Assembly (NCBI RefSeq): GCF_016862995.1
Contig: NZ_BOOA01000015.1
Coordinates: 62,001 to 126,000 of the forward strand
From: Acrocarpospora phusangensis
GTDB lineage: Bacteria > Actinomycetota > Actinomycetes > Streptosporangiales > Streptosporangiaceae
Reading direction: 5' to 3'
DNA: 64,000 nt
Below the pieces are notes generated by a model, which was not told the origin of the DNA, searched no databases, and saw only the letters and a list, made by a program, of their open reading frames with translations. The position numbers and the translations under genes were made by a program. Shown one piece after another: positions 1 through 64,000 of this stretch. Positions within the stretch are counted from its first letter, which is position 1. The number at the start of each line of letters is the position of its first letter.

Positions 1-80
1 AATGGCCGGTCCTCGCCGCGCGTCTAAGGTCGATCAGCGGCCGTCGCTTTTGCTGGATGCTTTCCGTCCTCGGATGTGTC

Positions 81-818
81 TCAGCCCAGGAAGGCCACCG
101 GCAAGGTGATCTCTGATCGGACCAGTAAGTACCCGCCGTACCCGAGGGCCGCCACGGATACCAGGAAGAACAGGAGGACCCAGAAGGTGCCGGGGATTCG
201 GGTCAGGCGGGCTAGTTGGTCGGCGTCCGAGTCGGGGGCGCGGCCGCGGCGGCGTTTGCCCTGGAGTTCCAGGATCGGGCGTACGCCACCGAGCATGAGA
301 AACCATGCCGACCCATACGCGATGACTCCCTGGACGTCGGGAGGCGCGAACCAGGACACCGCGAAGACGGCGCCGCCGACGGCCAGTAGGGACACCACGC
401 CGAACGCGTTGCGGATGAGGAGGAGCATGCAGGCGAGCAACGCCAGCACGCCCCACAGGAGCAACGTCACGTAGCCGGCCGCGGTGAGCCAGGCCGCGCC
501 GACGCCGACGAGGGACGGCGCCACGTACCCCGCCGCCGCGGTAATGATCATTCCGGGGCCGGTCGGGTTGCCCTTTGTCAGGGTCACGCCAGACGTGTCC
601 GAATGCAGCCGGATGCCGCGGAGCTTGCGGCGGGTGAGGACGGCCGCCAGCGCGTGCCCGCCCTCATGGGCGATCGTGATCAGCCCGCGCGAGACATGCC
701 AGGACGGCCGGTAGCCTACGATGACCAGCGCGACCAGCCCGGACACCCCGATCAGCCACAAGGGGGGCGCGGCCTGGGTCGAGATCAGCTGGTTCCACAA
801 CGCCTCCAGCGTGGCCAC
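81..818 (-). CDS. M50-family-like membrane metallopeptidase
   Basis: This 245-residue protein is probably a membrane-embedded zinc peptidase of the M50B-like group. HEGGH at residues 51-55 fits the HExxH zinc site, and it lies at the end of the first hydrophobic stretch, as in intramembrane proteases. Further hydrophobic segments follow at about residues 85-105, 115-150, 155-180 and 218-238. A basic loop (GKRRRGR) near residue 190 is probably cytosolic. The GTG at 818 is the only usable start, because an in-frame stop lies six codons upstream. It diverges from corA across a 90-bp gap that holds an inverted repeat. No PDZ domain is visible and the substrate is unknown. Confidence 0.8.
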   Translation of the reverse strand: MATLEALWNQLISTQAAPPLWLIGVSGLVALVIVGYRPSWHVSRGLITIAHEGGHALAAVLTRRKLRGIRLHSDTSGVTLTKGNPTGPGMIITAAAGYVAPSLVGVGAAWLTAAGYVTLLLWGVLALLACMLLLIRNAFGVVSLLAVGGAVFAVSWFAPPDVQGVIAYGSAWFLMLGGVRPILELQGKRRRGRAPDSDADQLARLTRIPGTFWVLLFFLVSVAALGYGGYLLVRSEITLPVAFLG

Positions 819-855
819 CTCCCGGAAAGCGAAACTTCATCGGCGATCATTGTTC

Positions 856-881
856 CGTATGCCGAACACCATCGGTATACG
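856..881. promoter_or_regulatory. Inverted repeat in the M50/corA divergent promoter
   Basis: The arms CGTATGCCGA and TCGGTATACG pair at 9 of 10 positions around a 6-bp spacer. The element covers the expected -35 area of corA, whose likely -10 box TAACGT is at 897-902, six bases before the GTG start. Size and symmetry suit a dimeric repressor that could control both divergent genes. No regulator gene is adjacent, so the protein that binds it is unknown. Confidence 0.5.
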
Positions 882-908
882 TCACCATTTCGGGGATAAC
901 GTCAACAT

Positions 909-2021
909 GTGGCCAGACTTCGTTTGCGTTCGTGGATGAGGCGTGAACTCGCGCCCGAGCACTCGATGGACCCCCGGGGCACGGGCGAGGAACCGGTCAA
1001 GCAGAGTGTGATCGACAACGCGATCTACCTGGACGGCCGGCGGGTCGACTCGCCCCAGTCCCTCGGCGGCGCGATCGAGTGCCTGCGCGACCGCCCCGGA
1101 TCGATGGCCTGGATCGGCCTCTACCGCCCGGAGGACGACGAGCTCATCAAGGTCGCCGAGGAGTTCTCCCTGCACGACCTCGCCATCGAGGACGCGATCG
1201 TCGCCCACCAGCGCCCCAAGGCCGACAGGTACGGCACGACCCTCTTCGTGGTGCTTCGAGCCGCCCAATACCTGGACCAACCGGAGAAGGTCGCCTTCGG
1301 AGAGCTGCACGTCTTCCTCGGCCCCGACTTCGTCATCACCGTACGGCACAGCGAGGCGCCCGACCTGGCCGTGGTCCGCCGCCGCATGGAGGCCGACCAG
1401 GAGCTCCTCCGCCAGGGCCCCCAGGCCGTGCTGTACGCGATCCTGGACGCCGTGGTCGACGGCTACGCCCCGGTCGTGGCCGGGCTCCAGAACGACATCG
1501 ACGAGATCGAGGTTCAGGTCTTCGGCGGCGACCCGGCCGCCCCCCGGCGCATCTACGCGCTCTCCCGCGAGGTCATCGAGTTCCAGCGCGCCACCACCCC
1601 GCTCATCGCCATGCTGGACGGCTTCATCGCCGCCTCCCCCAAGTACGGCGCCGACGAGGAACTCCAGCGTTACCTCCGCGACGTCGCCGACCACGCCATC
1701 ATCGTGACGGAACGGGTGGCCGGTTTCCGGCAGATGCTCCAGGACATCCTCATCGTCAACTCGACCCTGGTCAGCCAGGCCCAGAACGAGGAGATGACCA
1801 AGCTCACCGCCGCCAGCATCGCGCAGGGCGACGAGGTCAAGAAGATCTCCGCCTGGGCCGCCATCCTCTTCGCGCCCACGCTGGTCGGCACCATCTACGG
1901 CATGAACTTCGACGCCATGCCGGAGCTCCACTGGTCGTTCGGCTACCCCCTGGCCATCGTCCTGATGGGCCTGGTCTGCAGCACTCTCTACGTCGTCTTC
2001 AAACGCCGCGACTGGCTGTAA
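909..2021 (+). CDS. corA: CorA-type magnesium/cobalt channel
   Basis: This is a homopentameric inner-membrane Mg2+/Co2+ channel of the CorA family, 370 residues. The signature GMN is at residues 331-333 (YGMNF), at the end of TM1. TM2 follows (about 347-365), and the basic C-terminus KRRDWL matches CorA tails. The N-terminal 300 residues form the acidic and helical cytosolic domain. The GTG at 909 follows a TAACGT box by exactly six bases, which suggests a leaderless mRNA; ATG codons at 936 and 966 are alternative starts. A palindrome at 856-881 lies just upstream. Confidence 0.95.
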   Translation: MARLRLRSWMRRELAPEHSMDPRGTGEEPVKQSVIDNAIYLDGRRVDSPQSLGGAIECLRDRPGSMAWIGLYRPEDDELIKVAEEFSLHDLAIEDAIVAHQRPKADRYGTTLFVVLRAAQYLDQPEKVAFGELHVFLGPDFVITVRHSEAPDLAVVRRRMEADQELLRQGPQAVLYAILDAVVDGYAPVVAGLQNDIDEIEVQVFGGDPAAPRRIYALSREVIEFQRATTPLIAMLDGFIAASPKYGADEELQRYLRDVADHAIIVTERVAGFRQMLQDILIVNSTLVSQAQNEEMTKLTAASIAQGDEVKKISAWAAILFAPTLVGTIYGMNFDAMPELHWSFGYPLAIVLMGLVCSTLYVVFKRRDWL

Positions 2022-2080
2022 CCCCCGAGAACCCCAAGACCAGTCTCTTAAGACCCCGCGAAAAGGCGTTGTCATCCCAA

Positions 2081-2112
2081 ATATCTAGATATATCGTTCA
2101 CGTATCTCGATA
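2081..2112. promoter_or_regulatory. Probable PadR operator pair
   Basis: A perfect 12-bp palindrome ATATCTAGATAT (2081-2092) is followed by a second copy of its core, TATCTCGATA (2103-2112), with centres 21 bp apart (two helical turns). Both lie directly before the ribosome-binding site GAGGTGA (2116-2122) of the PadR gene. PadR proteins that control ABC exporters usually repress their own operon, so autoregulation is likely. The assignment rests on position and symmetry. Confidence 0.7.
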
Positions 2113-2126
2113 GTTGAGGTGATGTC

Positions 2127-2714
2127 ATGGAAGACAGACTGATGTGGACCGCCGGACCCCCCTTCGGCCCGCCCCACGATTTCCCGGACGGCGAGCCGTT
2201 CGAGGTCCCCCTGCCGCCCCCGCCGCACGCCGGCCCGCTCCCGGGCCCGCGCGTCCGCCGCGGCGACGTACGCCAGGCGCTGCTGCGCCTGCTCCACGAG
2301 GAGCCCCGCAACGGCTACCAGATGATCGAGGAGATCTCGCGCCGGAGCGGATCGATCTGGCGTCCCAGCCCCGGTTCCGTCTACCCCGCCCTCCAGCAGC
2401 TCGAAGACGAAGGGCTGGTCCGCGGGGAGGAGTCCGGCGGTAGCCGTACCTATCGGCTGACCGAGGAGGGGCGGCGGCGCGCCGATGCGCGGCCGGGAGC
2501 CGAGCCGTGGGACGAGGTCGCCAGGAGCATGCCGGAGGACCGGCACGAGCTGCGGCTGCTCTGGGGCCAGCTGGGGGAGGCGTTCGTGCACCTGACCCGG
2601 GTGGCGTCGGACGACCAGGTGGCGCGTACCAAGAAGTTGCTCAAGAACACCCGGCGGGAGATCTTCAGGATCCTCGCCGAGGACGGGGAGACGGAAGCGG
2701 AGGAGGGCCGATGA
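2127..2714 (+). CDS. PadR-family transcriptional regulator
   Basis: This 195-residue regulator opens the exporter operon. A Pro/Gly-rich N-terminal tail (residues 1-43) precedes a PadR winged helix at about 46-120, with the family pattern RNGYQMIEEIS, SPGSVYPALQQLEDEGLV and a YRLTEEG wing. A C-terminal helix (about 130-180) would serve dimerisation. Its TGA overlaps the ATG of the ATPase gene by 4 bp, so the two are translationally coupled. Two TATCTMGATA palindromes just upstream are probable autoregulatory operators. The inducer is unknown; such systems usually sense an exported drug. Confidence 0.92.
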   Translation: MEDRLMWTAGPPFGPPHDFPDGEPFEVPLPPPPHAGPLPGPRVRRGDVRQALLRLLHEEPRNGYQMIEEISRRSGSIWRPSPGSVYPALQQLEDEGLVRGEESGGSRTYRLTEEGRRRADARPGAEPWDEVARSMPEDRHELRLLWGQLGEAFVHLTRVASDDQVARTKKLLKNTRREIFRILAEDGETEAEEGR

Positions 2715-3682
2715 GCGCGGCCGTGGAGGTCCGGGGGCTCCGGAAGTCGTACGGGAAGGTCGAGGCCGTGAAAGGTGTCGGCTTCGAGGTCCTTCCCGGG
2801 GAGGTGTTCGGGTTCCTCGGCCCCAACGGCGCGGGCAAGACGACCACGATCAGCATGCTCTGCACCCTCGTCAACCCGACCGGCGGCACCGCCACGGTCG
2901 CCGGCCACGACGTGGTCACCGAGCGCGACGAGGTGCGCCGCAACATCGGCCTGGTCTTCCAGGACCCGACCCTGGACGGCTACCTGACCGCCGAGCAGAA
3001 CCTGCGCTTCCACGCCGAACTGTACGGCGTGCCCAAGCACCTGGTCGCCGACCGTCTCCGCCAGGTCATGGAGATGGTCGCCCTCTGGGACCGCAAGGAC
3101 AGCAAGGTGATGACCTTCTCCGGCGGCATGAAGCGCCGCCTGGAGATCGCCAGGGGGCTGCTGCACTCCCCGCGCGTCCTGTTCCTGGACGAGCCCACGG
3201 TCGGCCTGGACCCCCAGACCCGGGCCGCCATCTGGGGATACATCAACCAGCTGCGGCAGACCGAGGACATCACCATCTTCATGACGACGCACTACATGGA
3301 CGAGGCCGAGTACTGCGACCGGATCGCGATCATCGACCACGGCGAGATCGTCGTCGTCGACTCCCCCGAGGCACTCAAGGCCAGCGTCGGCAAGGACCGC
3401 GTGCAGATCCAGACGGGCGACGACCAGGCCGCCATCAAGGCCCTGCGCGAGCGGTTCGGCCTGGACGCCCAGATCCGGGAGGGCCAGGTCACCTTCGGCG
3501 TGCCCGGCGGCGAGGAGTTCGTGCCGCGCCTGTTCGCTGAGCTCGGCCTGCCGATCCGCTCGGTGAGCGTCTCCCGCCCCTCCCTCGACGACGTCTTCAT
3601 GGAGTACACCGGCTCGACCATCAGGGACGCCGAGTCCGAGGGCTCCAAGAACCAGTGGATGAAAGTGATGGCCCGCCGATGA
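2711..3682 (+). CDS. ABC-2 exporter ATP-binding protein (DrrA-like)
   Basis: This is the ATPase subunit of a drug or lipid exporter, 323 residues. Walker A is GPNGAGKT (37-44), the ABC signature FSGGM is at 136-140 and Walker B VLFLDEPT at 156-163, followed by the H-loop TTHYMDEAE. The C-terminal 80 residues form the extra domain seen in DrrA-type ATPases. The ATG at 2711 was chosen because it gives a 4-bp ATGA overlap with the PadR gene and starts right before the conserved first strand. It overlaps the permease gene in the same way. Confidence 0.95.
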   Translation: MSAAVEVRGLRKSYGKVEAVKGVGFEVLPGEVFGFLGPNGAGKTTTISMLCTLVNPTGGTATVAGHDVVTERDEVRRNIGLVFQDPTLDGYLTAEQNLRFHAELYGVPKHLVADRLRQVMEMVALWDRKDSKVMTFSGGMKRRLEIARGLLHSPRVLFLDEPTVGLDPQTRAAIWGYINQLRQTEDITIFMTTHYMDEAEYCDRIAIIDHGEIVVVDSPEALKASVGKDRVQIQTGDDQAAIKALRERFGLDAQIREGQVTFGVPGGEEFVPRLFAELGLPIRSVSVSRPSLDDVFMEYTGSTIRDAESEGSKNQWMKVMARR

Positions 3683-4536
3683 CCATGACCGACGTGGTCC
3701 GGGTGACCCTCCCGCGCGGCGGCGCGGCGCACGACGTGCGGGCGATCAAGATCGTGCTCCACCGGGAGCTGCTCCGGTTCGTCAACGACCGCACGCGGAT
3801 GCTGTCCTCGCTGGTCCAGCCCGTGCTCTGGCTGTTCGTGCTGGGCACGGGGATCGGCTCGCTGGTGCGCGACTCCATCCCCGGGATCGACTTCCGCACG
3901 TTCATGTTCCCCGGCATGATCGCGATGACCGTGATCACCACCGGCATGTTCTCGGCGGCCTCGATCGTGTGGGACCGCGAGTTCGGATTCCTCCGCGAGA
4001 TGCTGGTCGCGCCCGTCAGCCGGGGCTCGATCGTGCTCGGCAAGTGCCTGGGCGGCGCGTTCGTGGCCACCGCGCAGGGCGTGATCATCCTGGCCCTGGC
4101 CGGGGTGGTCGGCGTGCCGTACGCGCCTGGGCTGCTGCTCACCCTGCTCGGCGAGATGTTCCTCGCGGCGTTCACGATCACCGCGTTCGGCACGCTGCTG
4201 GCGGCCCGGATGAAGTCCATGCAGTCGTTCTTCGGCGTGATGCAGATGGCGATCATGCCGATGGTGTTCCTGTCGGGGGCCATGTTCCCGCTGGCCAACC
4301 TGCCGTCCTGGCTGCACGTGCTGACCACGGTGAACCCGCTGACCTACGCGGTCGATCCGATGCGGCACGCCGTGTTCGCCCACCTGAACGTGCCGCCGCA
4401 GGTGGACGCGGCGCTCAATCCGGGCATCGTGTGGTTCGGGTGGCGGCTTCCGATCGGGCTGGAGCTGGGCGTCGTGACCGCTCTGGCGCTGATCCTGCTG
4501 GGTGTCGCGATCTCCCAGTTCAAGCGGGCCGAATAG
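3679..4536 (+). CDS. ABC-2 exporter permease (DrrB-like)
   Basis: This is the membrane partner of the preceding ATPase, 285 residues with about six transmembrane segments and the ABC-2 layout. A cytosolic N-terminal stretch leads to the segment around LVQPVLWLFVLGTGI. A WDREFGFLREMLVAPVSR coupling loop follows, and the C-terminal half holds the NPLTYAVDPMRH motif. It starts at an ATGA overlap with the ATPase stop and ends the operon, 4 bp before a strong hairpin. The substrate cannot be read from sequence; DrrAB relatives export anthracyclines or lipids. Confidence 0.94.
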   Translation: MTMTDVVRVTLPRGGAAHDVRAIKIVLHRELLRFVNDRTRMLSSLVQPVLWLFVLGTGIGSLVRDSIPGIDFRTFMFPGMIAMTVITTGMFSAASIVWDREFGFLREMLVAPVSRGSIVLGKCLGGAFVATAQGVIILALAGVVGVPYAPGLLLTLLGEMFLAAFTITAFGTLLAARMKSMQSFFGVMQMAIMPMVFLSGAMFPLANLPSWLHVLTTVNPLTYAVDPMRHAVFAHLNVPPQVDAALNPGIVWFGWRLPIGLELGVVTALALILLGVAISQFKRAE

Positions 4537-4539
4537 GAA

Positions 4540-4568
4540 ACAGCCCGGGGCTGGGAGCCCCGGGCTGT
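4540..4568. terminator. Bidirectional terminator hairpin
   Basis: A perfect 13-bp stem (ACAGCCCGGGGCT paired with AGCCCCGGGCTGT) closes a GGG loop between two convergent genes. There is no long T-run, which is usual for actinobacterial terminators. It probably ends both the exporter operon and the opposing secreted-protein gene. Confidence 0.85.
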
Positions 4569-4585
4569 CCGTCGAACAATGAGAT

Positions 4586-5644
4586 TTACCGCTTCACGCG
4601 CACGTGGTCGCGCACGCTGGAGGACGGGTCCACGTCCCGGTCACCGGAGAAGACGGCCTTCCAGTAGCCGGACTTGGTGGCCTTGGTCTTCGTGTAGAAC
4701 GCGCCGGAGCCGTTGGCCCAGGTGGTCTTCACGTACTTCCAGGAGCCGAACTTGGTCTTGAACCAGATCGTCACCTTGCCGTCGTAGCCGTCCCAGCTCC
4801 AGCCGTCCTTCACCTGGAGAAGGCCGCGCAGGTACACGTACTTGCCGTACTTGACCGGCTCGGGGGAGGCGTTGAACTTGATGATGCGGCTGTCCAGGTC
4901 GGGCTTGGGCGCCGGCGGGCGGGGCTTGTGCCGGACGTCGACCTGGTCGCTGTCACTCGTGCTCGGGTGGAACTTGTTGCTGACGCCTTCGTACTCGGCG
5001 CGCCACCAGCCCGACTTGAAGACCTTGACCCGCTCGGAGAAGAAGCCCCGGTGGTCGGTGCGGTCCCAGGCGATGCGCTTGTACGTGGAGCTGCCCCGCT
5101 CCTTGAAGGTGATCCAGACGCCCTGGTCAGCCAGGCCCTTGAAGCCGGCGAGGCTGTTCGCCAGCAGCTGGCCCCGCAGGTTCAGGTACTGACCGGCCTC
5201 GATCGGCTCGGGGAAGGCGCTGAAGCCGCGGATGTCGGTCTCCCAGACCTGGATGACCTTGAACTCGCGGGTCTCCTTGGTCACCTCGTTGCCGCTGGCG
5301 GCGGTGATCAGGAGCTTCCAGTCGCCTTCGGCGGACTGACGGGTGAAGTCCGCCGTGCCGCGCCATTTGGTGCTGTTGTCGGAGGAGGTCAGCGAGACCG
5401 ACGTCGGGTTCCCACCCGGCGCCTGGATCGCGGCCGAGACCTTGCTGGCGTCGGCGAACTGCGTGCCGAAGCTGAAGGTCGCGGTGACCGCGGTGCTGCT
5501 GGTGACCACCACCGGGCTCGGGTTGACGGCGATGTCCTTGATGACCGGTTTCGCCACGGGCGTGGCGTTGGCCGCGGGAGCGACGACCAAGGTCGCCGTA
5601 CCCATGGCGGCCGCGATCAGCACGGCGCTGATGCGTCTCAACAT
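4586..5644 (-). CDS. Secreted protein with duplicated beta-rich domains
   Basis: A Sec signal peptide (LRRISAVLIAAAMGTATLVV, cut after ANA near residue 27) leads a 352-residue exported protein of unknown function. The first domain (about 30-130) looks like an Ig-type fold with a CalX-like NPSPVVV start. Two further domains are duplicates. Each begins F-x-A-x-PEP-x3-G-x-Y-x2-LRG (near residues 140 and 255) and ends KSGWWRAEY or KSGYWKAVFSG. The tail is basic (VRVKR). Such modules bind cell-wall or extracellular ligands in other actinobacteria, but no catalytic residues are evident. Confidence 0.8.
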   Translation of the reverse strand: MLRRISAVLIAAAMGTATLVVAPAANATPVAKPVIKDIAVNPSPVVVTSSTAVTATFSFGTQFADASKVSAAIQAPGGNPTSVSLTSSDNSTKWRGTADFTRQSAEGDWKLLITAASGNEVTKETREFKVIQVWETDIRGFSAFPEPIEAGQYLNLRGQLLANSLAGFKGLADQGVWITFKERGSSTYKRIAWDRTDHRGFFSERVKVFKSGWWRAEYEGVSNKFHPSTSDSDQVDVRHKPRPPAPKPDLDSRIIKFNASPEPVKYGKYVYLRGLLQVKDGWSWDGYDGKVTIWFKTKFGSWKYVKTTWANGSGAFYTKTKATKSGYWKAVFSGDRDVDPSSSVRDHVRVKR

Positions 5645-5748
5645 GCGGGTCCTTTCTCCTACCCGTTGCTGTTGAACGCGGCGTTTGAGGGTGCCACGTC
5701 TTTTTCCTTACTAGTAGACGGTTCAAAGGGGCGGGTGGTTGGAACTCC

Positions 5749-5761
5749 TGACAAGTTGTCA
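5749..5761. promoter_or_regulatory. Perfect 13-bp palindrome in divergent promoter
   Basis: TGACAA-G-TTGTCA lies about midway in the 214-bp gap between the secreted protein gene and the E1 fusion gene. On either strand it offers a TTGTCA or TTGACA-like -35 element. It may be an operator, a promoter element or both. A likely -10 box for the E1 gene (CATAAT, 5846-5851) stands seven bases before its GTG. Confidence 0.4.
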
Positions 5762-5858
5762 TTAACTCCTGTTGAATCGGCAGCGCTCTGCAACAAGACA
5801 TCAACGGAACGAGCAAGGCTTGTGACGGAGCCCTCGTCGTGGCGACATAATCGGGCTT

Positions 5859-8066
5859 GTGGCGCGGGACACTGTTGAGACGCATTTCGCCGAAGCCGTC
5901 GGTGCTCTCCAGCCGGGCACCCCGAGGGACCCCAGCCTGCCGGTGCGGCCGGGGACCACCCTGACGGGGGCCCAGTGCAGGGAACTCTTCGAGGTCCAGC
6001 TCGGCAGCCGCCTGCTCGACATCGCCGCGCGCGAGCTGCGCGCGCAGGGGGAGGGCCACTACACGATCGGCTCGTCCGGGCACGAGGGCAACGCGGCCGT
6101 GGCGGCGGCCCTCGAACCGACCGACCCCGCCCTGCTGCACTACCGCTCCGGCGCCTTCTACCTGGCACGTTCCGCGCAGACCGGCAGGCTCCCCGAGGAA
6201 GGGCTGCGGGACGTGCTGCTCGGCCTCGCCGCGGCGACGGAGGAGCCCATCGCGGGCGGGCGGCACAAGGTGTTCGGCCACCCCGCGCTGGCCGTCATCC
6301 CGCAGACCTCCACGATCGCCAGCCACCTGCCGCGCGCGGTCGGCGTCGCCTTCGCCATCGAGCGGGCCAAGCTGCTCGGCGTGCCCGGCCGCTGGCCGGC
6401 CGACGCCATCGCGGTGTGCAGCTTCGGCGACGCGAGCGTCAACCACGCCAGCGCCCTCACCGGCTTCAACACCGCCGCGTACGGCGAGTACCGCGGCCTC
6501 CAGCTGCCCCTGCTGTTCGTCTGCGAGGACAACGGCCTGGGCATCAGCGTGCGCACCCCGCCCGGCTGGATCGAGTCCGGGCATCACCCGCTGCTGCCGT
6601 ACTTCGAGGCGGACGGCTGTGACCTGCCCGACGTGTACGACACCGCCCGCCGCGCCGCCGACCACGTCAGGGCCGGCCGTTCACCCGCCTTCCTGCGGAT
6701 CAGGACCGTACGGCTCATGGGTCACGCCGGGTCGGACGTGGAGATGTCGTATCGGACCCGCCGGGAGATCGTCGCCGACCTGGAGCTGGACCCGCTGGTC
6801 GGCACCGCCCGCCTGCTCGTCGAGGCCGGCCTGGAGACCCCCGAGACGCTGCTCGCCCGGTACGAGGCCGAGCGTGACCACGTGCTCAAACTCGCCGCCG
6901 AGTCCAGCCGGCGCCCCCGGCTGGAGTCCGCCCGCGAGGTGATGGAGCCGCTCGCGCCGCGCAGCCCTTCCGACGTGGCCGCGGACTCGGCGCGGGTGCC
7001 CCCGGCGCGGAAGCAGGTGTTCCGCGTCCTGCCCGAGGACGAGGAGCGGCTCACCGTCGCGCAGGCCGTCAACCGTACGCTGGCCGACGCGATGGCGCTG
7101 GACCCCGGCGTGCTCGTCTTCGGCGAGGACGTGGCCCGCAAGGGCGGCGTGTACGGCGTGACCCGCGGCCTGCTCCGCCAGTTCGGCATGTCCCGGGTCT
7201 TCGACACGCTCCTCGACGAGCAGGCGATCCTGGGCCTGGCCCTCGGCGCGGGGGTGTCGGGGCTGCTGCCGGTGCCGGAGATCCAGTACCTGGCGTACCT
7301 GCACAACGCGCTGGACCAGCTCCGGGGGGAGGCGTCCTCGCTGCGGTTCTTCTCCCAGGGGGCGTACCGGAATCCGCTGGTGGTGCGGGTGCCCGGATAC
7401 GCGTACCAGAAGGGGTTCGGCGGGCACTTCCACAACGACAACTCGGTGGCGGCGCTGCGCGACATCCCCGGCCTGGTGATCGCCTCCCCGGCCCGGCCGG
7501 ACGACGCCGCCGCCATGCTGCGCACCTGCCTGGCCGCGGCCAGGACCGACGGCAGCGTCTGCGTCTTCATCGAGCCGATCGCGCTCTACCACACGAGGGA
7601 TCTGTTCGAGGACGGCGACAACGGCTGGCTGGCCAAGTACGCGCCGCCGTCCCGCTGGGCCGAGACGCACGTGCCGATCGGCCGGGCCCGCTCGTACGGC
7701 GACGGCCGCGACCTCACCATCGTCACCTTCGGCAACGGCGTGCGGATGAGCCTGCGCGCGGCCGTCAAGCTGACCAAGGACAACAAGAGCTGCCGGGTGC
7801 TGGACCTGCGCTGGCTCAACCCGCTGCCGCTGGACGACCTGCTCAGGGCGGCCGAGCTGACCGGCAAGGTGCTGGTCGCGGACGAGACGCGGCGGACCGG
7901 CGGGGTCTCCGAGGGGATCGTCACGGCGCTGGTGGACAACGGCTTCTCGGGGCCGATCAGCCGGGTGACCTCCCAGGACAGCTTCATCCCGCTGGGTGCC
8001 GCGGCCGACCACGTGCTGCTGAGCGAGCACGAGATCGAGCAGGCGGCCAGGAAGATGCTCTCCTGA
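5859..8066 (+). CDS. Fused 2-oxoacid dehydrogenase E1 (alpha-beta)
   Basis: One 735-residue chain holds both halves of a thiamine-diphosphate E1 component. The alpha part (about 40-330) carries the ThDP motif, GDAS at 190-193 with EDN at 223-225. The beta part (from about 395) carries LVFGEDVARKGGVYG with the conserved Glu423, and the transketolase C-terminal fold (VLDLRWLNPLP). Branched-chain 2-oxoacids are the likely substrates, because the convergent TetR and following operon handle leucine-type acyl-CoAs. No E2 lipoyl or E3 gene is in the window. GTG 5859 follows CATAAT by seven bases, consistent with a leaderless transcript. Confidence 0.85.
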   Translation: MARDTVETHFAEAVGALQPGTPRDPSLPVRPGTTLTGAQCRELFEVQLGSRLLDIAARELRAQGEGHYTIGSSGHEGNAAVAAALEPTDPALLHYRSGAFYLARSAQTGRLPEEGLRDVLLGLAAATEEPIAGGRHKVFGHPALAVIPQTSTIASHLPRAVGVAFAIERAKLLGVPGRWPADAIAVCSFGDASVNHASALTGFNTAAYGEYRGLQLPLLFVCEDNGLGISVRTPPGWIESGHHPLLPYFEADGCDLPDVYDTARRAADHVRAGRSPAFLRIRTVRLMGHAGSDVEMSYRTRREIVADLELDPLVGTARLLVEAGLETPETLLARYEAERDHVLKLAAESSRRPRLESAREVMEPLAPRSPSDVAADSARVPPARKQVFRVLPEDEERLTVAQAVNRTLADAMALDPGVLVFGEDVARKGGVYGVTRGLLRQFGMSRVFDTLLDEQAILGLALGAGVSGLLPVPEIQYLAYLHNALDQLRGEASSLRFFSQGAYRNPLVVRVPGYAYQKGFGGHFHNDNSVAALRDIPGLVIASPARPDDAAAMLRTCLAAARTDGSVCVFIEPIALYHTRDLFEDGDNGWLAKYAPPSRWAETHVPIGRARSYGDGRDLTIVTFGNGVRMSLRAAVKLTKDNKSCRVLDLRWLNPLPLDDLLRAAELTGKVLVADETRRTGGVSEGIVTALVDNGFSGPISRVTSQDSFIPLGAAADHVLLSEHEIEQAARKMLS

Positions 8067-8082
8067 GTTAGTCGCCGCTAAC
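8067..8082. promoter_or_regulatory. GTTAG-N6-CTAAC repeat over TetR gene end
   Basis: GTTAG-TCGCCG-CTAAC has the same 5-6-5 design as the operator-like site at 8643-8658 (GTTAA-N6-TTAAC). It overlaps the stop codon of the TetR gene and lies one base after the stop of the E1 gene. It could be a second TetR binding site at the far end of its own gene, or a short terminator stem. The shared spacing favours the operator reading. Confidence 0.4.
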
Positions 8083-8634
8083 TGTGAGGGCGGCCAGGGC
8101 CATGCGGTGCAGCAGCCCGGCCATCTCCTCCCTGGAGAGCTCGCCGGCGCTGCGCGGGGTCGAGTTGATCAGGCCGAGCACGGCGTGGACGGCTGAGCGG
8201 AGCCGGGCCTGCGGCACCGCGGGGTGCAGGTCGCTGAGCACGTGCACCCACTCCTCCAGGTAGAGGCGCTGGAGCCGGCGGATCTGGCGGCGCGCGGCCT
8301 CCGGCACGTTGTGGAGCTCCCGTTCGTGTACCCGGATCAGCGCCGGATGGCTCAGGGCGAACGCGATGTGGCCGGTCAGCAGGGCCGTCAGCGCCTCCGG
8401 CGGGGGCAGTTCGGCGGTCGCGGCGCCCTGGCCGTGCAGCCGGGCGCTGATGTCCAGCAGGATCTCGCTGAGCAGGGCCTCCTTGCCCCGGAAGTGGCGG
8501 TAGAGGGCCGGTCCCGTGATCCCCACGGCGGCGCCGATGTCCTCGATCGACACCCCGTGGAAACCGCGCGCCGCGAACAGGTCCGCCGCCGCGTCCAGGA
8601 TCTCGGCCCGCCGATCGCGGGTAGGAGTAGCCAT
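8068..8634 (-). CDS. TetR-family regulator of the acyl-CoA operon
   Basis: This 188-residue repressor has a TetR DNA-binding domain at residues 8-55 (RAEILDAAADLFAARGFHGV, then IGAAVGITGPALYRHFRGKE) and a TetR_C-type ligand domain. It diverges from the carboxylase operon and resembles repressors of acyl-CoA degradation genes in actinobacteria. Its ATG stands six bases after TAACAT (8641-8646 on this strand), so the mRNA is probably leaderless. The GTTAA-N6-TTAAC palindrome covers that -10 box, which predicts autorepression along with control of the operon. The effector is probably an acyl-CoA. Confidence 0.9.
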   Translation of the reverse strand: MATPTRDRRAEILDAAADLFAARGFHGVSIEDIGAAVGITGPALYRHFRGKEALLSEILLDISARLHGQGAATAELPPPEALTALLTGHIAFALSHPALIRVHERELHNVPEAARRQIRRLQRLYLEEWVHVLSDLHPAVPQARLRSAVHAVLGLINSTPRSAGELSREEMAGLLHRMALAALTVSGD

Positions 8635-8642
8635 GCGGCAAT

Positions 8643-8658
8643 GTTAATCTGCGTTAAC
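8643..8658. promoter_or_regulatory. Probable TetR operator GTTAA-N6-TTAAC
   Basis: A perfect 5-bp inverted repeat with a 6-bp spacer lies between the TetR gene and the carboxyltransferase gene. It overlaps the TetR -10 box and sits 21 bp before the GTG of the operon, so a bound dimer could block both promoters. Confidence 0.7.
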
Positions 8659-8678
8659 GTGGAGAGGGGAGGTGACAG

Positions 8679-10247
8679 GTGAACTCGTGGCCCGTGCTGC
8701 CGAGCACCTGTGATCAGGGCTCGGACGCGTACAAACGGAACGCGGAGGCCAATGAGCGGCTGGCCGCCGGCCTGCGGGAGCGGCTGGACGTCGCCGCGCG
8801 CGGCGGGCCGGAACGCGCCCGCCTCCGGCACGTCGGGCGCGGCAAACTGCTGCCCAGGGACCGGGTCGACACCCTGCTCGACCCCGGGTCCCGCTTCCTG
8901 GAACTGTCCGCCCTGGCCGCCACCGGCATGTACGGCGACGACGCGCCCGCCGCCGGGATCATCACCGGCGTGGGGCGCGTGGCGGGCCGGGAAGTCGTCG
9001 TGGTCGCCAACGACGCCACGGTGAAGGGCGGGACGTACTACCCGATCACCGTCAAGAAGCACCTGCGGGCGCAGGAGGTGGCCCTCCACAACAACCTGCC
9101 CTGCGTCTACCTGGTGGACTCGGGCGGCGCGTTCCTGCCCCGGCAGGACGAGGTCTTCCCCGACCGGGAGCACTTCGGGCGGATCTTCTACAACCAGGCG
9201 ACCATGTCCGCCCGCGGCATCCCCCAGATCGCCGCCGTGCTCGGCTCCTGCACGGCGGGCGGCGCCTACGTGCCCGCCATGAGCGACGAAGCCGTGATCG
9301 TCAGGAACCAGGGCACGATCTTCCTCGGCGGGCCGCCGCTGGTCAAAGCAGCCACCGGCGAGACGGTCACCGCCGAGGAGCTGGGCGGGGGAGACGTGCA
9401 CGCCCGGGTCAGCGGCGTCACCGACCACCTGGCCGAGGACGACGCCCACGCCCTGCGCATCGTCCGCGACATCGTCGCCACCCTCGGCCCCCGGGCCGAA
9501 CGCCCGTGGACGGTCGAATCGGCCGAAGCCCCCCGGCACTCGCCGCACGACCTCTACGGCATCGTCCCCGAGGACACCCGCACCCCCTACGACGTGCGCG
9601 AGGTCATCGGCAGGATCGCCGACGGCAGCCGCTTTCTGGAGTTCAAGGCCGAGTACGGTTCCACCCTCGTCACCGGTTTCGCCAGGATCCACGGCCACCC
9701 GGTGGGGATCATCGCCAACAACGGCATCCTGTTCGCCGAGTCGGCGCTGAAGGGCGCGCACTTCATCGAGCTGTGCGACCGGCGCGCCACGCCGCTGCTG
9801 TTCCTGCAGAACATCAGCGGGTTCATGGTGGGCAAGGCGTACGAGGCGGGCGGGATCGCCAAACACGGCGCGAAGATGGTCACGGCGGTCGCCTGCGCCC
9901 GGGTGCCCAAGTTCACGGTGATCATCGGGGGTTCGTTCGGGGCCGGGAACTACGCCATGGCCGGCAGGGCGTACCAGCCCAGGTTCCTGTGGATGTGGCC
10001 GAACGCCCGCATCTCCGTCATGGGCGGCGAACAGGCCGCCAACGTGCTCGCCAGCGTCGGCAACGCCGACCCCGCCGAGATCCGCGCCCAGTACGAGACG
10101 CAGGGCAGCCCTTACTACTCGACCGCGCGCCTCTGGGACGACGGCGTCATCGACCCCGTGGACACCCGGACCGTGCTCGGCCTGGCCTTGGGCGCCGCCG
10201 CGAACGCGCCCCTCGAACCCGTCGGCTACGGCGTATTCAGGATGTGA
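8679..10247 (+). CDS. Acyl-CoA carboxylase carboxyltransferase (methylcrotonyl-type beta)
   Basis: This 522-residue subunit transfers carboxyl from carboxybiotin to an acyl-CoA. Both crotonase-fold halves are complete. The N half has [15 protein letters not shown] and [16 protein letters not shown]; the C half has [20 protein letters not shown] and [19 protein letters not shown]. These are typical of 3-methylcrotonyl-CoA carboxylase beta chains. Neighbouring HMG-CoA lyase supports a leucine pathway role. The start is GTG 8679, with an AG-rich ribosome site (8661-8675). The biotin carboxylase subunit follows after 4 bp. A second carboxyltransferase gene lies at 48627-50222. Confidence 0.92.
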
Positions 10248-10251
10248 TCCC

Positions 10252-12483
10252 ATGTTCGACGCGGTTCTGGTCGCGAACCGGGGCGAGATCGCCGTCCGGG
10301 TGATCCGCACCCTGCGCGCCCTCGGCGTGCGCTCCGTCGCCGTCCACAGCGACGCCGACTCCGGCGCCCCCCACGTCCTCGCCGCCGACACGGCGGTACG
10401 GCTCCCGCACGGCTACCTCGACGTCGACGGCATCATCTCCGCCGCCCGCCGCTCGGGGGCCCAGGCCATCCACCCCGGCTACGGCTTCCTCGCGGAGAAC
10501 GCCGGATTCGCCCGGGCCTGCGCCGAGGCGGGCCTGGTCTTCGTCGGCCCGCCGCCGGAGGCCATCGAGGCGATGGGCGACAAGATCCGGGCCAAGGAGA
10601 CGGTCGCCAAGGCGGGCGTGCCCGTGGTGCCAGGAACGACCGGCGACCTGTCCGGCTGGACCGAGTTCCCGGCGCTGATCAAGCCCTCCGCCGGAGGCGG
10701 CGGCAAGGGCATGCTCCTCGTGCGCTCGGCCGCCGACCTCCCCGAGGCCATCGAGTCGGCCCGGCGCACGGCCCTGGCCGCCTTCGGCGACGGCACCCTG
10801 CTCATCGAACGCTTCGTCGCCAACCCCCGGCACATCGAGATCCAGGTGCTCGCCGACTCCCTCGGCAACGTGGTCCACCTGGGCGAACGCGAGTGCAGCC
10901 TCCAGCGCCGCCACCAGAAGATCATCGAAGAGGCCCCGTCCCCGTTCGTGGACGCCGCCACCCGCGAGCGCATGGGCTCCGCCGCCGTCGAGGCCGCCCG
11001 CTCCGTCGGGTACGTCGGCGCCGGAACCGTGGAGTTCATCGTCCCCGGCGGCGAGGGCCCCGGCGAGTTCTTCTTCATGGAGATGAACACCCGCCTCCAG
11101 GTCGAGCACCCGGTCACCGAACTCGTCTGCCGCGTCGGCGGAACCCCCATCGACCTGGTGGCCCTTCAACTCCACGTAGCCGCGGGCGACCCTCTCGGCT
11201 TCGACCAGGACGACGTCACCCTCACCGGCCACGCCGTCGAAGCCCGCGTCTACGCCGAGGACCCCCGCCGCGGCTTCCTCCCCACCGGCGGCACCGTCCT
11301 CGCCCTCCACGAACCCGCCGCCCCCGTACGCGTCGACTCCGGCCTGGCCCCCGGCCTCGTCATCGGCAGCGACTACGACCCCATGCTCTCCAAGGTCATC
11401 ACCTGGTCCCCCACCCGCGCCGCCGCCCTCCGCACCCTGCGCGAGGCCCTCTCCGAAACCGTCATCCTCGGCGTCCCCACCAACATCGCCTTCCTCCGGG
11501 CCTTGCTCGCCCATCCCGACGTCGTCGCAGGCCACCTGGACACCGGCCTGGTCGAACGCCACCTCGACACCCTCCTCACGAACCCCGAAATCTCGGAAAT
11601 TCCACCATTCGTCCTGGCGGTGGCCGCACTGCACTTCCACCCCGACGGATCCACGAGCGACGACCCCTGGGACGTCCCCGACGGCTGGCGCCTGGGCGAA
11701 CGCGCCTGGACGACATACCGCCTCGAATCCGGCGGCGACCTCACCGACGTCCGCATCCGCGGCACCCGCCACAACGCCGAGGTCGCGATCGGCGACACTG
11801 TCCTGTCCGCCGCCCTCGGCCAATCCGGAACGGCAACGGTCGACGGGATGACGAGGCGCTATGTCATCGCGCGCCCGGGTCTAGCCCTCGAGGGTGTGGG
11901 GCGCAGGCCCGAGTGGGCGGGCCAAAGCCTTGAGAGCACAGGACGACACCCTGCGGTGGTGGGGCAGAACCCTGAGACCGGGACGAATCCCGAGGCGGTG
12001 AGGCAAAGCGCTGAGACCGTTGGGTCGAGTCCTGTTTCGGCGACGCGGAGCCCCGAGGTGGCGAGCCGTGAGGGAATGGGGCGGAGCCCCGAGGTGGGGA
12101 GCCGTGGGGGGGCGGGGCGGAGCCCCGGGGGTGGACAAAGGGTGGGTGGGTGGGAGAACAGCGGTAACACGCTGTGGATCTCAGCCACCGGAACCTGGTC
12201 GGTGACGCTTCACGATCCAGGGGATCCGAGTGATCGTGCGAGCGCAAGCCGTACAGCCGACGGAACAGTTCGCAGTCCTATGCCGGGGACAGTCCTCATG
12301 GTGAAGGCCGCCGTCGGGGACAGAGTCGATGCCGGCCAGCCGCTCCTGATCGTCGAAGCGATGAAGATGGAACACGTCGTCACGGCCCCCATCGAAGGCA
12401 TCGTCACCGACCTCCCCATCCGCGCGGGCCAACAGGTCGCCATGGACACCCCCCTGGCCACCGTCACCCCGGAGGAACCGTAA
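10252..12483 (+). CDS. Acyl-CoA carboxylase alpha chain with repeat insert
   Basis: Biotin carboxylase and biotin carrier domains are on one 743-residue chain, making carboxybiotin for the preceding subunit. The ATP-grasp part runs to about 450 (GGGGKGML loop, EMNTRLQVEHPVTE). A linker domain follows, and the carrier is C-terminal with EAMKMEH, biotinyl Lys705. Residues 544-638 are a Gly/Pro/Ser-rich tandem repeat with no counterpart in the 638-residue paralogue at 46705-48621. The insert is in frame and falls between a beta strand ending RRYVIAR and one starting NTLWIS, so the enzyme may still work. The TAA overlaps the next ATG by 1 bp. Confidence 0.92.
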   Translation: MFDAVLVANRGEIAVRVIRTLRALGVRSVAVHSDADSGAPHVLAADTAVRLPHGYLDVDGIISAARRSGAQAIHPGYGFLAENAGFARACAEAGLVFVGPPPEAIEAMGDKIRAKETVAKAGVPVVPGTTGDLSGWTEFPALIKPSAGGGGKGMLLVRSAADLPEAIESARRTALAAFGDGTLLIERFVANPRHIEIQVLADSLGNVVHLGERECSLQRRHQKIIEEAPSPFVDAATRERMGSAAVEAARSVGYVGAGTVEFIVPGGEGPGEFFFMEMNTRLQVEHPVTELVCRVGGTPIDLVALQLHVAAGDPLGFDQDDVTLTGHAVEARVYAEDPRRGFLPTGGTVLALHEPAAPVRVDSGLAPGLVIGSDYDPMLSKVITWSPTRAAALRTLREALSETVILGVPTNIAFLRALLAHPDVVAGHLDTGLVERHLDTLLTNPEISEIPPFVLAVAALHFHPDGSTSDDPWDVPDGWRLGERAWTTYRLESGGDLTDVRIRGTRHNAEVAIGDTVLSAALGQSGTATVDGMTRRYVIARPGLALEGVGRRPEWAGQSLESTGRHPAVVGQNPETGTNPEAVRQSAETVGSSPVSATRSPEVASREGMGRSPEVGSRGGAGRSPGGGQRVGGWENSGNTLWISATGTWSVTLHDPGDPSDRASASRTADGTVRSPMPGTVLMVKAAVGDRVDAGQPLLIVEAMKMEHVVTAPIEGIVTDLPIRAGQQVAMDTPLATVTPEEP
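11881..12135. repeat. In-frame 21-bp tandem repeat in biotin carboxylase gene
   Basis: The anchor CYYGAG recurs at 11887, 11908, 11929, 11950, 11971, 11989, 12010, 12031, 12052, 12088 and 12124. Spacing is 21 bp except one 18-bp step and two final 36-bp steps, always a multiple of three. The protein shows a seven-residue beat such as GRRPEWA, GQSLEST, GRHPAVV, GQNPETG and finally RSPEVAS. The last two long units are nearly identical, which suggests recent duplication. The unit is unrelated to any known carboxylase domain. Confidence 0.85.
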
Positions 12484-13391
12484 TGCACCGCATCGACGGA
12501 CTACCGACACACGTCACCATCTACGAGGTAGGCCCCAGAGACGGCCTCCAGAACGAATCCACGATCGTCCCCGTGGAGATCAAAGCGGAGTTCGTGGAAC
12601 GCCTGGTCGACGCCGGCCTCACCACCATCGAGACGACCAGTTTCGTCCACCCCTCCTGGGTCCCCCAACTGGCCGACGCCGCCGACCTGCTGGCCAGAAT
12701 CGAACGCCGCCCCGGGATCCACTATCCCGTCCTGGTCCCCAACGACCGAGGCCTCGACCGCGCCCTCGAAAGCGGCGTCACCGAAATCGCCATCTTCGGC
12801 AGCGCCACCGAATCCTTCGCCCAACGCAATCTCAACCGCACCGTCGACTCCCAGTTCGACATGTTCGCCCCAGTCGTATCCCGCGCACTCGAACACGGCC
12901 TGCGCGTCCGCGCCTACATCTCGATGTGCTTCGGCGACCCCTGGGAAGGCGAAGTCCCCATCCCGCAGGTCGTCGACGTCGGAATGCGCCTCCTCGACCT
13001 GGGCTGCTACGAACTCTCCCTGGGCGACACCATCGGCGTCGGCACCCCCGGCCACGCCCGCGCCCTGATCGAAGCCTTCCCCTGCGGCCCGTCCCAACTG
13101 GCCGTGCACTTCCACGACACGTACGGCCAAGCCCTGGCCAACACCCTCGAAGCCCTCCGGTGCGGCGTCACCGTCGTGGACGCCTCCGCGGGCGGCATCG
13201 GCGGCTGCCCGTACGCGGCGAGCGCCACCGGCAACCTCGCCACCGAGGACCTCGTCTGGATGCTCCACGGCCTCGGCATCGAGACCGGCGTGGACCTCGA
13301 CTCCCTGGTCGCCACCTCCAGCTGGCTCGCCGCCCATCTGGGCCGCCCCAGCCCTTCCCCCGTTGTCCGCGCCCTCTCCAAGGAGCCGTGA
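12483..13391 (+). CDS. Hydroxymethylglutaryl-CoA lyase
   Basis: This 302-residue TIM-barrel enzyme splits HMG-CoA into acetyl-CoA and acetoacetate, the last step of leucine breakdown. The N-terminal EVGPRDGLQNE and C-terminal GGIGGCPYAASATGNLATED match the family, with the catalytic Cys inside GGCPYA and metal-binding His in HFHDTYGQA. It overlaps the biotin carboxylase stop and the next start by single bases, so the operon is tightly coupled. Its presence makes methylcrotonyl-CoA the likely substrate of the carboxylase. No 3-methylglutaconyl-CoA hydratase is in this operon; the enoyl-CoA hydratase at 45937 could supply it. Confidence 0.95.
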   Translation: MHRIDGLPTHVTIYEVGPRDGLQNESTIVPVEIKAEFVERLVDAGLTTIETTSFVHPSWVPQLADAADLLARIERRPGIHYPVLVPNDRGLDRALESGVTEIAIFGSATESFAQRNLNRTVDSQFDMFAPVVSRALEHGLRVRAYISMCFGDPWEGEVPIPQVVDVGMRLLDLGCYELSLGDTIGVGTPGHARALIEAFPCGPSQLAVHFHDTYGQALANTLEALRCGVTVVDASAGGIGGCPYAASATGNLATEDLVWMLHGLGIETGVDLDSLVATSSWLAAHLGRPSPSPVVRALSKEP

Positions 13392-14542
13392 TGCTCACCG
13401 ACGAATACGACGACCTGCGGAAATCCGTCGAGTCCTTCGCCCGTGAGGTGGTGGCTCCGGTGATCGGCGACTTCTACGAGCGCGGCGAGTTCCCGTACGA
13501 GATCGTCCGCAAGATGGGCGCGATGGGCCTGTTCGGCCTGCCCATCCCGGAGGAGTACGGCGGCATGGGCGGCGACTACTTCGCCCTCTGCCTGGCCCTG
13601 GAGGAACTCGCCCGGGTCGACTCCTCGGTGGCCATCACCCTGGAGGCCGGGGTCTCCCTGGGCGCGATGCCGCTGCTGCGGTTCGGCTCGGACGAGCAGC
13701 GGACGCGCTGGCTGCCCGCGCTCGCGGCGGGCGAGCGGCTGGGCGCGTTCGGCCTCACCGAGCCCGGCGGCGGCTCCGACGTGCCCGGCGGCATGCGGAC
13801 CACGGCCACCCTGGACGGCGACGAATGGGTGATCAACGGCTCGAAGGCGTTCATCACCAACTCCGGCACCGACATCACCGCCTTCATCGCGGTGGCCGCC
13901 ATCACCGGCCGCCGCGCGGACGGCCGCCCCGAGATCTCGACCATCCTCGTCCCCGCCGGCACCCCGGGCCTCACGGTGTCCAAGAAGTACTCCAAGGTCG
14001 GCTGGTCCGCCAGCGACACCCGCGAGCTGGCGTTCACCGACTGCCGCGTCCCGTCCGGCAACCTGATCGGCGAGCTCGGCCGCGGCTACGCCCAGTTCCT
14101 CCAGACCCTGGACGAGGGCAGAGTCGCCATCGCCGCCCTCTCCGTCGGCCTCGCCCAGGGCTGCGTGGACGAGTCCCTGCGCTACGCCCGCGAGCGGCAC
14201 GCCTTCGGCCGTCCCATCGGCGGGTACCAGGCCCTCCAGTTCAAGATCGCCGACATGGAGACCAGGACCCACACCGCGCGCCTGGCGTACTACCACGCGG
14301 CCGAGCGCATGCTGGCCGGTCTGCCCTTCAAGAAGGAGGCGGCGATCGCCAAGCTGGTCTCCTCCAACGCGGCCATGGACAACGCCCGCGACGCCACCCA
14401 GATCTTCGGCGGCTACGGCTTCATGAACGAATTCCCCGTGGGCCGTTTCTACCGGGACGCGAAGATCCTCGAAATCGGCGAAGGCACCAGCGAGGTCCAG
14501 CGCATGCTGATCGCCAGGGAACTCGGCCTTTCCGCTCTCTGA
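13391..14542 (+). CDS. Acyl-CoA dehydrogenase (branched or short chain)
   Basis: This 383-residue flavoenzyme oxidises an acyl-CoA to its 2-enoyl-CoA. The FAD motifs are GAFGLTEPGGGSD and WVINGSKAFITN, with FGGYGFMNEFPVGRFYRDAK near the end. IGEGTSEVQ places a Glu (364) where medium- and short-chain dehydrogenases keep their catalytic base, whereas isovaleryl-CoA dehydrogenases have their Glu elsewhere. It may therefore use 2-methylbutyryl- or isobutyryl-CoA, or be a general short-chain enzyme. ATG 13391 overlaps the lyase TGA by one base, and a terminator follows. Confidence 0.92.
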   Translation: MLTDEYDDLRKSVESFAREVVAPVIGDFYERGEFPYEIVRKMGAMGLFGLPIPEEYGGMGGDYFALCLALEELARVDSSVAITLEAGVSLGAMPLLRFGSDEQRTRWLPALAAGERLGAFGLTEPGGGSDVPGGMRTTATLDGDEWVINGSKAFITNSGTDITAFIAVAAITGRRADGRPEISTILVPAGTPGLTVSKKYSKVGWSASDTRELAFTDCRVPSGNLIGELGRGYAQFLQTLDEGRVAIAALSVGLAQGCVDESLRYARERHAFGRPIGGYQALQFKIADMETRTHTARLAYYHAAERMLAGLPFKKEAAIAKLVSSNAAMDNARDATQIFGGYGFMNEFPVGRFYRDAKILEIGEGTSEVQRMLIARELGLSAL

Positions 14543-14568
14543 CCTGGCGCGATTGATTTCTCAAAACA

Positions 14569-14603
14569 AACCGCCCTGTTCCCGATCGGGGAACAGGGCG
14601 GTT
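14569..14603. terminator. Strong terminator after the leucine operon
   Basis: AACCGCCCTGTTCCC pairs perfectly with GGGAACAGGGCGGTT around a 5-base loop. A-rich flank on the left and GTTCGTTATC on the right make it usable in both directions. It separates the acyl-CoA dehydrogenase gene from the opposing secreted-protein gene. Confidence 0.92.
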
Positions 14604-14622
14604 CGTTATCGCGGCCGACAGC

Positions 14623-15111
14623 TCAGTTGAAGGGGTTGTCGTAGGTGCCGCTGCTCTTGGTACGCGTCATGTACTGCCATCCGTTGACGCTGCTGAACCA
14701 GCCGGCGGTCACGTCGAAGCGGAGGTTGCTGACGGTGATGCCGGGGGTGGCCTCGGCGTCGTACACGGTCACCTGCTGGCATCCGGTGGCCGAGGAGTAG
14801 CCGGTCAGGACCGGGTAGTTCACGGTCGAGCCGTTGAGCACGATGATGAACGACGGCATCGGGTACGCGTTCTGCCAGCACAGGGTCAGCGCGTAGCGGT
14901 ACTTCGTGTTGGAGTCGTCGAACGCGACGGTCCCTTCCAGGCGGGCCAGCTGCTGTCCGGTGCCGTCGTTGGCGGTCACCTGCACGTAGACCGACTGGTT
15001 CGGGCCGTACGTGGCGTGGGCGGGCGTGGCGGGCAGGACGATGACGGCCAGGGCCGTGACGGCGAGTGCGATCGACGTCGTCAGGCGACGTCCCCACGAG
15101 CGCTCGGTCAA
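14623..15111 (-). CDS. Small secreted protein, unknown function
   Basis: The 162-residue product begins at TTG 15111, because ACGAGG stands six bases before it and the next residues form a clean signal peptide (SWGRRLTTSIALAVTALAVI, cut after PAHA). The mature part of about 125 residues is polar and probably beta-rich, with two Cys (CWQNAY and TGCQQV) that could form one disulfide. Repeated Tyr and Thr and a WQYMTRTK segment near the end recall actinobacterial cell-surface proteins, but I do not recognise the family. It stands alone, facing the leucine operon across the terminator. Confidence 0.75.
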   Translation of the reverse strand: MTERSWGRRLTTSIALAVTALAVIVLPATPAHATYGPNQSVYVQVTANDGTGQQLARLEGTVAFDDSNTKYRYALTLCWQNAYPMPSFIIVLNGSTVNYPVLTGYSSATGCQQVTVYDAEATPGITVSNLRFDVTAGWFSSVNGWQYMTRTKSSGTYDNPFN

Positions 15112-15547
15112 TTCACACCTCGTTAATTCAGGAGTGAGGAACTCCCGGAGGTTATATAAGTGATCTTGGGCCGTCCAGCACGGCGATTTCGAGCCCGATC
15201 CCAAAAGCACCTCGCGCATCATTGGCATGCCATTCTTCGGGCGACCAGGGAATTGAAGGAAAATCAATCCGTAAAAATACGCTTTGGCCGGTGAAAGTTT
15301 CATGTTCGGGTGAACGGGTGCGTGGTGACGCAGGTCACATCGCGGGGGGCGGCCTCGGGGACCCCGGAGGCCGAGGTAACCTCGCTGTTCGTGGCCGGGC
15401 AGGCAGAAGGCCGGGCGAGGGCCACGGGGCGCCGGCGGGCGGGGCCGCATTAATAAACGATGAGAAATGTGATCAAGAGTGCGAGGCCGCTCCAGCCCGG
15501 TGGTTGGCTTGGCCGGGGGCCAGTCAATCGGATGAAAGGGCATATTC
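15112..15547. other. 436-bp intergenic region with two palindromes
   Basis: No coding frame with convincing codon use is visible here. The left end should hold the promoter of the secreted-protein gene; an AT-rich TTATATAAG is at 15153-15161. Two symmetric elements stand out: a GTGA-N6-TCAC site (15325-15338) and CGAGGT-A-ACCTCG (15372-15384). The right end supplies the promoter and an AAAGGG ribosome site for the Rieske protein. Confidence 0.6.
15325..15338. promoter_or_regulatory. Candidate CRP-type site GTGA-N6-TCAC
   Basis: GTGACGCAGGTCAC, flanked by G and A, matches the general CRP half-site spacing. It lies about 210 bp from both the secreted-protein start and the Rieske start. Matches this short arise by chance in GC-rich DNA, so this is only a candidate. 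Confidence 0.3.
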
Positions 15548-15976
15548 GTGGATAAGAACGTCACGCGTCGGCATGCGCTCAGTGTGGCCGCGCTCGCCGG
15601 AGCCGGGGTCGCCGTGGCGGCGTGCTCGGGCGGCGGCGACAGCACCGCGGCACCGCAGACCACGGAAGGCGGCGGCTCCTCCGCGCCCGCCGCGGGCGGC
15701 GCCCTGACCACCACGGCCGAGGTTCCGGTCGGCGGCGGCGTCGTGCTGGCCGGAGTCGTCGTGGTGCAGCCGGAGGCGGGCACCTTCAAGGGCTTCAGCC
15801 CCACCTGCACGCACCAGGGCTGCAAGGTGACCAGCGTGGCCGACGGCCAGATCGTGTGTCCCTGCCACGGCTCGCACTTCTCCATCGCCGACGGTTCAGT
15901 TTCCTCGGGCCCGGCGACGAAGCCGCTCCCCGAGGTGCCGATCAAGGTGGACGGCACGAACATCACCATGGCCTGA
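15548..15976 (+). CDS. Tat-exported Rieske [2Fe-2S] lipoprotein
   Basis: This 142-residue protein has a Tat-like start (VTRRHALSVAALAGAG) with a lipobox ending AAC at residue 26, then a Gly/Ser/Ala linker (27-55). The Rieske domain carries CTHQGC and CPCHGSHF, the two Cys-x-His pairs for the cluster, and a PLPEVPIKVDG end strand. It is therefore probably an outer-face membrane-anchored electron carrier. No cytochrome b or oxidase gene is near. The GTG start is preceded by AAAGGG. Its stop lies in a small duplication, CCTGACACGCG repeated twice. Confidence 0.88.
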   Translation: MDKNVTRRHALSVAALAGAGVAVAACSGGGDSTAAPQTTEGGGSSAPAAGGALTTTAEVPVGGGVVLAGVVVVQPEAGTFKGFSPTCTHQGCKVTSVADGQIVCPCHGSHFSIADGSVSSGPATKPLPEVPIKVDGTNITMA

Positions 15977-15995
15977 CACGCGCCTGACACGCGCG

Positions 15996-16035
15996 GACGC
16001 CCCCGACGCCGAGCCGCCTCGGCACCGGGGGCGTC
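15996..16035. terminator. Terminator hairpin after Rieske gene
   Basis: Outer arms GACGCCCCCG and CGGGGGCGTC enclose a second stem GCCGAG-CCGC-CTCGGC, and TTGAATTT follows. The nested stem is strong and sits 20 bp after the stop codon. Confidence 0.85.
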
Positions 16036-16113
16036 TTGAATTTCGGTCCTAACCAGTTGTTACGGCCATGGTGATGATGGACGTATTTGGCGCGCGAATT
16101 CTAGAGTCCTCTC

Positions 16114-16581
16114 ATGACGGGCGATGATCTCCAGGATCTCCAGCTGCGCAGGGCCGAGAAGACCGATGCCGACCAGATCTTCGCGCTGGCGCGGGAGTTC
16201 GCGTTGTCGTTCCGGCCGGAGCGCGCCCCCTTCGACGCGGCCTTCCCCCAGTTGATGGCGAACGAGGACGCGTTCCTGATGGTGGCCACGGTCGACGGGG
16301 TGGTGCGCGGGTACCTGCTGGGGTTCACCCATCTGACGCTGTTCGCCAACGGGCGGGTGGCCTGGGTGGAGGAGGCCATGATCGAGAGCGCGTTCCGGCG
16401 GCACGGCCTCGGCCGGCTGCTGCTGGAGGAGTTCGAGGTGTGGGCGCGGACCAGGGACGCCGGCTACGTCGCCCTCGCCACCCGGCGCGCCGCCGAGTTC
16501 TACCGGGCGCTCGGGTACGACGTCTCCGCCACGTACTACCGCAAGATGCTGACCCGCCCGCCGGACGGCGAGCGGGCCTGA
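16114..16581 (+). CDS. GNAT-family N-acetyltransferase
   Basis: This 155-residue acetyl-CoA-dependent acyltransferase shows the GNAT order: RRAEKTDADQIFALAREF at the N-terminus, the V-shaped strand VRGYLLGFTHLTLF, and the acetyl-CoA loop RRHGLGRLLLEEFEVWA (residues 95-111). The ending RRAAEFYRALGYDVSATYYRKML is the usual motif B strand and helix. Its substrate is unknown. TAGAGT at 16102-16107 precedes the ATG by six bases, consistent with a leaderless transcript. Confidence 0.9.
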   Translation: MTGDDLQDLQLRRAEKTDADQIFALAREFALSFRPERAPFDAAFPQLMANEDAFLMVATVDGVVRGYLLGFTHLTLFANGRVAWVEEAMIESAFRRHGLGRLLLEEFEVWARTRDAGYVALATRRAAEFYRALGYDVSATYYRKMLTRPPDGERA

Positions 16582-16631
16582 GGCGTACGTCAAGAAGCCT
16601 GAGCGAACACCCTGGGGCGTGTCAGAAGGGG

Positions 16632-18470
16632 CTAGGACGTTAGCTGGGCGTCCAGCCGGTACCCGTCCACCGTCACGTACACCGAGTCGCCCGGACGGGC
16701 GTTGAGGCGCATCAGGACCGGCTGGAGCGAGTCGAAGACCGGCTGGCGGTCCCGCCACACCAGGACCACCGCGTTGTCGCCGGGCCCGGTGACCGACAGC
16801 AGGGTGCCGGGACGCATGCCGAGCTGCGCCGCGTACCCCTCGGGCACGGCCACCGGCTCGCCCCTGAGGTGGCCGCTGGTCACGTCGATGCGCTGCCAGC
16901 GGCGCGGGTCCGACGACGGGCTGGCGGTGGTCCGCGGGCTGGGCACCAGGTGCGGGCGCGGCGTCTGGCCGGTCAGCGCGTTGAGCGCCGCCAGCGCGGT
17001 CGCCGGGTCCGGACCGCTGTTGGCCATGGACGGGATGGGCATGCCGCCGCGCTGCTGGTGCCCGTTGGCCCCCGGCGTACGGCGAGGCAGCGGCGACTGC
17101 GGGTCCAGCGCCCCGGGAGGCGGGGGGAGCGGCGCGGAGCCGGGACGCTGCGGCTGCGGGGCCGGCGGCATGGACTCCATCCAGGCCTTGGCCGAGTGCG
17201 CCCGGATACCGAGCTGGCCGAGCAGTTCGATCACGTCCGTGTCGGCGGTCTTGCCCGCGAGCACCTGCCGCGTACGGTCCCGCAGGCCGCCCAGGTCGCC
17301 CACGACCAGCCAGCCGTCCTGCAGACGCCGGTCCGGCATGAGGGTGACCAGCACCCGCCACAGCTGGGTGCGCAGCGACGGCACCTCGATCGGGTGCGAC
17401 GGGTCGGCGCCGATCAGCTGCTCCTGGGTGGCGGCGGTGCCGAGCCACTCGGTGAGTCCGAACAGGTGCCCGGTCAGCGCGGCCGAGTCGGGCGAGCGCA
17501 GCCACATCAGCACCCGCTCCTCGGCCGCCCGCTGCGCCTGGGACAGCATGTCCCGGTCCACGTTCAGCTGGTGGGCGAGGGTACGCAGGCTGACCGGCTC
17601 GTCGGCGAACAGCCGCTCCGCGGCCACCGCGCGCTCCAGCGGGTTCCACTCCCGGAACAGGCTGTCCACGAGCGCGACCATCGGGTGCTCGCTCGCCGAC
17701 ACCGGCGCGGCCAGCGGCGCGTCAGGCTGGAGCACCGGCGGCAGGGCGGGCGTCGCGGCGGGCGCCGCGGGGGCCACGGCCGGGGGCGCCGTGGGCGCGG
17801 GCGTGGCGGCCATGGGGCCGGTCTCGGCCCGGCCGTTGCGCGCGGCCGGGGACTGCGCCCCGGGACGGCGCGGAAGCGCCGGAGCCGACGCGGCCGGAGC
17901 CTGTGCGGCGGGAGTCTGGGCGGGGAACTCGCCGGTCGGGTACTGGGCCGGCGCCTGCCGCGGCGGCACCGTGGCGACGGCCGGCTGCGGCACGGCCGCG
18001 GCGGACGCGGCCGCCTCGTACGGCATCTCGGGCAGCGGCGCCTCGACCCGGATGTGGCTGAAGATCTCGCGGAACACGATGGTCAGGACCACCTCGGGGG
18101 TGGCCGGGACCGAGGGACCCTGCAGGTCGCCCGGCGTCAGCCGCCGCAGCCGATGCCAGCCGCCCAGCCCGATGATCACCGATTTCGCCGGTTCCGGCCA
18201 GCCGGGCAGCGCCGGATCCACCGAGTGCACCTGCAAGGCCGGCAGCAGGTCGGTCAGCGCGACGTGGTCCCAGCGGCTCACCGCGAGGCGGGCCAGCCGG
18301 TCGCAGAGCCAGTCGAGTCCAGTAGTCCCCAGGGCGCGGCCCAGCGCCACCGAACCCCACCAGCCGCCGGGCAGCCGGGGATCGCCCAGCACCTCGGCGA
18401 CCTGCTGGGGCCGGGACCAGCGCAGGGCCGGAACCAGATCACTCAGGCAGATCGTTGACTCGGCGTCCAT
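16632..18470 (-). CDS. Large Pro/Ala-rich protein with a sigma-4-like helix-turn-helix
   Basis: This 612-residue protein is not one I can name. Residues 1-145 form a folded domain with leucines and tryptophans (WSRPQQVAEVLGDPRLPGGWW). About 150-260 is a low-complexity Ala/Pro linker. Residues 265-330 resemble sigma-70 region 4: FREWNPLERAVAAERLFADE, then VSLRTLAHQLNVDRDMLSQA. A helical part follows to about 420, a second Pro-rich linker, and a C-terminal 85-residue domain (WQRIDVTSGHLRGEPVAVPE). The order suggests a DNA-associated regulator or scaffold. The ATG was chosen because DNA upstream lacks coding character. Confidence 0.7.
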   Translation of the reverse strand: MDAESTICLSDLVPALRWSRPQQVAEVLGDPRLPGGWWGSVALGRALGTTGLDWLCDRLARLAVSRWDHVALTDLLPALQVHSVDPALPGWPEPAKSVIIGLGGWHRLRRLTPGDLQGPSVPATPEVVLTIVFREIFSHIRVEAPLPEMPYEAAASAAAVPQPAVATVPPRQAPAQYPTGEFPAQTPAAQAPAASAPALPRRPGAQSPAARNGRAETGPMAATPAPTAPPAVAPAAPAATPALPPVLQPDAPLAAPVSASEHPMVALVDSLFREWNPLERAVAAERLFADEPVSLRTLAHQLNVDRDMLSQAQRAAEERVLMWLRSPDSAALTGHLFGLTEWLGTAATQEQLIGADPSHPIEVPSLRTQLWRVLVTLMPDRRLQDGWLVVGDLGGLRDRTRQVLAGKTADTDVIELLGQLGIRAHSAKAWMESMPPAPQPQRPGSAPLPPPPGALDPQSPLPRRTPGANGHQQRGGMPIPSMANSGPDPATALAALNALTGQTPRPHLVPSPRTTASPSSDPRRWQRIDVTSGHLRGEPVAVPEGYAAQLGMRPGTLLSVTGPGDNAVVLVWRDRQPVFDSLQPVLMRLNARPGDSVYVTVDGYRLDAQLTS

Positions 18471-18544
18471 CGGATGACCGCACCCTCCCGAGAGTGACGC
18501 TTGTTGCTAATGGTGCAGCTTACGCCGCAAGCTATCAATTGGTG

Positions 18545-19480
18545 TCAATAGGGTAAAGCTTCCCTCGGTGCGGAGTGGCCCGGTGGCCGTCCGCCCACCG
18601 CGCCGACCGCCTCCGCACCTGCGCGGCAACCGGCTTCCACACTCTCCGGGGCCGGAAATCCGGCCAGTCTGGCGGCGAGGAATCCCGCCGCGAACGCGTC
18701 ACCCGCGCCCGTGCTGTCGACCGTCGGGGTAACGGCCGATCCGGGCGCGCCCAGCCGCCGGGACGTGGCACGCGACACGATCCCGCCATGCTCGGCGAGG
18801 ATCGCGCCGGACGATCCCAGCTTGACGGCGGCCGTGCCGTACCGGTCGCTGAGGATTGCCGCAGCGGCCGCTGGCTCGGTCTCGCCGGTCAGCAGGAGAG
18901 CCTCGTCCCGGTTGGGGATGACGATACTCGCCTCAGCGGTCTCACGGAGGAATCGGGCGACACCGAAATCTCGGAGGAATCCAGTTGAAGCGGGATCCAC
19001 ACTGATCGTCACCCCTCGTCCGGTTGCCGCCAGAATCGCGAGTCTGACCAGTTCGAGACCCGGTGTCGCGAACATCGTGTACGCGGACACGTGCAGGTGC
19101 CGTACGCCGTCGAGCAGGTCGTCCGACCAGTCGGCGGGGCCGAGCCGCCGGCTGGCGCCCCGGTTGGTGAGGAAGGAACGTTCCCCGGACGCGTCCACCA
19201 TCGCGATGACCACGGCGGTGGGATGGTCCGGGTCCACGGTGACGTGCGGGCGCACGCCGGCGCGGACGAGCTCGGCCAGGTGCCACTCGGCCGTGTCGAA
19301 GCCCGCGCGCGCCAGCAGCCGGGCGTCCGCGCCGAGGTGGGCGGCCCAGGCGGCCGTGTTGGCGCCCGAGCCGCCTGGCCGTAAGACGATGTCGGCCTCG
19401 GTGTCGGTGCCGCCGCGCATCGGCGCGTGATGCAGGGCGACGACGTCGGTCACCACGTCGCCGATCACCAGCAGGCCCAC
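18545..19480 (-). CDS. psuK: PfkB-family sugar kinase, probable pseudouridine kinase
   Basis: This 311-residue kinase has the PfkB N-terminal motif RPGGSGANTAAWAAHLGA and the C-terminal DSTGAGDAFAAGFLAARL, whose Asp is the catalytic base. It starts at GTG 19480, two bases after the psuG stop, so the two form one unit. By context it should phosphorylate pseudouridine to the substrate of PsuG. Alone, its sequence would also fit ribokinase or another nucleoside kinase, so the name rests on linkage to psuG. Confidence 0.82.
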   Translation of the reverse strand: MGLLVIGDVVTDVVALHHAPMRGGTDTEADIVLRPGGSGANTAAWAAHLGADARLLARAGFDTAEWHLAELVRAGVRPHVTVDPDHPTAVVIAMVDASGERSFLTNRGASRRLGPADWSDDLLDGVRHLHVSAYTMFATPGLELVRLAILAATGRGVTISVDPASTGFLRDFGVARFLRETAEASIVIPNRDEALLLTGETEPAAAAAILSDRYGTAAVKLGSSGAILAEHGGIVSRATSRRLGAPGSAVTPTVDSTGAGDAFAAGFLAARLAGFPAPESVEAGCRAGAEAVGAVGGRPPGHSAPREALPY

Positions 19481-19482
19481 GG

Positions 19483-20388
19483 TCAGCGGTCCGTCCAGGC
19501 CGTCGCGATCTCCGCCGCCAGGGCCACGTTGCCGCGCACGGCCGCCAGGTTGGCCTCCAGGGACGCGCCGCCGGTGCCTCTGACCAGGTAGTCGAGCAGG
19601 AACGGGGTGATGGCCTGGCCGGTGACGCCCTCGGCGTCGGCGGCGGCCAGCGCCTCGGCGAGCACGCGGTCGTGCAGCTCCGGGTCGAGCTGCTCGGACG
19701 TGGGGACCGGGTTGGCCACGATCAGCGCGGTCTCGGGGCCGCCGAGGCGGTCCTGGGCGCGCATGATCCCCGCGGCCTCGGCGGCGGACTCGATCCGCCA
19801 GTCCACGGGTTCGCCGGAGGTGCTCAGGTAGAAGCCGGGGAACTCGGAGGTCCGGTAGCCGACCACCGCGACCTGGCGGGTCTCCAGGCGCTGCAGGGTG
19901 GCGGGCACGTCCAGGATGGACTTCACGCCCGCGCAGACGACGGTGATCCGGGTCCGGCTCAGCGTGTCCAGGTCGGCCGACTCGTCCTGCACGCTGGTCC
20001 AGCCGCGGTGCACGCCGCCCAGGCCGCCGGTGGCGAACACCCGGATGCCGGCCCGCGCGGCCAGGAACGAGGTCGCCGACACGGTGGTCGCGCCGCTCAC
20101 GCCCAGGGCCGCCGCCGGGGCCAGGTCACGGAAGCCCAGCTTGCGCAGGCCGGATTCGGAGGCGACACGTTCCAGTTCGTCCTTGTCCAGACCGGCCCGC
20201 GGGATGCCGTCCAGCACCGCGATGGTGGCGGGTACGGCGCCCGCCGCGCGGACGACCTCCTCCAGCTCCATCGCGACCTTCAGGTTGCGCGGCCGCGGCA
20301 GGCCGTGCGAGATGATCGTCGACTCCAGCGCGACCACCGGCCTGCCCTCGGCCAGCGCGGTCGCCACCTCGTCGGAACGCTTGATCAT
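19483..20388 (-). CDS. psuG: Pseudouridine-5'-phosphate glycosidase
   Basis: This enzyme breaks the C-C glycosidic bond of pseudouridine 5'-phosphate, giving uracil and ribose 5-phosphate. The 301-residue length and motifs fit the family throughout: VVALESTIISHG (Glu22), LRKLGFRDL (Lys83) and VVCAGVKSILD (Lys156), plus LIVANPVP and GQAITPFLLDYL. The Glu and the two Lys match residues known to be catalytic in the E. coli enzyme. It is first in a two-gene unit with the kinase, a salvage route for nucleosides from RNA turnover. Confidence 0.95.
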   Translation of the reverse strand: MIKRSDEVATALAEGRPVVALESTIISHGLPRPRNLKVAMELEEVVRAAGAVPATIAVLDGIPRAGLDKDELERVASESGLRKLGFRDLAPAAALGVSGATTVSATSFLAARAGIRVFATGGLGGVHRGWTSVQDESADLDTLSRTRITVVCAGVKSILDVPATLQRLETRQVAVVGYRTSEFPGFYLSTSGEPVDWRIESAAEAAGIMRAQDRLGGPETALIVANPVPTSEQLDPELHDRVLAEALAAADAEGVTGQAITPFLLDYLVRGTGGASLEANLAAVRGNVALAAEIATAWTDR

Positions 20389-20453
20389 GTCTCTCCAGTC
20401 CGGTAGTTCACGGCTTCACACGCTAGGCAGTCGGGGGACGGCCGTCCAACGCG

Positions 20454-20469
20454 CTGAGTAACCGGTCAG
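20454..20469. promoter_or_regulatory. Weak fourth copy of the shared TetR-type operator
   Basis: Read on the minus strand this site is CTGACCGGTTACTCAG, close to CTGACTGGTTGCCCAG at 38411-38426. It is less symmetric than the copies at 28116, 31676 and 38407. It lies 172-187 bp before an FAD oxidoreductase gene that is paralogous to the one beside the 38407 site. Confidence 0.4.
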
Positions 20470-20640
20470 TTTCAACCGCCGGACCAGCGCAAACCACCTA
20501 TGGCCACAACTTAGCGCCCGGGGTACTGTCGGGGCATGGTGTCCCCAGCCCTCCGCCCCGCACCCCACTGGCAGACCGGTCTCTGACCGTCCGCGGCCGT
20601 ACACGACCCCCCGGACGATCACGAGGCAAGGACACAACAC

Positions 20641-22164
20641 ATGAACGTTTCGCGGTATGACGTCGTCGTCGCCGGCGGCGGGCACAACGGCCTGGTCGCC
20701 GCCGCCTACCTGGCCAAGGCCGGGCGGCGGGTGCTGGTCCTGGAACGGTACGGGCACCTGGGCGGCCTGGCCGTCTCGGCGCAGGCGTTCCCCGGCGTGG
20801 AGGCGCGGGTCTCCCGGTACTCCTACCTGGTGAGCCTGCTGCCGGCCAAGGTGGTCAAGGATCTCGGGCTGGCGCTGGAGCTGAAGCATCGGCGGTTCGC
20901 GTCGTACACGCCGGTGGGGGAGACCGGGCTGCTGGTGGACAACGACGACGCGGGCCGTACGGAATCCTCGTTCGAGGCCGTCACCGGCGGCACCGAGGAC
21001 CTGGCGGCCTGGCGGCGGTTCTACGCGATGACGGCCGAGGTGGCCGCGCGGGTCGCGCCGACGCTGCTGGAGCCGCTGGTGGACCGGGCCGGCATGCGGG
21101 CGGCGGTGGGCGACGAGCAGGCCTGGCGCGATCTGTTCGAGCGGCCCATCGGGCAGGTCGTCGGGGAGCGTTTCGCGGACGACACCGTACGCGGCGTGGT
21201 GCTGACGGACGCGCTGATCGGGACCTTCGCCGACCCGGACGCGGACCTGCTGGCCAACAAGTGCTTCTTCTACCACGTGGTCGGCGACGGGACCGGCGAC
21301 TGGAATGTGCCCGTGGGCGGCATGGGCGCGGTCTCCGGCGGCCTGGCGGAGATCGCCCGGGCGAGCGGTGCGGAGATCCGCACCGGCGCCGAGGTGGTGG
21401 CGATCGACCCCGCCACGGGCGAGGTCACGTTCCGGGACTCGGCCGGCGAGCACGCGGTGACCGGCGGGCACGTGCTGGCCAACCTGCCGCCCGCGGTGCT
21501 GTCGCGACTGCTCGGGGAGACGCCGGAGCACCCGGAGGGCGCGCAGCTGAAGGTGAACATGGTGCTGTCGCGGCTGCCCCGGCTGAAGGACACGTCGGTG
21601 GATCCGCGGGAGGCCTTCAGCGGAACCTTCCACATCAACGAGAGCCGGGACCAGCTCGCCGCCGCGTACGCGCAGGCCGCCGCCGGCAGGGTCCCGGACC
21701 TGCCGCCCGCCGAGGTCTACTGCCACTCGCTCACCGACCCGTCCATCCTGGGCGCGGACCTGCGCGCGTCGGGGGCGCAGACGATGACGCTGTTCGGCCT
21801 GCACATGCCCGCCCGGCTGTTCGGCACGGACGGCGCGAAGGAGGAGGCGCTGCGCCGCACCATCGCCTCCATCGACAGCGTGCTGGCGGAGCCGATCGAG
21901 TCCTGCCTGCTCAGAACCCCCGCGGGGGAGCTCTGCCTGGAGGCGAAGACGCCGCTGGACCTGGAGCGGGACGCGGGGCTGCCCGGCGGGCACATCTTCC
22001 ACCGCGACCTGAGCTGGCCGTTCGCCGAGTCGGCCGAGGACGGGCGGTGGGGGGTCGAGACCGCGTACGAGCGGCTGCTGCTCTGCGGCGCCGGGGCCAG
22101 ACGTGGCGGCGGCGTGTCCGGCATTCCCGGACATAACGCGGCAATGGCGGTTCTTAGTCACTGA
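20641..22164 (+). CDS. FAD-dependent oxidoreductase, phytoene-desaturase-like
   Basis: This 507-residue flavoprotein has an N-terminal dinucleotide fold [20 protein letters not shown] followed by the GG-x-A second motif. The C-terminal FAD-contact stretch [20 protein letters not shown] completes the amine-oxidase/desaturase layout. A second family member, of 553 residues, is encoded at 38513 beside a Rieske oxygenase. These proteins are often labelled phytoene desaturase-like, but no carotenoid gene is nearby. AAGGA stands well placed before the ATG. A degenerate copy of the shared operator precedes it, so the two paralogues may be co-regulated. Confidence 0.85.
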
Positions 22165-22204
22165 GTTAAGGCCGCTCTCATCGTCGCTCGCTACCGTGGA
22201 CCGC

Positions 22205-22912
22205 GTGAGTGAGGACACCGAGCACGCGGGGCGGCTGCTGGTCGTGGACGACGAGCCCGCGCTGCGGGAGGCGCTGCGGAGCAGCCTGGAGTTCGAGGGC
22301 TACCAGGTCGTCACCGTGCCCGACGGGCAGATCGCGCTGGGCGAGCTGGCGCGTGAGCCGTACGACGCGGTGCTGCTGGACGTGATGATGCCGCGCCTGG
22401 ACGGGCTCACCGCCTGCCGGCGGCTGCGGAGCAGCGGCAACCACGTGCCCGTGCTCATGCTCACCGCCAGGGACGCCGTCGGGGACCGGGTCTCCGGCCT
22501 GGACGCGGGCGCCGACGACTACCTGGTCAAACCGTTCGAACTGGACGAGCTGTTCGCCCGGGTGCGGGCGCTGCTGCGCCGCAGCGCGCTGTCGTCCGGC
22601 GCGGGCGGTTCCGTGCTGGCCTACGACGGCCTGCGCATGGACACCGTCACCCGCGAGGTCACCAGGGACGGCCGCCGCCTCGACCTGACCAGGACCGAGT
22701 ACCTGCTGCTCGAACTCTTCCTGGCCCACCCGCGCCAGGTCCTCACCCGGGAGCAGATCCTCAGCCAGGTCTGGGGCTTCGACTTCGAGCCGTCCTCCAA
22801 CTCCCTCGACGTCTACGTGATGTACCTGCGCCGCAAGACCGAGGCGGGCGAGCGGCCCCGGCTGATCCACACCGTGCGCGGCGTGGGGTACACGCTGCGG
22901 GCCGCCCCGTGA
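22205..22912 (+). CDS. OmpR-type response regulator (MprA-like)
   Basis: The 235-residue regulator has a receiver domain (residues 10-120) with acidic pocket VVDDEP, phosphoacceptor Asp59 in VLLDVMMP and Lys109 in LVKPF. A winged helix follows, with [21 protein letters not shown] and the ending [12 protein letters not shown]-like [18 protein letters not shown] 22205 follows TACCGT by seven bases, so a leaderless mRNA is likely; GTG 22196 is an alternative. Its TGA overlaps the GTG of the sensor kinase gene. Confidence 0.94.
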
Positions 22913-24270
22913 GCCTGCGCGGACGGCTGACCCTGCTCATCGCGGTCGCGGTCGCGGTGGCCATCGCCGTCTGCGCCGGGGCCAGCTGGCTGGTCGTGCA
23001 CGACCTGCTGCGCCGCCAGATCGTCGAGTCGATCGAACGCCCGGTCGCGCCCGACCAGGTCGAATGGGCGCTGGAGGCGTGCGGGCACAGCCTCGGCGGC
23101 GCGCCGAAATGGGATCCCTCCGGCCGGGGCTGGCAGGTCATCCGCGCCGACGGCCGGGTCTGCTCCGGCGGGTACGCGCAGGTCAGGCCCACCCCGGCGG
23201 AGCGTGCCCTGGCCCGGGGCGGCCCGCCGATCACCCGGAGCGCCGTCACCGACGACGGCACGCCCGTGCTCGTCTACACCGTGCAGTGCCGCTCGCACCC
23301 GGGCGTCGCCGTCAGCACGTTCCGGTCGGTGGAGGACATGGACGCCGGGCTGCGGGTGCTGGGCGTGGTGCTCATCATCGTCTCCGCCGTCGGGGTGCTC
23401 GGGGCCGCGCTCGCCGGGCTCTGGCTGGCCCGTACGGCGCTGCGTCCCGTGGGACGGTTGACGGGTGCGGTGGAGCACATCGCCCGTACGGACGACCTGG
23501 CGGTGCGCATCCCCGTCGAGGGGACCGACGAGATCGCCCGGTTGAGCACGGCGTTCAACACGATGACGACCGCGTTGTCCAGTTCGCGGGACCGGCAGCG
23601 GCGGCTCATCGCGGACGCGGGGCACGAGTTGCGGACTCCGCTGACCAGTTTGCGTACCAACATCGATCTGCTGCTGCGGAGTGAGAACACGGGCAGGCCG
23701 CTCGATCCCGAGGCCAAACGGCGGTTGCTGCTGAGCGTGAAGGAGCAGTTCGAGGAGATGTCCAGCCTGATCGGCGATCTGCTCGAACTGTCCAGGAACG
23801 CGGAGACCGGGGAGCTGTCCACCGATGTGGAGTTCCACGAGGTGGTCGCGGCGGCCGTGGCGCGGGCCCGACGGCGTGGGCCGGGGCTCCGGTTCGACGT
23901 GGACCTGTCGCCGTGGCGGGTGCACGGGGACGCGCGGGGGCTCGCGCGGGCGGCGGTGAACGTGCTCGACAACGCGGTGAAGTTCAGCCCCGCCGGGGGG
24001 ACGGTGACCGTACGGCTGCGCGGTGGCGAGCTGACCGTGCTGGACGAAGGCCCCGGCATCCCCTCCGACGAGCTGCCGCACGTGTTCGACCGGTTCTGGC
24101 GTTCGCCGTCGGCGCGCAGCCTGCCCGGGTCCGGGCTCGGGCTGGCCATCGTCGCGCAGGCGGTCAGGGACGCGGGTGGCGAGGTCACGCTCAGCTCGCC
24201 GCCGGGCGGCGGGGCGCTGGCCACGATTCTGCTGCCGGCTAGACGGCCGGCTGGGCGTGGCGGAGGCTGA
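22909..24270 (+). CDS. Sensor histidine kinase (MprB-like)
   Basis: This is the partner of the preceding response regulator, 453 residues. TM1 is at about residues 7-30, then a 115-residue sensor loop with several Cys (61, 85, 127 region), TM2 at 150-172, a HAMP linker (172-225), and the HisKA motif GHELRTPL with phospho-His239. The ATPase part shows [18 protein letters not shown] and GSGLGLAIV. The extracytoplasmic loop differs from typical MprB proteins, so the signal is not predictable. The last 32 bp overlap the opposing lipoprotein gene. Confidence 0.94.
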
Positions 24271-25450
24271 CCAGGCCCGGGACCGCGACGCGGGCCAGTT
24301 CCTCGCCGGTGTTCGCGTCGAGGTGCACGGCTCCTTCCGGCACGCCCAGCCAGAGGGTGCCCGGTGAGCCCGTCGTGAGGCCGCGCGCGTCGGCCGGGAC
24401 CGAGCCGATACGGGTCGCTCTGAGCGTGTCCGGGTCGATGGAGTAGAGGTTGCCGCCGGAGGTCAGGTGGAGGGTGTCGAGAGTCGCGGTGGCGAAAGCC
24501 GGGCCGGTGGATTTGGGGATGGACTGGGTGGTGATCGTGGTCAGGTCGGGGGTTTCGGCGCGGAGGGCCTGGCCGCTGGTGGTGTCGAAGACGTACAGGG
24601 CGGAGGGGGTGACGGCGAGGGTGTGGGCGTCGGCGGGGCCGTTGCCGAACGGTTCGGGGAGGTCCAGGCAGTAGGCCCAGAGCTCGGTCAGGCTGAGCAC
24701 GTGCACGAAGGCGTGCACGCCCGTGGAGCGGCCCGCCACGAGGTCGCGGGTGTGCAGGTGGTCGGGCTGGTGGGTGTACAGCGTGTAGAGGCGGTCGCCG
24801 AGCGGGGACGGGACGCCCAGGCGGCCGTCGCCGCGCATGACCTCCTCCGCGCCTTCGGGGACGATCTGCTTGGTTCTGGTCAGGATGGGGCTGACCTTGC
24901 CGTCGGCCAGGTTGAGCATGCGGACGCGGTAGCCGTCGGGCTTGGTGGGCGGGAGGTAGTCCACGACGAACAGGTAGCTGTCGTCCTGGGAGAAGGCGTC
25001 CGGTTCGTAGTTTCCTTCCAGCGTGTACGTCTTCGCGGGTGAGGAGCCGGTGGGGTCGGCGATCACGAAGCGGGTTTCCGTACGGCCGGGGGAGTGGTAC
25101 GGGTCGGTGGGGGCCGGGTCGGCGAGGAGGATGCGGCGGCCGGAGTTGGAGACGGTTCGGGCGGTTTGGGCGGTGGGGGTTGGGGTTCTGGTTTTCTCCT
25201 TGCCGGTGGTGCCGTCGAGGGTTATGAGGGAGGTGCCGTCGAGGGTGTAGAGGTTTGTCCATTTCGGGCCGGCGATTGTGGCGTTGGTGAGTGTGCGGCC
25301 GGTGCCGGTGTCGATGACGGATATGCCGGTCTTGGTGTCGGCGTAGAGGAGTTGGCCGGGGGTGGTGGGTTTGCGGGGTGCTGCTGGGGATCCGCAGGCG
25401 CCTATCAGGGCGACTCCGCCGCAGACCGTCAGGAAATCGCGTCGTCTCAT
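24239..25450 (-). CDS. Tat-exported lipoprotein, probable beta-propeller
   Basis: The N-terminus MRRRDFLTVCGGVALIGACG combines a twin-arginine motif with a lipobox (Cys19), so this 403-residue protein is likely anchored outside the membrane. The rest has repeating strand patterns with LYADTKTGISVIDTGTGR, SYLFVVDY, LYVFDTTSGQALR and GNLYSIDPDTL, which fit a WD- or PQQ-like propeller that binds a ligand. It converges on the sensor kinase gene with a 32-bp overlap and may provide its input, but this is inference. Codon bias on the coding strand is strongly Pro/Thr-rich. Confidence 0.82.
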   Translation of the reverse strand: MRRRDFLTVCGGVALIGACGSPAAPRKPTTPGQLLYADTKTGISVIDTGTGRTLTNATIAGPKWTNLYTLDGTSLITLDGTTGKEKTRTPTPTAQTARTVSNSGRRILLADPAPTDPYHSPGRTETRFVIADPTGSSPAKTYTLEGNYEPDAFSQDDSYLFVVDYLPPTKPDGYRVRMLNLADGKVSPILTRTKQIVPEGAEEVMRGDGRLGVPSPLGDRLYTLYTHQPDHLHTRDLVAGRSTGVHAFVHVLSLTELWAYCLDLPEPFGNGPADAHTLAVTPSALYVFDTTSGQALRAETPDLTTITTQSIPKSTGPAFATATLDTLHLTSGGNLYSIDPDTLRATRIGSVPADARGLTTGSPGTLWLGVPEGAVHLDANTGEELARVAVPGLVSLRHAQPAV

Positions 25451-25475
25451 GTCCTGCTTACACCGGGAGGGGTGG

Positions 25476-28106
25476 TTAGGTTCTCCGGCGGATGAGGGCG
25501 TCGGCGATGGTGACCCCGGTGGGGTGGACGAAGACGGGGTTCAGCTCGATCAGGTCCAGGTTCTCTGTTAGGGCCAGGGTGCCGAGTTGGGAGGCTAGGG
25601 CGGCTAGGGCGGGGACGTCGGATGGGGGTGTGCCTCGGGTGCCGGTGAGCAGGGGGGCTGCTTTGAGGCGGTGAATTTCTTGTTCGAGTCTTTGAGGGTC
25701 GGCGGGGAGGGGGATCAGGACGGCGTCGTCGAAGATTTCCACCCAGAGGCCGCCCAAGGCGACGACCACGACGGGCACGAGTCCGTCGCGCCTTACCGCG
25801 ATCATGACTTCGACTCCGGGGTCGGCCATCTCCTCGACCAGTACGGAGCCCAGCTCCGTCAGCCTTCTGTAAACGTCTCGGACGTTGTCGCGTGTTACGC
25901 CAAGCTCAAGGGCTGAAATATCCGACTTGTGTTGGATAAATGGTGAACTGGCTTTCATAGCCACTGGCCGGTTCAACTCGGTGGCGATGCCGACCGCGTC
26001 ATCCGCGCTGACTGCCACCCGTCCTCGTGGAACCGGCAACCCCCACGCCCTGAGCAGCCCTTTCGCCTCGTGCTCGGCCATCCACCCTGACGGCGACACC
26101 ACTTCCGCTCCGGACCCGCGCATCCGCTGCATCTGTTCCGTTCCGGAAGCACGCGTCCGCTGCATCTGTTTCGTTTCGGATCCGCATGTCGGCTGCATCT
26201 GTTCCAGGATTCCGGACTGCGGCGTCCGCTGCATCTGCTCCGTTCCGGACCTGCGTGTCCGCTGTGTCTCTTCCGTTACAGATCTACGCGTCTGCTGCAT
26301 CTGTTCCGTTCCGGACCTGCGTGTCCGCTGTGTGTCAGGACGTTCCTTCGCGTTGGGACCGGGAGTCGTCTGCATGCGGAGTTCGTCGGGTGTCCGGCGT
26401 TGCGGCCGGGTGGCGGCGGCGATGGCTCGGAGTCTGGCCGGGTCTGGCGGTGGGGTGGTCAAGGCGCCTGCGCACAGGATGCCCTCAGTCAGGCCGGCCA
26501 CCGGGACGATCCCGTGGGCTGCCAGACGTTCCGCGGTTTCCTCAGGCATCAGTTCAGGCAGCGTTGAGGCGACGATGATCGGCTGAGTCAGCCGCGAGGC
26601 GGCGAGAATCACACCATCCAGCGCGCCATCCCAACTCTCCGCCGCATCCTCAGTCATCTGGGCCGGGCGATCGTAGTAGACCAGAACGGGGCCGATGGCA
26701 TCATCCCGTGCGCCGACCGTGATGAGATCGGCCGTCCGTTCGGTCTCCCCGAAGATCACCGCCGTGTAATCCAGCGGATTCCCCGCCGTAGCCGTCGCCG
26801 GCAACACCCCCCGAAGCGCCTCCACAGTCTCCACCCCCAACCCCGGCAACCACACCCCCAAACGCTCCGCCTCATCCGCCGCCGTAGCCGCATCCCCACC
26901 CGAACAAGTCACCACAAGCACCCCGCGAGCACTCCCAGTGCCTCTCCCACCCACCCACCCTTTTCCACGCTCGCGCGCAGCCACCCCCGCCCTCTCGCCT
27001 CCGGCGATCGATGTCCCGCCCTCTTCCGCGATCGGCGTTCCGTCGTCTTTGGTGATCGAGGTGCGGCTGCCTCCGGTTACCGGTGTACCGCCGCTTTTGG
27101 CTATCGATGACCCGCTGCTTCCCTCCATCGGTGTTCCGCCGTCTTCGGCGGTTGTCGGATCGGCATTTCTCATGACGGACATTGGGCCGTTGGGAGTCCG
27201 TGTGTCAGTTGTTGTGGTTGTGAGGGGGCGGCGGGGGGTTGCCAGGGTTTTGGCTAGTTCTAGGAGTTCGTGGGGGTTTTGGGCCCAGGTGCCGCCGGCT
27301 TCTTGGATCAGGGCGCGGAGGAGGCGGGAGTCGCCGGTGATGGAGCCGGTGTGGGCGGCGGCGGCGGAGGCGCCCAGGGGGCTGGTGCCGGCTTTGAGGA
27401 CGGCGGTGCGGATGCCGTGGTCGGCGCAGTGGGCGAGGGCGGTGGCGAGGCGGTGGCCGTCGCCTTCGTCTTCGAGGTAGAGGGCGATGGAGCGGACGCC
27501 GTCGAGGTCGGCCAGGGCGGAGAGGTAGTCGGAGGCGTCGAGGACGGCCTGGTTGCCGCAGGAGATGACGGTGTGGAGGCCGAGGGCGCGGGTGCTGAGC
27601 AGGGCGTTGACGGCGACGTTGCCGCTTTGGGAGATGAGGGCGACCGGGCCTGGGCGGCGGGCGGTGTAGGCGTCACCCCAGAGGGGGGCGCGGTTGACCA
27701 CGGAGACGATGCCGTTGCCGTTCGGGCCGCAGATCGGGAGATCGTGGAGGTGAGCCTGGCGGGTGAGTTCGTCCTGGAGGTCGCGGCCTCCGGCGATCTC
27801 GGCGAATCCGGCGGCCAGGACGACGGCTCCGCCGCAGCCGTACGCTCCGGCTTCGGCCACGAGGGCGGGTACGCCGGCGGCCGGGGTGGCGATGACCAGG
27901 GCGTCGGGGGCGAGGGGAAGGTCGGAGATTCGGGGGACGCACGGGACCCCGTGGACCTGGGTGGCCGTGGGGTGGACGCCGAAGACGGGGCCGGGGAATC
28001 GGGCGCTGAGCAAGTTGGCCACGGCCTGGTTGCCGTACGAGCCGGGACGGGTGGAGGCGCCGACCACGGCGACGGACCTGGGCGCGAGCAGCCGTGCGGG
28101 TTTCAC
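25476..28106 (-). CDS. ADP-forming acyl-CoA synthetase with two repeat inserts
   Basis: One 876-residue chain carries the CoA-binding (1-130), CoA-ligase (140-480) and C-terminal ATP-grasp (670-876) domains of the acetate--CoA ligase (ADP-forming) family. Catalytic His252 is in AAHTGSI; GPNGNGI and ISQSGNV are also present. Two segments are foreign to the family: an 8-residue repeat at about 319-375, inside the ligase domain, and an 11-residue repeat at about 591-667, in the linker before the ATP-grasp. Both keep the frame. GTG 28106 was chosen as start because TTG 28136 would place the operator inside the gene. A divergent TetR gene follows. Confidence 0.88.
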   Translation of the reverse strand: MKPARLLAPRSVAVVGASTRPGSYGNQAVANLLSARFPGPVFGVHPTATQVHGVPCVPRISDLPLAPDALVIATPAAGVPALVAEAGAYGCGGAVVLAAGFAEIAGGRDLQDELTRQAHLHDLPICGPNGNGIVSVVNRAPLWGDAYTARRPGPVALISQSGNVAVNALLSTRALGLHTVISCGNQAVLDASDYLSALADLDGVRSIALYLEDEGDGHRLATALAHCADHGIRTAVLKAGTSPLGASAAAAHTGSITGDSRLLRALIQEAGGTWAQNPHELLELAKTLATPRRPLTTTTTDTRTPNGPMSVMRNADPTTAEDGGTPMEGSSGSSIAKSGGTPVTGGSRTSITKDDGTPIAEEGGTSIAGGERAGVAARERGKGWVGGRGTGSARGVLVVTCSGGDAATAADEAERLGVWLPGLGVETVEALRGVLPATATAGNPLDYTAVIFGETERTADLITVGARDDAIGPVLVYYDRPAQMTEDAAESWDGALDGVILAASRLTQPIIVASTLPELMPEETAERLAAHGIVPVAGLTEGILCAGALTTPPPDPARLRAIAAATRPQRRTPDELRMQTTPGPNAKERPDTQRTRRSGTEQMQQTRRSVTEETQRTRRSGTEQMQRTPQSGILEQMQPTCGSETKQMQRTRASGTEQMQRMRGSGAEVVSPSGWMAEHEAKGLLRAWGLPVPRGRVAVSADDAVGIATELNRPVAMKASSPFIQHKSDISALELGVTRDNVRDVYRRLTELGSVLVEEMADPGVEVMIAVRRDGLVPVVVVALGGLWVEIFDDAVLIPLPADPQRLEQEIHRLKAAPLLTGTRGTPPSDVPALAALASQLGTLALTENLDLIELNPVFVHPTGVTIADALIRRRT
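26109..26336. repeat. In-frame 33-bp tandem repeat
   Basis: The block CTGCATCTGTTCCGTTCCGG recurs at 26127, 26160, 26193, 26229, 26262, 26295 and partly 26328. Steps are 33 bp, with one 36-bp unit containing an extra AGGATT-type change. In the protein the unit reads RTRRSGTEQMQ. Units at 26127 and 26295 are identical over 21 bp, so expansion or gene conversion appears recent. Confidence 0.9.
26983..27150. repeat. In-frame 24-bp tandem repeat
   Basis: Seven consecutive 24-bp units start at 26983, 27007, 27031, 27055, 27079, 27103 and 27127, with no indels; the unit is close to ATCGGTGTTCCGCCGTCTTC plus GGCG. In the protein, eight-residue units read AEDGGTPM, EGSSGSSI, AKSGGTPV, TGGSRTSI, TKDDGTPI and AEEGGTSI. 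Divergence between units is moderate, so this array looks older than the 33-bp one in the same gene. Confidence 0.88.
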
Positions 28107-28115
28107 CCTATCTAG

Positions 28116-28138
28116 ACTGGTTGGTTGACCAGTCAACC
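28116..28138. promoter_or_regulatory. Shared TetR-type operator, copy A
   Basis: GGTTGAC-CA-GTCAACC (28123-28138) is a perfect palindrome, and a second overlapping symmetry ACTGGT-N6-ACCAGT starts at 28116. It sits 10-32 bp before the GTG of the acyl-CoA synthetase gene, over its promoter, and about 65 bp before the divergent TetR gene. It matches sites at 31676 and 38407 under the consensus CTGRYTGGKTGMCCARTYAR. Confidence 0.75.
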
Positions 28139-28200
28139 GTCAAGGGTAGGGTTGTATCCACAGCCCTTATGGCGGCGATCGCTGCGGTAGTCTTGGCGGC

Positions 28201-28836
28201 GTGCGCAGTGCGGAGGGCGCCCGGAGTAGCCGGGCCGATCAGGCTGATCAGCGCCGGGCCGAACTGCTGGACGCCGCCCGGCGCGTCGTGCTGGAGCGAG
28301 GGCTGGCGAGCACCCGTGTCGCCGACATCGCGAAGGCCACCAATGTCAGCGGTGGCTTGATCCATTACCATTTCGCCACCAAGGACGATCTCATCACCGC
28401 GATGCTCCGCGCCACCTCGGAAACCGAGGTCAAACGGCTGCGTGAGATCATCGCCGGGCCTGGTACGGCCGTCCAGCGCCTCGACCGGGTGCTGCGCTAC
28501 TACATTCCCAGCTCCCGCTCCGACCAGAGCTGGATCCTCTGGCTGGACGCCTGGGCGCTCGGTGTGCGCGAGCCCCACGTCCGCGAGATCCTGCTCGAAC
28601 TCGAAGGCGGCTGGATCGAGATCCTCGCCGAGGTCATCTCCGAGGGCGTAGCCAAGGGCGAGTTCTTCTGCGACGACCCGGTAGGCGCCGCGGAACGCCT
28701 CGACGGCATGCTCGACGGCCTCGTCGTCCGCTACACCCTGCACTCCGGCGCCATGTCCCGCAAACGCCTCCTCGAACACGCCCGAATCGCCGCCACCCAC
28801 GAGGTAGGCATCCCCCGCTCCGCCTTCCCCGCCTAA
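28201..28836 (+). CDS. TetR-family regulator with BetI-type C-terminal domain
   Basis: The 211-residue repressor has its DNA-binding domain at residues 17-65 (RRAELLDAARRVVLERGLAS and TNVSGGLIHYHFATKDDLI). The C-terminal part (WILWLDAWALGVREPHVREI, LDGMLDGLVVRYTLHSG) resembles the BetI-like TetR_C domain. GTG 28201 stands seven bases after TAGTCT, so the mRNA is probably leaderless. It diverges from the acyl-CoA synthetase gene across the palindrome at 28116-28138, which makes it the first candidate for binding the shared operator family. The ligand is unknown. Confidence 0.9.
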   Translation: MRSAEGARSSRADQADQRRAELLDAARRVVLERGLASTRVADIAKATNVSGGLIHYHFATKDDLITAMLRATSETEVKRLREIIAGPGTAVQRLDRVLRYYIPSSRSDQSWILWLDAWALGVREPHVREILLELEGGWIEILAEVISEGVAKGEFFCDDPVGAAERLDGMLDGLVVRYTLHSGAMSRKRLLEHARIAATHEVGIPRSAFPA

Positions 28837-28841
28837 CCCAC

Positions 28842-29330
28842 CCCCGAACGACCCACGTCGTTCTTCCGTACCTGATCCACCCTCCGGGCGGCCCGTGTTG
28901 TTCATCCGCGCCTGAGTAACCCTTCGGCTGCAGCATCATTCCCGACCTGAACCGCCCGAACGACCCACGTCGTTCTTCCGTGCCTGGGTAACTCTTCGGG
29001 CGCGGGCGTCGTTCCCGACCTGAGCCGCCCCCGGAGGGCGTGTGTCGTTCTTCCGCGCCCGAGTAGCTCTCCGGACGGCGAGCGTCGTTCCCGACCTGAG
29101 CCGTCCCCGAACGACCCACGTCGTTCTTCCGCGCCTGAGTCGCTCTTCGGGGCCTCCGTGTCGTCTTTCCCGCTTGAGCCCCCCTCAGATAGCCCATGTC
29201 GCTTTCCCGTCCGAGTCGCTATCTGGGCGACCGGAGTCGTTTCCCCGCCTGAGTTGATCCCTGGGCAATCGGCGTTGTCTTGCCCGCCTGAGCTACCCTC
29301 AGCGGCCCGCGTCGTCGCCACGTGCTCGAA
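28842..29330. repeat. Noncoding tandem array, about 13 units of ~38 bp
   Basis: The core GTCGTTC (or one-base variants) recurs at 28857, 28897, 28935, 28969, 29008, 29044, 29084, 29120, 29160, 29198, 29236, 29274 and 29311. Steps are 34-40 bp, mean near 38, and not multiples of three. The unit continues TTCCGCGCCTGAGT and CTCTTCGGG. Units 1, 4 and 8 contain the hairpin GAACGAC-CCAC-GTCGTTC. The array fills the gap between convergent TetR and GNAT genes. Open frames across it on the minus strand only reflect base composition. Confidence 0.88.
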
Positions 29331-29768
29331 CGCAGACCAGGATTCCGATGGCCGTCCTCATTTCACGACGCCACGCCTGCTATCAGCGGAAACGACCGAC
29401 GCCGCCCACCCTCACCAGTTGGACCAGGCGTAAGCAATCCAGGGCCTCGGAGGCGCGGCCTTTGGGAGTGTGGTCATCCGACCCGGGCCTTGCTACGGGA
29501 CCCCCTCGCGCCTGCATGGGACGGAATTTCGTGCGGCTCAGGCCATGGAGACGGAACCGCGCCACGCCTGCATGGGACGCATGAGTCGCAGCTGGGCCCT
29601 GACCAGCCGATCTCATTTTTGGGGACAGAACCGACTTGTGCTGGCGTGGGCGGCTCGCAGGTGAGGCTGGCAAACCGACCTGAACCCGAAACGAATGCAC
29701 AGTCACATCTGCGTGGGACGCGAACTGGTGGCTGGGTTCTGGTCGGCTGGCCTGGGCTGGGAGGTGGG
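29331..29768. other. Gene-free stretch with degenerate direct repeats
   Basis: No coding frame is convincing here. CGCCTGCATGGGACG occurs twice (29510-29524 and 29566-29580), with similar sequence following each copy for about 40 bp, and a weaker third copy (CATCTGCGTGGGACG) is at 29706-29720. The block therefore looks like further decayed repeat DNA next to the array. Confidence 0.6.
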
Positions 29769-30476
29769 TCAGGTTTGGGTTAGGTGGGGGACGCGGAGGG
29801 CGTTGAAGGTGGTGTGGCGGCGGAGGGTGAAGCCGAGGGATTCGTAGAGGGGGATGGCGGGGTTGTGGGCGGCGGCGTGGAGGAAGGGGGTTTCGCCGCG
29901 GGAGCGGATTCCGGCGGCGACGGCGAGGATCAGGCGGGTGGCGAGGCCTTGGCCGCGGTGGGCGGGGTCGGTGCAGACGGCGCTGATCTCGGTCCAGCCG
30001 GGTGGGTGGAGGCGTTCTCCCGCCATCGCGACAAGTGCGCCGTTCCGGCGGATGCCGAGGTAGTCGCCCATTTCGATGGTGCGCGGCAGGAAGGGTCCTG
30101 GCTGGGTATGGGCGGTGAGGTCGAGCATGTCGGGGACGTCGGCGGCCGTCAGGCGTACGGCTTCCGCGTCGGGTTCGCCCCACACAGCCTCACCGGAGAG
30201 CTGTACGCCGGGGACAACCTGCACGATTTCCCATGCGGGCGGCGGCTGCGAGCGTCCGAGCGGTGCCGCGACGATGGTGCCGGGCCCTGCCAGGGCGGCG
30301 ATGGCGTCCCAGTCGTCCGCCGTCGGGTCGCCGGCCATGGCCAGGAAGGGTGACATGTCGACCGGGTAACGGGCGACTCCGCCGCGCCGCTCCGCGAAGG
30401 AGGCGTGCGGGCCGCTGAGCGACTCCCACACCGGGTTGTCCAAAATATGACTCATCGGTCCCGCTTCCAAACCCAT
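29769..30476 (-). CDS. GNAT-family N-acetyltransferase (FR47-like)
   Basis: The 235-residue protein has an N-terminal half of variable sequence and a C-terminal GNAT core. The core shows YLGIRRNGALVAMAGERLH, then EISAVCTDPAHRGQGLATRL (acetyl-CoA loop RGQGLA) and AAAHNPAIPLYESLGFTLRR. This matches FR47-like acetyltransferases. The start may be ATG 30476 (AGGTAGGA five bases before) or ATG 30455. The AT-rich DNA upstream (30477-30500) suggests its promoter. Substrate unknown. Confidence 0.88.
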   Translation of the reverse strand: MGLEAGPMSHILDNPVWESLSGPHASFAERRGGVARYPVDMSPFLAMAGDPTADDWDAIAALAGPGTIVAAPLGRSQPPPAWEIVQVVPGVQLSGEAVWGEPDAEAVRLTAADVPDMLDLTAHTQPGPFLPRTIEMGDYLGIRRNGALVAMAGERLHPPGWTEISAVCTDPAHRGQGLATRLILAVAAGIRSRGETPFLHAAAHNPAIPLYESLGFTLRRHTTFNALRVPHLTQT

Positions 30477-30660
30477 AATTCCTACCTAAATAATATAGAT
30501 ATGTCAACCTCGGTAATGCCGCAACGCCTCCTCGGTTCGCCCCGACGCGTGTTCATGGGCGTCACGGGCTCGGACAGCCCTGCACGCCGCCGACGGCATC
30601 GGGACCATCACCCAGAGCACGCCCACTCAGCCCACCCAGAGCACGCAGACTACCCAGCCG

Positions 30661-30873
30661 GTGGTGACAGCCAAGCGCGGCCGCGCCCGCAAGTCGGACT
30701 CACCCTCACCGCCGACCAAGGTCGACTCGGTCACCATGGACGACGGCACCGGCTACGAGCCCTCGTTACTGTGGGACAAGGCGAAGAACCAAGGACTACC
30801 TCAGGTCTTCGGCCGCCCGATCAGGTGGCGGCGCGAAGGCCGGACGTACGTGGCGGAACTCGCGGAGGTCTGA
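30661..30873 (+). CDS. Possible small protein, maybe the end of a broken gene
   Basis: A 70-residue frame ends one base before the DUF427 gene, whose ribosome site GGAGG lies within it. The C-terminal half (DGTGYEPSLLWDKAKNQGLP and VFGRPIRWRREG) looks protein-like. Upstream the same frame stays open for about 50 more codons without an ATG, GTG or TTG, and includes TQSTPTQPTQSTQTTQP, encoded by a duplicated 24-bp unit (30609 and 30633). A different frame starts at ATG 30501 (MSTSVMPQRLLGS). A frameshift near 30585 joining the two is possible. Confidence 0.4.
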   Translation: MVTAKRGRARKSDSPSPPTKVDSVTMDDGTGYEPSLLWDKAKNQGLPQVFGRPIRWRREGRTYVAELAEV

Positions 30874-30874
30874 G

Positions 30875-31612
30875 ATGTCATACGACGGAACGTTCAACTG
30901 GGAGCCCAGCCGGCGCTGGGTGCGCGGCGTCAAGGGCGGCACCACGGTCGTCGACAGCAAGGCCCCGCTGCTGGTGTGGGGCCCCACCCACCCGGTCCCG
31001 CACTACGCGTTCCCGATCGAGGACGTACGCGCCGACCTGTTCACACCCGCCGAAAGCCGGCCCGGCCACTTCGACCTGACCGTCGACGGGGAGACGATCG
31101 CCGACGCTGCGTTCGCGCATCCGGAGCTGCCCGGGCACCTGACGATCGCGTGGTTCCGCCACGCGACGCCGGTCCTGGACCACTGGTACGAGGAAGAGGA
31201 GGAGATCTTCGTGCATCCTCGCGACCCCTACAAGCGGGTGGACCCGATTCCCAGCTCCCGGCACGTACGGGTCGAGATCGGCGGCCGGGTGGTCGCCGAC
31301 ACGCGCGCCCCGGTGCTGCTCTACGAGACCGGGCTGCCGACGCGCTACTACGTGCCGCCCAATGACGTGGACTTCTCGCTGCTGGAGCCGACCGACAGCA
31401 GTACGCGGTGCCCGTACAAGGGGGAGGCGTCGTACTGGTCGCTGCGGGAGCCCGTCGAGGGCGTGCCCGCCGACGTGGCGTGGGCGTACCACGCCCCAAT
31501 TCCGGCCGCCGCCCCGATCAAGGGTTACGTGGCGTTCTATAACGAGTTCGTCGACATCATCGTGGACGGGGTCAAGGAAGAGCGCCCCGAGACGGTGTTC
31601 AGCAGGCGATAG
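30875..31612 (+). CDS. Tandem DUF427 protein
   Basis: The 245-residue protein is two DUF427 units in series. The first covers about residues 10-110 (VRGVKGGTTVVDSKAPLLVW, then LDHWYEEEEEIFVHPRDPYK). The second covers 125-235 (VRVEIGGRVVADTRAPVLLY, YYVPPNDVDFSLLEPTDSST, CPYKGEASYWSL, IKGYVAFYNE). DUF427 is a small beta-rich domain with poorly known biochemistry. GGAGG is well placed before the ATG. A GGGTGAC/GTCACCC hairpin (31626-31649) follows. Confidence 0.9.
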   Translation: MSYDGTFNWEPSRRWVRGVKGGTTVVDSKAPLLVWGPTHPVPHYAFPIEDVRADLFTPAESRPGHFDLTVDGETIADAAFAHPELPGHLTIAWFRHATPVLDHWYEEEEEIFVHPRDPYKRVDPIPSSRHVRVEIGGRVVADTRAPVLLYETGLPTRYYVPPNDVDFSLLEPTDSSTRCPYKGEASYWSLREPVEGVPADVAWAYHAPIPAAAPIKGYVAFYNEFVDIIVDGVKEERPETVFSRR

Positions 31613-31625
31613 GAGGCGTCGTCGC

Positions 31626-31649
31626 GGGTGACGGGCAGGCATGTCACCC
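31626..31649. terminator. Possible terminator after DUF427 gene
   Basis: Arms GGGTGAC and GTCACCC pair perfectly over a 10-base loop, 13 bp after the stop. The stem is short, so termination is uncertain. A TTGACA box follows at 31652-31657 and may be the -35 of the acyl-CoA dehydrogenase gene. Confidence 0.45.
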
Positions 31650-31675
31650 TCTTGACAGCCCCACTCCTTGGCGAT

Positions 31676-31699
31676 TTGACTGGGTGACCAATCAGTTAA
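31676..31699. promoter_or_regulatory. Shared TetR-type operator, copy B
   Basis: TTGACTGGGTGACCAATCAG plus TTAA is an imperfect palindrome (TTRACTGR at each end). It ends where the ribosome site AAGGAG begins and covers the -10 to +20 area of the acyl-CoA dehydrogenase gene, downstream of TTGACA (31652-31657). It matches copies A and C closely. Confidence 0.75.
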
Positions 31700-31710
31700 G
31701 GAGTTGCGGT

Positions 31711-32874
31711 ATGTCGCTGGTTCGGCTGACGGCGGAGCAGGTCGAGTTGGGGGAGCGGGCCAGGGCGTTCGTGGACGAGGTGCTGATTCCGCGGGAGGAG
31801 GCGGCCGAGCGGGCCGGGGGACGGCTGCCCCAGCAGGACATTCAGGAGATCATGAAGGCCGCCGTGGCCGCCCGGCTCAACGGGGGCCGGCACGCGCGCG
31901 AGTACGGCGGCCAGGGCTGGTCCTCGGTCGACTACGTGGTGGTGCACGAGCAGCTCGGCCGCAACACCAACGGCCTGTGGTGGTGGGTCCCGGACGCGTA
32001 CAACGTGATGGCGGCGGGGACGCCCGAGCAGATCGACCGGTATCTGCGCCCGGCCGTCCGGGGGGAGGCGTGGCTGTCCTACGCGGTCACCGAGGAGCAC
32101 GCGGGCTCCGATCCGTCCGGTATCGCCACGACCGCGGTCCGGGACGGCGGCGAGTGGGTGCTGAACGGCGAGAAGTGGTTCGTGACGAGCGGCGACGTGG
32201 CGGCGGCCCACATCGTGGTGGCGGTGGTGGAGGGCCACGGGCCGACGCTGTTCATCGTGGACGCGGACGCCGAGGGCGTGGAGTTCGTGGACGAGCCGCT
32301 GTTCACGCACACCTTCCCGCACGGGCACCCGACCGTCCGGCTGACCGACGTACGGGTGCCGGCGGACGCGGTGCTGGGCGGGCTCGGGCAGGCCGACGCG
32401 CTCCAGCAGAACTGGTTCGTAGAGGAGCGCCTGGGCATCGCCGTGCACTGCGTCGCGGCCATGGGGCGGCTCTTGGAGGAGGCGGTCGCCTGGGCTGGCG
32501 GGCGGGAGCAGGGCGGAGCCCGGCTGATCGAGCACCAGGGAGTCGCGTTCCCGCTGGCGGACTCGGCCGCCGACGCCGCCGCGGCCCGGCTGCTCGTGTA
32601 CGAGGTGGCCGCGCTGGCCGACTCCGGGGCGGACCGGAAGATCGTGCACGCGAAGGCGTCCCTGGCCAAGCTCTTCGCCAGCGAGGCCGCCTACCGCTGC
32701 GCCGACCGCGCGGTGCAGACCTTCGGCGGCCGGGGATACATCCGGACCAACGTGGCCGAACGCTTCCTGCGGGAACTGCGGGTGGACCGGATCTGGGAGG
32801 GCACCAGCGAGATCCAGCGCCTCATCATCAGCCGCTCCCTGGAACGCCGGGGCGTCCGCCAGGTGATCGTCTGA
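31711..32874 (+). CDS. Acyl-CoA dehydrogenase
   Basis: This 387-residue flavoenzyme is of the same fold as the one at 13391 but only distantly alike. It shows WLSYAVTEEHAGSDPSGIAT and WVLNGEKWFVTSGD for FAD binding and ends with WEGTSEIQRLIISRSL, giving catalytic Glu363. ATG 31711 has AAGGAG seven bases before it; a GTG at 31684 is in frame but lies inside the operator. Because the operator matches that of the acyl-CoA synthetase, the two enzymes may act in one pathway: activation, then dehydrogenation. Confidence 0.92.
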   Translation: MSLVRLTAEQVELGERARAFVDEVLIPREEAAERAGGRLPQQDIQEIMKAAVAARLNGGRHAREYGGQGWSSVDYVVVHEQLGRNTNGLWWWVPDAYNVMAAGTPEQIDRYLRPAVRGEAWLSYAVTEEHAGSDPSGIATTAVRDGGEWVLNGEKWFVTSGDVAAAHIVVAVVEGHGPTLFIVDADAEGVEFVDEPLFTHTFPHGHPTVRLTDVRVPADAVLGGLGQADALQQNWFVEERLGIAVHCVAAMGRLLEEAVAWAGGREQGGARLIEHQGVAFPLADSAADAAAARLLVYEVAALADSGADRKIVHAKASLAKLFASEAAYRCADRAVQTFGGRGYIRTNVAERFLRELRVDRIWEGTSEIQRLIISRSLERRGVRQVIV

Positions 32875-32939
32875 CCTGAAACACACGCACTTTTCCGGAC
32901 ATGTGTAGGAATGAAGTGTCACCTCCGGAAGGGTGCGAT

Positions 32940-33392
32940 GTGGGCCTCAGACAGCGGTTCGAGGAGATCTACCTCGCGCACTATCCGGATCTGCTGGCGT
33001 ACGTGCGCCGCCGTACCGAATCGCCGGATGACGCGTCCGATGCGATCGCGGAGACCTTCACCACCGCGTGGCGGCGCATCGACGAGGTCCCGCCGGGACC
33101 GCAGGCCCGCCTCTGGCTGTACGGCGTCGCCCGCCGCGTCCTGGCCAACCAGCGCCGGGGCGAGTCCCGCCGCTCGGCCCTGGCCGTACGGCTCCGCGAG
33201 GAGCTGGAGGTCTGGGACGAGGGCGCGCTCCGGTCCCTCCGGACGGCCTGGCGCCGATGGACGCGCCGGCTCCTACTCATGGTCCGCTCCAGTTCTACGT
33301 CGGACCCTCCCAGACCGACGCCGTCGACGCGTGCCCGGCCGCCAAGGACTGATCTCCCATGCTCACCGAGGTCCGCCGCACGCTCCCGATAA
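32940..33392 (+). pseudogene. Truncated ECF sigma factor fused to foreign DNA
   Basis: From GTG 32940 (GGAAGG eight bases before) the frame encodes an intact sigma region 2: FEEIYLAHYPDLLAYVRRRT, DDASDAIAETFTTAWRRIDE and ARLWLYGVARRVLANQRRGE. Region 4 is missing. The frame passes LRSLRTAWRR, where region 4 should begin, then turns into Arg/Ser/Pro-rich nonsense. From about 33258 another frame takes over and encodes DAPAPTHGPLQFYVGPSQTD followed by a short tail, stopping at 33352 with normal codon use. A deletion probably joined the 5' part of the sigma gene to the 3' end of a downstream gene. Confidence 0.8.
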
Positions 33393-34715
33393 AAGTCCGG
33401 TCATCCCATCATCGGCTGTTCGTTGCGATCCTGCTGGCCGCCGCCGCCCTCCGGGTGGTCACCATGCTCGGCTTCCCGCCCGCCCAGCTGTACTGGTACG
33501 ACTCCTTCACCTACCTGGACACCGCCCACGACCTGCGCCCGTCCGCCACCTTCCACCCGGTCGGCTACCCGCTGTTCCTCCGCCTGCTCGCGCCCTTCTC
33601 CAGCGTCACGGCGGTGGCGGCGGTCCAGCACGCGCTCGGCCTGGCCACCGGCCTGGTCGTCTACCTGTCCCTGCGCCGACACCGGCTGCCCGCCTGGGGC
33701 GCTTCCCTGGCGGCCGTCCCCGTGCTGTTCGACGCGTCGTTCCTGCGCCTCGAACACGCCGTGCTCTCCGACACCCTGTTCATCTTCCTGATCGTCGCCG
33801 CCCTCGCCCTGGCCGATCGCGTCCCCCTCGCGGCCGGGCTGTTGCTCGCCCTGGCCTGCCTGACCCGCACGGTGGCGGTCCCGCTCATCCTCCCCGTCCT
33901 GCTCTTCCTCCTGGTACGCCGCCGCCCCCCGCGCCTGCCTCGCCTTCACCCTGGCCGCGACCATCCCCCTCGCCCTGTACGCGACCTGGTACCACGCCCA
34001 CCACGGCCGTTTCGCCCTGAGCGGCGCCGACGGGGTCGCCCTCTGGGCCAGGACGATGACCTTCGCCGACTGCCGCGTCATCCAGCCCCCGCCGGACCAG
34101 GCCCGCCTCTGCCCGACCGAGGCCGTCCAGGACGCCGCGTCCGAGTACGTCTGGGACCCGGACGCCGCCATCAACCGCCTCCCCGGCGGGCGTTTCGCCC
34201 ACAACGCCCTCGCCCGGGACTTCGCCCTGCGCGCCATCGCCGCGCAGCCTCTCGACTACCTCCGCGACGTGCTCCGGGACACCGCGCTCACCTTCGCCTG
34301 GACGCCCGTCCCGCATCCCGCCCGGGTCACCCCCGCCTTCGGGTTCGCCCAGGGCGTCAGGACCCTGCCCGACCAGCCGCTCGTCCGCGAAGCCGCCGGG
34401 CGCTACTCCGACATCCGGGGGATCGGCAGCGTGGAGCCCTTCGCCGGGTTCCTGGTCGCTTACCAGTACCCCGCCTACCTGCGCGGCCCGGTGATCGCGG
34501 TGATCCTGCTCGCGGGGGCGTACGCGGCGGTGCGGCGGCCGAGGGTCGCGGCGCTGCCGTTCTCGGCGGCGATGATCCTGCTGGTCGCGCCGGTCGCGGT
34601 GCTGGACTTCGACCACCGTTACGTGCTGCCGGTGATCCCCGTGGCCTGCTGGGCCGCCGCGGCGGCGTTCACATCGAGGGACGCCCGGCCAGGAAGTCCT
34701 GGAGGGCGCGCATGA
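33359..34715 (+). pseudogene. Frameshifted GT-C/GT39-like membrane glycosyltransferase
   Basis: Two frames together give about 451 residues. The first (33359-33928) has several membrane helices and YWYDSFTYLDTAHD, an Asp-containing first loop like that of GT-C enzymes. The second (33930-34715) starts ACLAFTLAATIPLALYATWY and ends with FDHRYVLPVIPVACWAAAAA. The break is in a run of six C (33925-33930); one C fewer would restore the frame. It may be a sequencing error, a real null or a phase-variable tract. The 3' end overlaps the opposing gene by 47 bp. Donor and acceptor are unknown. Confidence 0.78.
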
Positions 34716-35421
34716 GCCGGGCCGCCGGTTCGCGGAGGTGGCGTTCGCGGCGGTGTGCCCTGGCCAGCTTGCGGGGTTTGCGGAGGTAGCGCCAGCGCGC
34801 CCACGGGGAGCCGGGGCGGGCCAGGCGGACCGCGCCGATCAGGGCCAGCGGGGTCAGGTAGATGCCGAGCAGGCCGGTCCAGACCTTGCCCTTGAGCAGG
34901 GTGAGCGCGGCGAACAGCACGTTCACGGCGACGAGCAGCACGACCTCGCCGTGGGAGAGCAGGTCGCCGTTCTGCTCCTCGGTGAAGGCGTCGCTGATCT
35001 CGAACGGGCTGACGCCGAGCAGGGCCAGGCCGCAGAGCGCGGCGGCGACGAAGACGGCGTCCACCGACAGGCGGCCCTCCTCCGCCCAGTAGACGTCCTC
35101 CAGGCGCAGGACCAGGGCGAACTCGTCCAGGACCAGGGCGGTGCCCACGCCGAAGACCATCGCGAGCGCGGCGGCCGTCCAGGAGCGGCTGTCGGTGACG
35201 GCCAGGCCGCTGATGCCGCCCAGGCACATCAGGACCAGGCCGAAGACGACGTGGTGGATGTGGGTGCCGCCGGGCGTGATGTTGCCGGGCCACCAGGACA
35301 CCTGGGCCCTGATCATGCGCACGCTGAACCGGATGAACAGGAACGCGAGGATGAACGCCACGAAGAAGCAGAACAGCCGGAGCTTGCCCGCCTCGACGAT
35401 CTCCCGCGTGAACCAGCTCAC
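34669..35421 (-). CDS. Conserved integral membrane protein
   Basis: The 250-residue protein has about six transmembrane segments and a basic tail of 50 residues rich in Arg (RWRYLRKPRKLARAHRRE). Two recognisable features are ITPGGTHIHHVVFG, with a His cluster just before a helix, and LVLDEFALVLRLEDVYWAEE, whose acids face the His cluster in the topology. These could bind metal. I know of similar actinobacterial membrane proteins without assigned function. It starts at GTG 35421; a hairpin lies at 35426-35448, over its ribosome site. Confidence 0.8.
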   Translation of the reverse strand: MSWFTREIVEAGKLRLFCFFVAFILAFLFIRFSVRMIRAQVSWWPGNITPGGTHIHHVVFGLVLMCLGGISGLAVTDSRSWTAAALAMVFGVGTALVLDEFALVLRLEDVYWAEEGRLSVDAVFVAAALCGLALLGVSPFEISDAFTEEQNGDLLSHGEVVLLVAVNVLFAALTLLKGKVWTGLLGIYLTPLALIGAVRLARPGSPWARWRYLRKPRKLARAHRRERHLREPAARLMRALQDFLAGRPSM

Positions 35422-35425
35422 CTGG

Positions 35426-35448
35426 CACCCCCATACGTCCGGGGGGTG
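35426..35448. terminator. Hairpin between potC and the membrane-protein gene
   Basis: CACCCCC pairs with GGGGGTG across a 9-base loop. It is 11 bp past the potC stop, so it could end that operon. It also takes up the G-rich stretch before the GTG of the next gene, so it could limit its translation. Confidence 0.5.
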
Positions 35449-35459
35449 ATCTCAGAATT

Positions 35460-36287
35460 CTAGAACGAGGCCATCTCCTCCAGTGCCTTGGTGCCCGTAC
35501 GGCGGCGCAGCACCAGCCAGGCCAGGATCAGGGCCAGGGCGGAGCCGGCCACCAGGAGCGTGGCGAGGGCGTTGAGCGCGGGGGTGGGGGCGTTCCTGAC
35601 CGCCGTGTACAGCTTGATCGGCACGGTGGCCGAGGACGCGTCGGGCGACAGGAAGGCGGAGATCACGAAGTCGTCCATCGAGGAGGCGAAGACGATCATC
35701 GCTCCCGCGAAGACGGCCGGGGCCAGCAGCGGCAGCAGGATCAGCCGGAGCGCCTGCAGCCTGCTGCACCCCAGGTCGCGCGCGGCGTCCTCGTAGTCCT
35801 GCCCGATCGACGCCAGCCGCGACCGTACGATCACCACCACGTACGACACCGAGAACGTCACGTGCCCGAGCACCTGCGCCGGCAGCCCCAGCGGCACGAA
35901 CAGGTACAGGTTCGTGAACACCAGGTACAGCGCGCTGCCCATGACGATCTCGGGCGTGGCCAGCGGCAGCAGCATCAGCCCGTTGGCGACCCGGCTGGTC
36001 CTGCCCTTCCAGCGGGCCAGGCCGAGCGCCATCGCCACCCCGAGCGGGGTCGCGACCAGCGTGGTCAGCACGGCCAGGATGAGGCTGTTGACCAGCGCGA
36101 GCCGCAGCGACGGATCCTCGGCCACCGACCCCGACCCGCCGAAGTACCACTGCGTGGAGAACCCCTGCCAGGCGCTGCGCGACTTGCCGTCGTTGAAGGA
36201 GAACTGGATCGCCACCAGCACCGGCACCAGCGACCAGATCACGTACGCCCAGGTCAGGGTGGCCAGAAAGATCGGACGCCGTCTCAC
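35460..36287 (-). CDS. potC: Polyamine-type ABC importer permease (PotC-like)
   Basis: The 275-residue permease starts at GTG 36287, sharing GTGA with the potB stop. It has six helices and the EAA-type loop EDAARDLGCSRLQALRLILL (near residue 175), which contacts the ATPase. MDDFVISAFLSP late in the chain is typical of spermidine/putrescine PotC proteins. The operon order is potD-potB-potC, with no potA ATPase in the window, so the pair must borrow one from elsewhere. Confidence 0.93.
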   Translation of the reverse strand: MRRRPIFLATLTWAYVIWSLVPVLVAIQFSFNDGKSRSAWQGFSTQWYFGGSGSVAEDPSLRLALVNSLILAVLTTLVATPLGVAMALGLARWKGRTSRVANGLMLLPLATPEIVMGSALYLVFTNLYLFVPLGLPAQVLGHVTFSVSYVVVIVRSRLASIGQDYEDAARDLGCSRLQALRLILLPLLAPAVFAGAMIVFASSMDDFVISAFLSPDASSATVPIKLYTAVRNAPTPALNALATLLVAGSALALILAWLVLRRRTGTKALEEMASF

Positions 36288-37177
36288 GCGGCCACCTCCT
36301 CGGCCCGGCGGGAGGCCACCAGGTAGTACGCCATCAGCACCATCAGCAGCGCCGACATGAGCAGCACCAGCGACGCGCCCAGCTCCTTGCGGTTGCCGCC
36401 CAGCAGGTAGAACTCGATCTGGTTGGCCACCATCGTGGTGGTGGGGGAGCCCGACACCAGCGTGTTCGTGTAGTAGTCCCCGAACATGGGCAGCGCCGTG
36501 ACCGCACCCGCCGTCATCAGCCCGGACCGGGACAGCGGCAGCGTGACGTGCCAGAAGGCCGTCCGCCCCGAGCAGCCCAGGTCGCGGGCGGCCTCCAGCA
36601 GCCGCTCGTCGATCCGGTCCAGCGAGGAGAACAACGGCACGATGAAGAACGGGATGTACCCGTAGACGAGGGCCAGCACCACCGTCACCGGGTTGCCCGA
36701 CAGCCACCGCACCGGCTCGTCCACCAGGCGGGTGAGCAGCAGCAGGTCGTTGACGTACCCGTCGTCCTGCAGCAGGTTGAGCCAGGCCAGCATGCGGGTG
36801 ATGTAGTTGACCCACCACGGCGTCAGGATCAGCGCCAGCAGCAGCCCCCGCCGCCTGCCGGCGTGCCTGGCCAGGTAGTACGCCACCGGGTAGCCCACCA
36901 GCATGCAGACCGCCAGCGCCAGCAGCACGTAGAGCAGGGTGCGCAGGAACACCGGCCGCAGGTCGCCGGAGACCGACCGCCGCACGATCTCGTTGAACGC
37001 GGTGAAGTCCCAGTAGCGCGGGTCCCACTCGGGCACGGGCGAGTTGAACACCGGGTCGGTGTACCCGAAGGCCACGGCGGCGACCGCGTAGAACGGCACC
37101 GCGAACAGCGCCACGATCCACAGCGTGCCGGGGGCGGCCAGCGCCGCCCACAGCCCGGTGCGGCCCCGACGCGTCAC
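36284..37177 (-). CDS. potB: Polyamine-type ABC importer permease (PotB-like)
   Basis: This is the other membrane subunit, 297 residues. It shows WWVNYITRMLAWLNLLQDDG and the EAA loop EAARDLGCSGRTAFWHVTLP, both usual in PotB. GTG 37177 gives a GTGA overlap with the potD stop and leaves a short MTRRGRTGLWAAL start; an upstream GTG at 37201 would extend it into potD without need. Translational coupling on both sides suggests equal synthesis with PotC. Confidence 0.93.
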   Translation of the reverse strand: MTRRGRTGLWAALAAPGTLWIVALFAVPFYAVAAVAFGYTDPVFNSPVPEWDPRYWDFTAFNEIVRRSVSGDLRPVFLRTLLYVLLALAVCMLVGYPVAYYLARHAGRRRGLLLALILTPWWVNYITRMLAWLNLLQDDGYVNDLLLLTRLVDEPVRWLSGNPVTVVLALVYGYIPFFIVPLFSSLDRIDERLLEAARDLGCSGRTAFWHVTLPLSRSGLMTAGAVTALPMFGDYYTNTLVSGSPTTTMVANQIEFYLLGGNRKELGASLVLLMSALLMVLMAYYLVASRRAEEVAA

Positions 37178-38370
37178 TGACCAGCCTTGAACGTGGCCCA
37201 CGCGTCGTTCCAGAGCGCCTCGGCGGCCGGGCTGATCTGGAAGATCTGCTGGCTGCGCGCGTACACGTCCGGGGTGACGATGGCGGTCTTGAGCTGCTCG
37301 GTGACGAACTCGTCGGTGACCATCTTCTCCGGCGTGATCGCGGTCAGCGCCGGCTGGTAGCCGGTGTAGGAGAAGTTCTCCTGGGCCACCGCGTTGTCCA
37401 GCAGGTGGTTGATGAGCATGTGCGCCAGCACGGGCTTGGTCGCCGTGCGCGGGACGGCCACCGAGTCGGTGCCCACCACGCCCGTGGTGTCGCTCGGGTA
37501 CCAGTAGCCGAGCACGTCGGCGTCCACGCCCTTCGGCAGGTACGACTGCGCGTTGATCATGTCGCCGGACCAGCAGTGGTGCACGGTGGCCTGCCCCTCG
37601 GGCACGTACTGGTACGCGGTGATCCCGAGCTTGATGCTCATCAGGCCGACCAGCTCGGTCAGCCAGGCCCCCGCCTGCGCGATCTTGGCCGGGTCCTCGG
37701 TGTTGATCTCGAGGGACCCGTTCTTCAGCATCGCCAGCGACAGCGCCTCACGCGGGTCGTCGATCAGGTACGCCTTGCCCTTGTACGCCGGATTCCACAG
37801 CAGGTCGTACCCGGTGGCGTCCTTGACCTTGTCGGCCCGGTAGCCGATCCCGGTCGTGTACGCGTTGTACGGCGCGGAGTACCGCGCGCCCTCGTCGTAG
37901 AACGGGTTCTGCAGCTGCGGCCAGGCGTTGCCCAGGTTGGGGAGGTACGTCTTGTTGAGCGGCTGGAGCAGCTTGCCCACCGCCGCCTTGGCGATCACGT
38001 CGGGGGTGGGGAACCACACGTCGAAGGCGGCCCCCGCGGTGCGGAGTTTGGCGATCGCCTCCTCCTGCGTGGTGAAGGTGGTGATCTCCACCTCGACCCC
38101 GTGCTCTTTGCCGAATTTTTTCACGACATCGGGGGAGATGTACTCCGCGTAGTTGAGCAGCTTCAGCGTGCCGCCCTTTTCGGGCGACAGGCCGTTGGCG
38201 ATCATCGGGATGTCGTCGTGGAGGGGTAACGCGGCCGGCGAGTCCGTACGGCTGAGCGGAACCGCGGAGGCGGCGGAGGGTCTTCTCGGCCGTTCGGAGG
38301 CGCAGGCGGCTGACACGCTCGCCAGGGCGCTGACCAGCAGGAACTTGCGTCTATCTATCGAGGGGGGCAT
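37174..38370 (-). CDS. potD: Polyamine-type ABC importer binding lipoprotein (PotD-like)
   Basis: The 398-residue receptor starts MPPSIDRRKFLLVSALAS, a Tat-type signal with lipobox SAAC (Cys24), so it is anchored outside the membrane. The mature domain has LNYAEYISPDVVKKFGKEHG, FDVWFPTPDVIAKA, HHCWSGDMINAQSY and WYPSDTTGVVGTDSVAVPR, all usual in spermidine/putrescine binding proteins. Acidic and aromatic residues at these places normally hold the amine groups. It diverges from an FAD oxidoreductase gene across a near-perfect 28-bp palindrome (38407-38434). Confidence 0.93.
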   Translation of the reverse strand: MPPSIDRRKFLLVSALASVSAACASERPRRPSAASAVPLSRTDSPAALPLHDDIPMIANGLSPEKGGTLKLLNYAEYISPDVVKKFGKEHGVEVEITTFTTQEEAIAKLRTAGAAFDVWFPTPDVIAKAAVGKLLQPLNKTYLPNLGNAWPQLQNPFYDEGARYSAPYNAYTTGIGYRADKVKDATGYDLLWNPAYKGKAYLIDDPREALSLAMLKNGSLEINTEDPAKIAQAGAWLTELVGLMSIKLGITAYQYVPEGQATVHHCWSGDMINAQSYLPKGVDADVLGYWYPSDTTGVVGTDSVAVPRTATKPVLAHMLINHLLDNAVAQENFSYTGYQPALTAITPEKMVTDEFVTEQLKTAIVTPDVYARSQQIFQISPAAEALWNDAWATFKAGQ

Positions 38371-38406
38371 GGCGGTCTCTCTTCTGGAACCCAAATCACC
38401 TCTTGC

Positions 38407-38434
38407 CAGACTGACTGGTTGCCCAGTTAGTCTG
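38407..38434. promoter_or_regulatory. Shared TetR-type operator, copy C
   Basis: CAGACTGACTGG and CCAGTTAGTCTG pair at 11 of 12 positions around TTGC. This is the most symmetric member of the family. It lies 37 bp before potD and 79 bp before the FAD oxidoreductase gene, so one repressor could control import and breakdown genes together. Confidence 0.85.
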
Positions 38435-38512
38435 TCGCTGAGGACCAAAGGCCACAAGGCTTGCGGACACAAGTTTTCCGGGTCGTAACGCCGCGCAGAA
38501 GGGGTTCTCGCA

Positions 38513-40174
38513 GTGGACCTGAAGCAGACCGACCTGAAGCAGACCGACCTGAAGGCCGACGTGAAGTCCGACCTGAAGCAGAACTACGACGCCATCGTCA
38601 TCGGCGGCGGGCACAACGGGCTCGTCACGGCCGCGTACCTCGCGCGGGCGGGCCTCAAGCCGCTCGTCCTGGAGGCCCGCTCCGTCACCGGGGGAGCGGC
38701 CACGACCGAAACGCCCTGGGGTCCCGACTTCAAGGTGACCGCGCTCTCGTACGTGATGAGCCTCATGCCCCCCACGATCCTCAACGACCTCCGCCTGACC
38801 CAGCACGGCTACCGGGTCATCCCGATGGGCCCCAGTTTCGTGCCCTTCCCCGACGGCCGCTCCCTGCTCACCGAGACCGGCGACCCCGCCCACGAGCACG
38901 CCCAGCTCGCCGCCTTCAGCAAGAAGGACGCCGAGAACATGCCGAAGTACGAGGCGTGGCTGCGTGGCATCGGCGACGTGCTCTCCCCGCTGCTGATGAA
39001 GACCCCGCCCAACGTCGGCTCCACCCGCCCCGGCGACCTGCTGGCCCAGCTCCGGCTGGCCTGGGGCATGCGCGGCCTGTCCACCCGGGGCACCGCCGAC
39101 GCCGTACGCCTGTTCACCATGTCGGTCTCCGACCTGCTCGACGAGTGGTTCGAGTCGCCCGAGGTGAAGGGCATGATGGCGATCAACGGGGTGATCGGCA
39201 CCTGGGCCGGTCCGGCCGAGCCCGGCACCGCGTACGTGATGATGCACCACACCATCGGCGACGTCGGCGACGGCAAGATGGGCAGCTGGGGTTACCCGGT
39301 CGGCGGCATGGGGGCGGTCAGCGCCGCCATCCGCGCCTCGGCGGAGGCGTTCGGGGCGACCGTGCTCACCGACGCCCCGGTCGAGCGCATCCTGGTGTCG
39401 GGCGGCCGGGTCACCGGCGTCGCGCTCCGCGACGGCCGCGAGTTCCGGGCCGGTACGGTGGTCGCCGCCACCCACCCGAGGATCACCTTCCTGGAGCAGC
39501 TCGACCGCGCGGACCTCCCGGACGACTTCGTCGCCGACATCGAGCGCTGGCGCTCCCGCAGCGGCGTCGTCAAGATCAACGTGGCCCTCTCCGAGCTGCC
39601 CACCTTCACCGCCAGCCCCGGCCTGACCGAGGAGCAGCTCAGCGGCTCCGTCGAGCTCTGCCACTCCATCGAGTACGTCGAGCGGGCCTTCCAGGACGCC
39701 CGCGCGGGACGCCCGGCCGCCGCCCCCTTCGCCGACAGCGTGATCCCCTCCACCCTGGACCGCACGCTCTGCCCCGAGGGCACCCACATCATGTCGATGT
39801 TCACCCAGTGGGTCCCGCACACCTGGGCGGACGAGCCGCACACCGAGGAGCTGGACGCCTACGCCGACCGCGTGATCGAGGGCTACGACCAGCTGGCCCC
39901 GGGCTTCAAGGCCTCCGTCCTGCACCGCCAGGTGATCGGCCCGCACCAGATGGCCGAGGAGTACGGCCTGGTCGGCGGCAACATCTTCCACGGCGAGCTC
40001 TCCCCGGACCAGCTCTTCCACCTGCGGCCCGCCCCGGGCTTCGCCGACTACACCACGCCCGTGAAGGGCCTCTACCAGTGCTCGTCCGCCACCCACGGGG
40101 GCGGCGGGGTGACCGGGATCGCCGGATATCTGTGCGGCAGGCGTGTTCTCAAGGACAGGAAGTGGTGGCGATGA
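38513..40174 (+). CDS. FAD-dependent oxidoreductase with repetitive N-terminus
   Basis: This 553-residue relative of the 20641 protein has [20 protein letters not shown] after a charged leader and ends with CSSATHGGGGVTGIAGYLCG. The leader (residues 2-23) is a repeat of DLKQT and DLKAD-type units, encoded by 15, 15, 12, 12 and 12 bp copies of GACCTGAAG. The family usually starts at about residue 22, so the leader is an added piece. GTG 38513 follows AGAAGGGG. The next gene overlaps by ATGA. By context it may oxidise an amine taken up by PotD, but its substrate is not known. Confidence 0.85.
   Translation: MDLKQTDLKQTDLKADVKSDLKQNYDAIVIGGGHNGLVTAAYLARAGLKPLVLEARSVTGGAATTETPWGPDFKVTALSYVMSLMPPTILNDLRLTQHGYRVIPMGPSFVPFPDGRSLLTETGDPAHEHAQLAAFSKKDAENMPKYEAWLRGIGDVLSPLLMKTPPNVGSTRPGDLLAQLRLAWGMRGLSTRGTADAVRLFTMSVSDLLDEWFESPEVKGMMAINGVIGTWAGPAEPGTAYVMMHHTIGDVGDGKMGSWGYPVGGMGAVSAAIRASAEAFGATVLTDAPVERILVSGGRVTGVALRDGREFRAGTVVAATHPRITFLEQLDRADLPDDFVADIERWRSRSGVVKINVALSELPTFTASPGLTEEQLSGSVELCHSIEYVERAFQDARAGRPAAAPFADSVIPSTLDRTLCPEGTHIMSMFTQWVPHTWADEPHTEELDAYADRVIEGYDQLAPGFKASVLHRQVIGPHQMAEEYGLVGGNIFHGELSPDQLFHLRPAPGFADYTTPVKGLYQCSSATHGGGGVTGIAGYLCGRRVLKDRKWWR
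38516..38581. repeat. Short tandem repeat at the start of the FAD oxidoreductase gene
   Basis: The unit GACCTGAAGCAGACC occurs twice (38516 and 38531), followed by 12-bp forms at 38546, 38558 and 38570. All steps are multiples of three. The first two are identical, so slippage may be recent. Confidence 0.85.
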
Positions 40175-41295
40175 CGCAGGCTCCGCTCGATCTCGACGCC
40201 GTCCGGGCCTGCCTGGAGCCGCCGGGCATGATGCTGCCGCGGGAGGCGTACACCAGCGACGAGGTGCTGGACTGGGAGCGCCGGGTGGTCTTCGGCGGCG
40301 GCTGGGTGTGCGCGGGCCGGGCCACCACGCTGGCGCCGCGGTCCCGGATGGCGGTGGCCGTCGGCGACGACTCGGTGCTGCTGGTCCGGGACGGCGACGG
40401 CACGCTGCGCGGCTTCTACAACGTCTGCCGCCACCGCGGCCACGAGCTGCTGCCGTGCGGCTCCAGCGCGACCGGCCGGTTCATCGCCTGCCCGTACCAC
40501 AACTGGGTGTACGACCTGCGCGGCGACCTGCACAAGATCCCCCGGGCCGAGCCGCCCAAGCTGGGTCTTGTGCCGGTCCCGGTGGTCGAGTGGCACGGGT
40601 TCGTCTTCGTGAACGCCTCCGGCGACGCGCCCCCGATCGGCGACTACCTGGCCGGCCTGGAGGAGATCGTCGCCCCGTACGGCATGGCCGCCCTGGAGGT
40701 CGCCGCCTCCCACGAGTACGAGCTGAACGCCAACTGGAAGCTCGCCGTGGAGAACTACCACGAGTGCTACCACTGCCCGGCCATCCACCCCGAGCTGTGC
40801 CGGGTCTCCCCGCCCGACAGCGGCGACAACTACCGGCCGGAGGGCCTGTGGGCCGGCGGGCGGATGGACCTGGTGGACGGCGCGCAGACCATGTCCATGG
40901 ACGGCTCCTCCGCGGCGGGACCGCTGCCCGGCATCACCGGCGAGCGGCTGCGCGTCGTCGAGTACGTGCAGCTCTTCCCCAACCTGCTGCTCAGCATGCA
41001 CCCCGACTACGTCATGACGCACGTGCTGGAACCCGTCAGCGCCGGCCGTACCAGGGTCACCTGCCAGTGGCTGTTCCCGCCGGGGACCACGGACGTCGCG
41101 TACGCCGTGGACTTCTGGGACGTCACCAACCGGCAGGACTGGTCGGCCTGCGAGGGCGTGCAGCGCGGTGTCAGCTCGCGCGGCTACCGGCCGGGCCCGT
41201 TCGCCGAGGACGAGGACGTCACCTACCAGTGGATCGCCACCATGGCGACCGCGTATCTCACGGGCCGAGCCCCGGCCCTTCCCGAGAGGATCTGA
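40171..41295 (+). CDS. Rieske non-heme iron oxygenase, quaternary-amine type
   Basis: The 374-residue alpha subunit has the Rieske motif CRHRGH (Cys86, His88) and CPYH (Cys107, His110), then a catalytic domain with NWKLAVENYHECYHCPAIHP. This gives His201 and His206 as iron ligands and Glu198 at the bridging position, where most ring hydroxylases have Asp. Glu here is known from CntA, and the ENYHECYHC pattern is like that of glycine betaine oxygenases, so a methylated amine is more likely than an aromatic substrate. No reductase gene is nearby. It overlaps the oxidoreductase gene by ATGA. Confidence 0.88.
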   Translation: MTQAPLDLDAVRACLEPPGMMLPREAYTSDEVLDWERRVVFGGGWVCAGRATTLAPRSRMAVAVGDDSVLLVRDGDGTLRGFYNVCRHRGHELLPCGSSATGRFIACPYHNWVYDLRGDLHKIPRAEPPKLGLVPVPVVEWHGFVFVNASGDAPPIGDYLAGLEEIVAPYGMAALEVAASHEYELNANWKLAVENYHECYHCPAIHPELCRVSPPDSGDNYRPEGLWAGGRMDLVDGAQTMSMDGSSAAGPLPGITGERLRVVEYVQLFPNLLLSMHPDYVMTHVLEPVSAGRTRVTCQWLFPPGTTDVAYAVDFWDVTNRQDWSACEGVQRGVSSRGYRPGPFAEDEDVTYQWIATMATAYLTGRAPALPERI

Positions 41296-41296
41296 A

Positions 41297-42697
41297 ATGT
41301 CTGTCGTCAGCGAACCCCTGGTTCGCCCGGACAGCTTGGCAAGGCTGGACAGTCTGATCGAGGACCAGGAAGCGGTCTTCCTGGCCCGCACGGGCGAGTC
41401 CCGGCGCATCCGCAGGGACTGCGCCGACGTGCTGCCCGGAGGCGTCGCCTCCAACTGGCAGGACGCCCCGCCCGGCGCGGTGTGGATCTCGCACGGCGCC
41501 GGCTCCCGTCTCGTCGACGTGGACGGCACCTCCTACGTGGACCTGCACGGCGGCTTCGGCGTCGGCCTGGTCGGGCACGCCCACCCGGCCATCGTGGACG
41601 CGGTCGCCGCCCGGGTGCGCAAGGGCACCCACTTCGCCCAGCCGACCGAGGACGCGGTCGTGGTCGCGCGGGCGCTGGCCCGCCGGTTCGGGCTGCCCAT
41701 GTGGCGGTTCGGCAACTCGGGCACCGAGGCCACCATGGACGCGGTGCACCTGATGCGGGTGGCCACCGGCCGTACGAAGATCATCAAGGTGGAGGGCAGC
41801 TACCACGGCCACCACGACTCGGTGCAGGTCTCGGTCTACCCGTCCGCCGAGGACGCCGGGCCCTCGTACCGGCCGCGCTCGGTACGGCAGGGCATGGCCG
41901 TGCCGTCCGACCTGGCCCGGCTGACGGTCGTGGTCCCGTTCGGCGACCTGGAGGCGGTCGAGCGGGTGCTGATCGAGAACCCGGGCGAGATCGCCGGCAT
42001 GATCGTCGAGCCGATCATGATGAACATCGGGCTCATCCCGCCGCCGGACGGCTACCTCGGCGCCCTCAAGGCGCTGCTCCACCGGTACGGCGCCTACCTG
42101 GCCTTCGACGAGGTCAAGACCGGCCTGGCCGTGTCCCCCGGCGGGGCCGGCGAACTGCTCGGCGTGACGCCCGACCTGATCTGCCTGGCCAAGGCGCTCG
42201 GCGGCGGCCTGCCCTGCGGCGCCATCGGCGGCACCCGCGAGCTGATGGGCCTGATCGCGGAGGGCGTGTACGAGCAGGTGGGCACCTTCAACGGCAACCC
42301 GCTGACCATGGCGGCGGCCAGGGCCACGCTGCTGGACGTGCTGGACGACGCCGCCTACCGGCACTTCGACCGGCTGCGGGCGGTCATGTCGGAGGGAGCG
42401 ACCGGCATCCTGCGGGCGCACGGCCTGCCCGGCTACGTGCAGTCGTTCGGGGCCAAGGGCGCGGTCATCTTCCACGACCGGCCGCTGCGCGACTACCGGG
42501 ACTTCCTGGACTACCCCGACCAGTGGGGGCAGGCACACTGGCTCTACCAGCACAACGGCGGGGTGTTCCTGCCGCCGTGGGGCAAGTGCGAGCAGTGGAC
42601 GGTGTCGGTGCAGCACGGCGACGACGACGTCCGGCGGTTCCTGGTGAATCTGGAGCGGATGGCCCGCGACTACGCGGGCAGCGCGGCCATCAGGTAG
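41297..42697 (+). CDS. Class III aminotransferase (GSA-aminomutase-like)
   Basis: The 466-residue PLP enzyme has GNSGTEATMDAVHLMR for phosphate binding, FDEVKTG with Asp271 against the pyridine nitrogen, and the Schiff-base Lys299 in LICLAKALGGGLPCGAIGG. The layout is like that of glutamate-1-semialdehyde aminomutase, but the setting beside a polyamine-type importer and oxygenase points to a catabolic omega-aminotransferase. It starts one base after the oxygenase TGA. The last 28 bp overlap an opposing small gene. Confidence 0.92.
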   Translation: MSVVSEPLVRPDSLARLDSLIEDQEAVFLARTGESRRIRRDCADVLPGGVASNWQDAPPGAVWISHGAGSRLVDVDGTSYVDLHGGFGVGLVGHAHPAIVDAVAARVRKGTHFAQPTEDAVVVARALARRFGLPMWRFGNSGTEATMDAVHLMRVATGRTKIIKVEGSYHGHHDSVQVSVYPSAEDAGPSYRPRSVRQGMAVPSDLARLTVVVPFGDLEAVERVLIENPGEIAGMIVEPIMMNIGLIPPPDGYLGALKALLHRYGAYLAFDEVKTGLAVSPGGAGELLGVTPDLICLAKALGGGLPCGAIGGTRELMGLIAEGVYEQVGTFNGNPLTMAAARATLLDVLDDAAYRHFDRLRAVMSEGATGILRAHGLPGYVQSFGAKGAVIFHDRPLRDYRDFLDYPDQWGQAHWLYQHNGGVFLPPWGKCEQWTVSVQHGDDDVRRFLVNLERMARDYAGSAAIR

Positions 42698-42927
42698 GCC
42701 AGGCGCGCGGCCGCGTCCTCGACCGAGTCCACCGTGCCGAGCCGGTAGCCCCAGGAGGTGATGAAGGCGCCGCGCTCGGTGCAGGTGACCGTCTCGGTCA
42801 GGTTGTCGCTGAACCTGTTGCGGACCTGCACCCGGGGCGGGGACGCGGTCATCACCCGGACCGAGAGATCGATGTGCTCTCTGGTCGCGGCAGCGAACCG
42901 CTCAAGGCAGGACATTGTGTCCAGCAT
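42670..42927 (-). CDS. Small protein downstream of an XRE regulator
   Basis: The 85-residue product has GGGAGGTGA in good position before ATG 42927. It contains VQVRNRFSDNLTETVTC and CTERGAFITSWGYRLGTVDS, with two Cys and an acidic end helix. I do not recognise a family. It lies 71 bp after the XRE regulator gene on the same strand, as is common for small partners of DUF5753-type regulators, and overlaps the aminotransferase gene end by 28 bp. Confidence 0.65.
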   Translation of the reverse strand: MLDTMSCLERFAAATREHIDLSVRVMTASPPRVQVRNRFSDNLTETVTCTERGAFITSWGYRLGTVDSVEDAAARLAYLMAALPA

Positions 42928-42998
42928 TGCACAATCACCTCCCGGTTAAGGGAAAAGGATTGCACGGCTGACTTCTACTGAGCAAGCAATTGTGTGGG

Positions 42999-43853
42999 CT
43001 AATCCAGCGATTGTTTCGCGTACTCGTCGGCGGCCCGTACCAGGATCGACCGTGCCTCCTCCCGGAAGGAGGCGACCTCGACGAACTCGTCGAAGGCGCG
43101 GGCGTAGAAGGCGATGTCGTCGGGGTCGCGGAACAGGATGTCCTTGGTCCTGGTGGGCACGCCGACCAGCGCGTCGTTGTAGATCCAGAAGGAGTTGAGC
43201 AGGGCCGAGGGCAGCGGGGCGGTGAACGGCACGATGCCGAACTCGACGTTGGGCAGGGTGGTGACGGCCAGCAGCCGGTCGATCTGGCCGCGCATCACGT
43301 CCACCGGCGCGAGGCGGTAGTAGAGCACCGACTCGGGGATGATGAAGCGGAACGTGCGCGCGGGGTCGTACAGGATCTCCTGGCGCTGCATGCGGACGCG
43401 GATGGCGGCGTCCACGTCGTCGGTGGCGTCGTAGAGGCGGCGGACCTTGGCGAAGATGTGGCGGGCGTACTCGGCGGTCTGGAGCAGGCCGACGACGACC
43501 CCCGGCTCGAACGCCCGGAACAGTCGGGTTCGTGACTCAAGGTCGCGAATGTCCTCCTGGAGGGCGGCGAGTCCGCTCTTGTGCCGGCCACGCCAGGAGT
43601 CCTGCCGCTCCAGCAGCCCGACCGCCTGCTGGATCAGCCCGTCCACCACGGCCGGTTCCGCCCGTACGGCCTGGGCCCAGACCACCACGTCGTCCTCGGT
43701 CGCGGTCTGCCGGGCGTTCTCGATCCTGGACACCTTGGACGGCTGCCAGCCGAGCCGTTCGGCCAGATCCTTGCCCGACAGGTGCGCGGTCTCCCGCAAT
43801 TGCCGAAGCTGCAAGCCGAGATCGATCCGCGCCTGCTGGAACCCGCTCACCAC
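42999..43853 (-). CDS. XRE-family regulator with DUF5753-type domain
   Basis: This 284-residue protein has an N-terminal helix-turn-helix (residues 8-60: LRETAHLSGKDLAERLGWQP then SKVSRIENARQ) and a DUF5753-like C-terminal domain (FEPGVVVGLLQTAEYARHIF, FRFIIPESVLYYRLAPVDVM, FWIYNDALV). Such proteins occur in many copies in filamentous actinobacteria beside small genes and have been linked to development and toxin-antitoxin-like pairs. GGAGG precedes the GTG GTG start. CAATTG elements sit upstream, inside its 5' coding end and downstream, suggesting autoregulation. Confidence 0.92.
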   Translation of the reverse strand: MVSGFQQARIDLGLQLRQLRETAHLSGKDLAERLGWQPSKVSRIENARQTATEDDVVVWAQAVRAEPAVVDGLIQQAVGLLERQDSWRGRHKSGLAALQEDIRDLESRTRLFRAFEPGVVVGLLQTAEYARHIFAKVRRLYDATDDVDAAIRVRMQRQEILYDPARTFRFIIPESVLYYRLAPVDVMRGQIDRLLAVTTLPNVEFGIVPFTAPLPSALLNSFWIYNDALVGVPTRTKDILFRDPDDIAFYARAFDEFVEVASFREEARSILVRAADEYAKQSLD

Positions 43854-43942
43854 TAACCTCCGGCCTCAGTGCGCTCAAAGGTAGACGGGTGACCGTCGCC
43901 CAGACCATAGGGAACTCCCTAACGGTCCGATCAACTCCTCGC

Positions 43943-44149
43943 TCAGCCGAGGACCCGCCTGGCGATCTCCACCAAGAGCTCCCTGGGGACCTCCACGGCG
44001 GTCTCGCCGTCGAGCACGTGCCGCAGATCGGCCCGCGCCTCGCCGTCCACCAGTTCAAGACCCTGGACGACGATGGTGCCGCGGTCGGTCTCGTAGAGCG
44101 AGGGGCACGCTCCCGCCTCGGAGGTGGAGCCAAGAAATCGGAGTCGCAT
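43943..44149 (-). CDS. Small partner protein of the XRE regulator
   Basis: The 68-residue protein starts at ATG 44149, with GGAAGGG eight bases before. It reads MRLRFLGSTSEAGACPSLYE, then TDRGTIVVQG and an ending VEVPRELLVEIARRVLG. Small proteins with this C-x-LY-x-TDR-x-T-x-VVQG pattern commonly adjoin DUF5753-type regulators, so a paired function is likely. Its promoter area holds three CAATTG boxes (44168-44194). Confidence 0.75.
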   Translation of the reverse strand: MRLRFLGSTSEAGACPSLYETDRGTIVVQGLELVDGEARADLRHVLDGETAVEVPRELLVEIARRVLG

Positions 44150-44167
44150 GACGACGCCCTTCCCCGA

Positions 44168-44194
44168 ACAATTGCCGCAATTGCGGGCAATTGT
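44168..44194. promoter_or_regulatory. Triple CAATTG operator
   Basis: CAATTG occurs at 44169, 44178 and 44188, one helical turn apart, and the whole 27-bp stretch is nearly palindromic (ACAATTGCC at one end, GGCAATTGT at the other). It lies about 20 bp before the 68-residue gene. Related boxes are at 42986-42991 and 43796-43803, next to and inside the XRE gene. Confidence 0.65.
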
Positions 44195-44239
44195 AGGGCG
44201 GCTCATGTTTCCCCGGTATGTCCTTCAGGGAACTCCCAG

Positions 44240-45940
44240 CTACAAACCGGGCGAAGGGACCATTGCGGAGCGAAGGCGTTCACCCAGGGCTTTCGCCTGC
44301 GGGTCGAGGCGGGGGCTGGCGGCGACGCCGAGGCCGAGCAGGCCGGACACGACGAAGTTGAGGGCCAGCAGGTTGGGCAGGACGAAGCGCTCCACGGGCA
44401 GGTCGCGGACCTCGGGGAGCAGGTCGCGCAGCCGTTCCACGGTCAGGAAGTCCGACAGCCAGGCGTACTCCTCCGGAGTGCGCACCCAGACGCCCAGGTT
44501 GGCGTCGCCGCCCTTGTCGCCGGAGCGCGCGCCGGCGATCCGGCCCAGCGGGACGATCTCCTCCGGCAGTTCCGCCGCCGGCAGGGGGAGCCCGGCCGAG
44601 GTCCAGGGCCCCACGTGGGTGCCGTACGGCAGCCCGTCCGACACGTGGGGAGGCTCCGGCTGGGGGCGCGGAGGGTCGGCGTCCGGCACGGGGATCTCCC
44701 GGCCGTCCAGGCACACCCGTACGCGCACCTGGTCGCGGGAGATCGACGACGGCGTGTAGACGCCGTACGCGGAGGCGTCGCCGGGCGGGGTGAGGCCGTA
44801 CAGGCCCGGGTAGGAGGCCAGGCCGGTCTCCACGACCGCCGAGGAGAACGCCCGCCCGGCCCGCTTCCTGTCCTGGTCCATGACGGTGATCCGGAGCAGC
44901 GCCGTCCCCGCGTCCAGCGGGGTCAGGTCCACGTGGGTCCGCTCGAAGGACTCCTTCGGGACGCGCGCCCAGACCGCCTCCTCGGCCAGCCGGGCCTTCT
45001 CGGCCAGGTCCAGGCCGGTGAGCACGAGCGTCATGGTGTTGCGGTAGCCGCCCAGGCGGTTGACCGCGACCTTGAGCGTCTCCGGGGGCGGCTCCCCGGT
45101 GACGCCGGAGATCAGGACCCGGTCGGGGGCCTGCTGGGTGAGCTGGATGGTGTCGAAGCGGGCGGTCACGTCGGGGCCCGGGTAGCGCGGGGAGGAGATC
45201 TCGTACAGCAGTTGCGCGGTGACCGTGCCGACGCTGACCAGGCCGCCGGTGCCGGGATGCTTGGTGATCACGGCCGAGCCGTCGGCGTGCAGCTCCGCGA
45301 TCGGGAAGCCGCAGTGGGCCAGGTCGGGCACCTCCTCGAAGAAGGCGTAGTTGCCGCCGGTCGCCTGGCAGCCGCACTCGATCACGTGCCCGGCGACCAC
45401 CGAACCGGCCAGCGCGTCCAGGTCGCCGGAGCCCCAGCCGTGCCGCCACATGCCGGGGCCGGTGACCAGGGCCGCGTCGGTGACCCGCCCGGTGACCACC
45501 ACGTCCGCTCCGGCCGCCAGCGCCGCCGCGATCGGCCTGCCCCCCAGGTACGCGTTGGCCGTGACCGTCCCCGGCTCGGCCTGCGCGCGTACGTCGTCGC
45601 CGGTCACGTGCGCGATGCGCAGGCCGTGCAGGCCCAGCCGGGTGGCCAGGTCGGCGACGGCCCGCGCGCACCCCGCGGGGTCCAGCCCGCCCGCGTTGGA
45701 GACGATCCTGATGCCGCGCTCCTGGCACTGCCCCAGCACCTGCTCCAGCTGCGTCAGGAAGGTCGGCGCGTAGCCGGGACGGCCCTTCAGCTGGTTCCCG
45801 GCCAGGATCAGCATGGTCAGCTCGGCCAGCCAGTCGCCGGTGAGGACGTCGATCGGGCCGCCCTCCACCATCTCCCGCGCCGCCGAGAGCCGGTCGCCGT
45901 AGAAACCTGAGCAGTTGGCGATCCGCAGCGGCGCACTCAC
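44240..45940 (-). CDS. AtuA-like (DUF1446) protein
   Basis: The 566-residue protein belongs to the acyclic terpene utilisation AtuA family. The N half has IANCSGFYGDRLSAAREMVE, VTGRVTDAALVTGP and CGCQATGGNYAFFEEVPD. The C-terminal 100 residues hold IAGARSGDKGGDANLGVWVR, a region found separately in many relatives. The exact reaction is not settled; it is nearly always next to an acyl-CoA carboxylase and an enoyl-CoA hydratase, as here. GTG 45940 overlaps the hydratase TGA. It probably works in breakdown of branched or isoprenoid acyl-CoAs. Confidence 0.9.
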   Translation of the reverse strand: MSAPLRIANCSGFYGDRLSAAREMVEGGPIDVLTGDWLAELTMLILAGNQLKGRPGYAPTFLTQLEQVLGQCQERGIRIVSNAGGLDPAGCARAVADLATRLGLHGLRIAHVTGDDVRAQAEPGTVTANAYLGGRPIAAALAAGADVVVTGRVTDAALVTGPGMWRHGWGSGDLDALAGSVVAGHVIECGCQATGGNYAFFEEVPDLAHCGFPIAELHADGSAVITKHPGTGGLVSVGTVTAQLLYEISSPRYPGPDVTARFDTIQLTQQAPDRVLISGVTGEPPPETLKVAVNRLGGYRNTMTLVLTGLDLAEKARLAEEAVWARVPKESFERTHVDLTPLDAGTALLRITVMDQDRKRAGRAFSSAVVETGLASYPGLYGLTPPGDASAYGVYTPSSISRDQVRVRVCLDGREIPVPDADPPRPQPEPPHVSDGLPYGTHVGPWTSAGLPLPAAELPEEIVPLGRIAGARSGDKGGDANLGVWVRTPEEYAWLSDFLTVERLRDLLPEVRDLPVERFVLPNLLALNFVVSGLLGLGVAASPRLDPQAKALGERLRSAMVPSPGL

Positions 45941-46701
45941 TGGACGGCCCAGGACGGCGGTCGTTTCTGCAGGAACGCGCTCATGCCCTCGCGGGCCTCG
46001 GGCGAGGAGAACAGCCGCGCCGACCGGGCCGCCATCTCCGCGCCGCGCTCGGCCAGGGCGCGCCGGACCGGCTCGGTCACCAGGCGCTTGGACTCGGCCA
46101 GCCCCTGCGGCGAGCCCGCGCGCAGGCCCGCGAGCACGGTCTCCACCGCCGCGTCCAGCTCCGCGGCCGGTACCGCCCGGGTGAGCAGGCCGATGCGCTC
46201 CGCCTCCGCCGCGCCGAACGTCTCGCCGGTGACGAAATAGCGCCCGGCGGCCCGCGGGTCCAGCCGGGGCAGCAGGGTGAGGGAGATCATCGCCGGGCTC
46301 AGGCCCAGCCTGGCCTCGGTGAAGGCGTAGTCGCCCCCGTCGTCGGCGAGCACGACGTCGCACGCGCCGAGCAGGCCCAGACCGCCCGCCCGCGCCTTCC
46401 CCGTCACCTTCGCCACCACCGGTTTGGGCAGCTCCACGATCAGCGTGAGCAGGTCGATCAGGCGGCGGCTGCCCGCGTCCATGCCCTCGGCGGCGGCCTC
46501 GCCCAGGTCGGCGCCCGCGCAGAAGACCGAGCCGGTGTGGGTCAGCAGCACCGCCCGTACGTCCTCGTCGGCGGTGGCGGCCTCCAGCCGGCCGGACAGC
46601 TCCTCGATCAGCTGCCGGGACAGGGCGTTGCGGTTGCGCGGCGAGTCGAGCGTGACGGTCGCCACACCCCGGCCGACCGCCAGGTGAACCACACTTTCCA
46701 T
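45937..46701 (-). CDS. Enoyl-CoA hydratase family protein
   Basis: The 254-residue crotonase-fold protein has VTLDSPRNRNALSRQLIEEL, FCAGADLGEAAAEG (oxyanion loop CAGADL) and KARAGGLGLLGACDVVLADD. One of the two usual catalytic Glu positions is not Glu (GLGLLGACD), while the second is probably in FTEARLGLSPAMIS. This is as in some methylglutaconyl- or isohexenylglutaconyl-CoA hydratases. It starts 3 bp after the carboxylase stop and overlaps the AtuA-like gene. It could complete leucine breakdown. Confidence 0.9.
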   Translation of the reverse strand: MESVVHLAVGRGVATVTLDSPRNRNALSRQLIEELSGRLEAATADEDVRAVLLTHTGSVFCAGADLGEAAAEGMDAGSRRLIDLLTLIVELPKPVVAKVTGKARAGGLGLLGACDVVLADDGGDYAFTEARLGLSPAMISLTLLPRLDPRAAGRYFVTGETFGAAEAERIGLLTRAVPAAELDAAVETVLAGLRAGSPQGLAESKRLVTEPVRRALAERGAEMAARSARLFSSPEAREGMSAFLQKRPPSWAVQ

Positions 46702-46704
46702 GCG

Positions 46705-48621
46705 CTACTCGCCCTTCTGGATGACCGCGAGCACGGTCCCGCCCTCGACGTGGTCGCCGGGGGCGACGTTCAGCTCCGCCACGACGCCCTCCGCGGGCGC
46801 GAGGATTCGATGTTCCATCTTCATGGCCTCCAGCACCACGACCGGCTGGCCCTGGCTCACCGGGTCGCCGGCCTTCACCTCCACCCGCAGCACCGTGCCC
46901 GGCATGGGGGCGGGCAGCGAGCCGGGAGCGGCCTTCCCGACGGGTTCCGGCAGCCGGTCCACGGGGGTGAGGCGGACCGGGCCGAGGGCGGAGTCGACGT
47001 AGGTCGCGCCGGGGTGGGCGGCCACCGCGAAGCTGTGCCGTACGCCCGAGACGTCCAGCACGACATGGCCGGGTTCCGCGCTGACCAGGGCGACGCCGGG
47101 GAGCGACTGGAGGCCGTCCCGGGTGAGGCGGTAGGTGATGGTCTGCTCGGCGTACTCGGTGCGCTGCGGCTTGGACGGGACGTTGCGCCAGCCGCTGGGC
47201 AGGCCGCCCAGGACTCCCCGGGCCTTGGCGGCGGCCCGGTTGGCGGCGGCCTTGGCCAGCGCGGCGGCCAGCGCGGACAGCCGCACGGCCTCGTCGCCGC
47301 CCAGCGGGCCGGTCACGTCGTGGCGCTCCAGGAAGCCGGTGTCGGTCGCGCCCGCCCGGAACTCGGGATGGCGGAGCACGTTGACCAGCAGGTCGCGGTT
47401 GGTGGCCGGGCCGTGGATCCGGGCCTTGGCCAGGGCGGTGGCCAGCCGGCGGGCGGCGGCCTCGCGGGTGGGGGCGTAGCTGATCAGCTTGGCCAGCATC
47501 GGGTCGTAGTGGGTGCCGATCTCCGAGCCGTCCCGCACGCCGGAGTCCAGGCGCAGGCCGCTCACGGTGAACTCCGAGTCCACGCCGGGGATCTCGAAGC
47601 GGTGCAGCACGCCGCTGCCCGGCCGCCAGTCGTGCGCCGGGTCCTCCGCGTACAGGCGGACCTCGATGGCGTGGCCGACCGGGCTCGGCGGCAGCCCCGG
47701 CAGGGCCGCGCCCTCGGCGATCTCGATCTGCAGCCGGACCAGGTCCACGCCGTAGACGGACTCGGTGACCGGGTGCTCCACCTGGAGGCGGGTGTTGGTC
47801 TCCAGGAAGTGGAAACTCCCGTCGGCGAGCAGGAACTCGACCGTGCCCGCGCCCACGTAGCCGATCGCCCTGGCCGCGTTGACCGCCGCCTCGGCCAGCT
47901 CCCTGCGCAGCTCCGGGGTGACGGCGGGGGAGGGCGCCTCCTCGACGACCTTCTGGTGCCGCCGCTGGATCGAGCACTCCCGCTCGCCCAGCGCCCAGAC
48001 CGTGCCGTGGCCGTCGGCCAGGATCTGCACCTCGATGTGGCGCGCGTCCGGCAGCAGCCGCTCCACGAACACCTCGCCGTCGCCGAACGCGGCCGCCGCC
48101 TCCCGCCGCGCCGACTCCAGCGCCTCCGGCAGCTCGGCCGGGTCGCGCACGATCCGCATGCCGCGCCCGCCGCCGCCCGCCGACGCCTTCACGATGAAGG
48201 GCCCCGGCTCGCCCTCGGCGAACCCGGGCAGTACCGGCACGCCCGCCTCGGCCATCAGCTCCTTGGCCCCGATTTTGCTGCCCATCGCCGCGATCGCCTC
48301 CGGCGGCGGGCCGATCCAGGTCAGCCCGGCGTCCAGCACGGCCCGCGCGAACTCCGCGTTCTCCGACAGGAACCCGTACCCCGGATGTACGGCGTCCGCC
48401 CCGGAAACCCGCGCCGCCTCCACCACCAGGCCGATGTCCAGGTACGCCATCGGGGCGCCGTCGCCGAGCCGTACCGCGTGATCGGCCTCGGCCACGTGCG
48501 GCGCGGCGGCGTCCGCGTCGGTGAAGACCGCGACGGTCTCGATGCCCAGGTCCCGGCAGGTGCGGAACACCCGCCGCGCGATCTCGCCCCGATTGGCGAC
48601 CAGGAGTCTCTGCACGGTCAT
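46705..48621 (-). CDS. Acyl-CoA carboxylase alpha chain, second copy
   Basis: The 638-residue chain has biotin carboxylase (1-450: KASAGGGGRGMR loop, ETNTRLQVEHPVTE), a linker domain and a carrier domain with EAMKMEH, biotinyl Lys601. It aligns with the protein at 10252 along its length but has no repeat insert, so it is a natural control. ATG 48621 was used; GTG 48630, which shares GTGA with the preceding stop, is also possible. The carboxyltransferase comes just before it in the same operon. Confidence 0.93.
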   Translation of the reverse strand: MTVQRLLVANRGEIARRVFRTCRDLGIETVAVFTDADAAAPHVAEADHAVRLGDGAPMAYLDIGLVVEAARVSGADAVHPGYGFLSENAEFARAVLDAGLTWIGPPPEAIAAMGSKIGAKELMAEAGVPVLPGFAEGEPGPFIVKASAGGGGRGMRIVRDPAELPEALESARREAAAAFGDGEVFVERLLPDARHIEVQILADGHGTVWALGERECSIQRRHQKVVEEAPSPAVTPELRRELAEAAVNAARAIGYVGAGTVEFLLADGSFHFLETNTRLQVEHPVTESVYGVDLVRLQIEIAEGAALPGLPPSPVGHAIEVRLYAEDPAHDWRPGSGVLHRFEIPGVDSEFTVSGLRLDSGVRDGSEIGTHYDPMLAKLISYAPTREAAARRLATALAKARIHGPATNRDLLVNVLRHPEFRAGATDTGFLERHDVTGPLGGDEAVRLSALAAALAKAAANRAAAKARGVLGGLPSGWRNVPSKPQRTEYAEQTITYRLTRDGLQSLPGVALVSAEPGHVVLDVSGVRHSFAVAAHPGATYVDSALGPVRLTPVDRLPEPVGKAAPGSLPAPMPGTVLRVEVKAGDPVSQGQPVVVLEAMKMEHRILAPAEGVVAELNVAPGDHVEGGTVLAVIQKGE

Positions 48622-48626
48622 ATGGC

Positions 48627-50222
<1,596 letters not shown>

Positions 50223-50282
50223 GATCCCTCCCTTTCGCGACCTACATTGTGACGGGCGCCCAGAGTCTCGGCAGCCGGGGGC

Positions 50283-51773
50283 TCAGTAGCCTTCGGCGCC
50301 GCAGTGGGACCAGGCGCTCTTCCAGGTCTGCTGGCCGTACCCGCCGCCCCAGATCAGGCAGGCGCCGGACGCGGGCTGCTTGACCGGCCCCGCGTGGGTC
50401 ATGTGCCTGCGCCAGTCGCGCGTGATCGCGCCGCCCTGGACCTGGAGGATGGCGCCCATCCTGACCTTGCCCGGCATCACGTACGTGGACAGGGTCACCA
50501 CGCAGGCCCGCCCGTTCGAGGCGTTGATCATCAGGTACGTCGTCGCCTTCCCGTTCCAGCCATGGGTGTCGGCGATCGTGAACCCCGCCCCGCAGAGCCC
50601 GCGCGGTTTGCGGGGGTTGGGGACCGGATCGGGCTTCAGCGTCGGCGACGGGCTGGGCGAAGGACTGGGGGAGGGCGAGGGAGAGGGGCTCGGGGACGCC
50701 GGCGGTTCGCTCGGGATCGGCTGCTTCACCGGCACGACCGTGCTGCGCGTGGGCGCGGGCTCCACCCGCGCCGACCGGGTGGCCGACGGGCGCCGCTGCG
50801 GAGAGACCTGCGGCTGCGCGGCCGGCGGCGCGGCGACCGGCGTTTGCGCGGGCCTGTCGAAGGGGCGGATCACGGCCACTGTCCCCGCGGTCACCGCGAG
50901 GGCCGCCACGGCCAGCGCCGCCGCGACCACCCGCCCGCGGGCGCGCGGCTTCTCCGGCTCCACGGGACTCAGGTCGATGGGGGGCCCGCCGGTCAGGTGC
51001 GCCACGATCGCCTCGGCCGAGGGCCGCAGCGCCGGCTCCTTGGCCAGGCAGACCTTGATCAGGTCGCGTAACGGCCCGGACAGCTCGCCCAGGTCCGGCG
51101 GGCTGGTCAGGATGCGGTGCATGACCTGCGGGATCGAGTCGGCCCCGAACGCGGGCCTGCCGGTCGCCGCGAAGACCATCGTGACGCCCCACGCGAACAC
51201 GTCCGAGGCGCCGGTGGCCACCCCCGTGCTCATCAGCTCGGGGGCCAGGAAGGACGGCGTGCCCATGGTCGTCCCGGTCCCCGTGGTCTGCGGGGAGTCC
51301 AGGGCCTTGGCCACCCCGAAGTCGATCACGACGGGCCCCTCGGGGCCCATCAGCACGTTGGCCGGCTTGAAGTCCCGGTGGGTGATGCCCGCCCGGTGGA
51401 TGGCCGCCAGGGCGGTGGCCGTGCTGATCGCCAGCCGGTCCAGCGCCGCGCCCCGGCGCGGGCCCTCCTCCTCCACGAGTTCGCGCAGCGACTTGCCGGG
51501 CACGTACTCGCTCACGATGTACGGCTGGTTGCCGGCCAGGTCGGCGTACAGGACGGGGGCGGTGCAGAACCGGGCCACCCGCTGGGCCAGCGCCACCTCG
51601 TGCAGGAACCGGGCGCGGGCCTCGGCGTCGGCGGTCAGCCGGGTGTGCAGCAGCTTGACCGCGACCTGCTCGCCGGACGGGCCCTCGCCGAGGAAGACGA
51701 GCCCCTGACCGCCCTCGCCCAGCCGCCGGACGATCGCGAACGGCCCCAGCCGCGTCGGATCGCCTTCCACCAC
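50283..51773 (-). CDS. Transmembrane Ser/Thr protein kinase
   Basis: The 496-residue kinase has LGEGGQGLVFLGE, Lys40, HRDFKPAN (catalytic Asp134) and DFG at 151-153, a complete set for activity. After a juxtamembrane part comes TM helix VVAAALAVAALAVTAG (about 278-293), a Pro/Ser/Arg-rich stalk with an uninterrupted Ser-Pro run, and a 105-residue extracellular domain with Cys (GLCGAGFTIADTHG, ACVVTLSTYV, ACLIWGGGYG, WSHCGAEGY). The outer domain looks like a small disulfide-linked sensor of unknown ligand. The gene is monocistronic. Confidence 0.93.
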   Translation of the reverse strand: MVEGDPTRLGPFAIVRRLGEGGQGLVFLGEGPSGEQVAVKLLHTRLTADAEARARFLHEVALAQRVARFCTAPVLYADLAGNQPYIVSEYVPGKSLRELVEEEGPRRGAALDRLAISTATALAAIHRAGITHRDFKPANVLMGPEGPVVIDFGVAKALDSPQTTGTGTTMGTPSFLAPELMSTGVATGASDVFAWGVTMVFAATGRPAFGADSIPQVMHRILTSPPDLGELSGPLRDLIKVCLAKEPALRPSAEAIVAHLTGGPPIDLSPVEPEKPRARGRVVAAALAVAALAVTAGTVAVIRPFDRPAQTPVAAPPAAQPQVSPQRRPSATRSARVEPAPTRSTVVPVKQPIPSEPPASPSPSPSPSPSPSPSPSPTLKPDPVPNPRKPRGLCGAGFTIADTHGWNGKATTYLMINASNGRACVVTLSTYVMPGKVRMGAILQVQGGAITRDWRRHMTHAGPVKQPASGACLIWGGGYGQQTWKSAWSHCGAEGY

Positions 51774-51813
51774 AACCCCCGAAATTTCATGACCAGAGTG
51801 GCAGAACGCTACC

Positions 51814-53166
51814 TTAGATGGCTTTGCCCGGGTTGAGGATGTTGAGCGGATCGAACACCTCTTTGATCCGGTGCTGAAGATCGGCGGCCACCGGCCCGGC
51901 CTCCAGCGCCAGCCAGCGGCGTTTCAGCAGGCCCACGCCGTGCTCCCCGGTGAGCGTGCCGCCCAGCCGCAGCGCCGCTCGGAACACCTCGTCGGCCGCC
52001 GCCCACACCTGCTCGGGCGGCTCGGCCAGGCCCCGGTCGAAGATGAAGACTGGGTGCACGTTGCCGTCCCCCGCGTGCGCGACCGTGCAGATCAGCACGT
52101 CGTGCCGGGCCCCCGCCGCCTCCACCGCCGAGATCATCTCCGGCAGGGCGGACCTGGGCACGCACACGTCCTCCACCAGGCAGGCGCCCAGCCGTTCCTT
52201 CGCCTCGTAGGCCAGCCGCCGTACGGCGATCAACTCCTCGGCCTCCTGCGGGGTGCTGGAGACGGCGGCGAAGGTCGCGCCGTTCGCCTCGCACAGTTCG
52301 CCCATCCGGGCGATCGCGGCCGCCGAGTCGGGGGCGTCGGACTGGCCGATCAGCATGGCCTGGGTCTCCGCCTCCAGGCCGATGTTCTTCCAGTCGTCGA
52401 TGGCCTTCAGGGTGGCCCGGTCGATGAGTTCGAGCATGGACGGCTGGCAGCCGCCGGCGATGATCGCGGCCACCGCGGCGGCGGCGTCCCGCAGCGAGGT
52501 GAACTCGGCGGCGATCGTGGCGGGCGGTTCGGCGGGGGCGCGGCGCAGCTTCACGGTGGCCTCGGTGATCACGCCCAGGGTGCCCTCCGAGCCGACGAAC
52601 AGGCCGGTCAGGTCGTAGCCGGTGACGCCCTTCATGGTGCGGCGGCCGGTGTTCAGGACGCGGCCGTCGGCCAGCACGACCTCCAGGCCGAGGGCGGAGT
52701 CGCGGGTGACGCCGTACTTGACGCAGCGCAGGCCGCCGGCGTTGGTGGCCAGGTTGCCGCCGATGGTGGAAATTTCATAGGAGGAGGGGTCAGGGGCGTA
52801 CATGAGGCCGTGGGCGCGGGCGGCCCGGTCCAGGTCGGCGGTGATCACACCCGGCTGCACGACCGCGATCTCGTCCTCCGGGGAGAGCTCGACGATGTCG
52901 GTCATCCGGTGCAGCGACAGGATCAGGCAGCCCTCGGTGGCCGTGGCCGCGCCCGCCAGGCCCGTCCCCGCGCCGCGCGGCACCACCGGCACCCGATGGG
53001 CGCTGGCCCACTTCAGCGTGGTGACGACCTCCTCGCGGGAGCGCGCGAGCACGGCGCCGACGGCCTGGCCGGGACCGAGGAAGGTCCGGTCGCGGGCGTA
53101 GGAGTCGATCACGTCAGGGTCGGTGACGACCCGGCCTTCCGGGAGCGCGCTGATGAGGTCTTTCAC
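51814..53166 (-). CDS. FAD-linked oxidase, GlcD-like (glycolate/lactate type)
   Basis: The 450-residue flavoenzyme has the FAD_binding_4 domain (VVPRGAGTGLAGAATATEGC, PDPSSYEISTIGGNLATNAG, FVGSEGTLGVITEATVKLRR) and the C-terminal oxidase domain (CTVAHAGDGNVHPVF, TGEHGVGLLKRRWL). It probably oxidises a 2-hydroxy acid such as glycolate or D-lactate. No GlcE or GlcF gene adjoins it. GTG 53166 comes seven bases after TAGGGT on this strand, so the mRNA is probably leaderless. Confidence 0.92.
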   Translation of the reverse strand: MKDLISALPEGRVVTDPDVIDSYARDRTFLGPGQAVGAVLARSREEVVTTLKWASAHRVPVVPRGAGTGLAGAATATEGCLILSLHRMTDIVELSPEDEIAVVQPGVITADLDRAARAHGLMYAPDPSSYEISTIGGNLATNAGGLRCVKYGVTRDSALGLEVVLADGRVLNTGRRTMKGVTGYDLTGLFVGSEGTLGVITEATVKLRRAPAEPPATIAAEFTSLRDAAAAVAAIIAGGCQPSMLELIDRATLKAIDDWKNIGLEAETQAMLIGQSDAPDSAAAIARMGELCEANGATFAAVSSTPQEAEELIAVRRLAYEAKERLGACLVEDVCVPRSALPEMISAVEAAGARHDVLICTVAHAGDGNVHPVFIFDRGLAEPPEQVWAAADEVFRAALRLGGTLTGEHGVGLLKRRWLALEAGPVAADLQHRIKEVFDPLNILNPGKAI

Positions 53167-53290
53167 AGTTCGGACCCTATGGCCGCCGCGCGGGTGCTTG
53201 TGAACACCCCGAAAGGATGTTCTGGCCTTTCCGAAGGGACACAGCGGTGCTTGTGTGGAAATCACCCTTGATCTCGGAAGGAGGGCGAAG

Positions 53291-53524
53291 ATGACCGGAA
53301 CGCGGACGACCTTCACCGACTTACTCGCGCCCTGCGGACGGAAGGGCGGTGGTGAACACTTCGTCGAAGAGGACGGCGACGGGTTCCTGATCCGGGACGA
53401 CTACTTCGACTGCGGCTGCCGCCGGATGCGCCACGAGTACCACGACGGCAGCATCCACGTGCACACCACCCGTCACGACGGGCGCCGGGTGGTCGACGAG
53501 TTCGGCCCGGACCATGGCTGCTGA
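53291..53524 (+). CDS. Small Cys/His-rich protein before frdA
   Basis: The 77-residue protein starts at ATG 53291, where GGAAGGAGGG is well placed. It has Cys15, Cys41, Cys43 and Cys77 and several His (23, 48, 51, 56, 58, 62, 76), in [20 protein letters not shown]. That density suggests metal binding. The stop lies 11 bp inside frdA, so it is the first gene of the fumarate reductase operon and translationally coupled. A role in cluster or flavin assembly is possible, but not shown. I know no named family. Confidence 0.75.
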
Positions 53525-55277
53525 GGGCACGGCGGGGGACGCCGCGGTCGACGTCCTGATCGTGGGCGGCGGCGCCGCCGGTCTGCGCGCGGCCATCGCG
53601 GTCGCCGAGACCGAGCCGGACGCCACGGTGGCCATCGTCTCCAAGGTCTACCCGATGCGCAGCCACACCGTGAGCGCCGAAGGAGGCGCCGCCGCCGTGA
53701 TCGGCCTGGCCGACAGCCTCGACGAGCACGCGTACGACACCATCTCCGGCGGGGACTGGCTCTGCGACCAGGACGCCGTGGAGGCGTTCGTCCGGGAGGC
53801 CCCCCGCGAGCTGATCCGCCTCGAACACTGGGGCTGCCCGTGGAGCAGGGAGCCGGACGGCCGGGTCGCGGTCCGGCCGTTCGGCGGGATGAAGCAGCTG
53901 CGCACCTGGTACGCGGCCGACAAGACCGGCTTCCACCTGCTGCACACCCTCTTCCAGACCAGCCTCAAGTACGCCGGGATCAAGCGCTACGACGAGTGGT
54001 ACGCCACCCGCCTGGTCACCGACGGCGGCCGGGTGCACGGCGTCACCGCCATCGACATCAGGACCGGCCGGATCGAGACCATCGCCTGCCGCGCGGTCAT
54101 CCTGGCCACCGGCGGCTGCGGCCAGGTCTTCCCCTTCACCACCAACGCGGCCATCAAGACCGGCGACGGCATGGCGCTGGCCTACCGGGCCGGGGCCCCG
54201 CTCAAGGACATGGAGTTCGTCCAGTACCACCCCACCGGCCTCCCCTTCACCGGCATCCTCATCACCGAGGCGGCCCGCGCCGAGGGCGGCTGGCTGATCA
54301 ACAAGGACGGCTACCGCTACCTCCAGGACTACGACCTCGGCGTGCCCACCGACAAGCCCAAGCTCCGCAGCATGGAGCTCGGGCCCCGGGACCGGCTCTC
54401 CCAGGCGTTCGTCGGCGAGATGGCCCGCGGGCGCACCGTCGACACCCCGTACGGGCAGGTCACCTACCTCGACCTGCGCCACCTCGGGGAGGCCAGGATC
54501 AACGCGCGGATCCCGTTCGTCCGGGAGCTGTGCCTCAGCTACGAGAAGATCGACCCGGTCACCGACCTGATCCCGGTACGGCCGGTGGTCCACTACATGA
54601 TGGGCGGGGTCCACACCGGCATCGACGGCGACACCCCGGTCCAGGGCCTGTACGCGGCCGGGGAGACCGCCTGCGTCAGCATCAACGGAGCCAACCGGCT
54701 GGGATCCAACTCGCTGCCCGAGTGCCTGGTGTTCGGGGCGCGGGCTGGGGCGGCGGCGGCGCGGTACGCCGTACAGGCGGAACGGCCGGACGGCGGCGCG
54801 GTGCGGTCGCAGGGCGCGGACGAGCGGCGGCGGCTGGAACGGGAGCGGGCCGGCCGGGACGGCGGCCGGGAGCGGATCTCCGAGGTGCGCGAGCTGATGC
54901 GGCGCACGCTGGAGGACGCGGCCGGCATCTACCGCAACAGGGACGCCCTGGACAAGGCCGTCGCGACCCTCGCCGACCTGCGGGAGCGGGCGGCGGTGGC
55001 GCGCCTGGACGACCGCAGCGCGGCCTTCAACACCGAACTGCTGGCCGGCCTGGAACTGGGCTCCATGCTGGACGTGGCCGAGGCCATCGTGGCCTCCGCG
55101 CTCAACCGGGAGGAGTCGCGCGGCGCCCACCAGCGCACCGACTTCCCGGCCCGCGACGACGCCGCCTTCCTCGCGCACACCCTGGCCCATCGCGGCCCCG
55201 ACGGGACACCGCGGCTCAGCCTGCTGCCCGTCACCATCACCCGCTGGCCCCCTGGTGAAAGGGTCTACGGCCGATGA
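53514..55277 (+). CDS. frdA: Fumarate reductase flavoprotein subunit
   Basis: This 587-residue subunit holds covalent FAD and the active site. The dinucleotide fold [20 protein letters not shown] is followed by [10 protein letters not shown], whose His51 should carry the flavin. The capping domain has [11 protein letters not shown] and [20 protein letters not shown], and [17 protein letters not shown] and [13 protein letters not shown] complete the active site. With FrdB, FrdC and FrdD in order, the enzyme is a quinol:fumarate reductase of the E. coli type, though it may also run as succinate dehydrogenase. ATGA overlap with frdB. Confidence 0.94.
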
Positions 55278-55984
55278 TCCTCCGAGTCAGCCGCTACCGG
55301 CCGGGCGTGGACGCCGAGCCGGTCTTCCAGGAGTACGAGGTGCCCGACCGGGCCGACTGGGCGATCCTGGACGCCCTCAACCACGTCAAGGACGCCGTCG
55401 ACGGCACGCTGTCGTTCCGCTGGTCGTGCCGGATGGGCATCTGCGGCTCGTGCGGCATGAACGTGAACGGCGAGCCCAAACTGACCTGCGGGACCTTCCT
55501 GACGGACTACACCGGCCCGGTGACGGTGGAGCCGCTGCGCGGCTTCCCGGTGATCAGGGACCTGGTGGTGGACATCGACCCGTTCCTGGCCAACCTCTCC
55601 AAGGTCAGCCCGTGGCTGATCAGGGAGGGGGAGGAGCCCGACTCCGAGTACGCGCAGACGCCCGAGCAGCTGGAGGCGTACAAGCAGTACTCGATGTGCA
55701 TCAACTGCATGCTGTGCTACTCGGCGTGCCCGGTGTACGTGCTGGACCCCGACTTCCTCGGGCCGGCCGCGATCGCGCTGGCGCAGCGCTACAACCTGGA
55801 CTCGCGGGACATGGGGGACCGGTTCGACGTGCTCTCCGCCGAGGAGGGCGTGTGGGGGTGCACCTTCGTCGGCGAGTGCACCTCGGCCTGCCCCAAGCAC
55901 GTGGACCCGGCCGAGGCCATCCAGCGGTACAAGCTGACGGCCGCGCTGCGCAGCGTGCTGCCGTTCACCAGGAGGCGGCCGTGA
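55274..55984 (+). CDS. frdB: Fumarate reductase iron-sulfur subunit
   Basis: The 236-residue electron-transfer subunit has CRMGICGSC (Cys52, 57, 60) plus Cys72 for [2Fe-2S], [13 protein letters not shown] for [4Fe-4S] and [11 protein letters not shown] for the third cluster. It links FAD of FrdA to the quinone site in the membrane. Start and stop overlap neighbours by ATGA and GTGA, so the operon should be made in equal amounts. Confidence 0.95.
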
Positions 55985-56349
55985 CCTACTCCCCGCCGCG
56001 CGACCGGCTCTGGTTCCTGCGCCGCCGCGCCTACCTGGTGTTCGTGCTGCGCGAGCTGACCAGCCTCTTCGTGGCCTGGTCGGTGGTCTACCTGATCCTG
56101 CTCCTGGACGCCGCCGCCGGCGGCGCGCTGCCCGCGTTCTGGGCCTGGGCGGCCGGCCCGTGGGTGCTGGCGGTGAACGTGCTCGCGCTGGGGGCGACCG
56201 TCTTCCACTCGGTCACCTTCCTCAACCTCGCGCCCAAGGCGACCGTGATCCGACTGGACGGGTGGCGGGTGCCCGGCTTCATGATCTCCGGCGGGAACTA
56301 CTCGGCCTGGCTGGCGGTCTCGGTGCTCATCCTGTGGGTGCTGTCGTGA
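55981..56349 (+). CDS. frdC: Fumarate reductase membrane anchor C
   Basis: This 122-residue protein has three predicted helices and the FrdC pattern: [20 protein letters not shown], a [14 protein letters not shown] stretch and a final [15 protein letters not shown]. It lacks the His heme ligands of SdhC, as in E. coli FrdC. GTG 55981 overlaps frdB. Confidence 0.92.
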
Positions 56350-56687
56350 GCCCGCTGCGGCGGCGGGCGGAGCCGTACCTGTGGCTGCTGTTCGGGGGCG
56401 GCGGGGTGGTGTCGGCGATGACGCTGCCGGCGCTGGTCCTGATCCTCGGCGTGCTGGTCCCGCTCGGGGTGCTGGCAGAGCCGGATCTGACCGCGCTGCT
56501 GTCAAACGTCCTGGTACGGCTGGCCCTGGTGGCCCTGGTCCTGCTGGCGCTCTTCCACGCCGCGCACCGGATCAGGTTCACCACCGAGGAACTCCTGGGA
56601 CTCGCACGCTGGGACCGGCTCATCGCGCTCACCTGCTACGGCCTGGCCCTGGCCGGGACCGCCGTCACCGTCTGGATTCTGTTCTGA
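56346..56687 (+). CDS. frdD: Fumarate reductase membrane anchor D
   Basis: The 113-residue second anchor has three helices and FGGGGVVSAMTLPALVLILG and LFHAAHRIRFTTEELL, typical of FrdD; HAAHR lies near the quinone site in relatives. GTG 56346 gives a GTGA overlap. It ends the operon; the following 200 bp are AT-rich and carry the protease promoter. Confidence 0.92.
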   Translation: MSPLRRRAEPYLWLLFGGGGVVSAMTLPALVLILGVLVPLGVLAEPDLTALLSNVLVRLALVALVLLALFHAAHRIRFTTEELLGLARWDRLIALTCYGLALAGTAVTVWILF

Positions 56688-56888
56688 CACAAAAAGTGAC
56701 AAATTCAGATCGATTACGGTTTAGCAACATCCGTCCCTGACTTTACCTTTCCATTACTTGTTCATCTAACGTCCGGCTTGCGGTGTATCACGGGGTGTTT
56801 GGGAGACCCGTGACACCCGTGGCGCGCGACATCCCCCTGCGCGTCGTCCGGATGTCGCCCGGTAACCCCGGGCAGGGAGGGACATAGA
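56688..56888. promoter_or_regulatory. AT-rich leader and promoter region of the M6 protease
   Basis: The first 85 bp are clearly richer in A/T than the rest of the window. TTGTTC with several TA-rich hexamers could form a promoter, but I cannot pick one. The end holds the ribosome site GGGAGGGA at about 56875-56882. No hairpin for the frd operon is evident. Confidence 0.45.
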
Positions 56889-59714
56889 TTGTTAGTCAGA
56901 GCATCCTCAGGACGGGCGCGGCGACTGGCCGCCATCGTGCCCGCCCTCGGTCTCGCGGCAGCGGGACTCACGGCCATCCCCGGGGCGGCAGTCACCGCCG
57001 CCGCGGCCGACACCACGGTGGCGAACTACATCCCGTCCGCCGCCGACTACTACATCAACTACGCGTCCCCCATGGTCCAGGGAGACGTCTCCACCCGGGA
57101 TGAGGAGCGCGTCACCGCCGGTTCGCAGAACCGGTCCGGGCGTTCGGTCCAGGAGACCACGGCCTCCTTCGACCGCAAGTACTCGGGCGGAAACCCGGTC
57201 GCCGGGCGCCGGCTGGCCGAGAACGAGCGGCGCGCCATCCGCACCGGCAAGAACCCGTTCGAGTTCATCTTCAAGAAGGCGGGCACCAAGCAGACCGCGA
57301 AGCTGCTGACCCTGCTGGTGGAGTTCAACGAGAACGCCAACGACGACTTCTCCGGCTTCAGCCGCCAGGAGTCCACGGCCACCCCGAACACCTGCGTGGT
57401 CGAGCCGGCCGGGACCAAGATCAACGGCCCGCTGCACAACAAGATCCCGAACCCGGCGACCCTTCCCGGTCCCGGCAAGGACAACAACTCGATGTGGGTG
57501 CCGGACTTCAGCGCCGACCACTTCAACAAGATGCTCTACTCCGACAAGGGGATCACCACCCGGGTCCGTACGGACCTGAAGGACCCCCGCGACGGCAAGA
57601 AGGGCATCGACATCTCCGGCTTCACCATGAAGAAGATGTACGAGGAGATGTCCAAGGGCGCCTACACCGTCACCGGCTCGGCCGTGGGCTGGCTGAAGGT
57701 CCCCCACTCCGAGGGCTGGTACGGCGCGGCCGAGTGCATCCCCGGCGCCAACAACGCCCCGCAGAACATGAACGGCCACCCGGACAACCCGGCCGGCCCC
57801 GCCCAGCTCGGCGTCGACGCGGTCAACGTGCTGGCCGCCCAGCAGCCGAACTTCCCGTGGGCCGACTACGACGTCGAGGACGTCAGCGACGCCGACGGCG
57901 ACGGCAACCTGCTGGAGCCGGACGGCGTGATCGACCACCTCGTGCTGGTGCACGCCGGTGAGGACAAGTCCGGCGGCGGCGGCGCGGAGAACACCTACGC
58001 CATCTGGGCGCACTCCGCCACCATCCCCGGCGGGTACACCATCCCCGGCACCACCAAGCGCATCTCCAACTACATCGTGCAGCCCGAGGACTCCGGCGTC
58101 GGCGTCTTCGCCCACGAGTACGGCCACGACCTCGGCCTGCCCGACCTGTACGACTCCGTCGGCGGCGGCGACACCAGCGTCGAGTTCTGGGACCTGATGT
58201 CCACCGGTTCGCACTCCGGCCCCATCTTCCAGTCCATGCCCGCCCACATGGGCATCTGGGACAAGTGGGTGCTCGGCTGGGTGAACCCGAAGACGATGAA
58301 CCCGGGTGACGGCACCAAGCTGGTCACCGTCGGCCAGGCCTCGCGCACGCCCAAGCTGACCGAGGACGGCGTCCGCATCAACCTGCCGGACAAGACGGTC
58401 GTCATGACCACCCCGCACAGCGGCGCCAACGCGTGGTGGACCGGCAGCGACCAGAACTGGGCCGACGTGCGGCTGACCCGCACGGTCCAGGTCCCGGCCG
58501 GCTCCGACGTGAAGTTCTGGATGTGGAACGACTACGTCATCGAGGAGGACTGGGACTTCGGCTTCGTCGAGGTCTCCACCGACGGCGGCACCACCTGGTC
58601 CGAGCAGAAGGTCTTCACCGAGGGCGGCGCGCTCGTCTCCACCGACGACGGCTACCCGGACCCGAACAACCGCATGCAGGACTTCGGCGGCAAGAAGTAC
58701 GGCCTGACCGGCCACACCGACGCCTGGCGGCACGACTACATCGACCTCGCGCCGTTCGCCGGCCAGACCATCCAGGTCCGGCTCCGGTACGCGACCGACG
58801 AGGCGTTCACGGAGCGCGGCTGGTTCGCCGACGACTTCTCGGTCACCAACGGTGGCGCGACCGTGTGGAGCGACGACGTGGAGGCCGGCGCCAACGGCTG
58901 GACCCCCACCGTCACCACCTTCACCGACACCCGCGGCACCGGCTGGACGCGGCACGGCGGAACGCTCAGCAGCGAGCTGTTCTACCTGGCCGAGTGGCGC
59001 AACCTGGACGGCTTCGACCAGGGCCTGGCGTACACCTACGACACCAACTACCAGCGCAACGGCGTCTGGAACGTGGAGAAGGTCAAGTACAACGCGCCCG
59101 GCCTGCTGGTCTGGCTGCGGGACGCGGCCTTCAGCAGCAACAGCCCGGTGTCGAACGCGTTCGCGCCGCCGTCCATCGGCGCCAAGGGCGAGATGCTGCT
59201 GGTCGACTCGCACTTCGAGCCGCTGCGCCGCTCCGGCACCGCGGCCGCGAAGGACCCGAGCGTCCTGAAGAACATCCCGATGCGTCCGCAGGCGTCCAAC
59301 GCGGCCTTCGGGTTCGACAAGACGTACCCGATCAAGGAATGCCTTGAGGCGGCGGGCGAGCCGTTCAGCATGTACTGCACCTCGTTCCCGGCCCAGAGCC
59401 CGGTCAAGGAGTTCACCGACGCCAAGACCTGGTACCCGGGCCTGGAGTTCCGCGACCCCGAGGGCCTGTTCTTCCGCAGCCGCGACGCCTCGGCGGTCGT
59501 GCCCTCGCGGGACAACCAGCTCTACACCGCGCGCATCGTGCACGCGGACGGCAGCCCCGCCACGGAGCTGTACGGCGAGAACGTGAACGGCTTCATCCTC
59601 GGCACCGGCAACCCCGGCGACGAGGGCAAGCAGCTGGGCGCGAAGATCAAGCTGATCAGCCCGCTGCCGCTCAACCTGGGCGTCATCCTCCAGGTGACGG
59701 CGGCGACGAAGTAA
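56889..59714 (+). CDS. Secreted M6-family metalloprotease (immune inhibitor A-like)
   Basis: This 941-residue protein starts at TTG 56889 after GGGAGGGA. The signal peptide spans about residues 9-36 (LAAIVPALGLAAAGLTAIPG, then AAVTAAAA). A propeptide-like region leads to the catalytic domain with HEYGHDLGLPDLYD (HExxH at 409-413) and EFWDLMSTGS, the Met-turn. After residue 500 follow MAM/jellyroll-type domains (WADVRLTRTVQVPAGSDVKF, YGLTGHTDAWRHDYIDLAPF). It should be an extracellular zinc endopeptidase that feeds on proteins or acts in development. It is monocistronic. Confidence 0.95.
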   Translation: MLVRASSGRARRLAAIVPALGLAAAGLTAIPGAAVTAAAADTTVANYIPSAADYYINYASPMVQGDVSTRDEERVTAGSQNRSGRSVQETTASFDRKYSGGNPVAGRRLAENERRAIRTGKNPFEFIFKKAGTKQTAKLLTLLVEFNENANDDFSGFSRQESTATPNTCVVEPAGTKINGPLHNKIPNPATLPGPGKDNNSMWVPDFSADHFNKMLYSDKGITTRVRTDLKDPRDGKKGIDISGFTMKKMYEEMSKGAYTVTGSAVGWLKVPHSEGWYGAAECIPGANNAPQNMNGHPDNPAGPAQLGVDAVNVLAAQQPNFPWADYDVEDVSDADGDGNLLEPDGVIDHLVLVHAGEDKSGGGGAENTYAIWAHSATIPGGYTIPGTTKRISNYIVQPEDSGVGVFAHEYGHDLGLPDLYDSVGGGDTSVEFWDLMSTGSHSGPIFQSMPAHMGIWDKWVLGWVNPKTMNPGDGTKLVTVGQASRTPKLTEDGVRINLPDKTVVMTTPHSGANAWWTGSDQNWADVRLTRTVQVPAGSDVKFWMWNDYVIEEDWDFGFVEVSTDGGTTWSEQKVFTEGGALVSTDDGYPDPNNRMQDFGGKKYGLTGHTDAWRHDYIDLAPFAGQTIQVRLRYATDEAFTERGWFADDFSVTNGGATVWSDDVEAGANGWTPTVTTFTDTRGTGWTRHGGTLSSELFYLAEWRNLDGFDQGLAYTYDTNYQRNGVWNVEKVKYNAPGLLVWLRDAAFSSNSPVSNAFAPPSIGAKGEMLLVDSHFEPLRRSGTAAAKDPSVLKNIPMRPQASNAAFGFDKTYPIKECLEAAGEPFSMYCTSFPAQSPVKEFTDAKTWYPGLEFRDPEGLFFRSRDASAVVPSRDNQLYTARIVHADGSPATELYGENVNGFILGTGNPGDEGKQLGAKIKLISPLPLNLGVILQVTAATK

Positions 59715-59731
59715 CGCACTAGCATGTGATC

Positions 59732-60661
59732 ATGCGGAGCAAGGCAGACCATACGGCGGCCGTCCGGGAACACCGGAGGGCCGCCGTAGTGGTCAACACC
59801 AAGTCCCGGCGCGGGCGCAGGCACTACGACGAGGTGCTGCGCCTCATCCGGGCCGCCGGCTTCGCGCCGCTCGGGGAGTTCCCCGTGGACGAGCCGAAGC
59901 GCCTGCGGGCCACCCTCGACCAGGCCCTCGGCCTCGGCCCCGACCTGCTCATCGTGGGCGGCGGCGACGGCACCCTGAGCGCCTCGGTCAAGCACCTGAT
60001 GCACCGGGACGTGGCCCTGGGCGTGCTGCCGCTGGGCACCACCAACAACTTCGCCCGCAGCCTCGGCCTCCCGCTGACCCGTAGCGGCGCGGTCCGGATC
60101 TTCACCGAGGGCAAGGTGGCCGACGTCGACCTGGGCCTGTGCGGCGACCGGCCGTTCGCCAACCTGGCCAGCTTCGGCGTCTCGGTCGAGGTGGCGAACA
60201 CGGTCAAACCCTGGCTGAAACGGGTGCTCGGGCGGGCCGCGTACCCGCTCACCGCGCTGACCATCCTGCCCGGCCACCATCCCTTCCGGGCGTACGTGAC
60301 GGTGGACGGCAAACGCCACGAGCTGCTCACCCACCAGCTCAACATCGCCAACGGCCGCTTCCACGGCGGCTGGCAGATCGCCAGGGACATCAGCATCGAC
60401 AACCGGCGGCTCGTCGCCTACCAGCTGGGCTCGGGCAAACGGCTGCGGCTGCTGCTGGAGACCATGAACCGGGCCACCACCGGCAAGTGGCGCAGCCTGG
60501 CCGGCGGTCCCTTCGTGATCGGCCGCGAGATGCTGATCGAGACCGACCCCCCGATGGCCGCCGACATCGACGGCGAGGTACGGCTCCGCACCCCGCTCAC
60601 CCTCACCACCATCCCGAACGGCGTCCGCGTGATGGTCGGGCAGGACTTCGTCGACACCTGA
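59732..60661 (+). CDS. Diacylglycerol/lipid kinase family protein
   Basis: The 309-residue DAGK-catalytic protein has VVVNTKSRRGRRHYDEVLRL, the nucleotide motif LLIVGGGDGTLSASVKHLMH and LGVLPLGTTNNFARSLGLPL, followed by the C-terminal beta-sandwich (DIDGEVRLRTPLTLTTIPNG). It probably phosphorylates a lipid such as diacylglycerol or a sphingoid. ATG 59732 is six bases after TAGCAT, so leaderless; GTG 59726 would lie directly on that box. It converges on the small gene at 60666. Confidence 0.92.
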   Translation: MRSKADHTAAVREHRRAAVVVNTKSRRGRRHYDEVLRLIRAAGFAPLGEFPVDEPKRLRATLDQALGLGPDLLIVGGGDGTLSASVKHLMHRDVALGVLPLGTTNNFARSLGLPLTRSGAVRIFTEGKVADVDLGLCGDRPFANLASFGVSVEVANTVKPWLKRVLGRAAYPLTALTILPGHHPFRAYVTVDGKRHELLTHQLNIANGRFHGGWQIARDISIDNRRLVAYQLGSGKRLRLLLETMNRATTGKWRSLAGGPFVIGREMLIETDPPMAADIDGEVRLRTPLTLTTIPNGVRVMVGQDFVDT

Positions 60662-60665
60662 GCCG

Positions 60666-60893
60666 TCATTCGTCCAGCGCGGCCAGCCGCCGGTAGGCCG
60701 GGCGGAGCAGGTCCAGGACCGGGATGTGCCTGATCTTGATGGGTGGCGGTTCCAGCGCGCGCAGCAGCAGGTCGGCCGGGGTGGGCGGCGACGGCGGCGC
60801 CTTCAGCCGCGCCAGCGAGACCGAGGGCGCGTAGAAGTCGTCCAGCCGGTCCGCGAACGGCACATCGGTGACATCCAGCTCGTCGTCGATCAT
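60666..60893 (-). CDS. Small protein coupled to the SNF2 helicase gene
   Basis: This 75-residue frame starts at an ATGA overlap with the helicase stop, so it is translationally coupled. It opens acidic (MIDDELDVTDVPFADRLDDF) and then has a Pro-rich middle and IRHIPVLDLLRPAYRRLAAL at the end. SNF2 genes of actinobacteria often have a zinc-finger SWIM protein next to them; this product has no Cys and cannot be that. It may be an adaptor or a remnant. Confidence 0.65.
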   Translation of the reverse strand: MIDDELDVTDVPFADRLDDFYAPSVSLARLKAPPSPPTPADLLLRALEPPPIKIRHIPVLDLLRPAYRRLAALDE

Positions 60894-63800
60894 CGCACCG
60901 CCTCCGGGCCGAGCCGGAACAGGTCGCGCAGCTGGTCGGCCGACAGGTCCGCCAGCCAGTCCTCGCCCGTGCCGACCACGCTGTCGGCCAGGGCCAGCTT
61001 GCGTTCGATCATCTCGTCCACCCGCTCCTCCAGCGTGCCCACACAGATGAACTTCCTGACCTGCACGTTCCTCGTCTGGCCGATCCGGAACGCCCGGTCG
61101 GTGGCCTGGTTCTCCACGGCCGGGTTCCACCACCGGTCCACGTGGATGACGTGGTTGGCGGCGGTCAGGTTGAGGCCGGTCCCGGCCGCCCGCAGCGACA
61201 GCAGGAAGATCATCGGCTCGTCGTCGCCCTGGAAGCGGTCCACCAGCTCGTCCCGCCGCCGTTTGCTCAGCCCGCCGTGCAGCCACAGCACCGGCCGGTC
61301 CAGCCGCGCCTCCAGGTACGGCTGGAGCATGGTCCCGAACTCCGCGTACTGCGTGAAGACCAGCGCCTTGTCGCCCTCTTCGACGATCTCCTCGGCCAGC
61401 TCCTCCAGCCGGGCCAGCTTGCCGGAGCGGCCGTCCAGCCGGGAGCCGTCCTTGAGCAGGTGCGCCGGATGGTTGCAGACCTGCTTCAGCCGGGTCATCG
61501 CGGCCAGCACGTTGCCGCGCCGCTCGATGCCGTCGCTGCCCTCGATCCGGCCCATCATCTCCGCCACCACGGCCTGGTAGAGGCGGGCCTGCTCGGGGGT
61601 GAGCGTGCACCAGACCTTCATCTCCTGCTTGTCCGGCAGGTCGGAGATGATCGTCTTGTCGGTCTTGAGGCGGCGCAGCACGAACGGCCCGGTGGCTCGG
61701 CGCAGGGCGCTCATCGCGTTCTCGTCCCGGCGGGTCTCGATCGGCTCCTGGTAGCGGTACCGGAACGCCCGCGCCGGGCCGAGCAGGCCGGGGTTGCAGA
61801 ACTCCATGATCGACCAGAGCTCGGCCAGGTGGTTCTCCACCGGGGTGCCGGTCAGCGCCAGCTTGGTCCTGGCCCGGATCTGGCGGACCGCCTGGGCCTG
61901 CCGGGCCGCGCTGTTCTTGATCGCCTGGGCCTCGTCGCAGACCACCCGCTCCCAGCCCTGCCGGGCCAGCGCGCCCAGGTCCCGCAGGGCGGTGCCGTAG
62001 GTGGTGACGACCAGGTCGGCCGCCGCGACGGCCGAGGCCAGGTCCTCGTCGCGGTGGCGGGAGGCGCCGTGATGGATGTAGAGGCGCAGGCTGGGCGCGA
62101 ACCTGGCGGCCTCCTTCTGCCAGTTGTTGATCAGCGACATCGGGCAGACCAGCAGAGTCGCGGGCGGCCTCGCGCCGTCCTCCCGCTCGGCCAGCAGCAG
62201 CGAGAGCGTCGTGATCGTCTTGCCCAGGCCCATGTCGTCGGCGAGGATGCCGCCGAGACCGAGCCCCGACAGGAAGGCCAGCCAGGCCAGGCCGCGCTCC
62301 TGGTACGGGCGGAGCGCGCCGTCCAGGGTGGGGGGGGTGGGGACGGGGCGCAGCCGGCGTTCGGTCTCGCCGGAGAGCAGGTCGCCGAGCAGGCCGTCGG
62401 CGTCCACCTCCACCAGCGGCAGCTCCTCCGCGCCGCCGAGCACCACCTCGCGGATGACGTCGCCCACGGTCCGCTCGGTCACCCGGCGGTCCTCGACGGC
62501 GCGCAGGGCGGCCTTCAGCTGGCGGTCGTCCAGCTCCACCCACGAGCCGCGGACGCGGACCAGCGGGACCTTGAGGCGGGCCAGTTCGGCCAGTTCGGCC
62601 TCGCCGATCACCTGGTCGCCGACGGCGAGGTCCATCCGGAAGTCGACCGTCTCGCGCAGGCCCATGTTGGGGGGTCCGGGGCGGGAGCGGGTGGTCATCT
62701 TGAGGCCCAGGCGGGTTCTGCCGACCCACGGGGGGAGGCGCACGCCGTACCCGGCGGCTTCGAGCAGGGGGGCGGAGTGGCGGAGGAACGCGAACGCGCC
62801 CCGGGTGTCCACGCGCATCCCGGTGGGGCGCGGCTCGCGCAGGGCCCGGTCCAGGTCGGGGTAGAGGCGGACCGCCCGGTTCAGCCCGGCGCGCAGCACA
62901 CGCTCCGGGTCGGGGGCGCCGGGGAAGTCCGCGCCCGCCCAGACCCGGGAGGCCGGGACGCGCACATCCGGCTCCTCGGCGGAGCACAGGCCGAACTCCA
63001 CCCGCCAGTCGCCGTCCCCGACCGGCTCGACCAGGCGGAACTCCACCCTGACCGGGCCGCCGAGCCCGCGCGCCGCCGCGAACCACGCGGTCAGCGCCGC
63101 CGTCAGCGCCGCGGCCTCGTCCGGTTCCACCTCGTCCAGCCGCGGGTCCGCGTCGGTCAGCGCCAGCAGCCAGCGATCCGCCAGCGCGGCCTTCCGCCCC
63201 GGCCGGTACGCCCCGATGAGCCGCTCCGGGAAGCCCCGCCGCGCCGCCGCGTCCACCAGCTCCGTCAGCGCCCCCAGCAGAACCTTGCCCGACCGCCCCT
63301 CCTCCTGCCCGGCACCCTCCTGTACGGCCCTGCACACCGGCGGCATCGCCACCGCCAGCTCCCGGAACCGCCGGGCATCCGCCCCCGTCAGCACCGGCCG
63401 CCAGCGCGCCTCGTCCCCGGCCAGCCACGGCAGGATGCGCCCCCGCCGGACCAGATCCCGCGCGAACTCCCCAACGATCCCGAAATACCGCACCGAAGGC
63501 CCAGGAATCGCATCAAACTCCTCCGGCGTGTACGGCAACAACGGCACCCGCCACCGCGCCAACCGAGGGTTCTTGACCACCTCATCGGTCCCCAGCTCGG
63601 GCGAGGGCACCGGCCCACGCCCCGAACTGGGCAGCACCAGCACGGCGACCGGCTGTCCGGCGGACCCGGCCCCGGATCGGGTGGTCGTGCGCATGCCCGG
63701 CTGAACGCTTCGACCGCCCGCCTGAGCGCTTTCTTCGAGACGTCGGCCGCCCGGCTGGGCGATCCGCGAACTGCCCGATGGAGCGCTCGTCTGGGCGTCC

Positions 63801-64000
63801 GTCTGAACGGTTGCCGTTCGAGCGGGATCCGCGGCCCTGGGCTTCGCGGTCCCGAGGGTCGGGGCCCTGGAAGTTGCGGGCCTGCTGTTCGCTGTGGCCG
63901 GGAGCGTCGGCATGGCCCAGATGGGCAGCGCGAACGGGTGATCGCGGACCTCGGAGCGCGAGCGGGACGTCAGGGGCAGCGTGCTGTCCTCGGCCCACAG
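60890..64000 (-). CDS. SNF2/RapA-type helicase, 5' end beyond the window
   Basis: At least 1036 residues are present; the frame stays open to the window edge (LWAEDSTLPL near it), so the start is outside. The ATPase core is complete: ILADDMGLGKTITTLSLLLA (motif I), VVCDEAQAIKN (DEAQ box), LVFTQYAEF, and QATDRAFRIGQTRNVQVRKF (motif VI). The N-terminal part carries the region typical of actinobacterial SNF2 proteins (LPYTPEEFDAIPGPSVRYFG). Between the edge and that part lies a Ser/Arg/Gly-rich segment coded at 63690-63900, with repeated motifs. Function in DNA remodelling or repair is inferred from family. Confidence 0.93.
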   Translation of the reverse strand: MWAEDSTLPLTSRSRSEVRDHPFALPIWAMPTLPATANSRPATSRAPTLGTAKPRAADPARTATVQTDAQTSAPSGSSRIAQPGGRRLEESAQAGGRSVQPGMRTTTRSGAGSAGQPVAVLVLPSSGRGPVPSPELGTDEVVKNPRLARWRVPLLPYTPEEFDAIPGPSVRYFGIVGEFARDLVRRGRILPWLAGDEARWRPVLTGADARRFRELAVAMPPVCRAVQEGAGQEEGRSGKVLLGALTELVDAAARRGFPERLIGAYRPGRKAALADRWLLALTDADPRLDEVEPDEAAALTAALTAWFAAARGLGGPVRVEFRLVEPVGDGDWRVEFGLCSAEEPDVRVPASRVWAGADFPGAPDPERVLRAGLNRAVRLYPDLDRALREPRPTGMRVDTRGAFAFLRHSAPLLEAAGYGVRLPPWVGRTRLGLKMTTRSRPGPPNMGLRETVDFRMDLAVGDQVIGEAELAELARLKVPLVRVRGSWVELDDRQLKAALRAVEDRRVTERTVGDVIREVVLGGAEELPLVEVDADGLLGDLLSGETERRLRPVPTPPTLDGALRPYQERGLAWLAFLSGLGLGGILADDMGLGKTITTLSLLLAEREDGARPPATLLVCPMSLINNWQKEAARFAPSLRLYIHHGASRHRDEDLASAVAAADLVVTTYGTALRDLGALARQGWERVVCDEAQAIKNSAARQAQAVRQIRARTKLALTGTPVENHLAELWSIMEFCNPGLLGPARAFRYRYQEPIETRRDENAMSALRRATGPFVLRRLKTDKTIISDLPDKQEMKVWCTLTPEQARLYQAVVAEMMGRIEGSDGIERRGNVLAAMTRLKQVCNHPAHLLKDGSRLDGRSGKLARLEELAEEIVEEGDKALVFTQYAEFGTMLQPYLEARLDRPVLWLHGGLSKRRRDELVDRFQGDDEPMIFLLSLRAAGTGLNLTAANHVIHVDRWWNPAVENQATDRAFRIGQTRNVQVRKFICVGTLEERVDEMIERKLALADSVVGTGEDWLADLSADQLRDLFRLGPEAVR
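63690..63830. repeat. Degenerate in-frame repeat in the SNF2 helicase gene
   Basis: CTGRRCG-type motifs recur at 63701, 63722, 63755, 63779, 63791 and 63803, with steps of 21, 33, 24, 12 and 12 bp. All are multiples of three, but the units are much less alike than in the other arrays. The encoded protein is low complexity (Ser, Gly, Arg, Gln). It may be a decayed array, or just an unstructured linker. Confidence 0.45.

What the first reader, a model, noticed from the sequence alone, without database searches (positions are those of the whole stretch)
11881..63830. Tandem repeats of different unit length inside conserved enzymes and one intergenic gap
Seen: arrays of 21 bp (11881-12135), 33 bp (26109-26336), 24 bp (26983-27150), about 38 bp noncoding (28842-29330), a 15/12-bp set (38516-38581), a 24-bp duplication (30609-30656) and a degenerate set (63690-63830). 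Coding arrays always step in multiples of three; the noncoding one does not. They fall in linkers or loops of enzymes whose cores are intact. Unit sequences differ, so they are not copies of one mobile element. Inference: this genome has a process that starts and expands short repeats at many loci, with selection keeping only in-frame, tolerated ones. I do not know a described system that does this.
Basis: partly seen in the sequence, partly recalled or inferred. Interest (0 to 1): 0.85.

Follow-up and report, generated by a model that had tools for sequence, protein, structure and literature searches.

The report
Dispersed hairpin element behind repeat arrays
Some of the odd repeats inside this soil bacterium's enzymes end in the same small folded DNA element, scattered about 40 times over its genome and found only in its genus among the genomes searched, while other repeats there are ordinary, locally grown ones.

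Summary
Five of seven listed arrays are real; one is marginal, one not significant. They are of two kinds. (1) Private minisatellites: unit unique to the locus, different in sister Acrocarpospora species, near-neutral between copies (pN/pS 0.76, 0.94); two loci show stepwise copy number (1,1,2,2,5 and 1,1,1,2,3). (2) Two arrays, in the carboxylase and in synthetase linker 1, end in one dispersed element: typically a short GNA/GNNA-loop hairpin with variable stem, a short spacer, then AAGGGTGGGTGGGTGGG. That core occurs 41 times in this genome (reversed-pattern control 3), 2-14 times in four congeners, in none of 36 other genomes. Hairpins sit upstream of it (1.08 per 150 nt; downstream 0.07; control 0.03). 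Tandem arrays lie only upstream at 13 places, only downstream at one. The carboxylase site is filled in three Acrocarpospora species, empty in two. Synthetase linker 1 carries it sense here, antisense in A. macrocephala. So 'not copies of one mobile element' is wrong for two arrays. Overall array density is ordinary for the family. How the element moves is unknown.

The parts
10252..12483 (+). biotin carboxylase/carrier protein, host
   Evidence: Pfam Biotin_carb_N, CPSase_L_D2, Biotin_carb_C, BT_MCC_alpha, Biotin_lipoyl
11881..12135 (+). degenerate 21/36-bp array; its last part repeats a 36-bp unit holding the hairpin GGGGC-GGA-GCCCC (12078-12090, 12114-12126)
   Evidence: 0/1000; hairpins; region 170 residues here, 71-102 in 10 aligned homologues; related insert in A. 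pleiomorpha and A. macrocephala
12137..12154 (+). core of the dispersed element, directly downstream of the array
25476..28136 (-). ADP-forming acyl-CoA synthetase-like protein, host of two linker arrays
26946..26963 (-). second core of the dispersed element, on the gene's sense strand, about 20 bp downstream of the 24-bp array
26983..27150 (-). 24-bp array (8-residue unit) in linker 1
   Evidence: 0/1000; linker 1 is 112 residues here, 15 in A. catenulata; pN/pS 0.94 over six units
26103..26336 (-). 33-bp array (11-residue unit) in linker 2; no element core; three units hold TCCG-GAA-CGGA hairpins
   Evidence: 0/1000; linker 2 is 132 residues here, 29-33 in the shortest orthologues; pN/pS 0.76 over six units, one irregular unit left out; hairpins 0/500 shuffles
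28201..28836 (+). TetR-family regulator
28842..29330 (.). intergenic 76-bp degenerate array, no element core
   Evidence: no other match in the genome below E 0.17; blocks on either side lie about 59 bp apart in A. catenulata
36262..36333 (-). single copy of a 68-bp unit that is tandem in A. macrocephala (2) and A. pleiomorpha (about 3), at the stop/start junction of two permease-domain genes
38516..38581 (+). 15/12-bp array encoding DLKQT-like units at the N-terminus of the FAD oxidoreductase 38513-40174

Best explanation
Two processes overlap. (A) Locus-private minisatellites arise by local tandem duplication and grow by slippage or unequal exchange, decay almost neutrally, and survive in genes only in frame; seen step by step at two loci, inferred at the 33-bp and intergenic arrays. 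(B) A dispersed element limited to Acrocarpospora among the genomes searched, with a short GNA/GNNA-loop hairpin, a short spacer and a four-fold GGGT/GGG run, has come to sit in intergenic DNA and, in either orientation, in at least two enzyme linkers; its core has no stop in any of six frames. Its 5' side is often tandemly amplified with hairpin units particular to the locus. The likely reason (inferred) is that hairpin and G-run stall replication and make the 5' side slip. How the element is copied to new places is not known.
For: B: core 41 times here against 3 for the reversed pattern; 4, 2, 8 and 14 in four congeners; 0 in 36 other genomes. The shorter 13-mer core: 55 here (control 8), 39 in A. 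catenulata (control 1), 0 in nine other genera. Hairpin of any loop of 3-6 within 12 nt upstream in 54 of 65 usable copies, 262 of 1197 random places; strict GNA/GNNA hairpins 1.08 upstream, 0.07 downstream, 0.03 control per 150 nt, with stems that differ but stay complementary (CGGGGC, GCGGGC, CGAGC, GCCGC; GACCC, CGACC in A. catenulata). TRF array within 100 bp in 22 of 41 copies against 150 of 1443 random places of the same loci; by place, 13 upstream only, 1 downstream only, 4 spanning. Filled and empty sites: carboxylase filled in this genome, A. pleiomorpha and A. macrocephala, empty in A. corrugata and A. catenulata; synthetase linker 1 three antisense copies beside a gap in A. macrocephala, 28 residues and no copy in A. 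pleiomorpha, which is 94.1% identical over aligned DNA. A.
Against: For the 13-mer the excess is weak in A. macrocephala (14 against 8) and absent in A. pleiomorpha (9 against 8). In A. catenulata only 2 of 14 copies have an array within 100 bp, and 5 of 28 in the four congeners together, so the array link rests mainly on this genome. GNA hairpins are not in excess in the genome at large (113 against 110 control loops in 544 kb) and only 3 of 113 lie in arrays, so hairpins do not explain arrays in general. No target-site duplication, transposase or RNA intermediate was shown. The 33-bp, 39-bp and carboxylase units had no detectable local seed (19 to 494 of 500 random places as good). The seed of the intergenic array was found in one of five targets (0/300; the others 11, 33, 35 and 72 of 300).
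Confidence: 0.66

Rival explanations
1. Everything is ordinary minisatellite growth, and the shared G-rich core is only a favoured simple sequence of this high-GC genus.
For: GGGT runs are simple; private arrays exist.
Against: The reversed pattern of equal composition occurs 3 times against 41; a complementary hairpin and the trend to AGAACCACCG after the run accompany the core; 0 in 36 other genomes.
Confidence: 0.15
2. A REP-type element moved by a Y1 (IS200/IS605-like) transposase.
For: Hairpin elements of this sort are known to be moved by such enzymes (recalled).
Against: No Y1_Tnp match in this genome, which has the most copies; in 13 fetched Y1 loci of four congeners and one other genus no core was found nearby. 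Loss of the enzyme after spread is not excluded.
Confidence: 0.1
3. Longer linkers are adaptive and repeats are the quickest way to lengthen them.
For: The same linkers were lengthened in several species.
Against: pN/pS near 1 between units; unrelated peptides; orthologues without any insert.
Confidence: 0.06
4. Assembly artefact.
For: Assemblies break at the element: 4 of 41 cores here lie within 100 bp of a contig end; A. pleiomorpha breaks inside the carboxylase array.
Against: Copies are diverged and in unique surroundings, in five assemblies; breaks are what a dispersed repeat causes.
Confidence: 0.02

Closest known systems
Rickettsia palindromic elements
   Same: Short dispersed elements inserted in frame in unrelated genes (PMC10969869, passages)
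   Different: Those are about 150 bp; here a hairpin plus a G-run of about 45-70 bp with locus-specific tandem units on one side; only five of 41 copies were placed in open frames with Pfam domains
REP / palindromic units and BIMEs
   Same: Short hairpins in many, mostly intergenic copies, sometimes in clusters (PMC2884548 names palindromic units and mosaics; passages)
   Different: No Y1 transposase in this genome; G-run core; tandem units of private sequence
Bacterial minisatellites / VNTR
   Same: Tandem units, copy number differing between relatives, coding units mostly multiples of three (PMC1853098, passages)
   Different: Units here 12-145 bp rather than 3-16; shown between species only
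Relaxed-selection evolution of protein repeats
   Same: Copies diverge under relaxed selection (PMC5120217, abstract and outline)
   Different: Here orthologues without any repeat are at hand

Membership tests
Dispersed repeat element | Many homologous copies at unrelated loci above control | tested here: met
Dispersed repeat element | Filled and empty orthologous sites | tested here: met
   carboxylase and synthetase linker 1
Transposon or MITE | Terminal inverted repeats and target-site duplications | not tested
   no systematic edge analysis was made
REP element moved by a Y1 transposase | Y1 transposase in the genome, flanked by the element | tested here: not met
   none in this genome; 13 loci elsewhere without a core nearby
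Rickettsia palindromic element | In-frame insertion in genes | tested here: met
   two enzymes in the window; it is not a homologue test
Rickettsia palindromic element | Sequence homology to a described family | not tested
   no family sequences were compared; Rfam gave no match at its thresholds in 8 loci
Bacterial minisatellite / VNTR | Tandem copies beyond chance | tested here: met
   five of seven stretches
Bacterial minisatellite / VNTR | Copy number differs between related genomes | tested here: met
   between species
Bacterial minisatellite / VNTR | Polymorphic within one species | not testable with these tools
   one genome per species held

The most novel reading that the evidence does not exclude
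Acrocarpospora carries a new kind of small mobile DNA element: a GNA-loop hairpin with freely changing but complementary stem, joined to a G-quadruplex-type run that is open in all six frames. It inserts in both orientations into intergenic DNA and enzyme linkers and sets off tandem amplification of its 5' side, so that every locus grows its own private array. This would tie repeat birth in enzymes to one definable DNA structure.
Probability: 0.4. Interest if true: 0.68.

Novelty: new variant of a known kind. Interest (0 to 1): 0.55.

Why it matters
It would give a concrete DNA element, with filled and empty sites in sister species, from which in-frame repeats grow inside ordinary enzymes: a testable link between a hairpin/G-run structure, replication slippage and the growth of protein linkers. 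It also explains why short-read assemblies of this genus break at these places.

Tried and rejected
One search (74 arrays of score 80 or more plus two added stretches, word 11, E 1e-3) found no match elsewhere for 51 of 74, including the window's five tested stretches, but my carboxylase stretch stopped at 12135, two bases before the core. could compare the carboxylase array with A. corrugata only and the intergenic array with nobody.

Local origin of the large arrays: not found. Repair genes as cause of genus differences: NucS, MutS_V, Ku and DinB-type counts do not track array density in 14 genomes. NucS is reported unable to correct indels (PMC8228993, abstract and passages) and MutS_V is missing here, but loops of 15-76 nt are beyond MutS too (recalled). 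Differences in density between genera shrink for strong arrays: at score 150 this genome has 29/Mb, the three densest 43, 29 and 64. E. coli K-12: 0 in 50 kb, upper limit 74/Mb, so that control is weak. GNA hairpins as a general cause of arrays: rejected. A covariance model was not built: the alignment misplaced the hairpins. Wrong frames for four Herbidospora orthologues were redone, where two of 30 linker measurements failed. In one search, 8 of 19 sequences fell out, A. pleiomorpha and A. macrocephala among them; these two were then read. Density samples are convenience stretches and include conserved structural repeats.

Papers: ten searches, all before the element was found; no paper search was made for the element itself. 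Only named the genus (0 papers with 'tandem repeat'). Passages only were seen of PMC2884548, PMC12817950, PMC4487206, PMC7230257, PMC1853098, PMC10969869 and PMC8228993; abstract and outline of PMC5120217.

Full report
Setting. The window is G000:C15:62001-126000 of a 9.11-Mb, 219-contig genome. Orthologues of its synthetase-like protein lie on contigs whose lengths equal those of Acrocarpospora pleiomorpha (G001), A. corrugata (G002), A. macrocephala (G003) and A. catenulata (G004). The genome itself is unnamed here. Long stretches of the window are collinear with the fetched contigs of all four, at 76-91% identity in the larger blocks apart from some 71-73% hits.

The arrays. Five of seven listed stretches are clear tandem repeats. 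In the synthetase-like protein linker 1 measures 15 residues in A. catenulata, one Micromonosporaceae MAG and two Virgisporangium, 16-43 in five Herbidospora, 107 in H. cretacea, 28 and 35 in A. pleiomorpha and A. corrugata, 112 in the window, and 287 with unknown residues in A. macrocephala. Linker 2 measures 29-33 in seven, 39 and 44 in A. pleiomorpha and one Virgisporangium, 59 and 60 in two Herbidospora, 96 in A. corrugata, 132 in the window and 133 in A. macrocephala; one measurement failed for each linker. The last two are built of unrelated units, 33 and 39 bp.

Private minisatellites. At the FAD oxidoreductase the DLKQT codons occur once in A. catenulata and (irregularly) A. corrugata, twice in A. 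pleiomorpha and A. macrocephala, about five times here; the Herbidospora compared has another N-terminus. The window array matches the A. catenulata and A. pleiomorpha sites better than 500 random places; A. corrugata 34 of 500, Herbidospora 482 of 500. A 68-bp unit at the stop/start junction of two permease-domain genes occurs once here, in A. corrugata and in A. catenulata, twice in A. macrocephala and about three times in A. pleiomorpha. Its length need not be a multiple of three there. Copies in linkers diverge almost neutrally.

The dispersed element. On rechecking, the carboxylase array turned out to continue into AAAGGGTGGGTGGGTGGG, and the same 18 bases follow the 24-bp array of synthetase linker 1. 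The 17-base core occurs 41 times in the genome, 4, 2, 8 and 14 times in the four congeners and in none of 36 other genomes; the reversed pattern occurs 3, 1, 0, 1 and 1 times in the five. All 69 copies were read. Upstream lies a short perfect hairpin, most often with loop GGA, GAA, GCA or GCCA, whose stem differs between copies and stays complementary; strict hairpins number 1.08 per 150 nt upstream, 0.07 downstream and 0.03 in control sequence. Downstream the bases tend to AGAACCACCG, which can pair with the end of the G-run (seen by eye). d(GCGNAGC) is, as I recall, an extraordinarily stable DNA mini-hairpin, and GGGTGGGTGGGTGGG a G-quadruplex motif; neither was tested. The 28-base string tried has no stop in any of six frames.

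Element and arrays. In this genome 22 of 41 copies have a TRF array within 100 bp (150 of 1443 random places in the same loci); counted by place, 13 have it only upstream, one only downstream, four span the core. The unit often holds the hairpin of that locus, repeated. In the window, both arrays that touch a core lie on its 5' side. In the congeners 5 of 28 copies have an array nearby.

Filled and empty sites. The carboxylase insert is present in this genome, in A. pleiomorpha (contigs break inside it) and in A. macrocephala (a run of N inside it), and absent in A. corrugata, A. catenulata and eight further homologues. Synthetase linker 1 has a sense copy here and three antisense copies beside a gap in A. 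macrocephala, none in A. pleiomorpha, A. corrugata or A. catenulata, whose linkers are 28, 35 and 15 residues. Three more cores lie in open frames with Pfam domains: a MatE/polysaccharide-export-like protein, a LysR-like regulator (antisense) and a condensation/AMP-binding protein; two further open frames had no Pfam match. Whether those frames are translated through the core was not shown.

How common are arrays? TRF arrays of score 60 or more per Mb: this genome 92 (50 in 544 kb; triplet shuffles 7.7), congeners 44-82, Herbidospora 71, eight other genera of the family 25, 42, 50, 142, 190, 214, 250 and 379. Array growth as such is therefore not special to this genome; the element is special to the genus within what was searched.

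Mechanism. Shown: dispersion, hairpin, one-sided arrays in this genome, filled and empty sites. Inferred: slippage of the 5' side at a hairpin/G-run block. Unknown: how copies spread. No Y1 transposase was found in this genome, and no known Rfam family at its thresholds in eight loci (two weak matches, E 0.022 and 0.63, far below their cut-offs).

Noticed in passing
L065:7360-7659 (G000:C15:27360-27659): Noncoding 112-bp array whose unit has diverged copies in L138:13263-13315 (same genome) and L128:16807-16872 (A. corrugata); possibly a second dispersed element.
   Followed up: no
window 26103-26336: Three units of the 33-bp array hold a TCCG-GAA-CGGA type hairpin (0/500 shuffles) although no G-run core is there.
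   Followed up: partly
window 28837-31683: Insertion hot spot between a TetR gene and an acyl-CoA dehydrogenase gene: about 59 bp between aligned blocks in A. catenulata, different extra sequence in each other Acrocarpospora.
   Followed up: partly
L250 (G000:C50:8000-11500): Five cores within 500 bp in both orientations, three of them in an 86-bp tandem.
   Followed up: partly
G009, G029, G031 samples: Three other genera of the family have 214-379 TRF arrays per Mb at score 60, without the element core in their genomes by the 13-mer; cause unknown.
   Followed up: partly
L060:4561-7549 (G000:C8): Five different arrays within 3 kb, units 12 to 60 bp.
   Followed up: no
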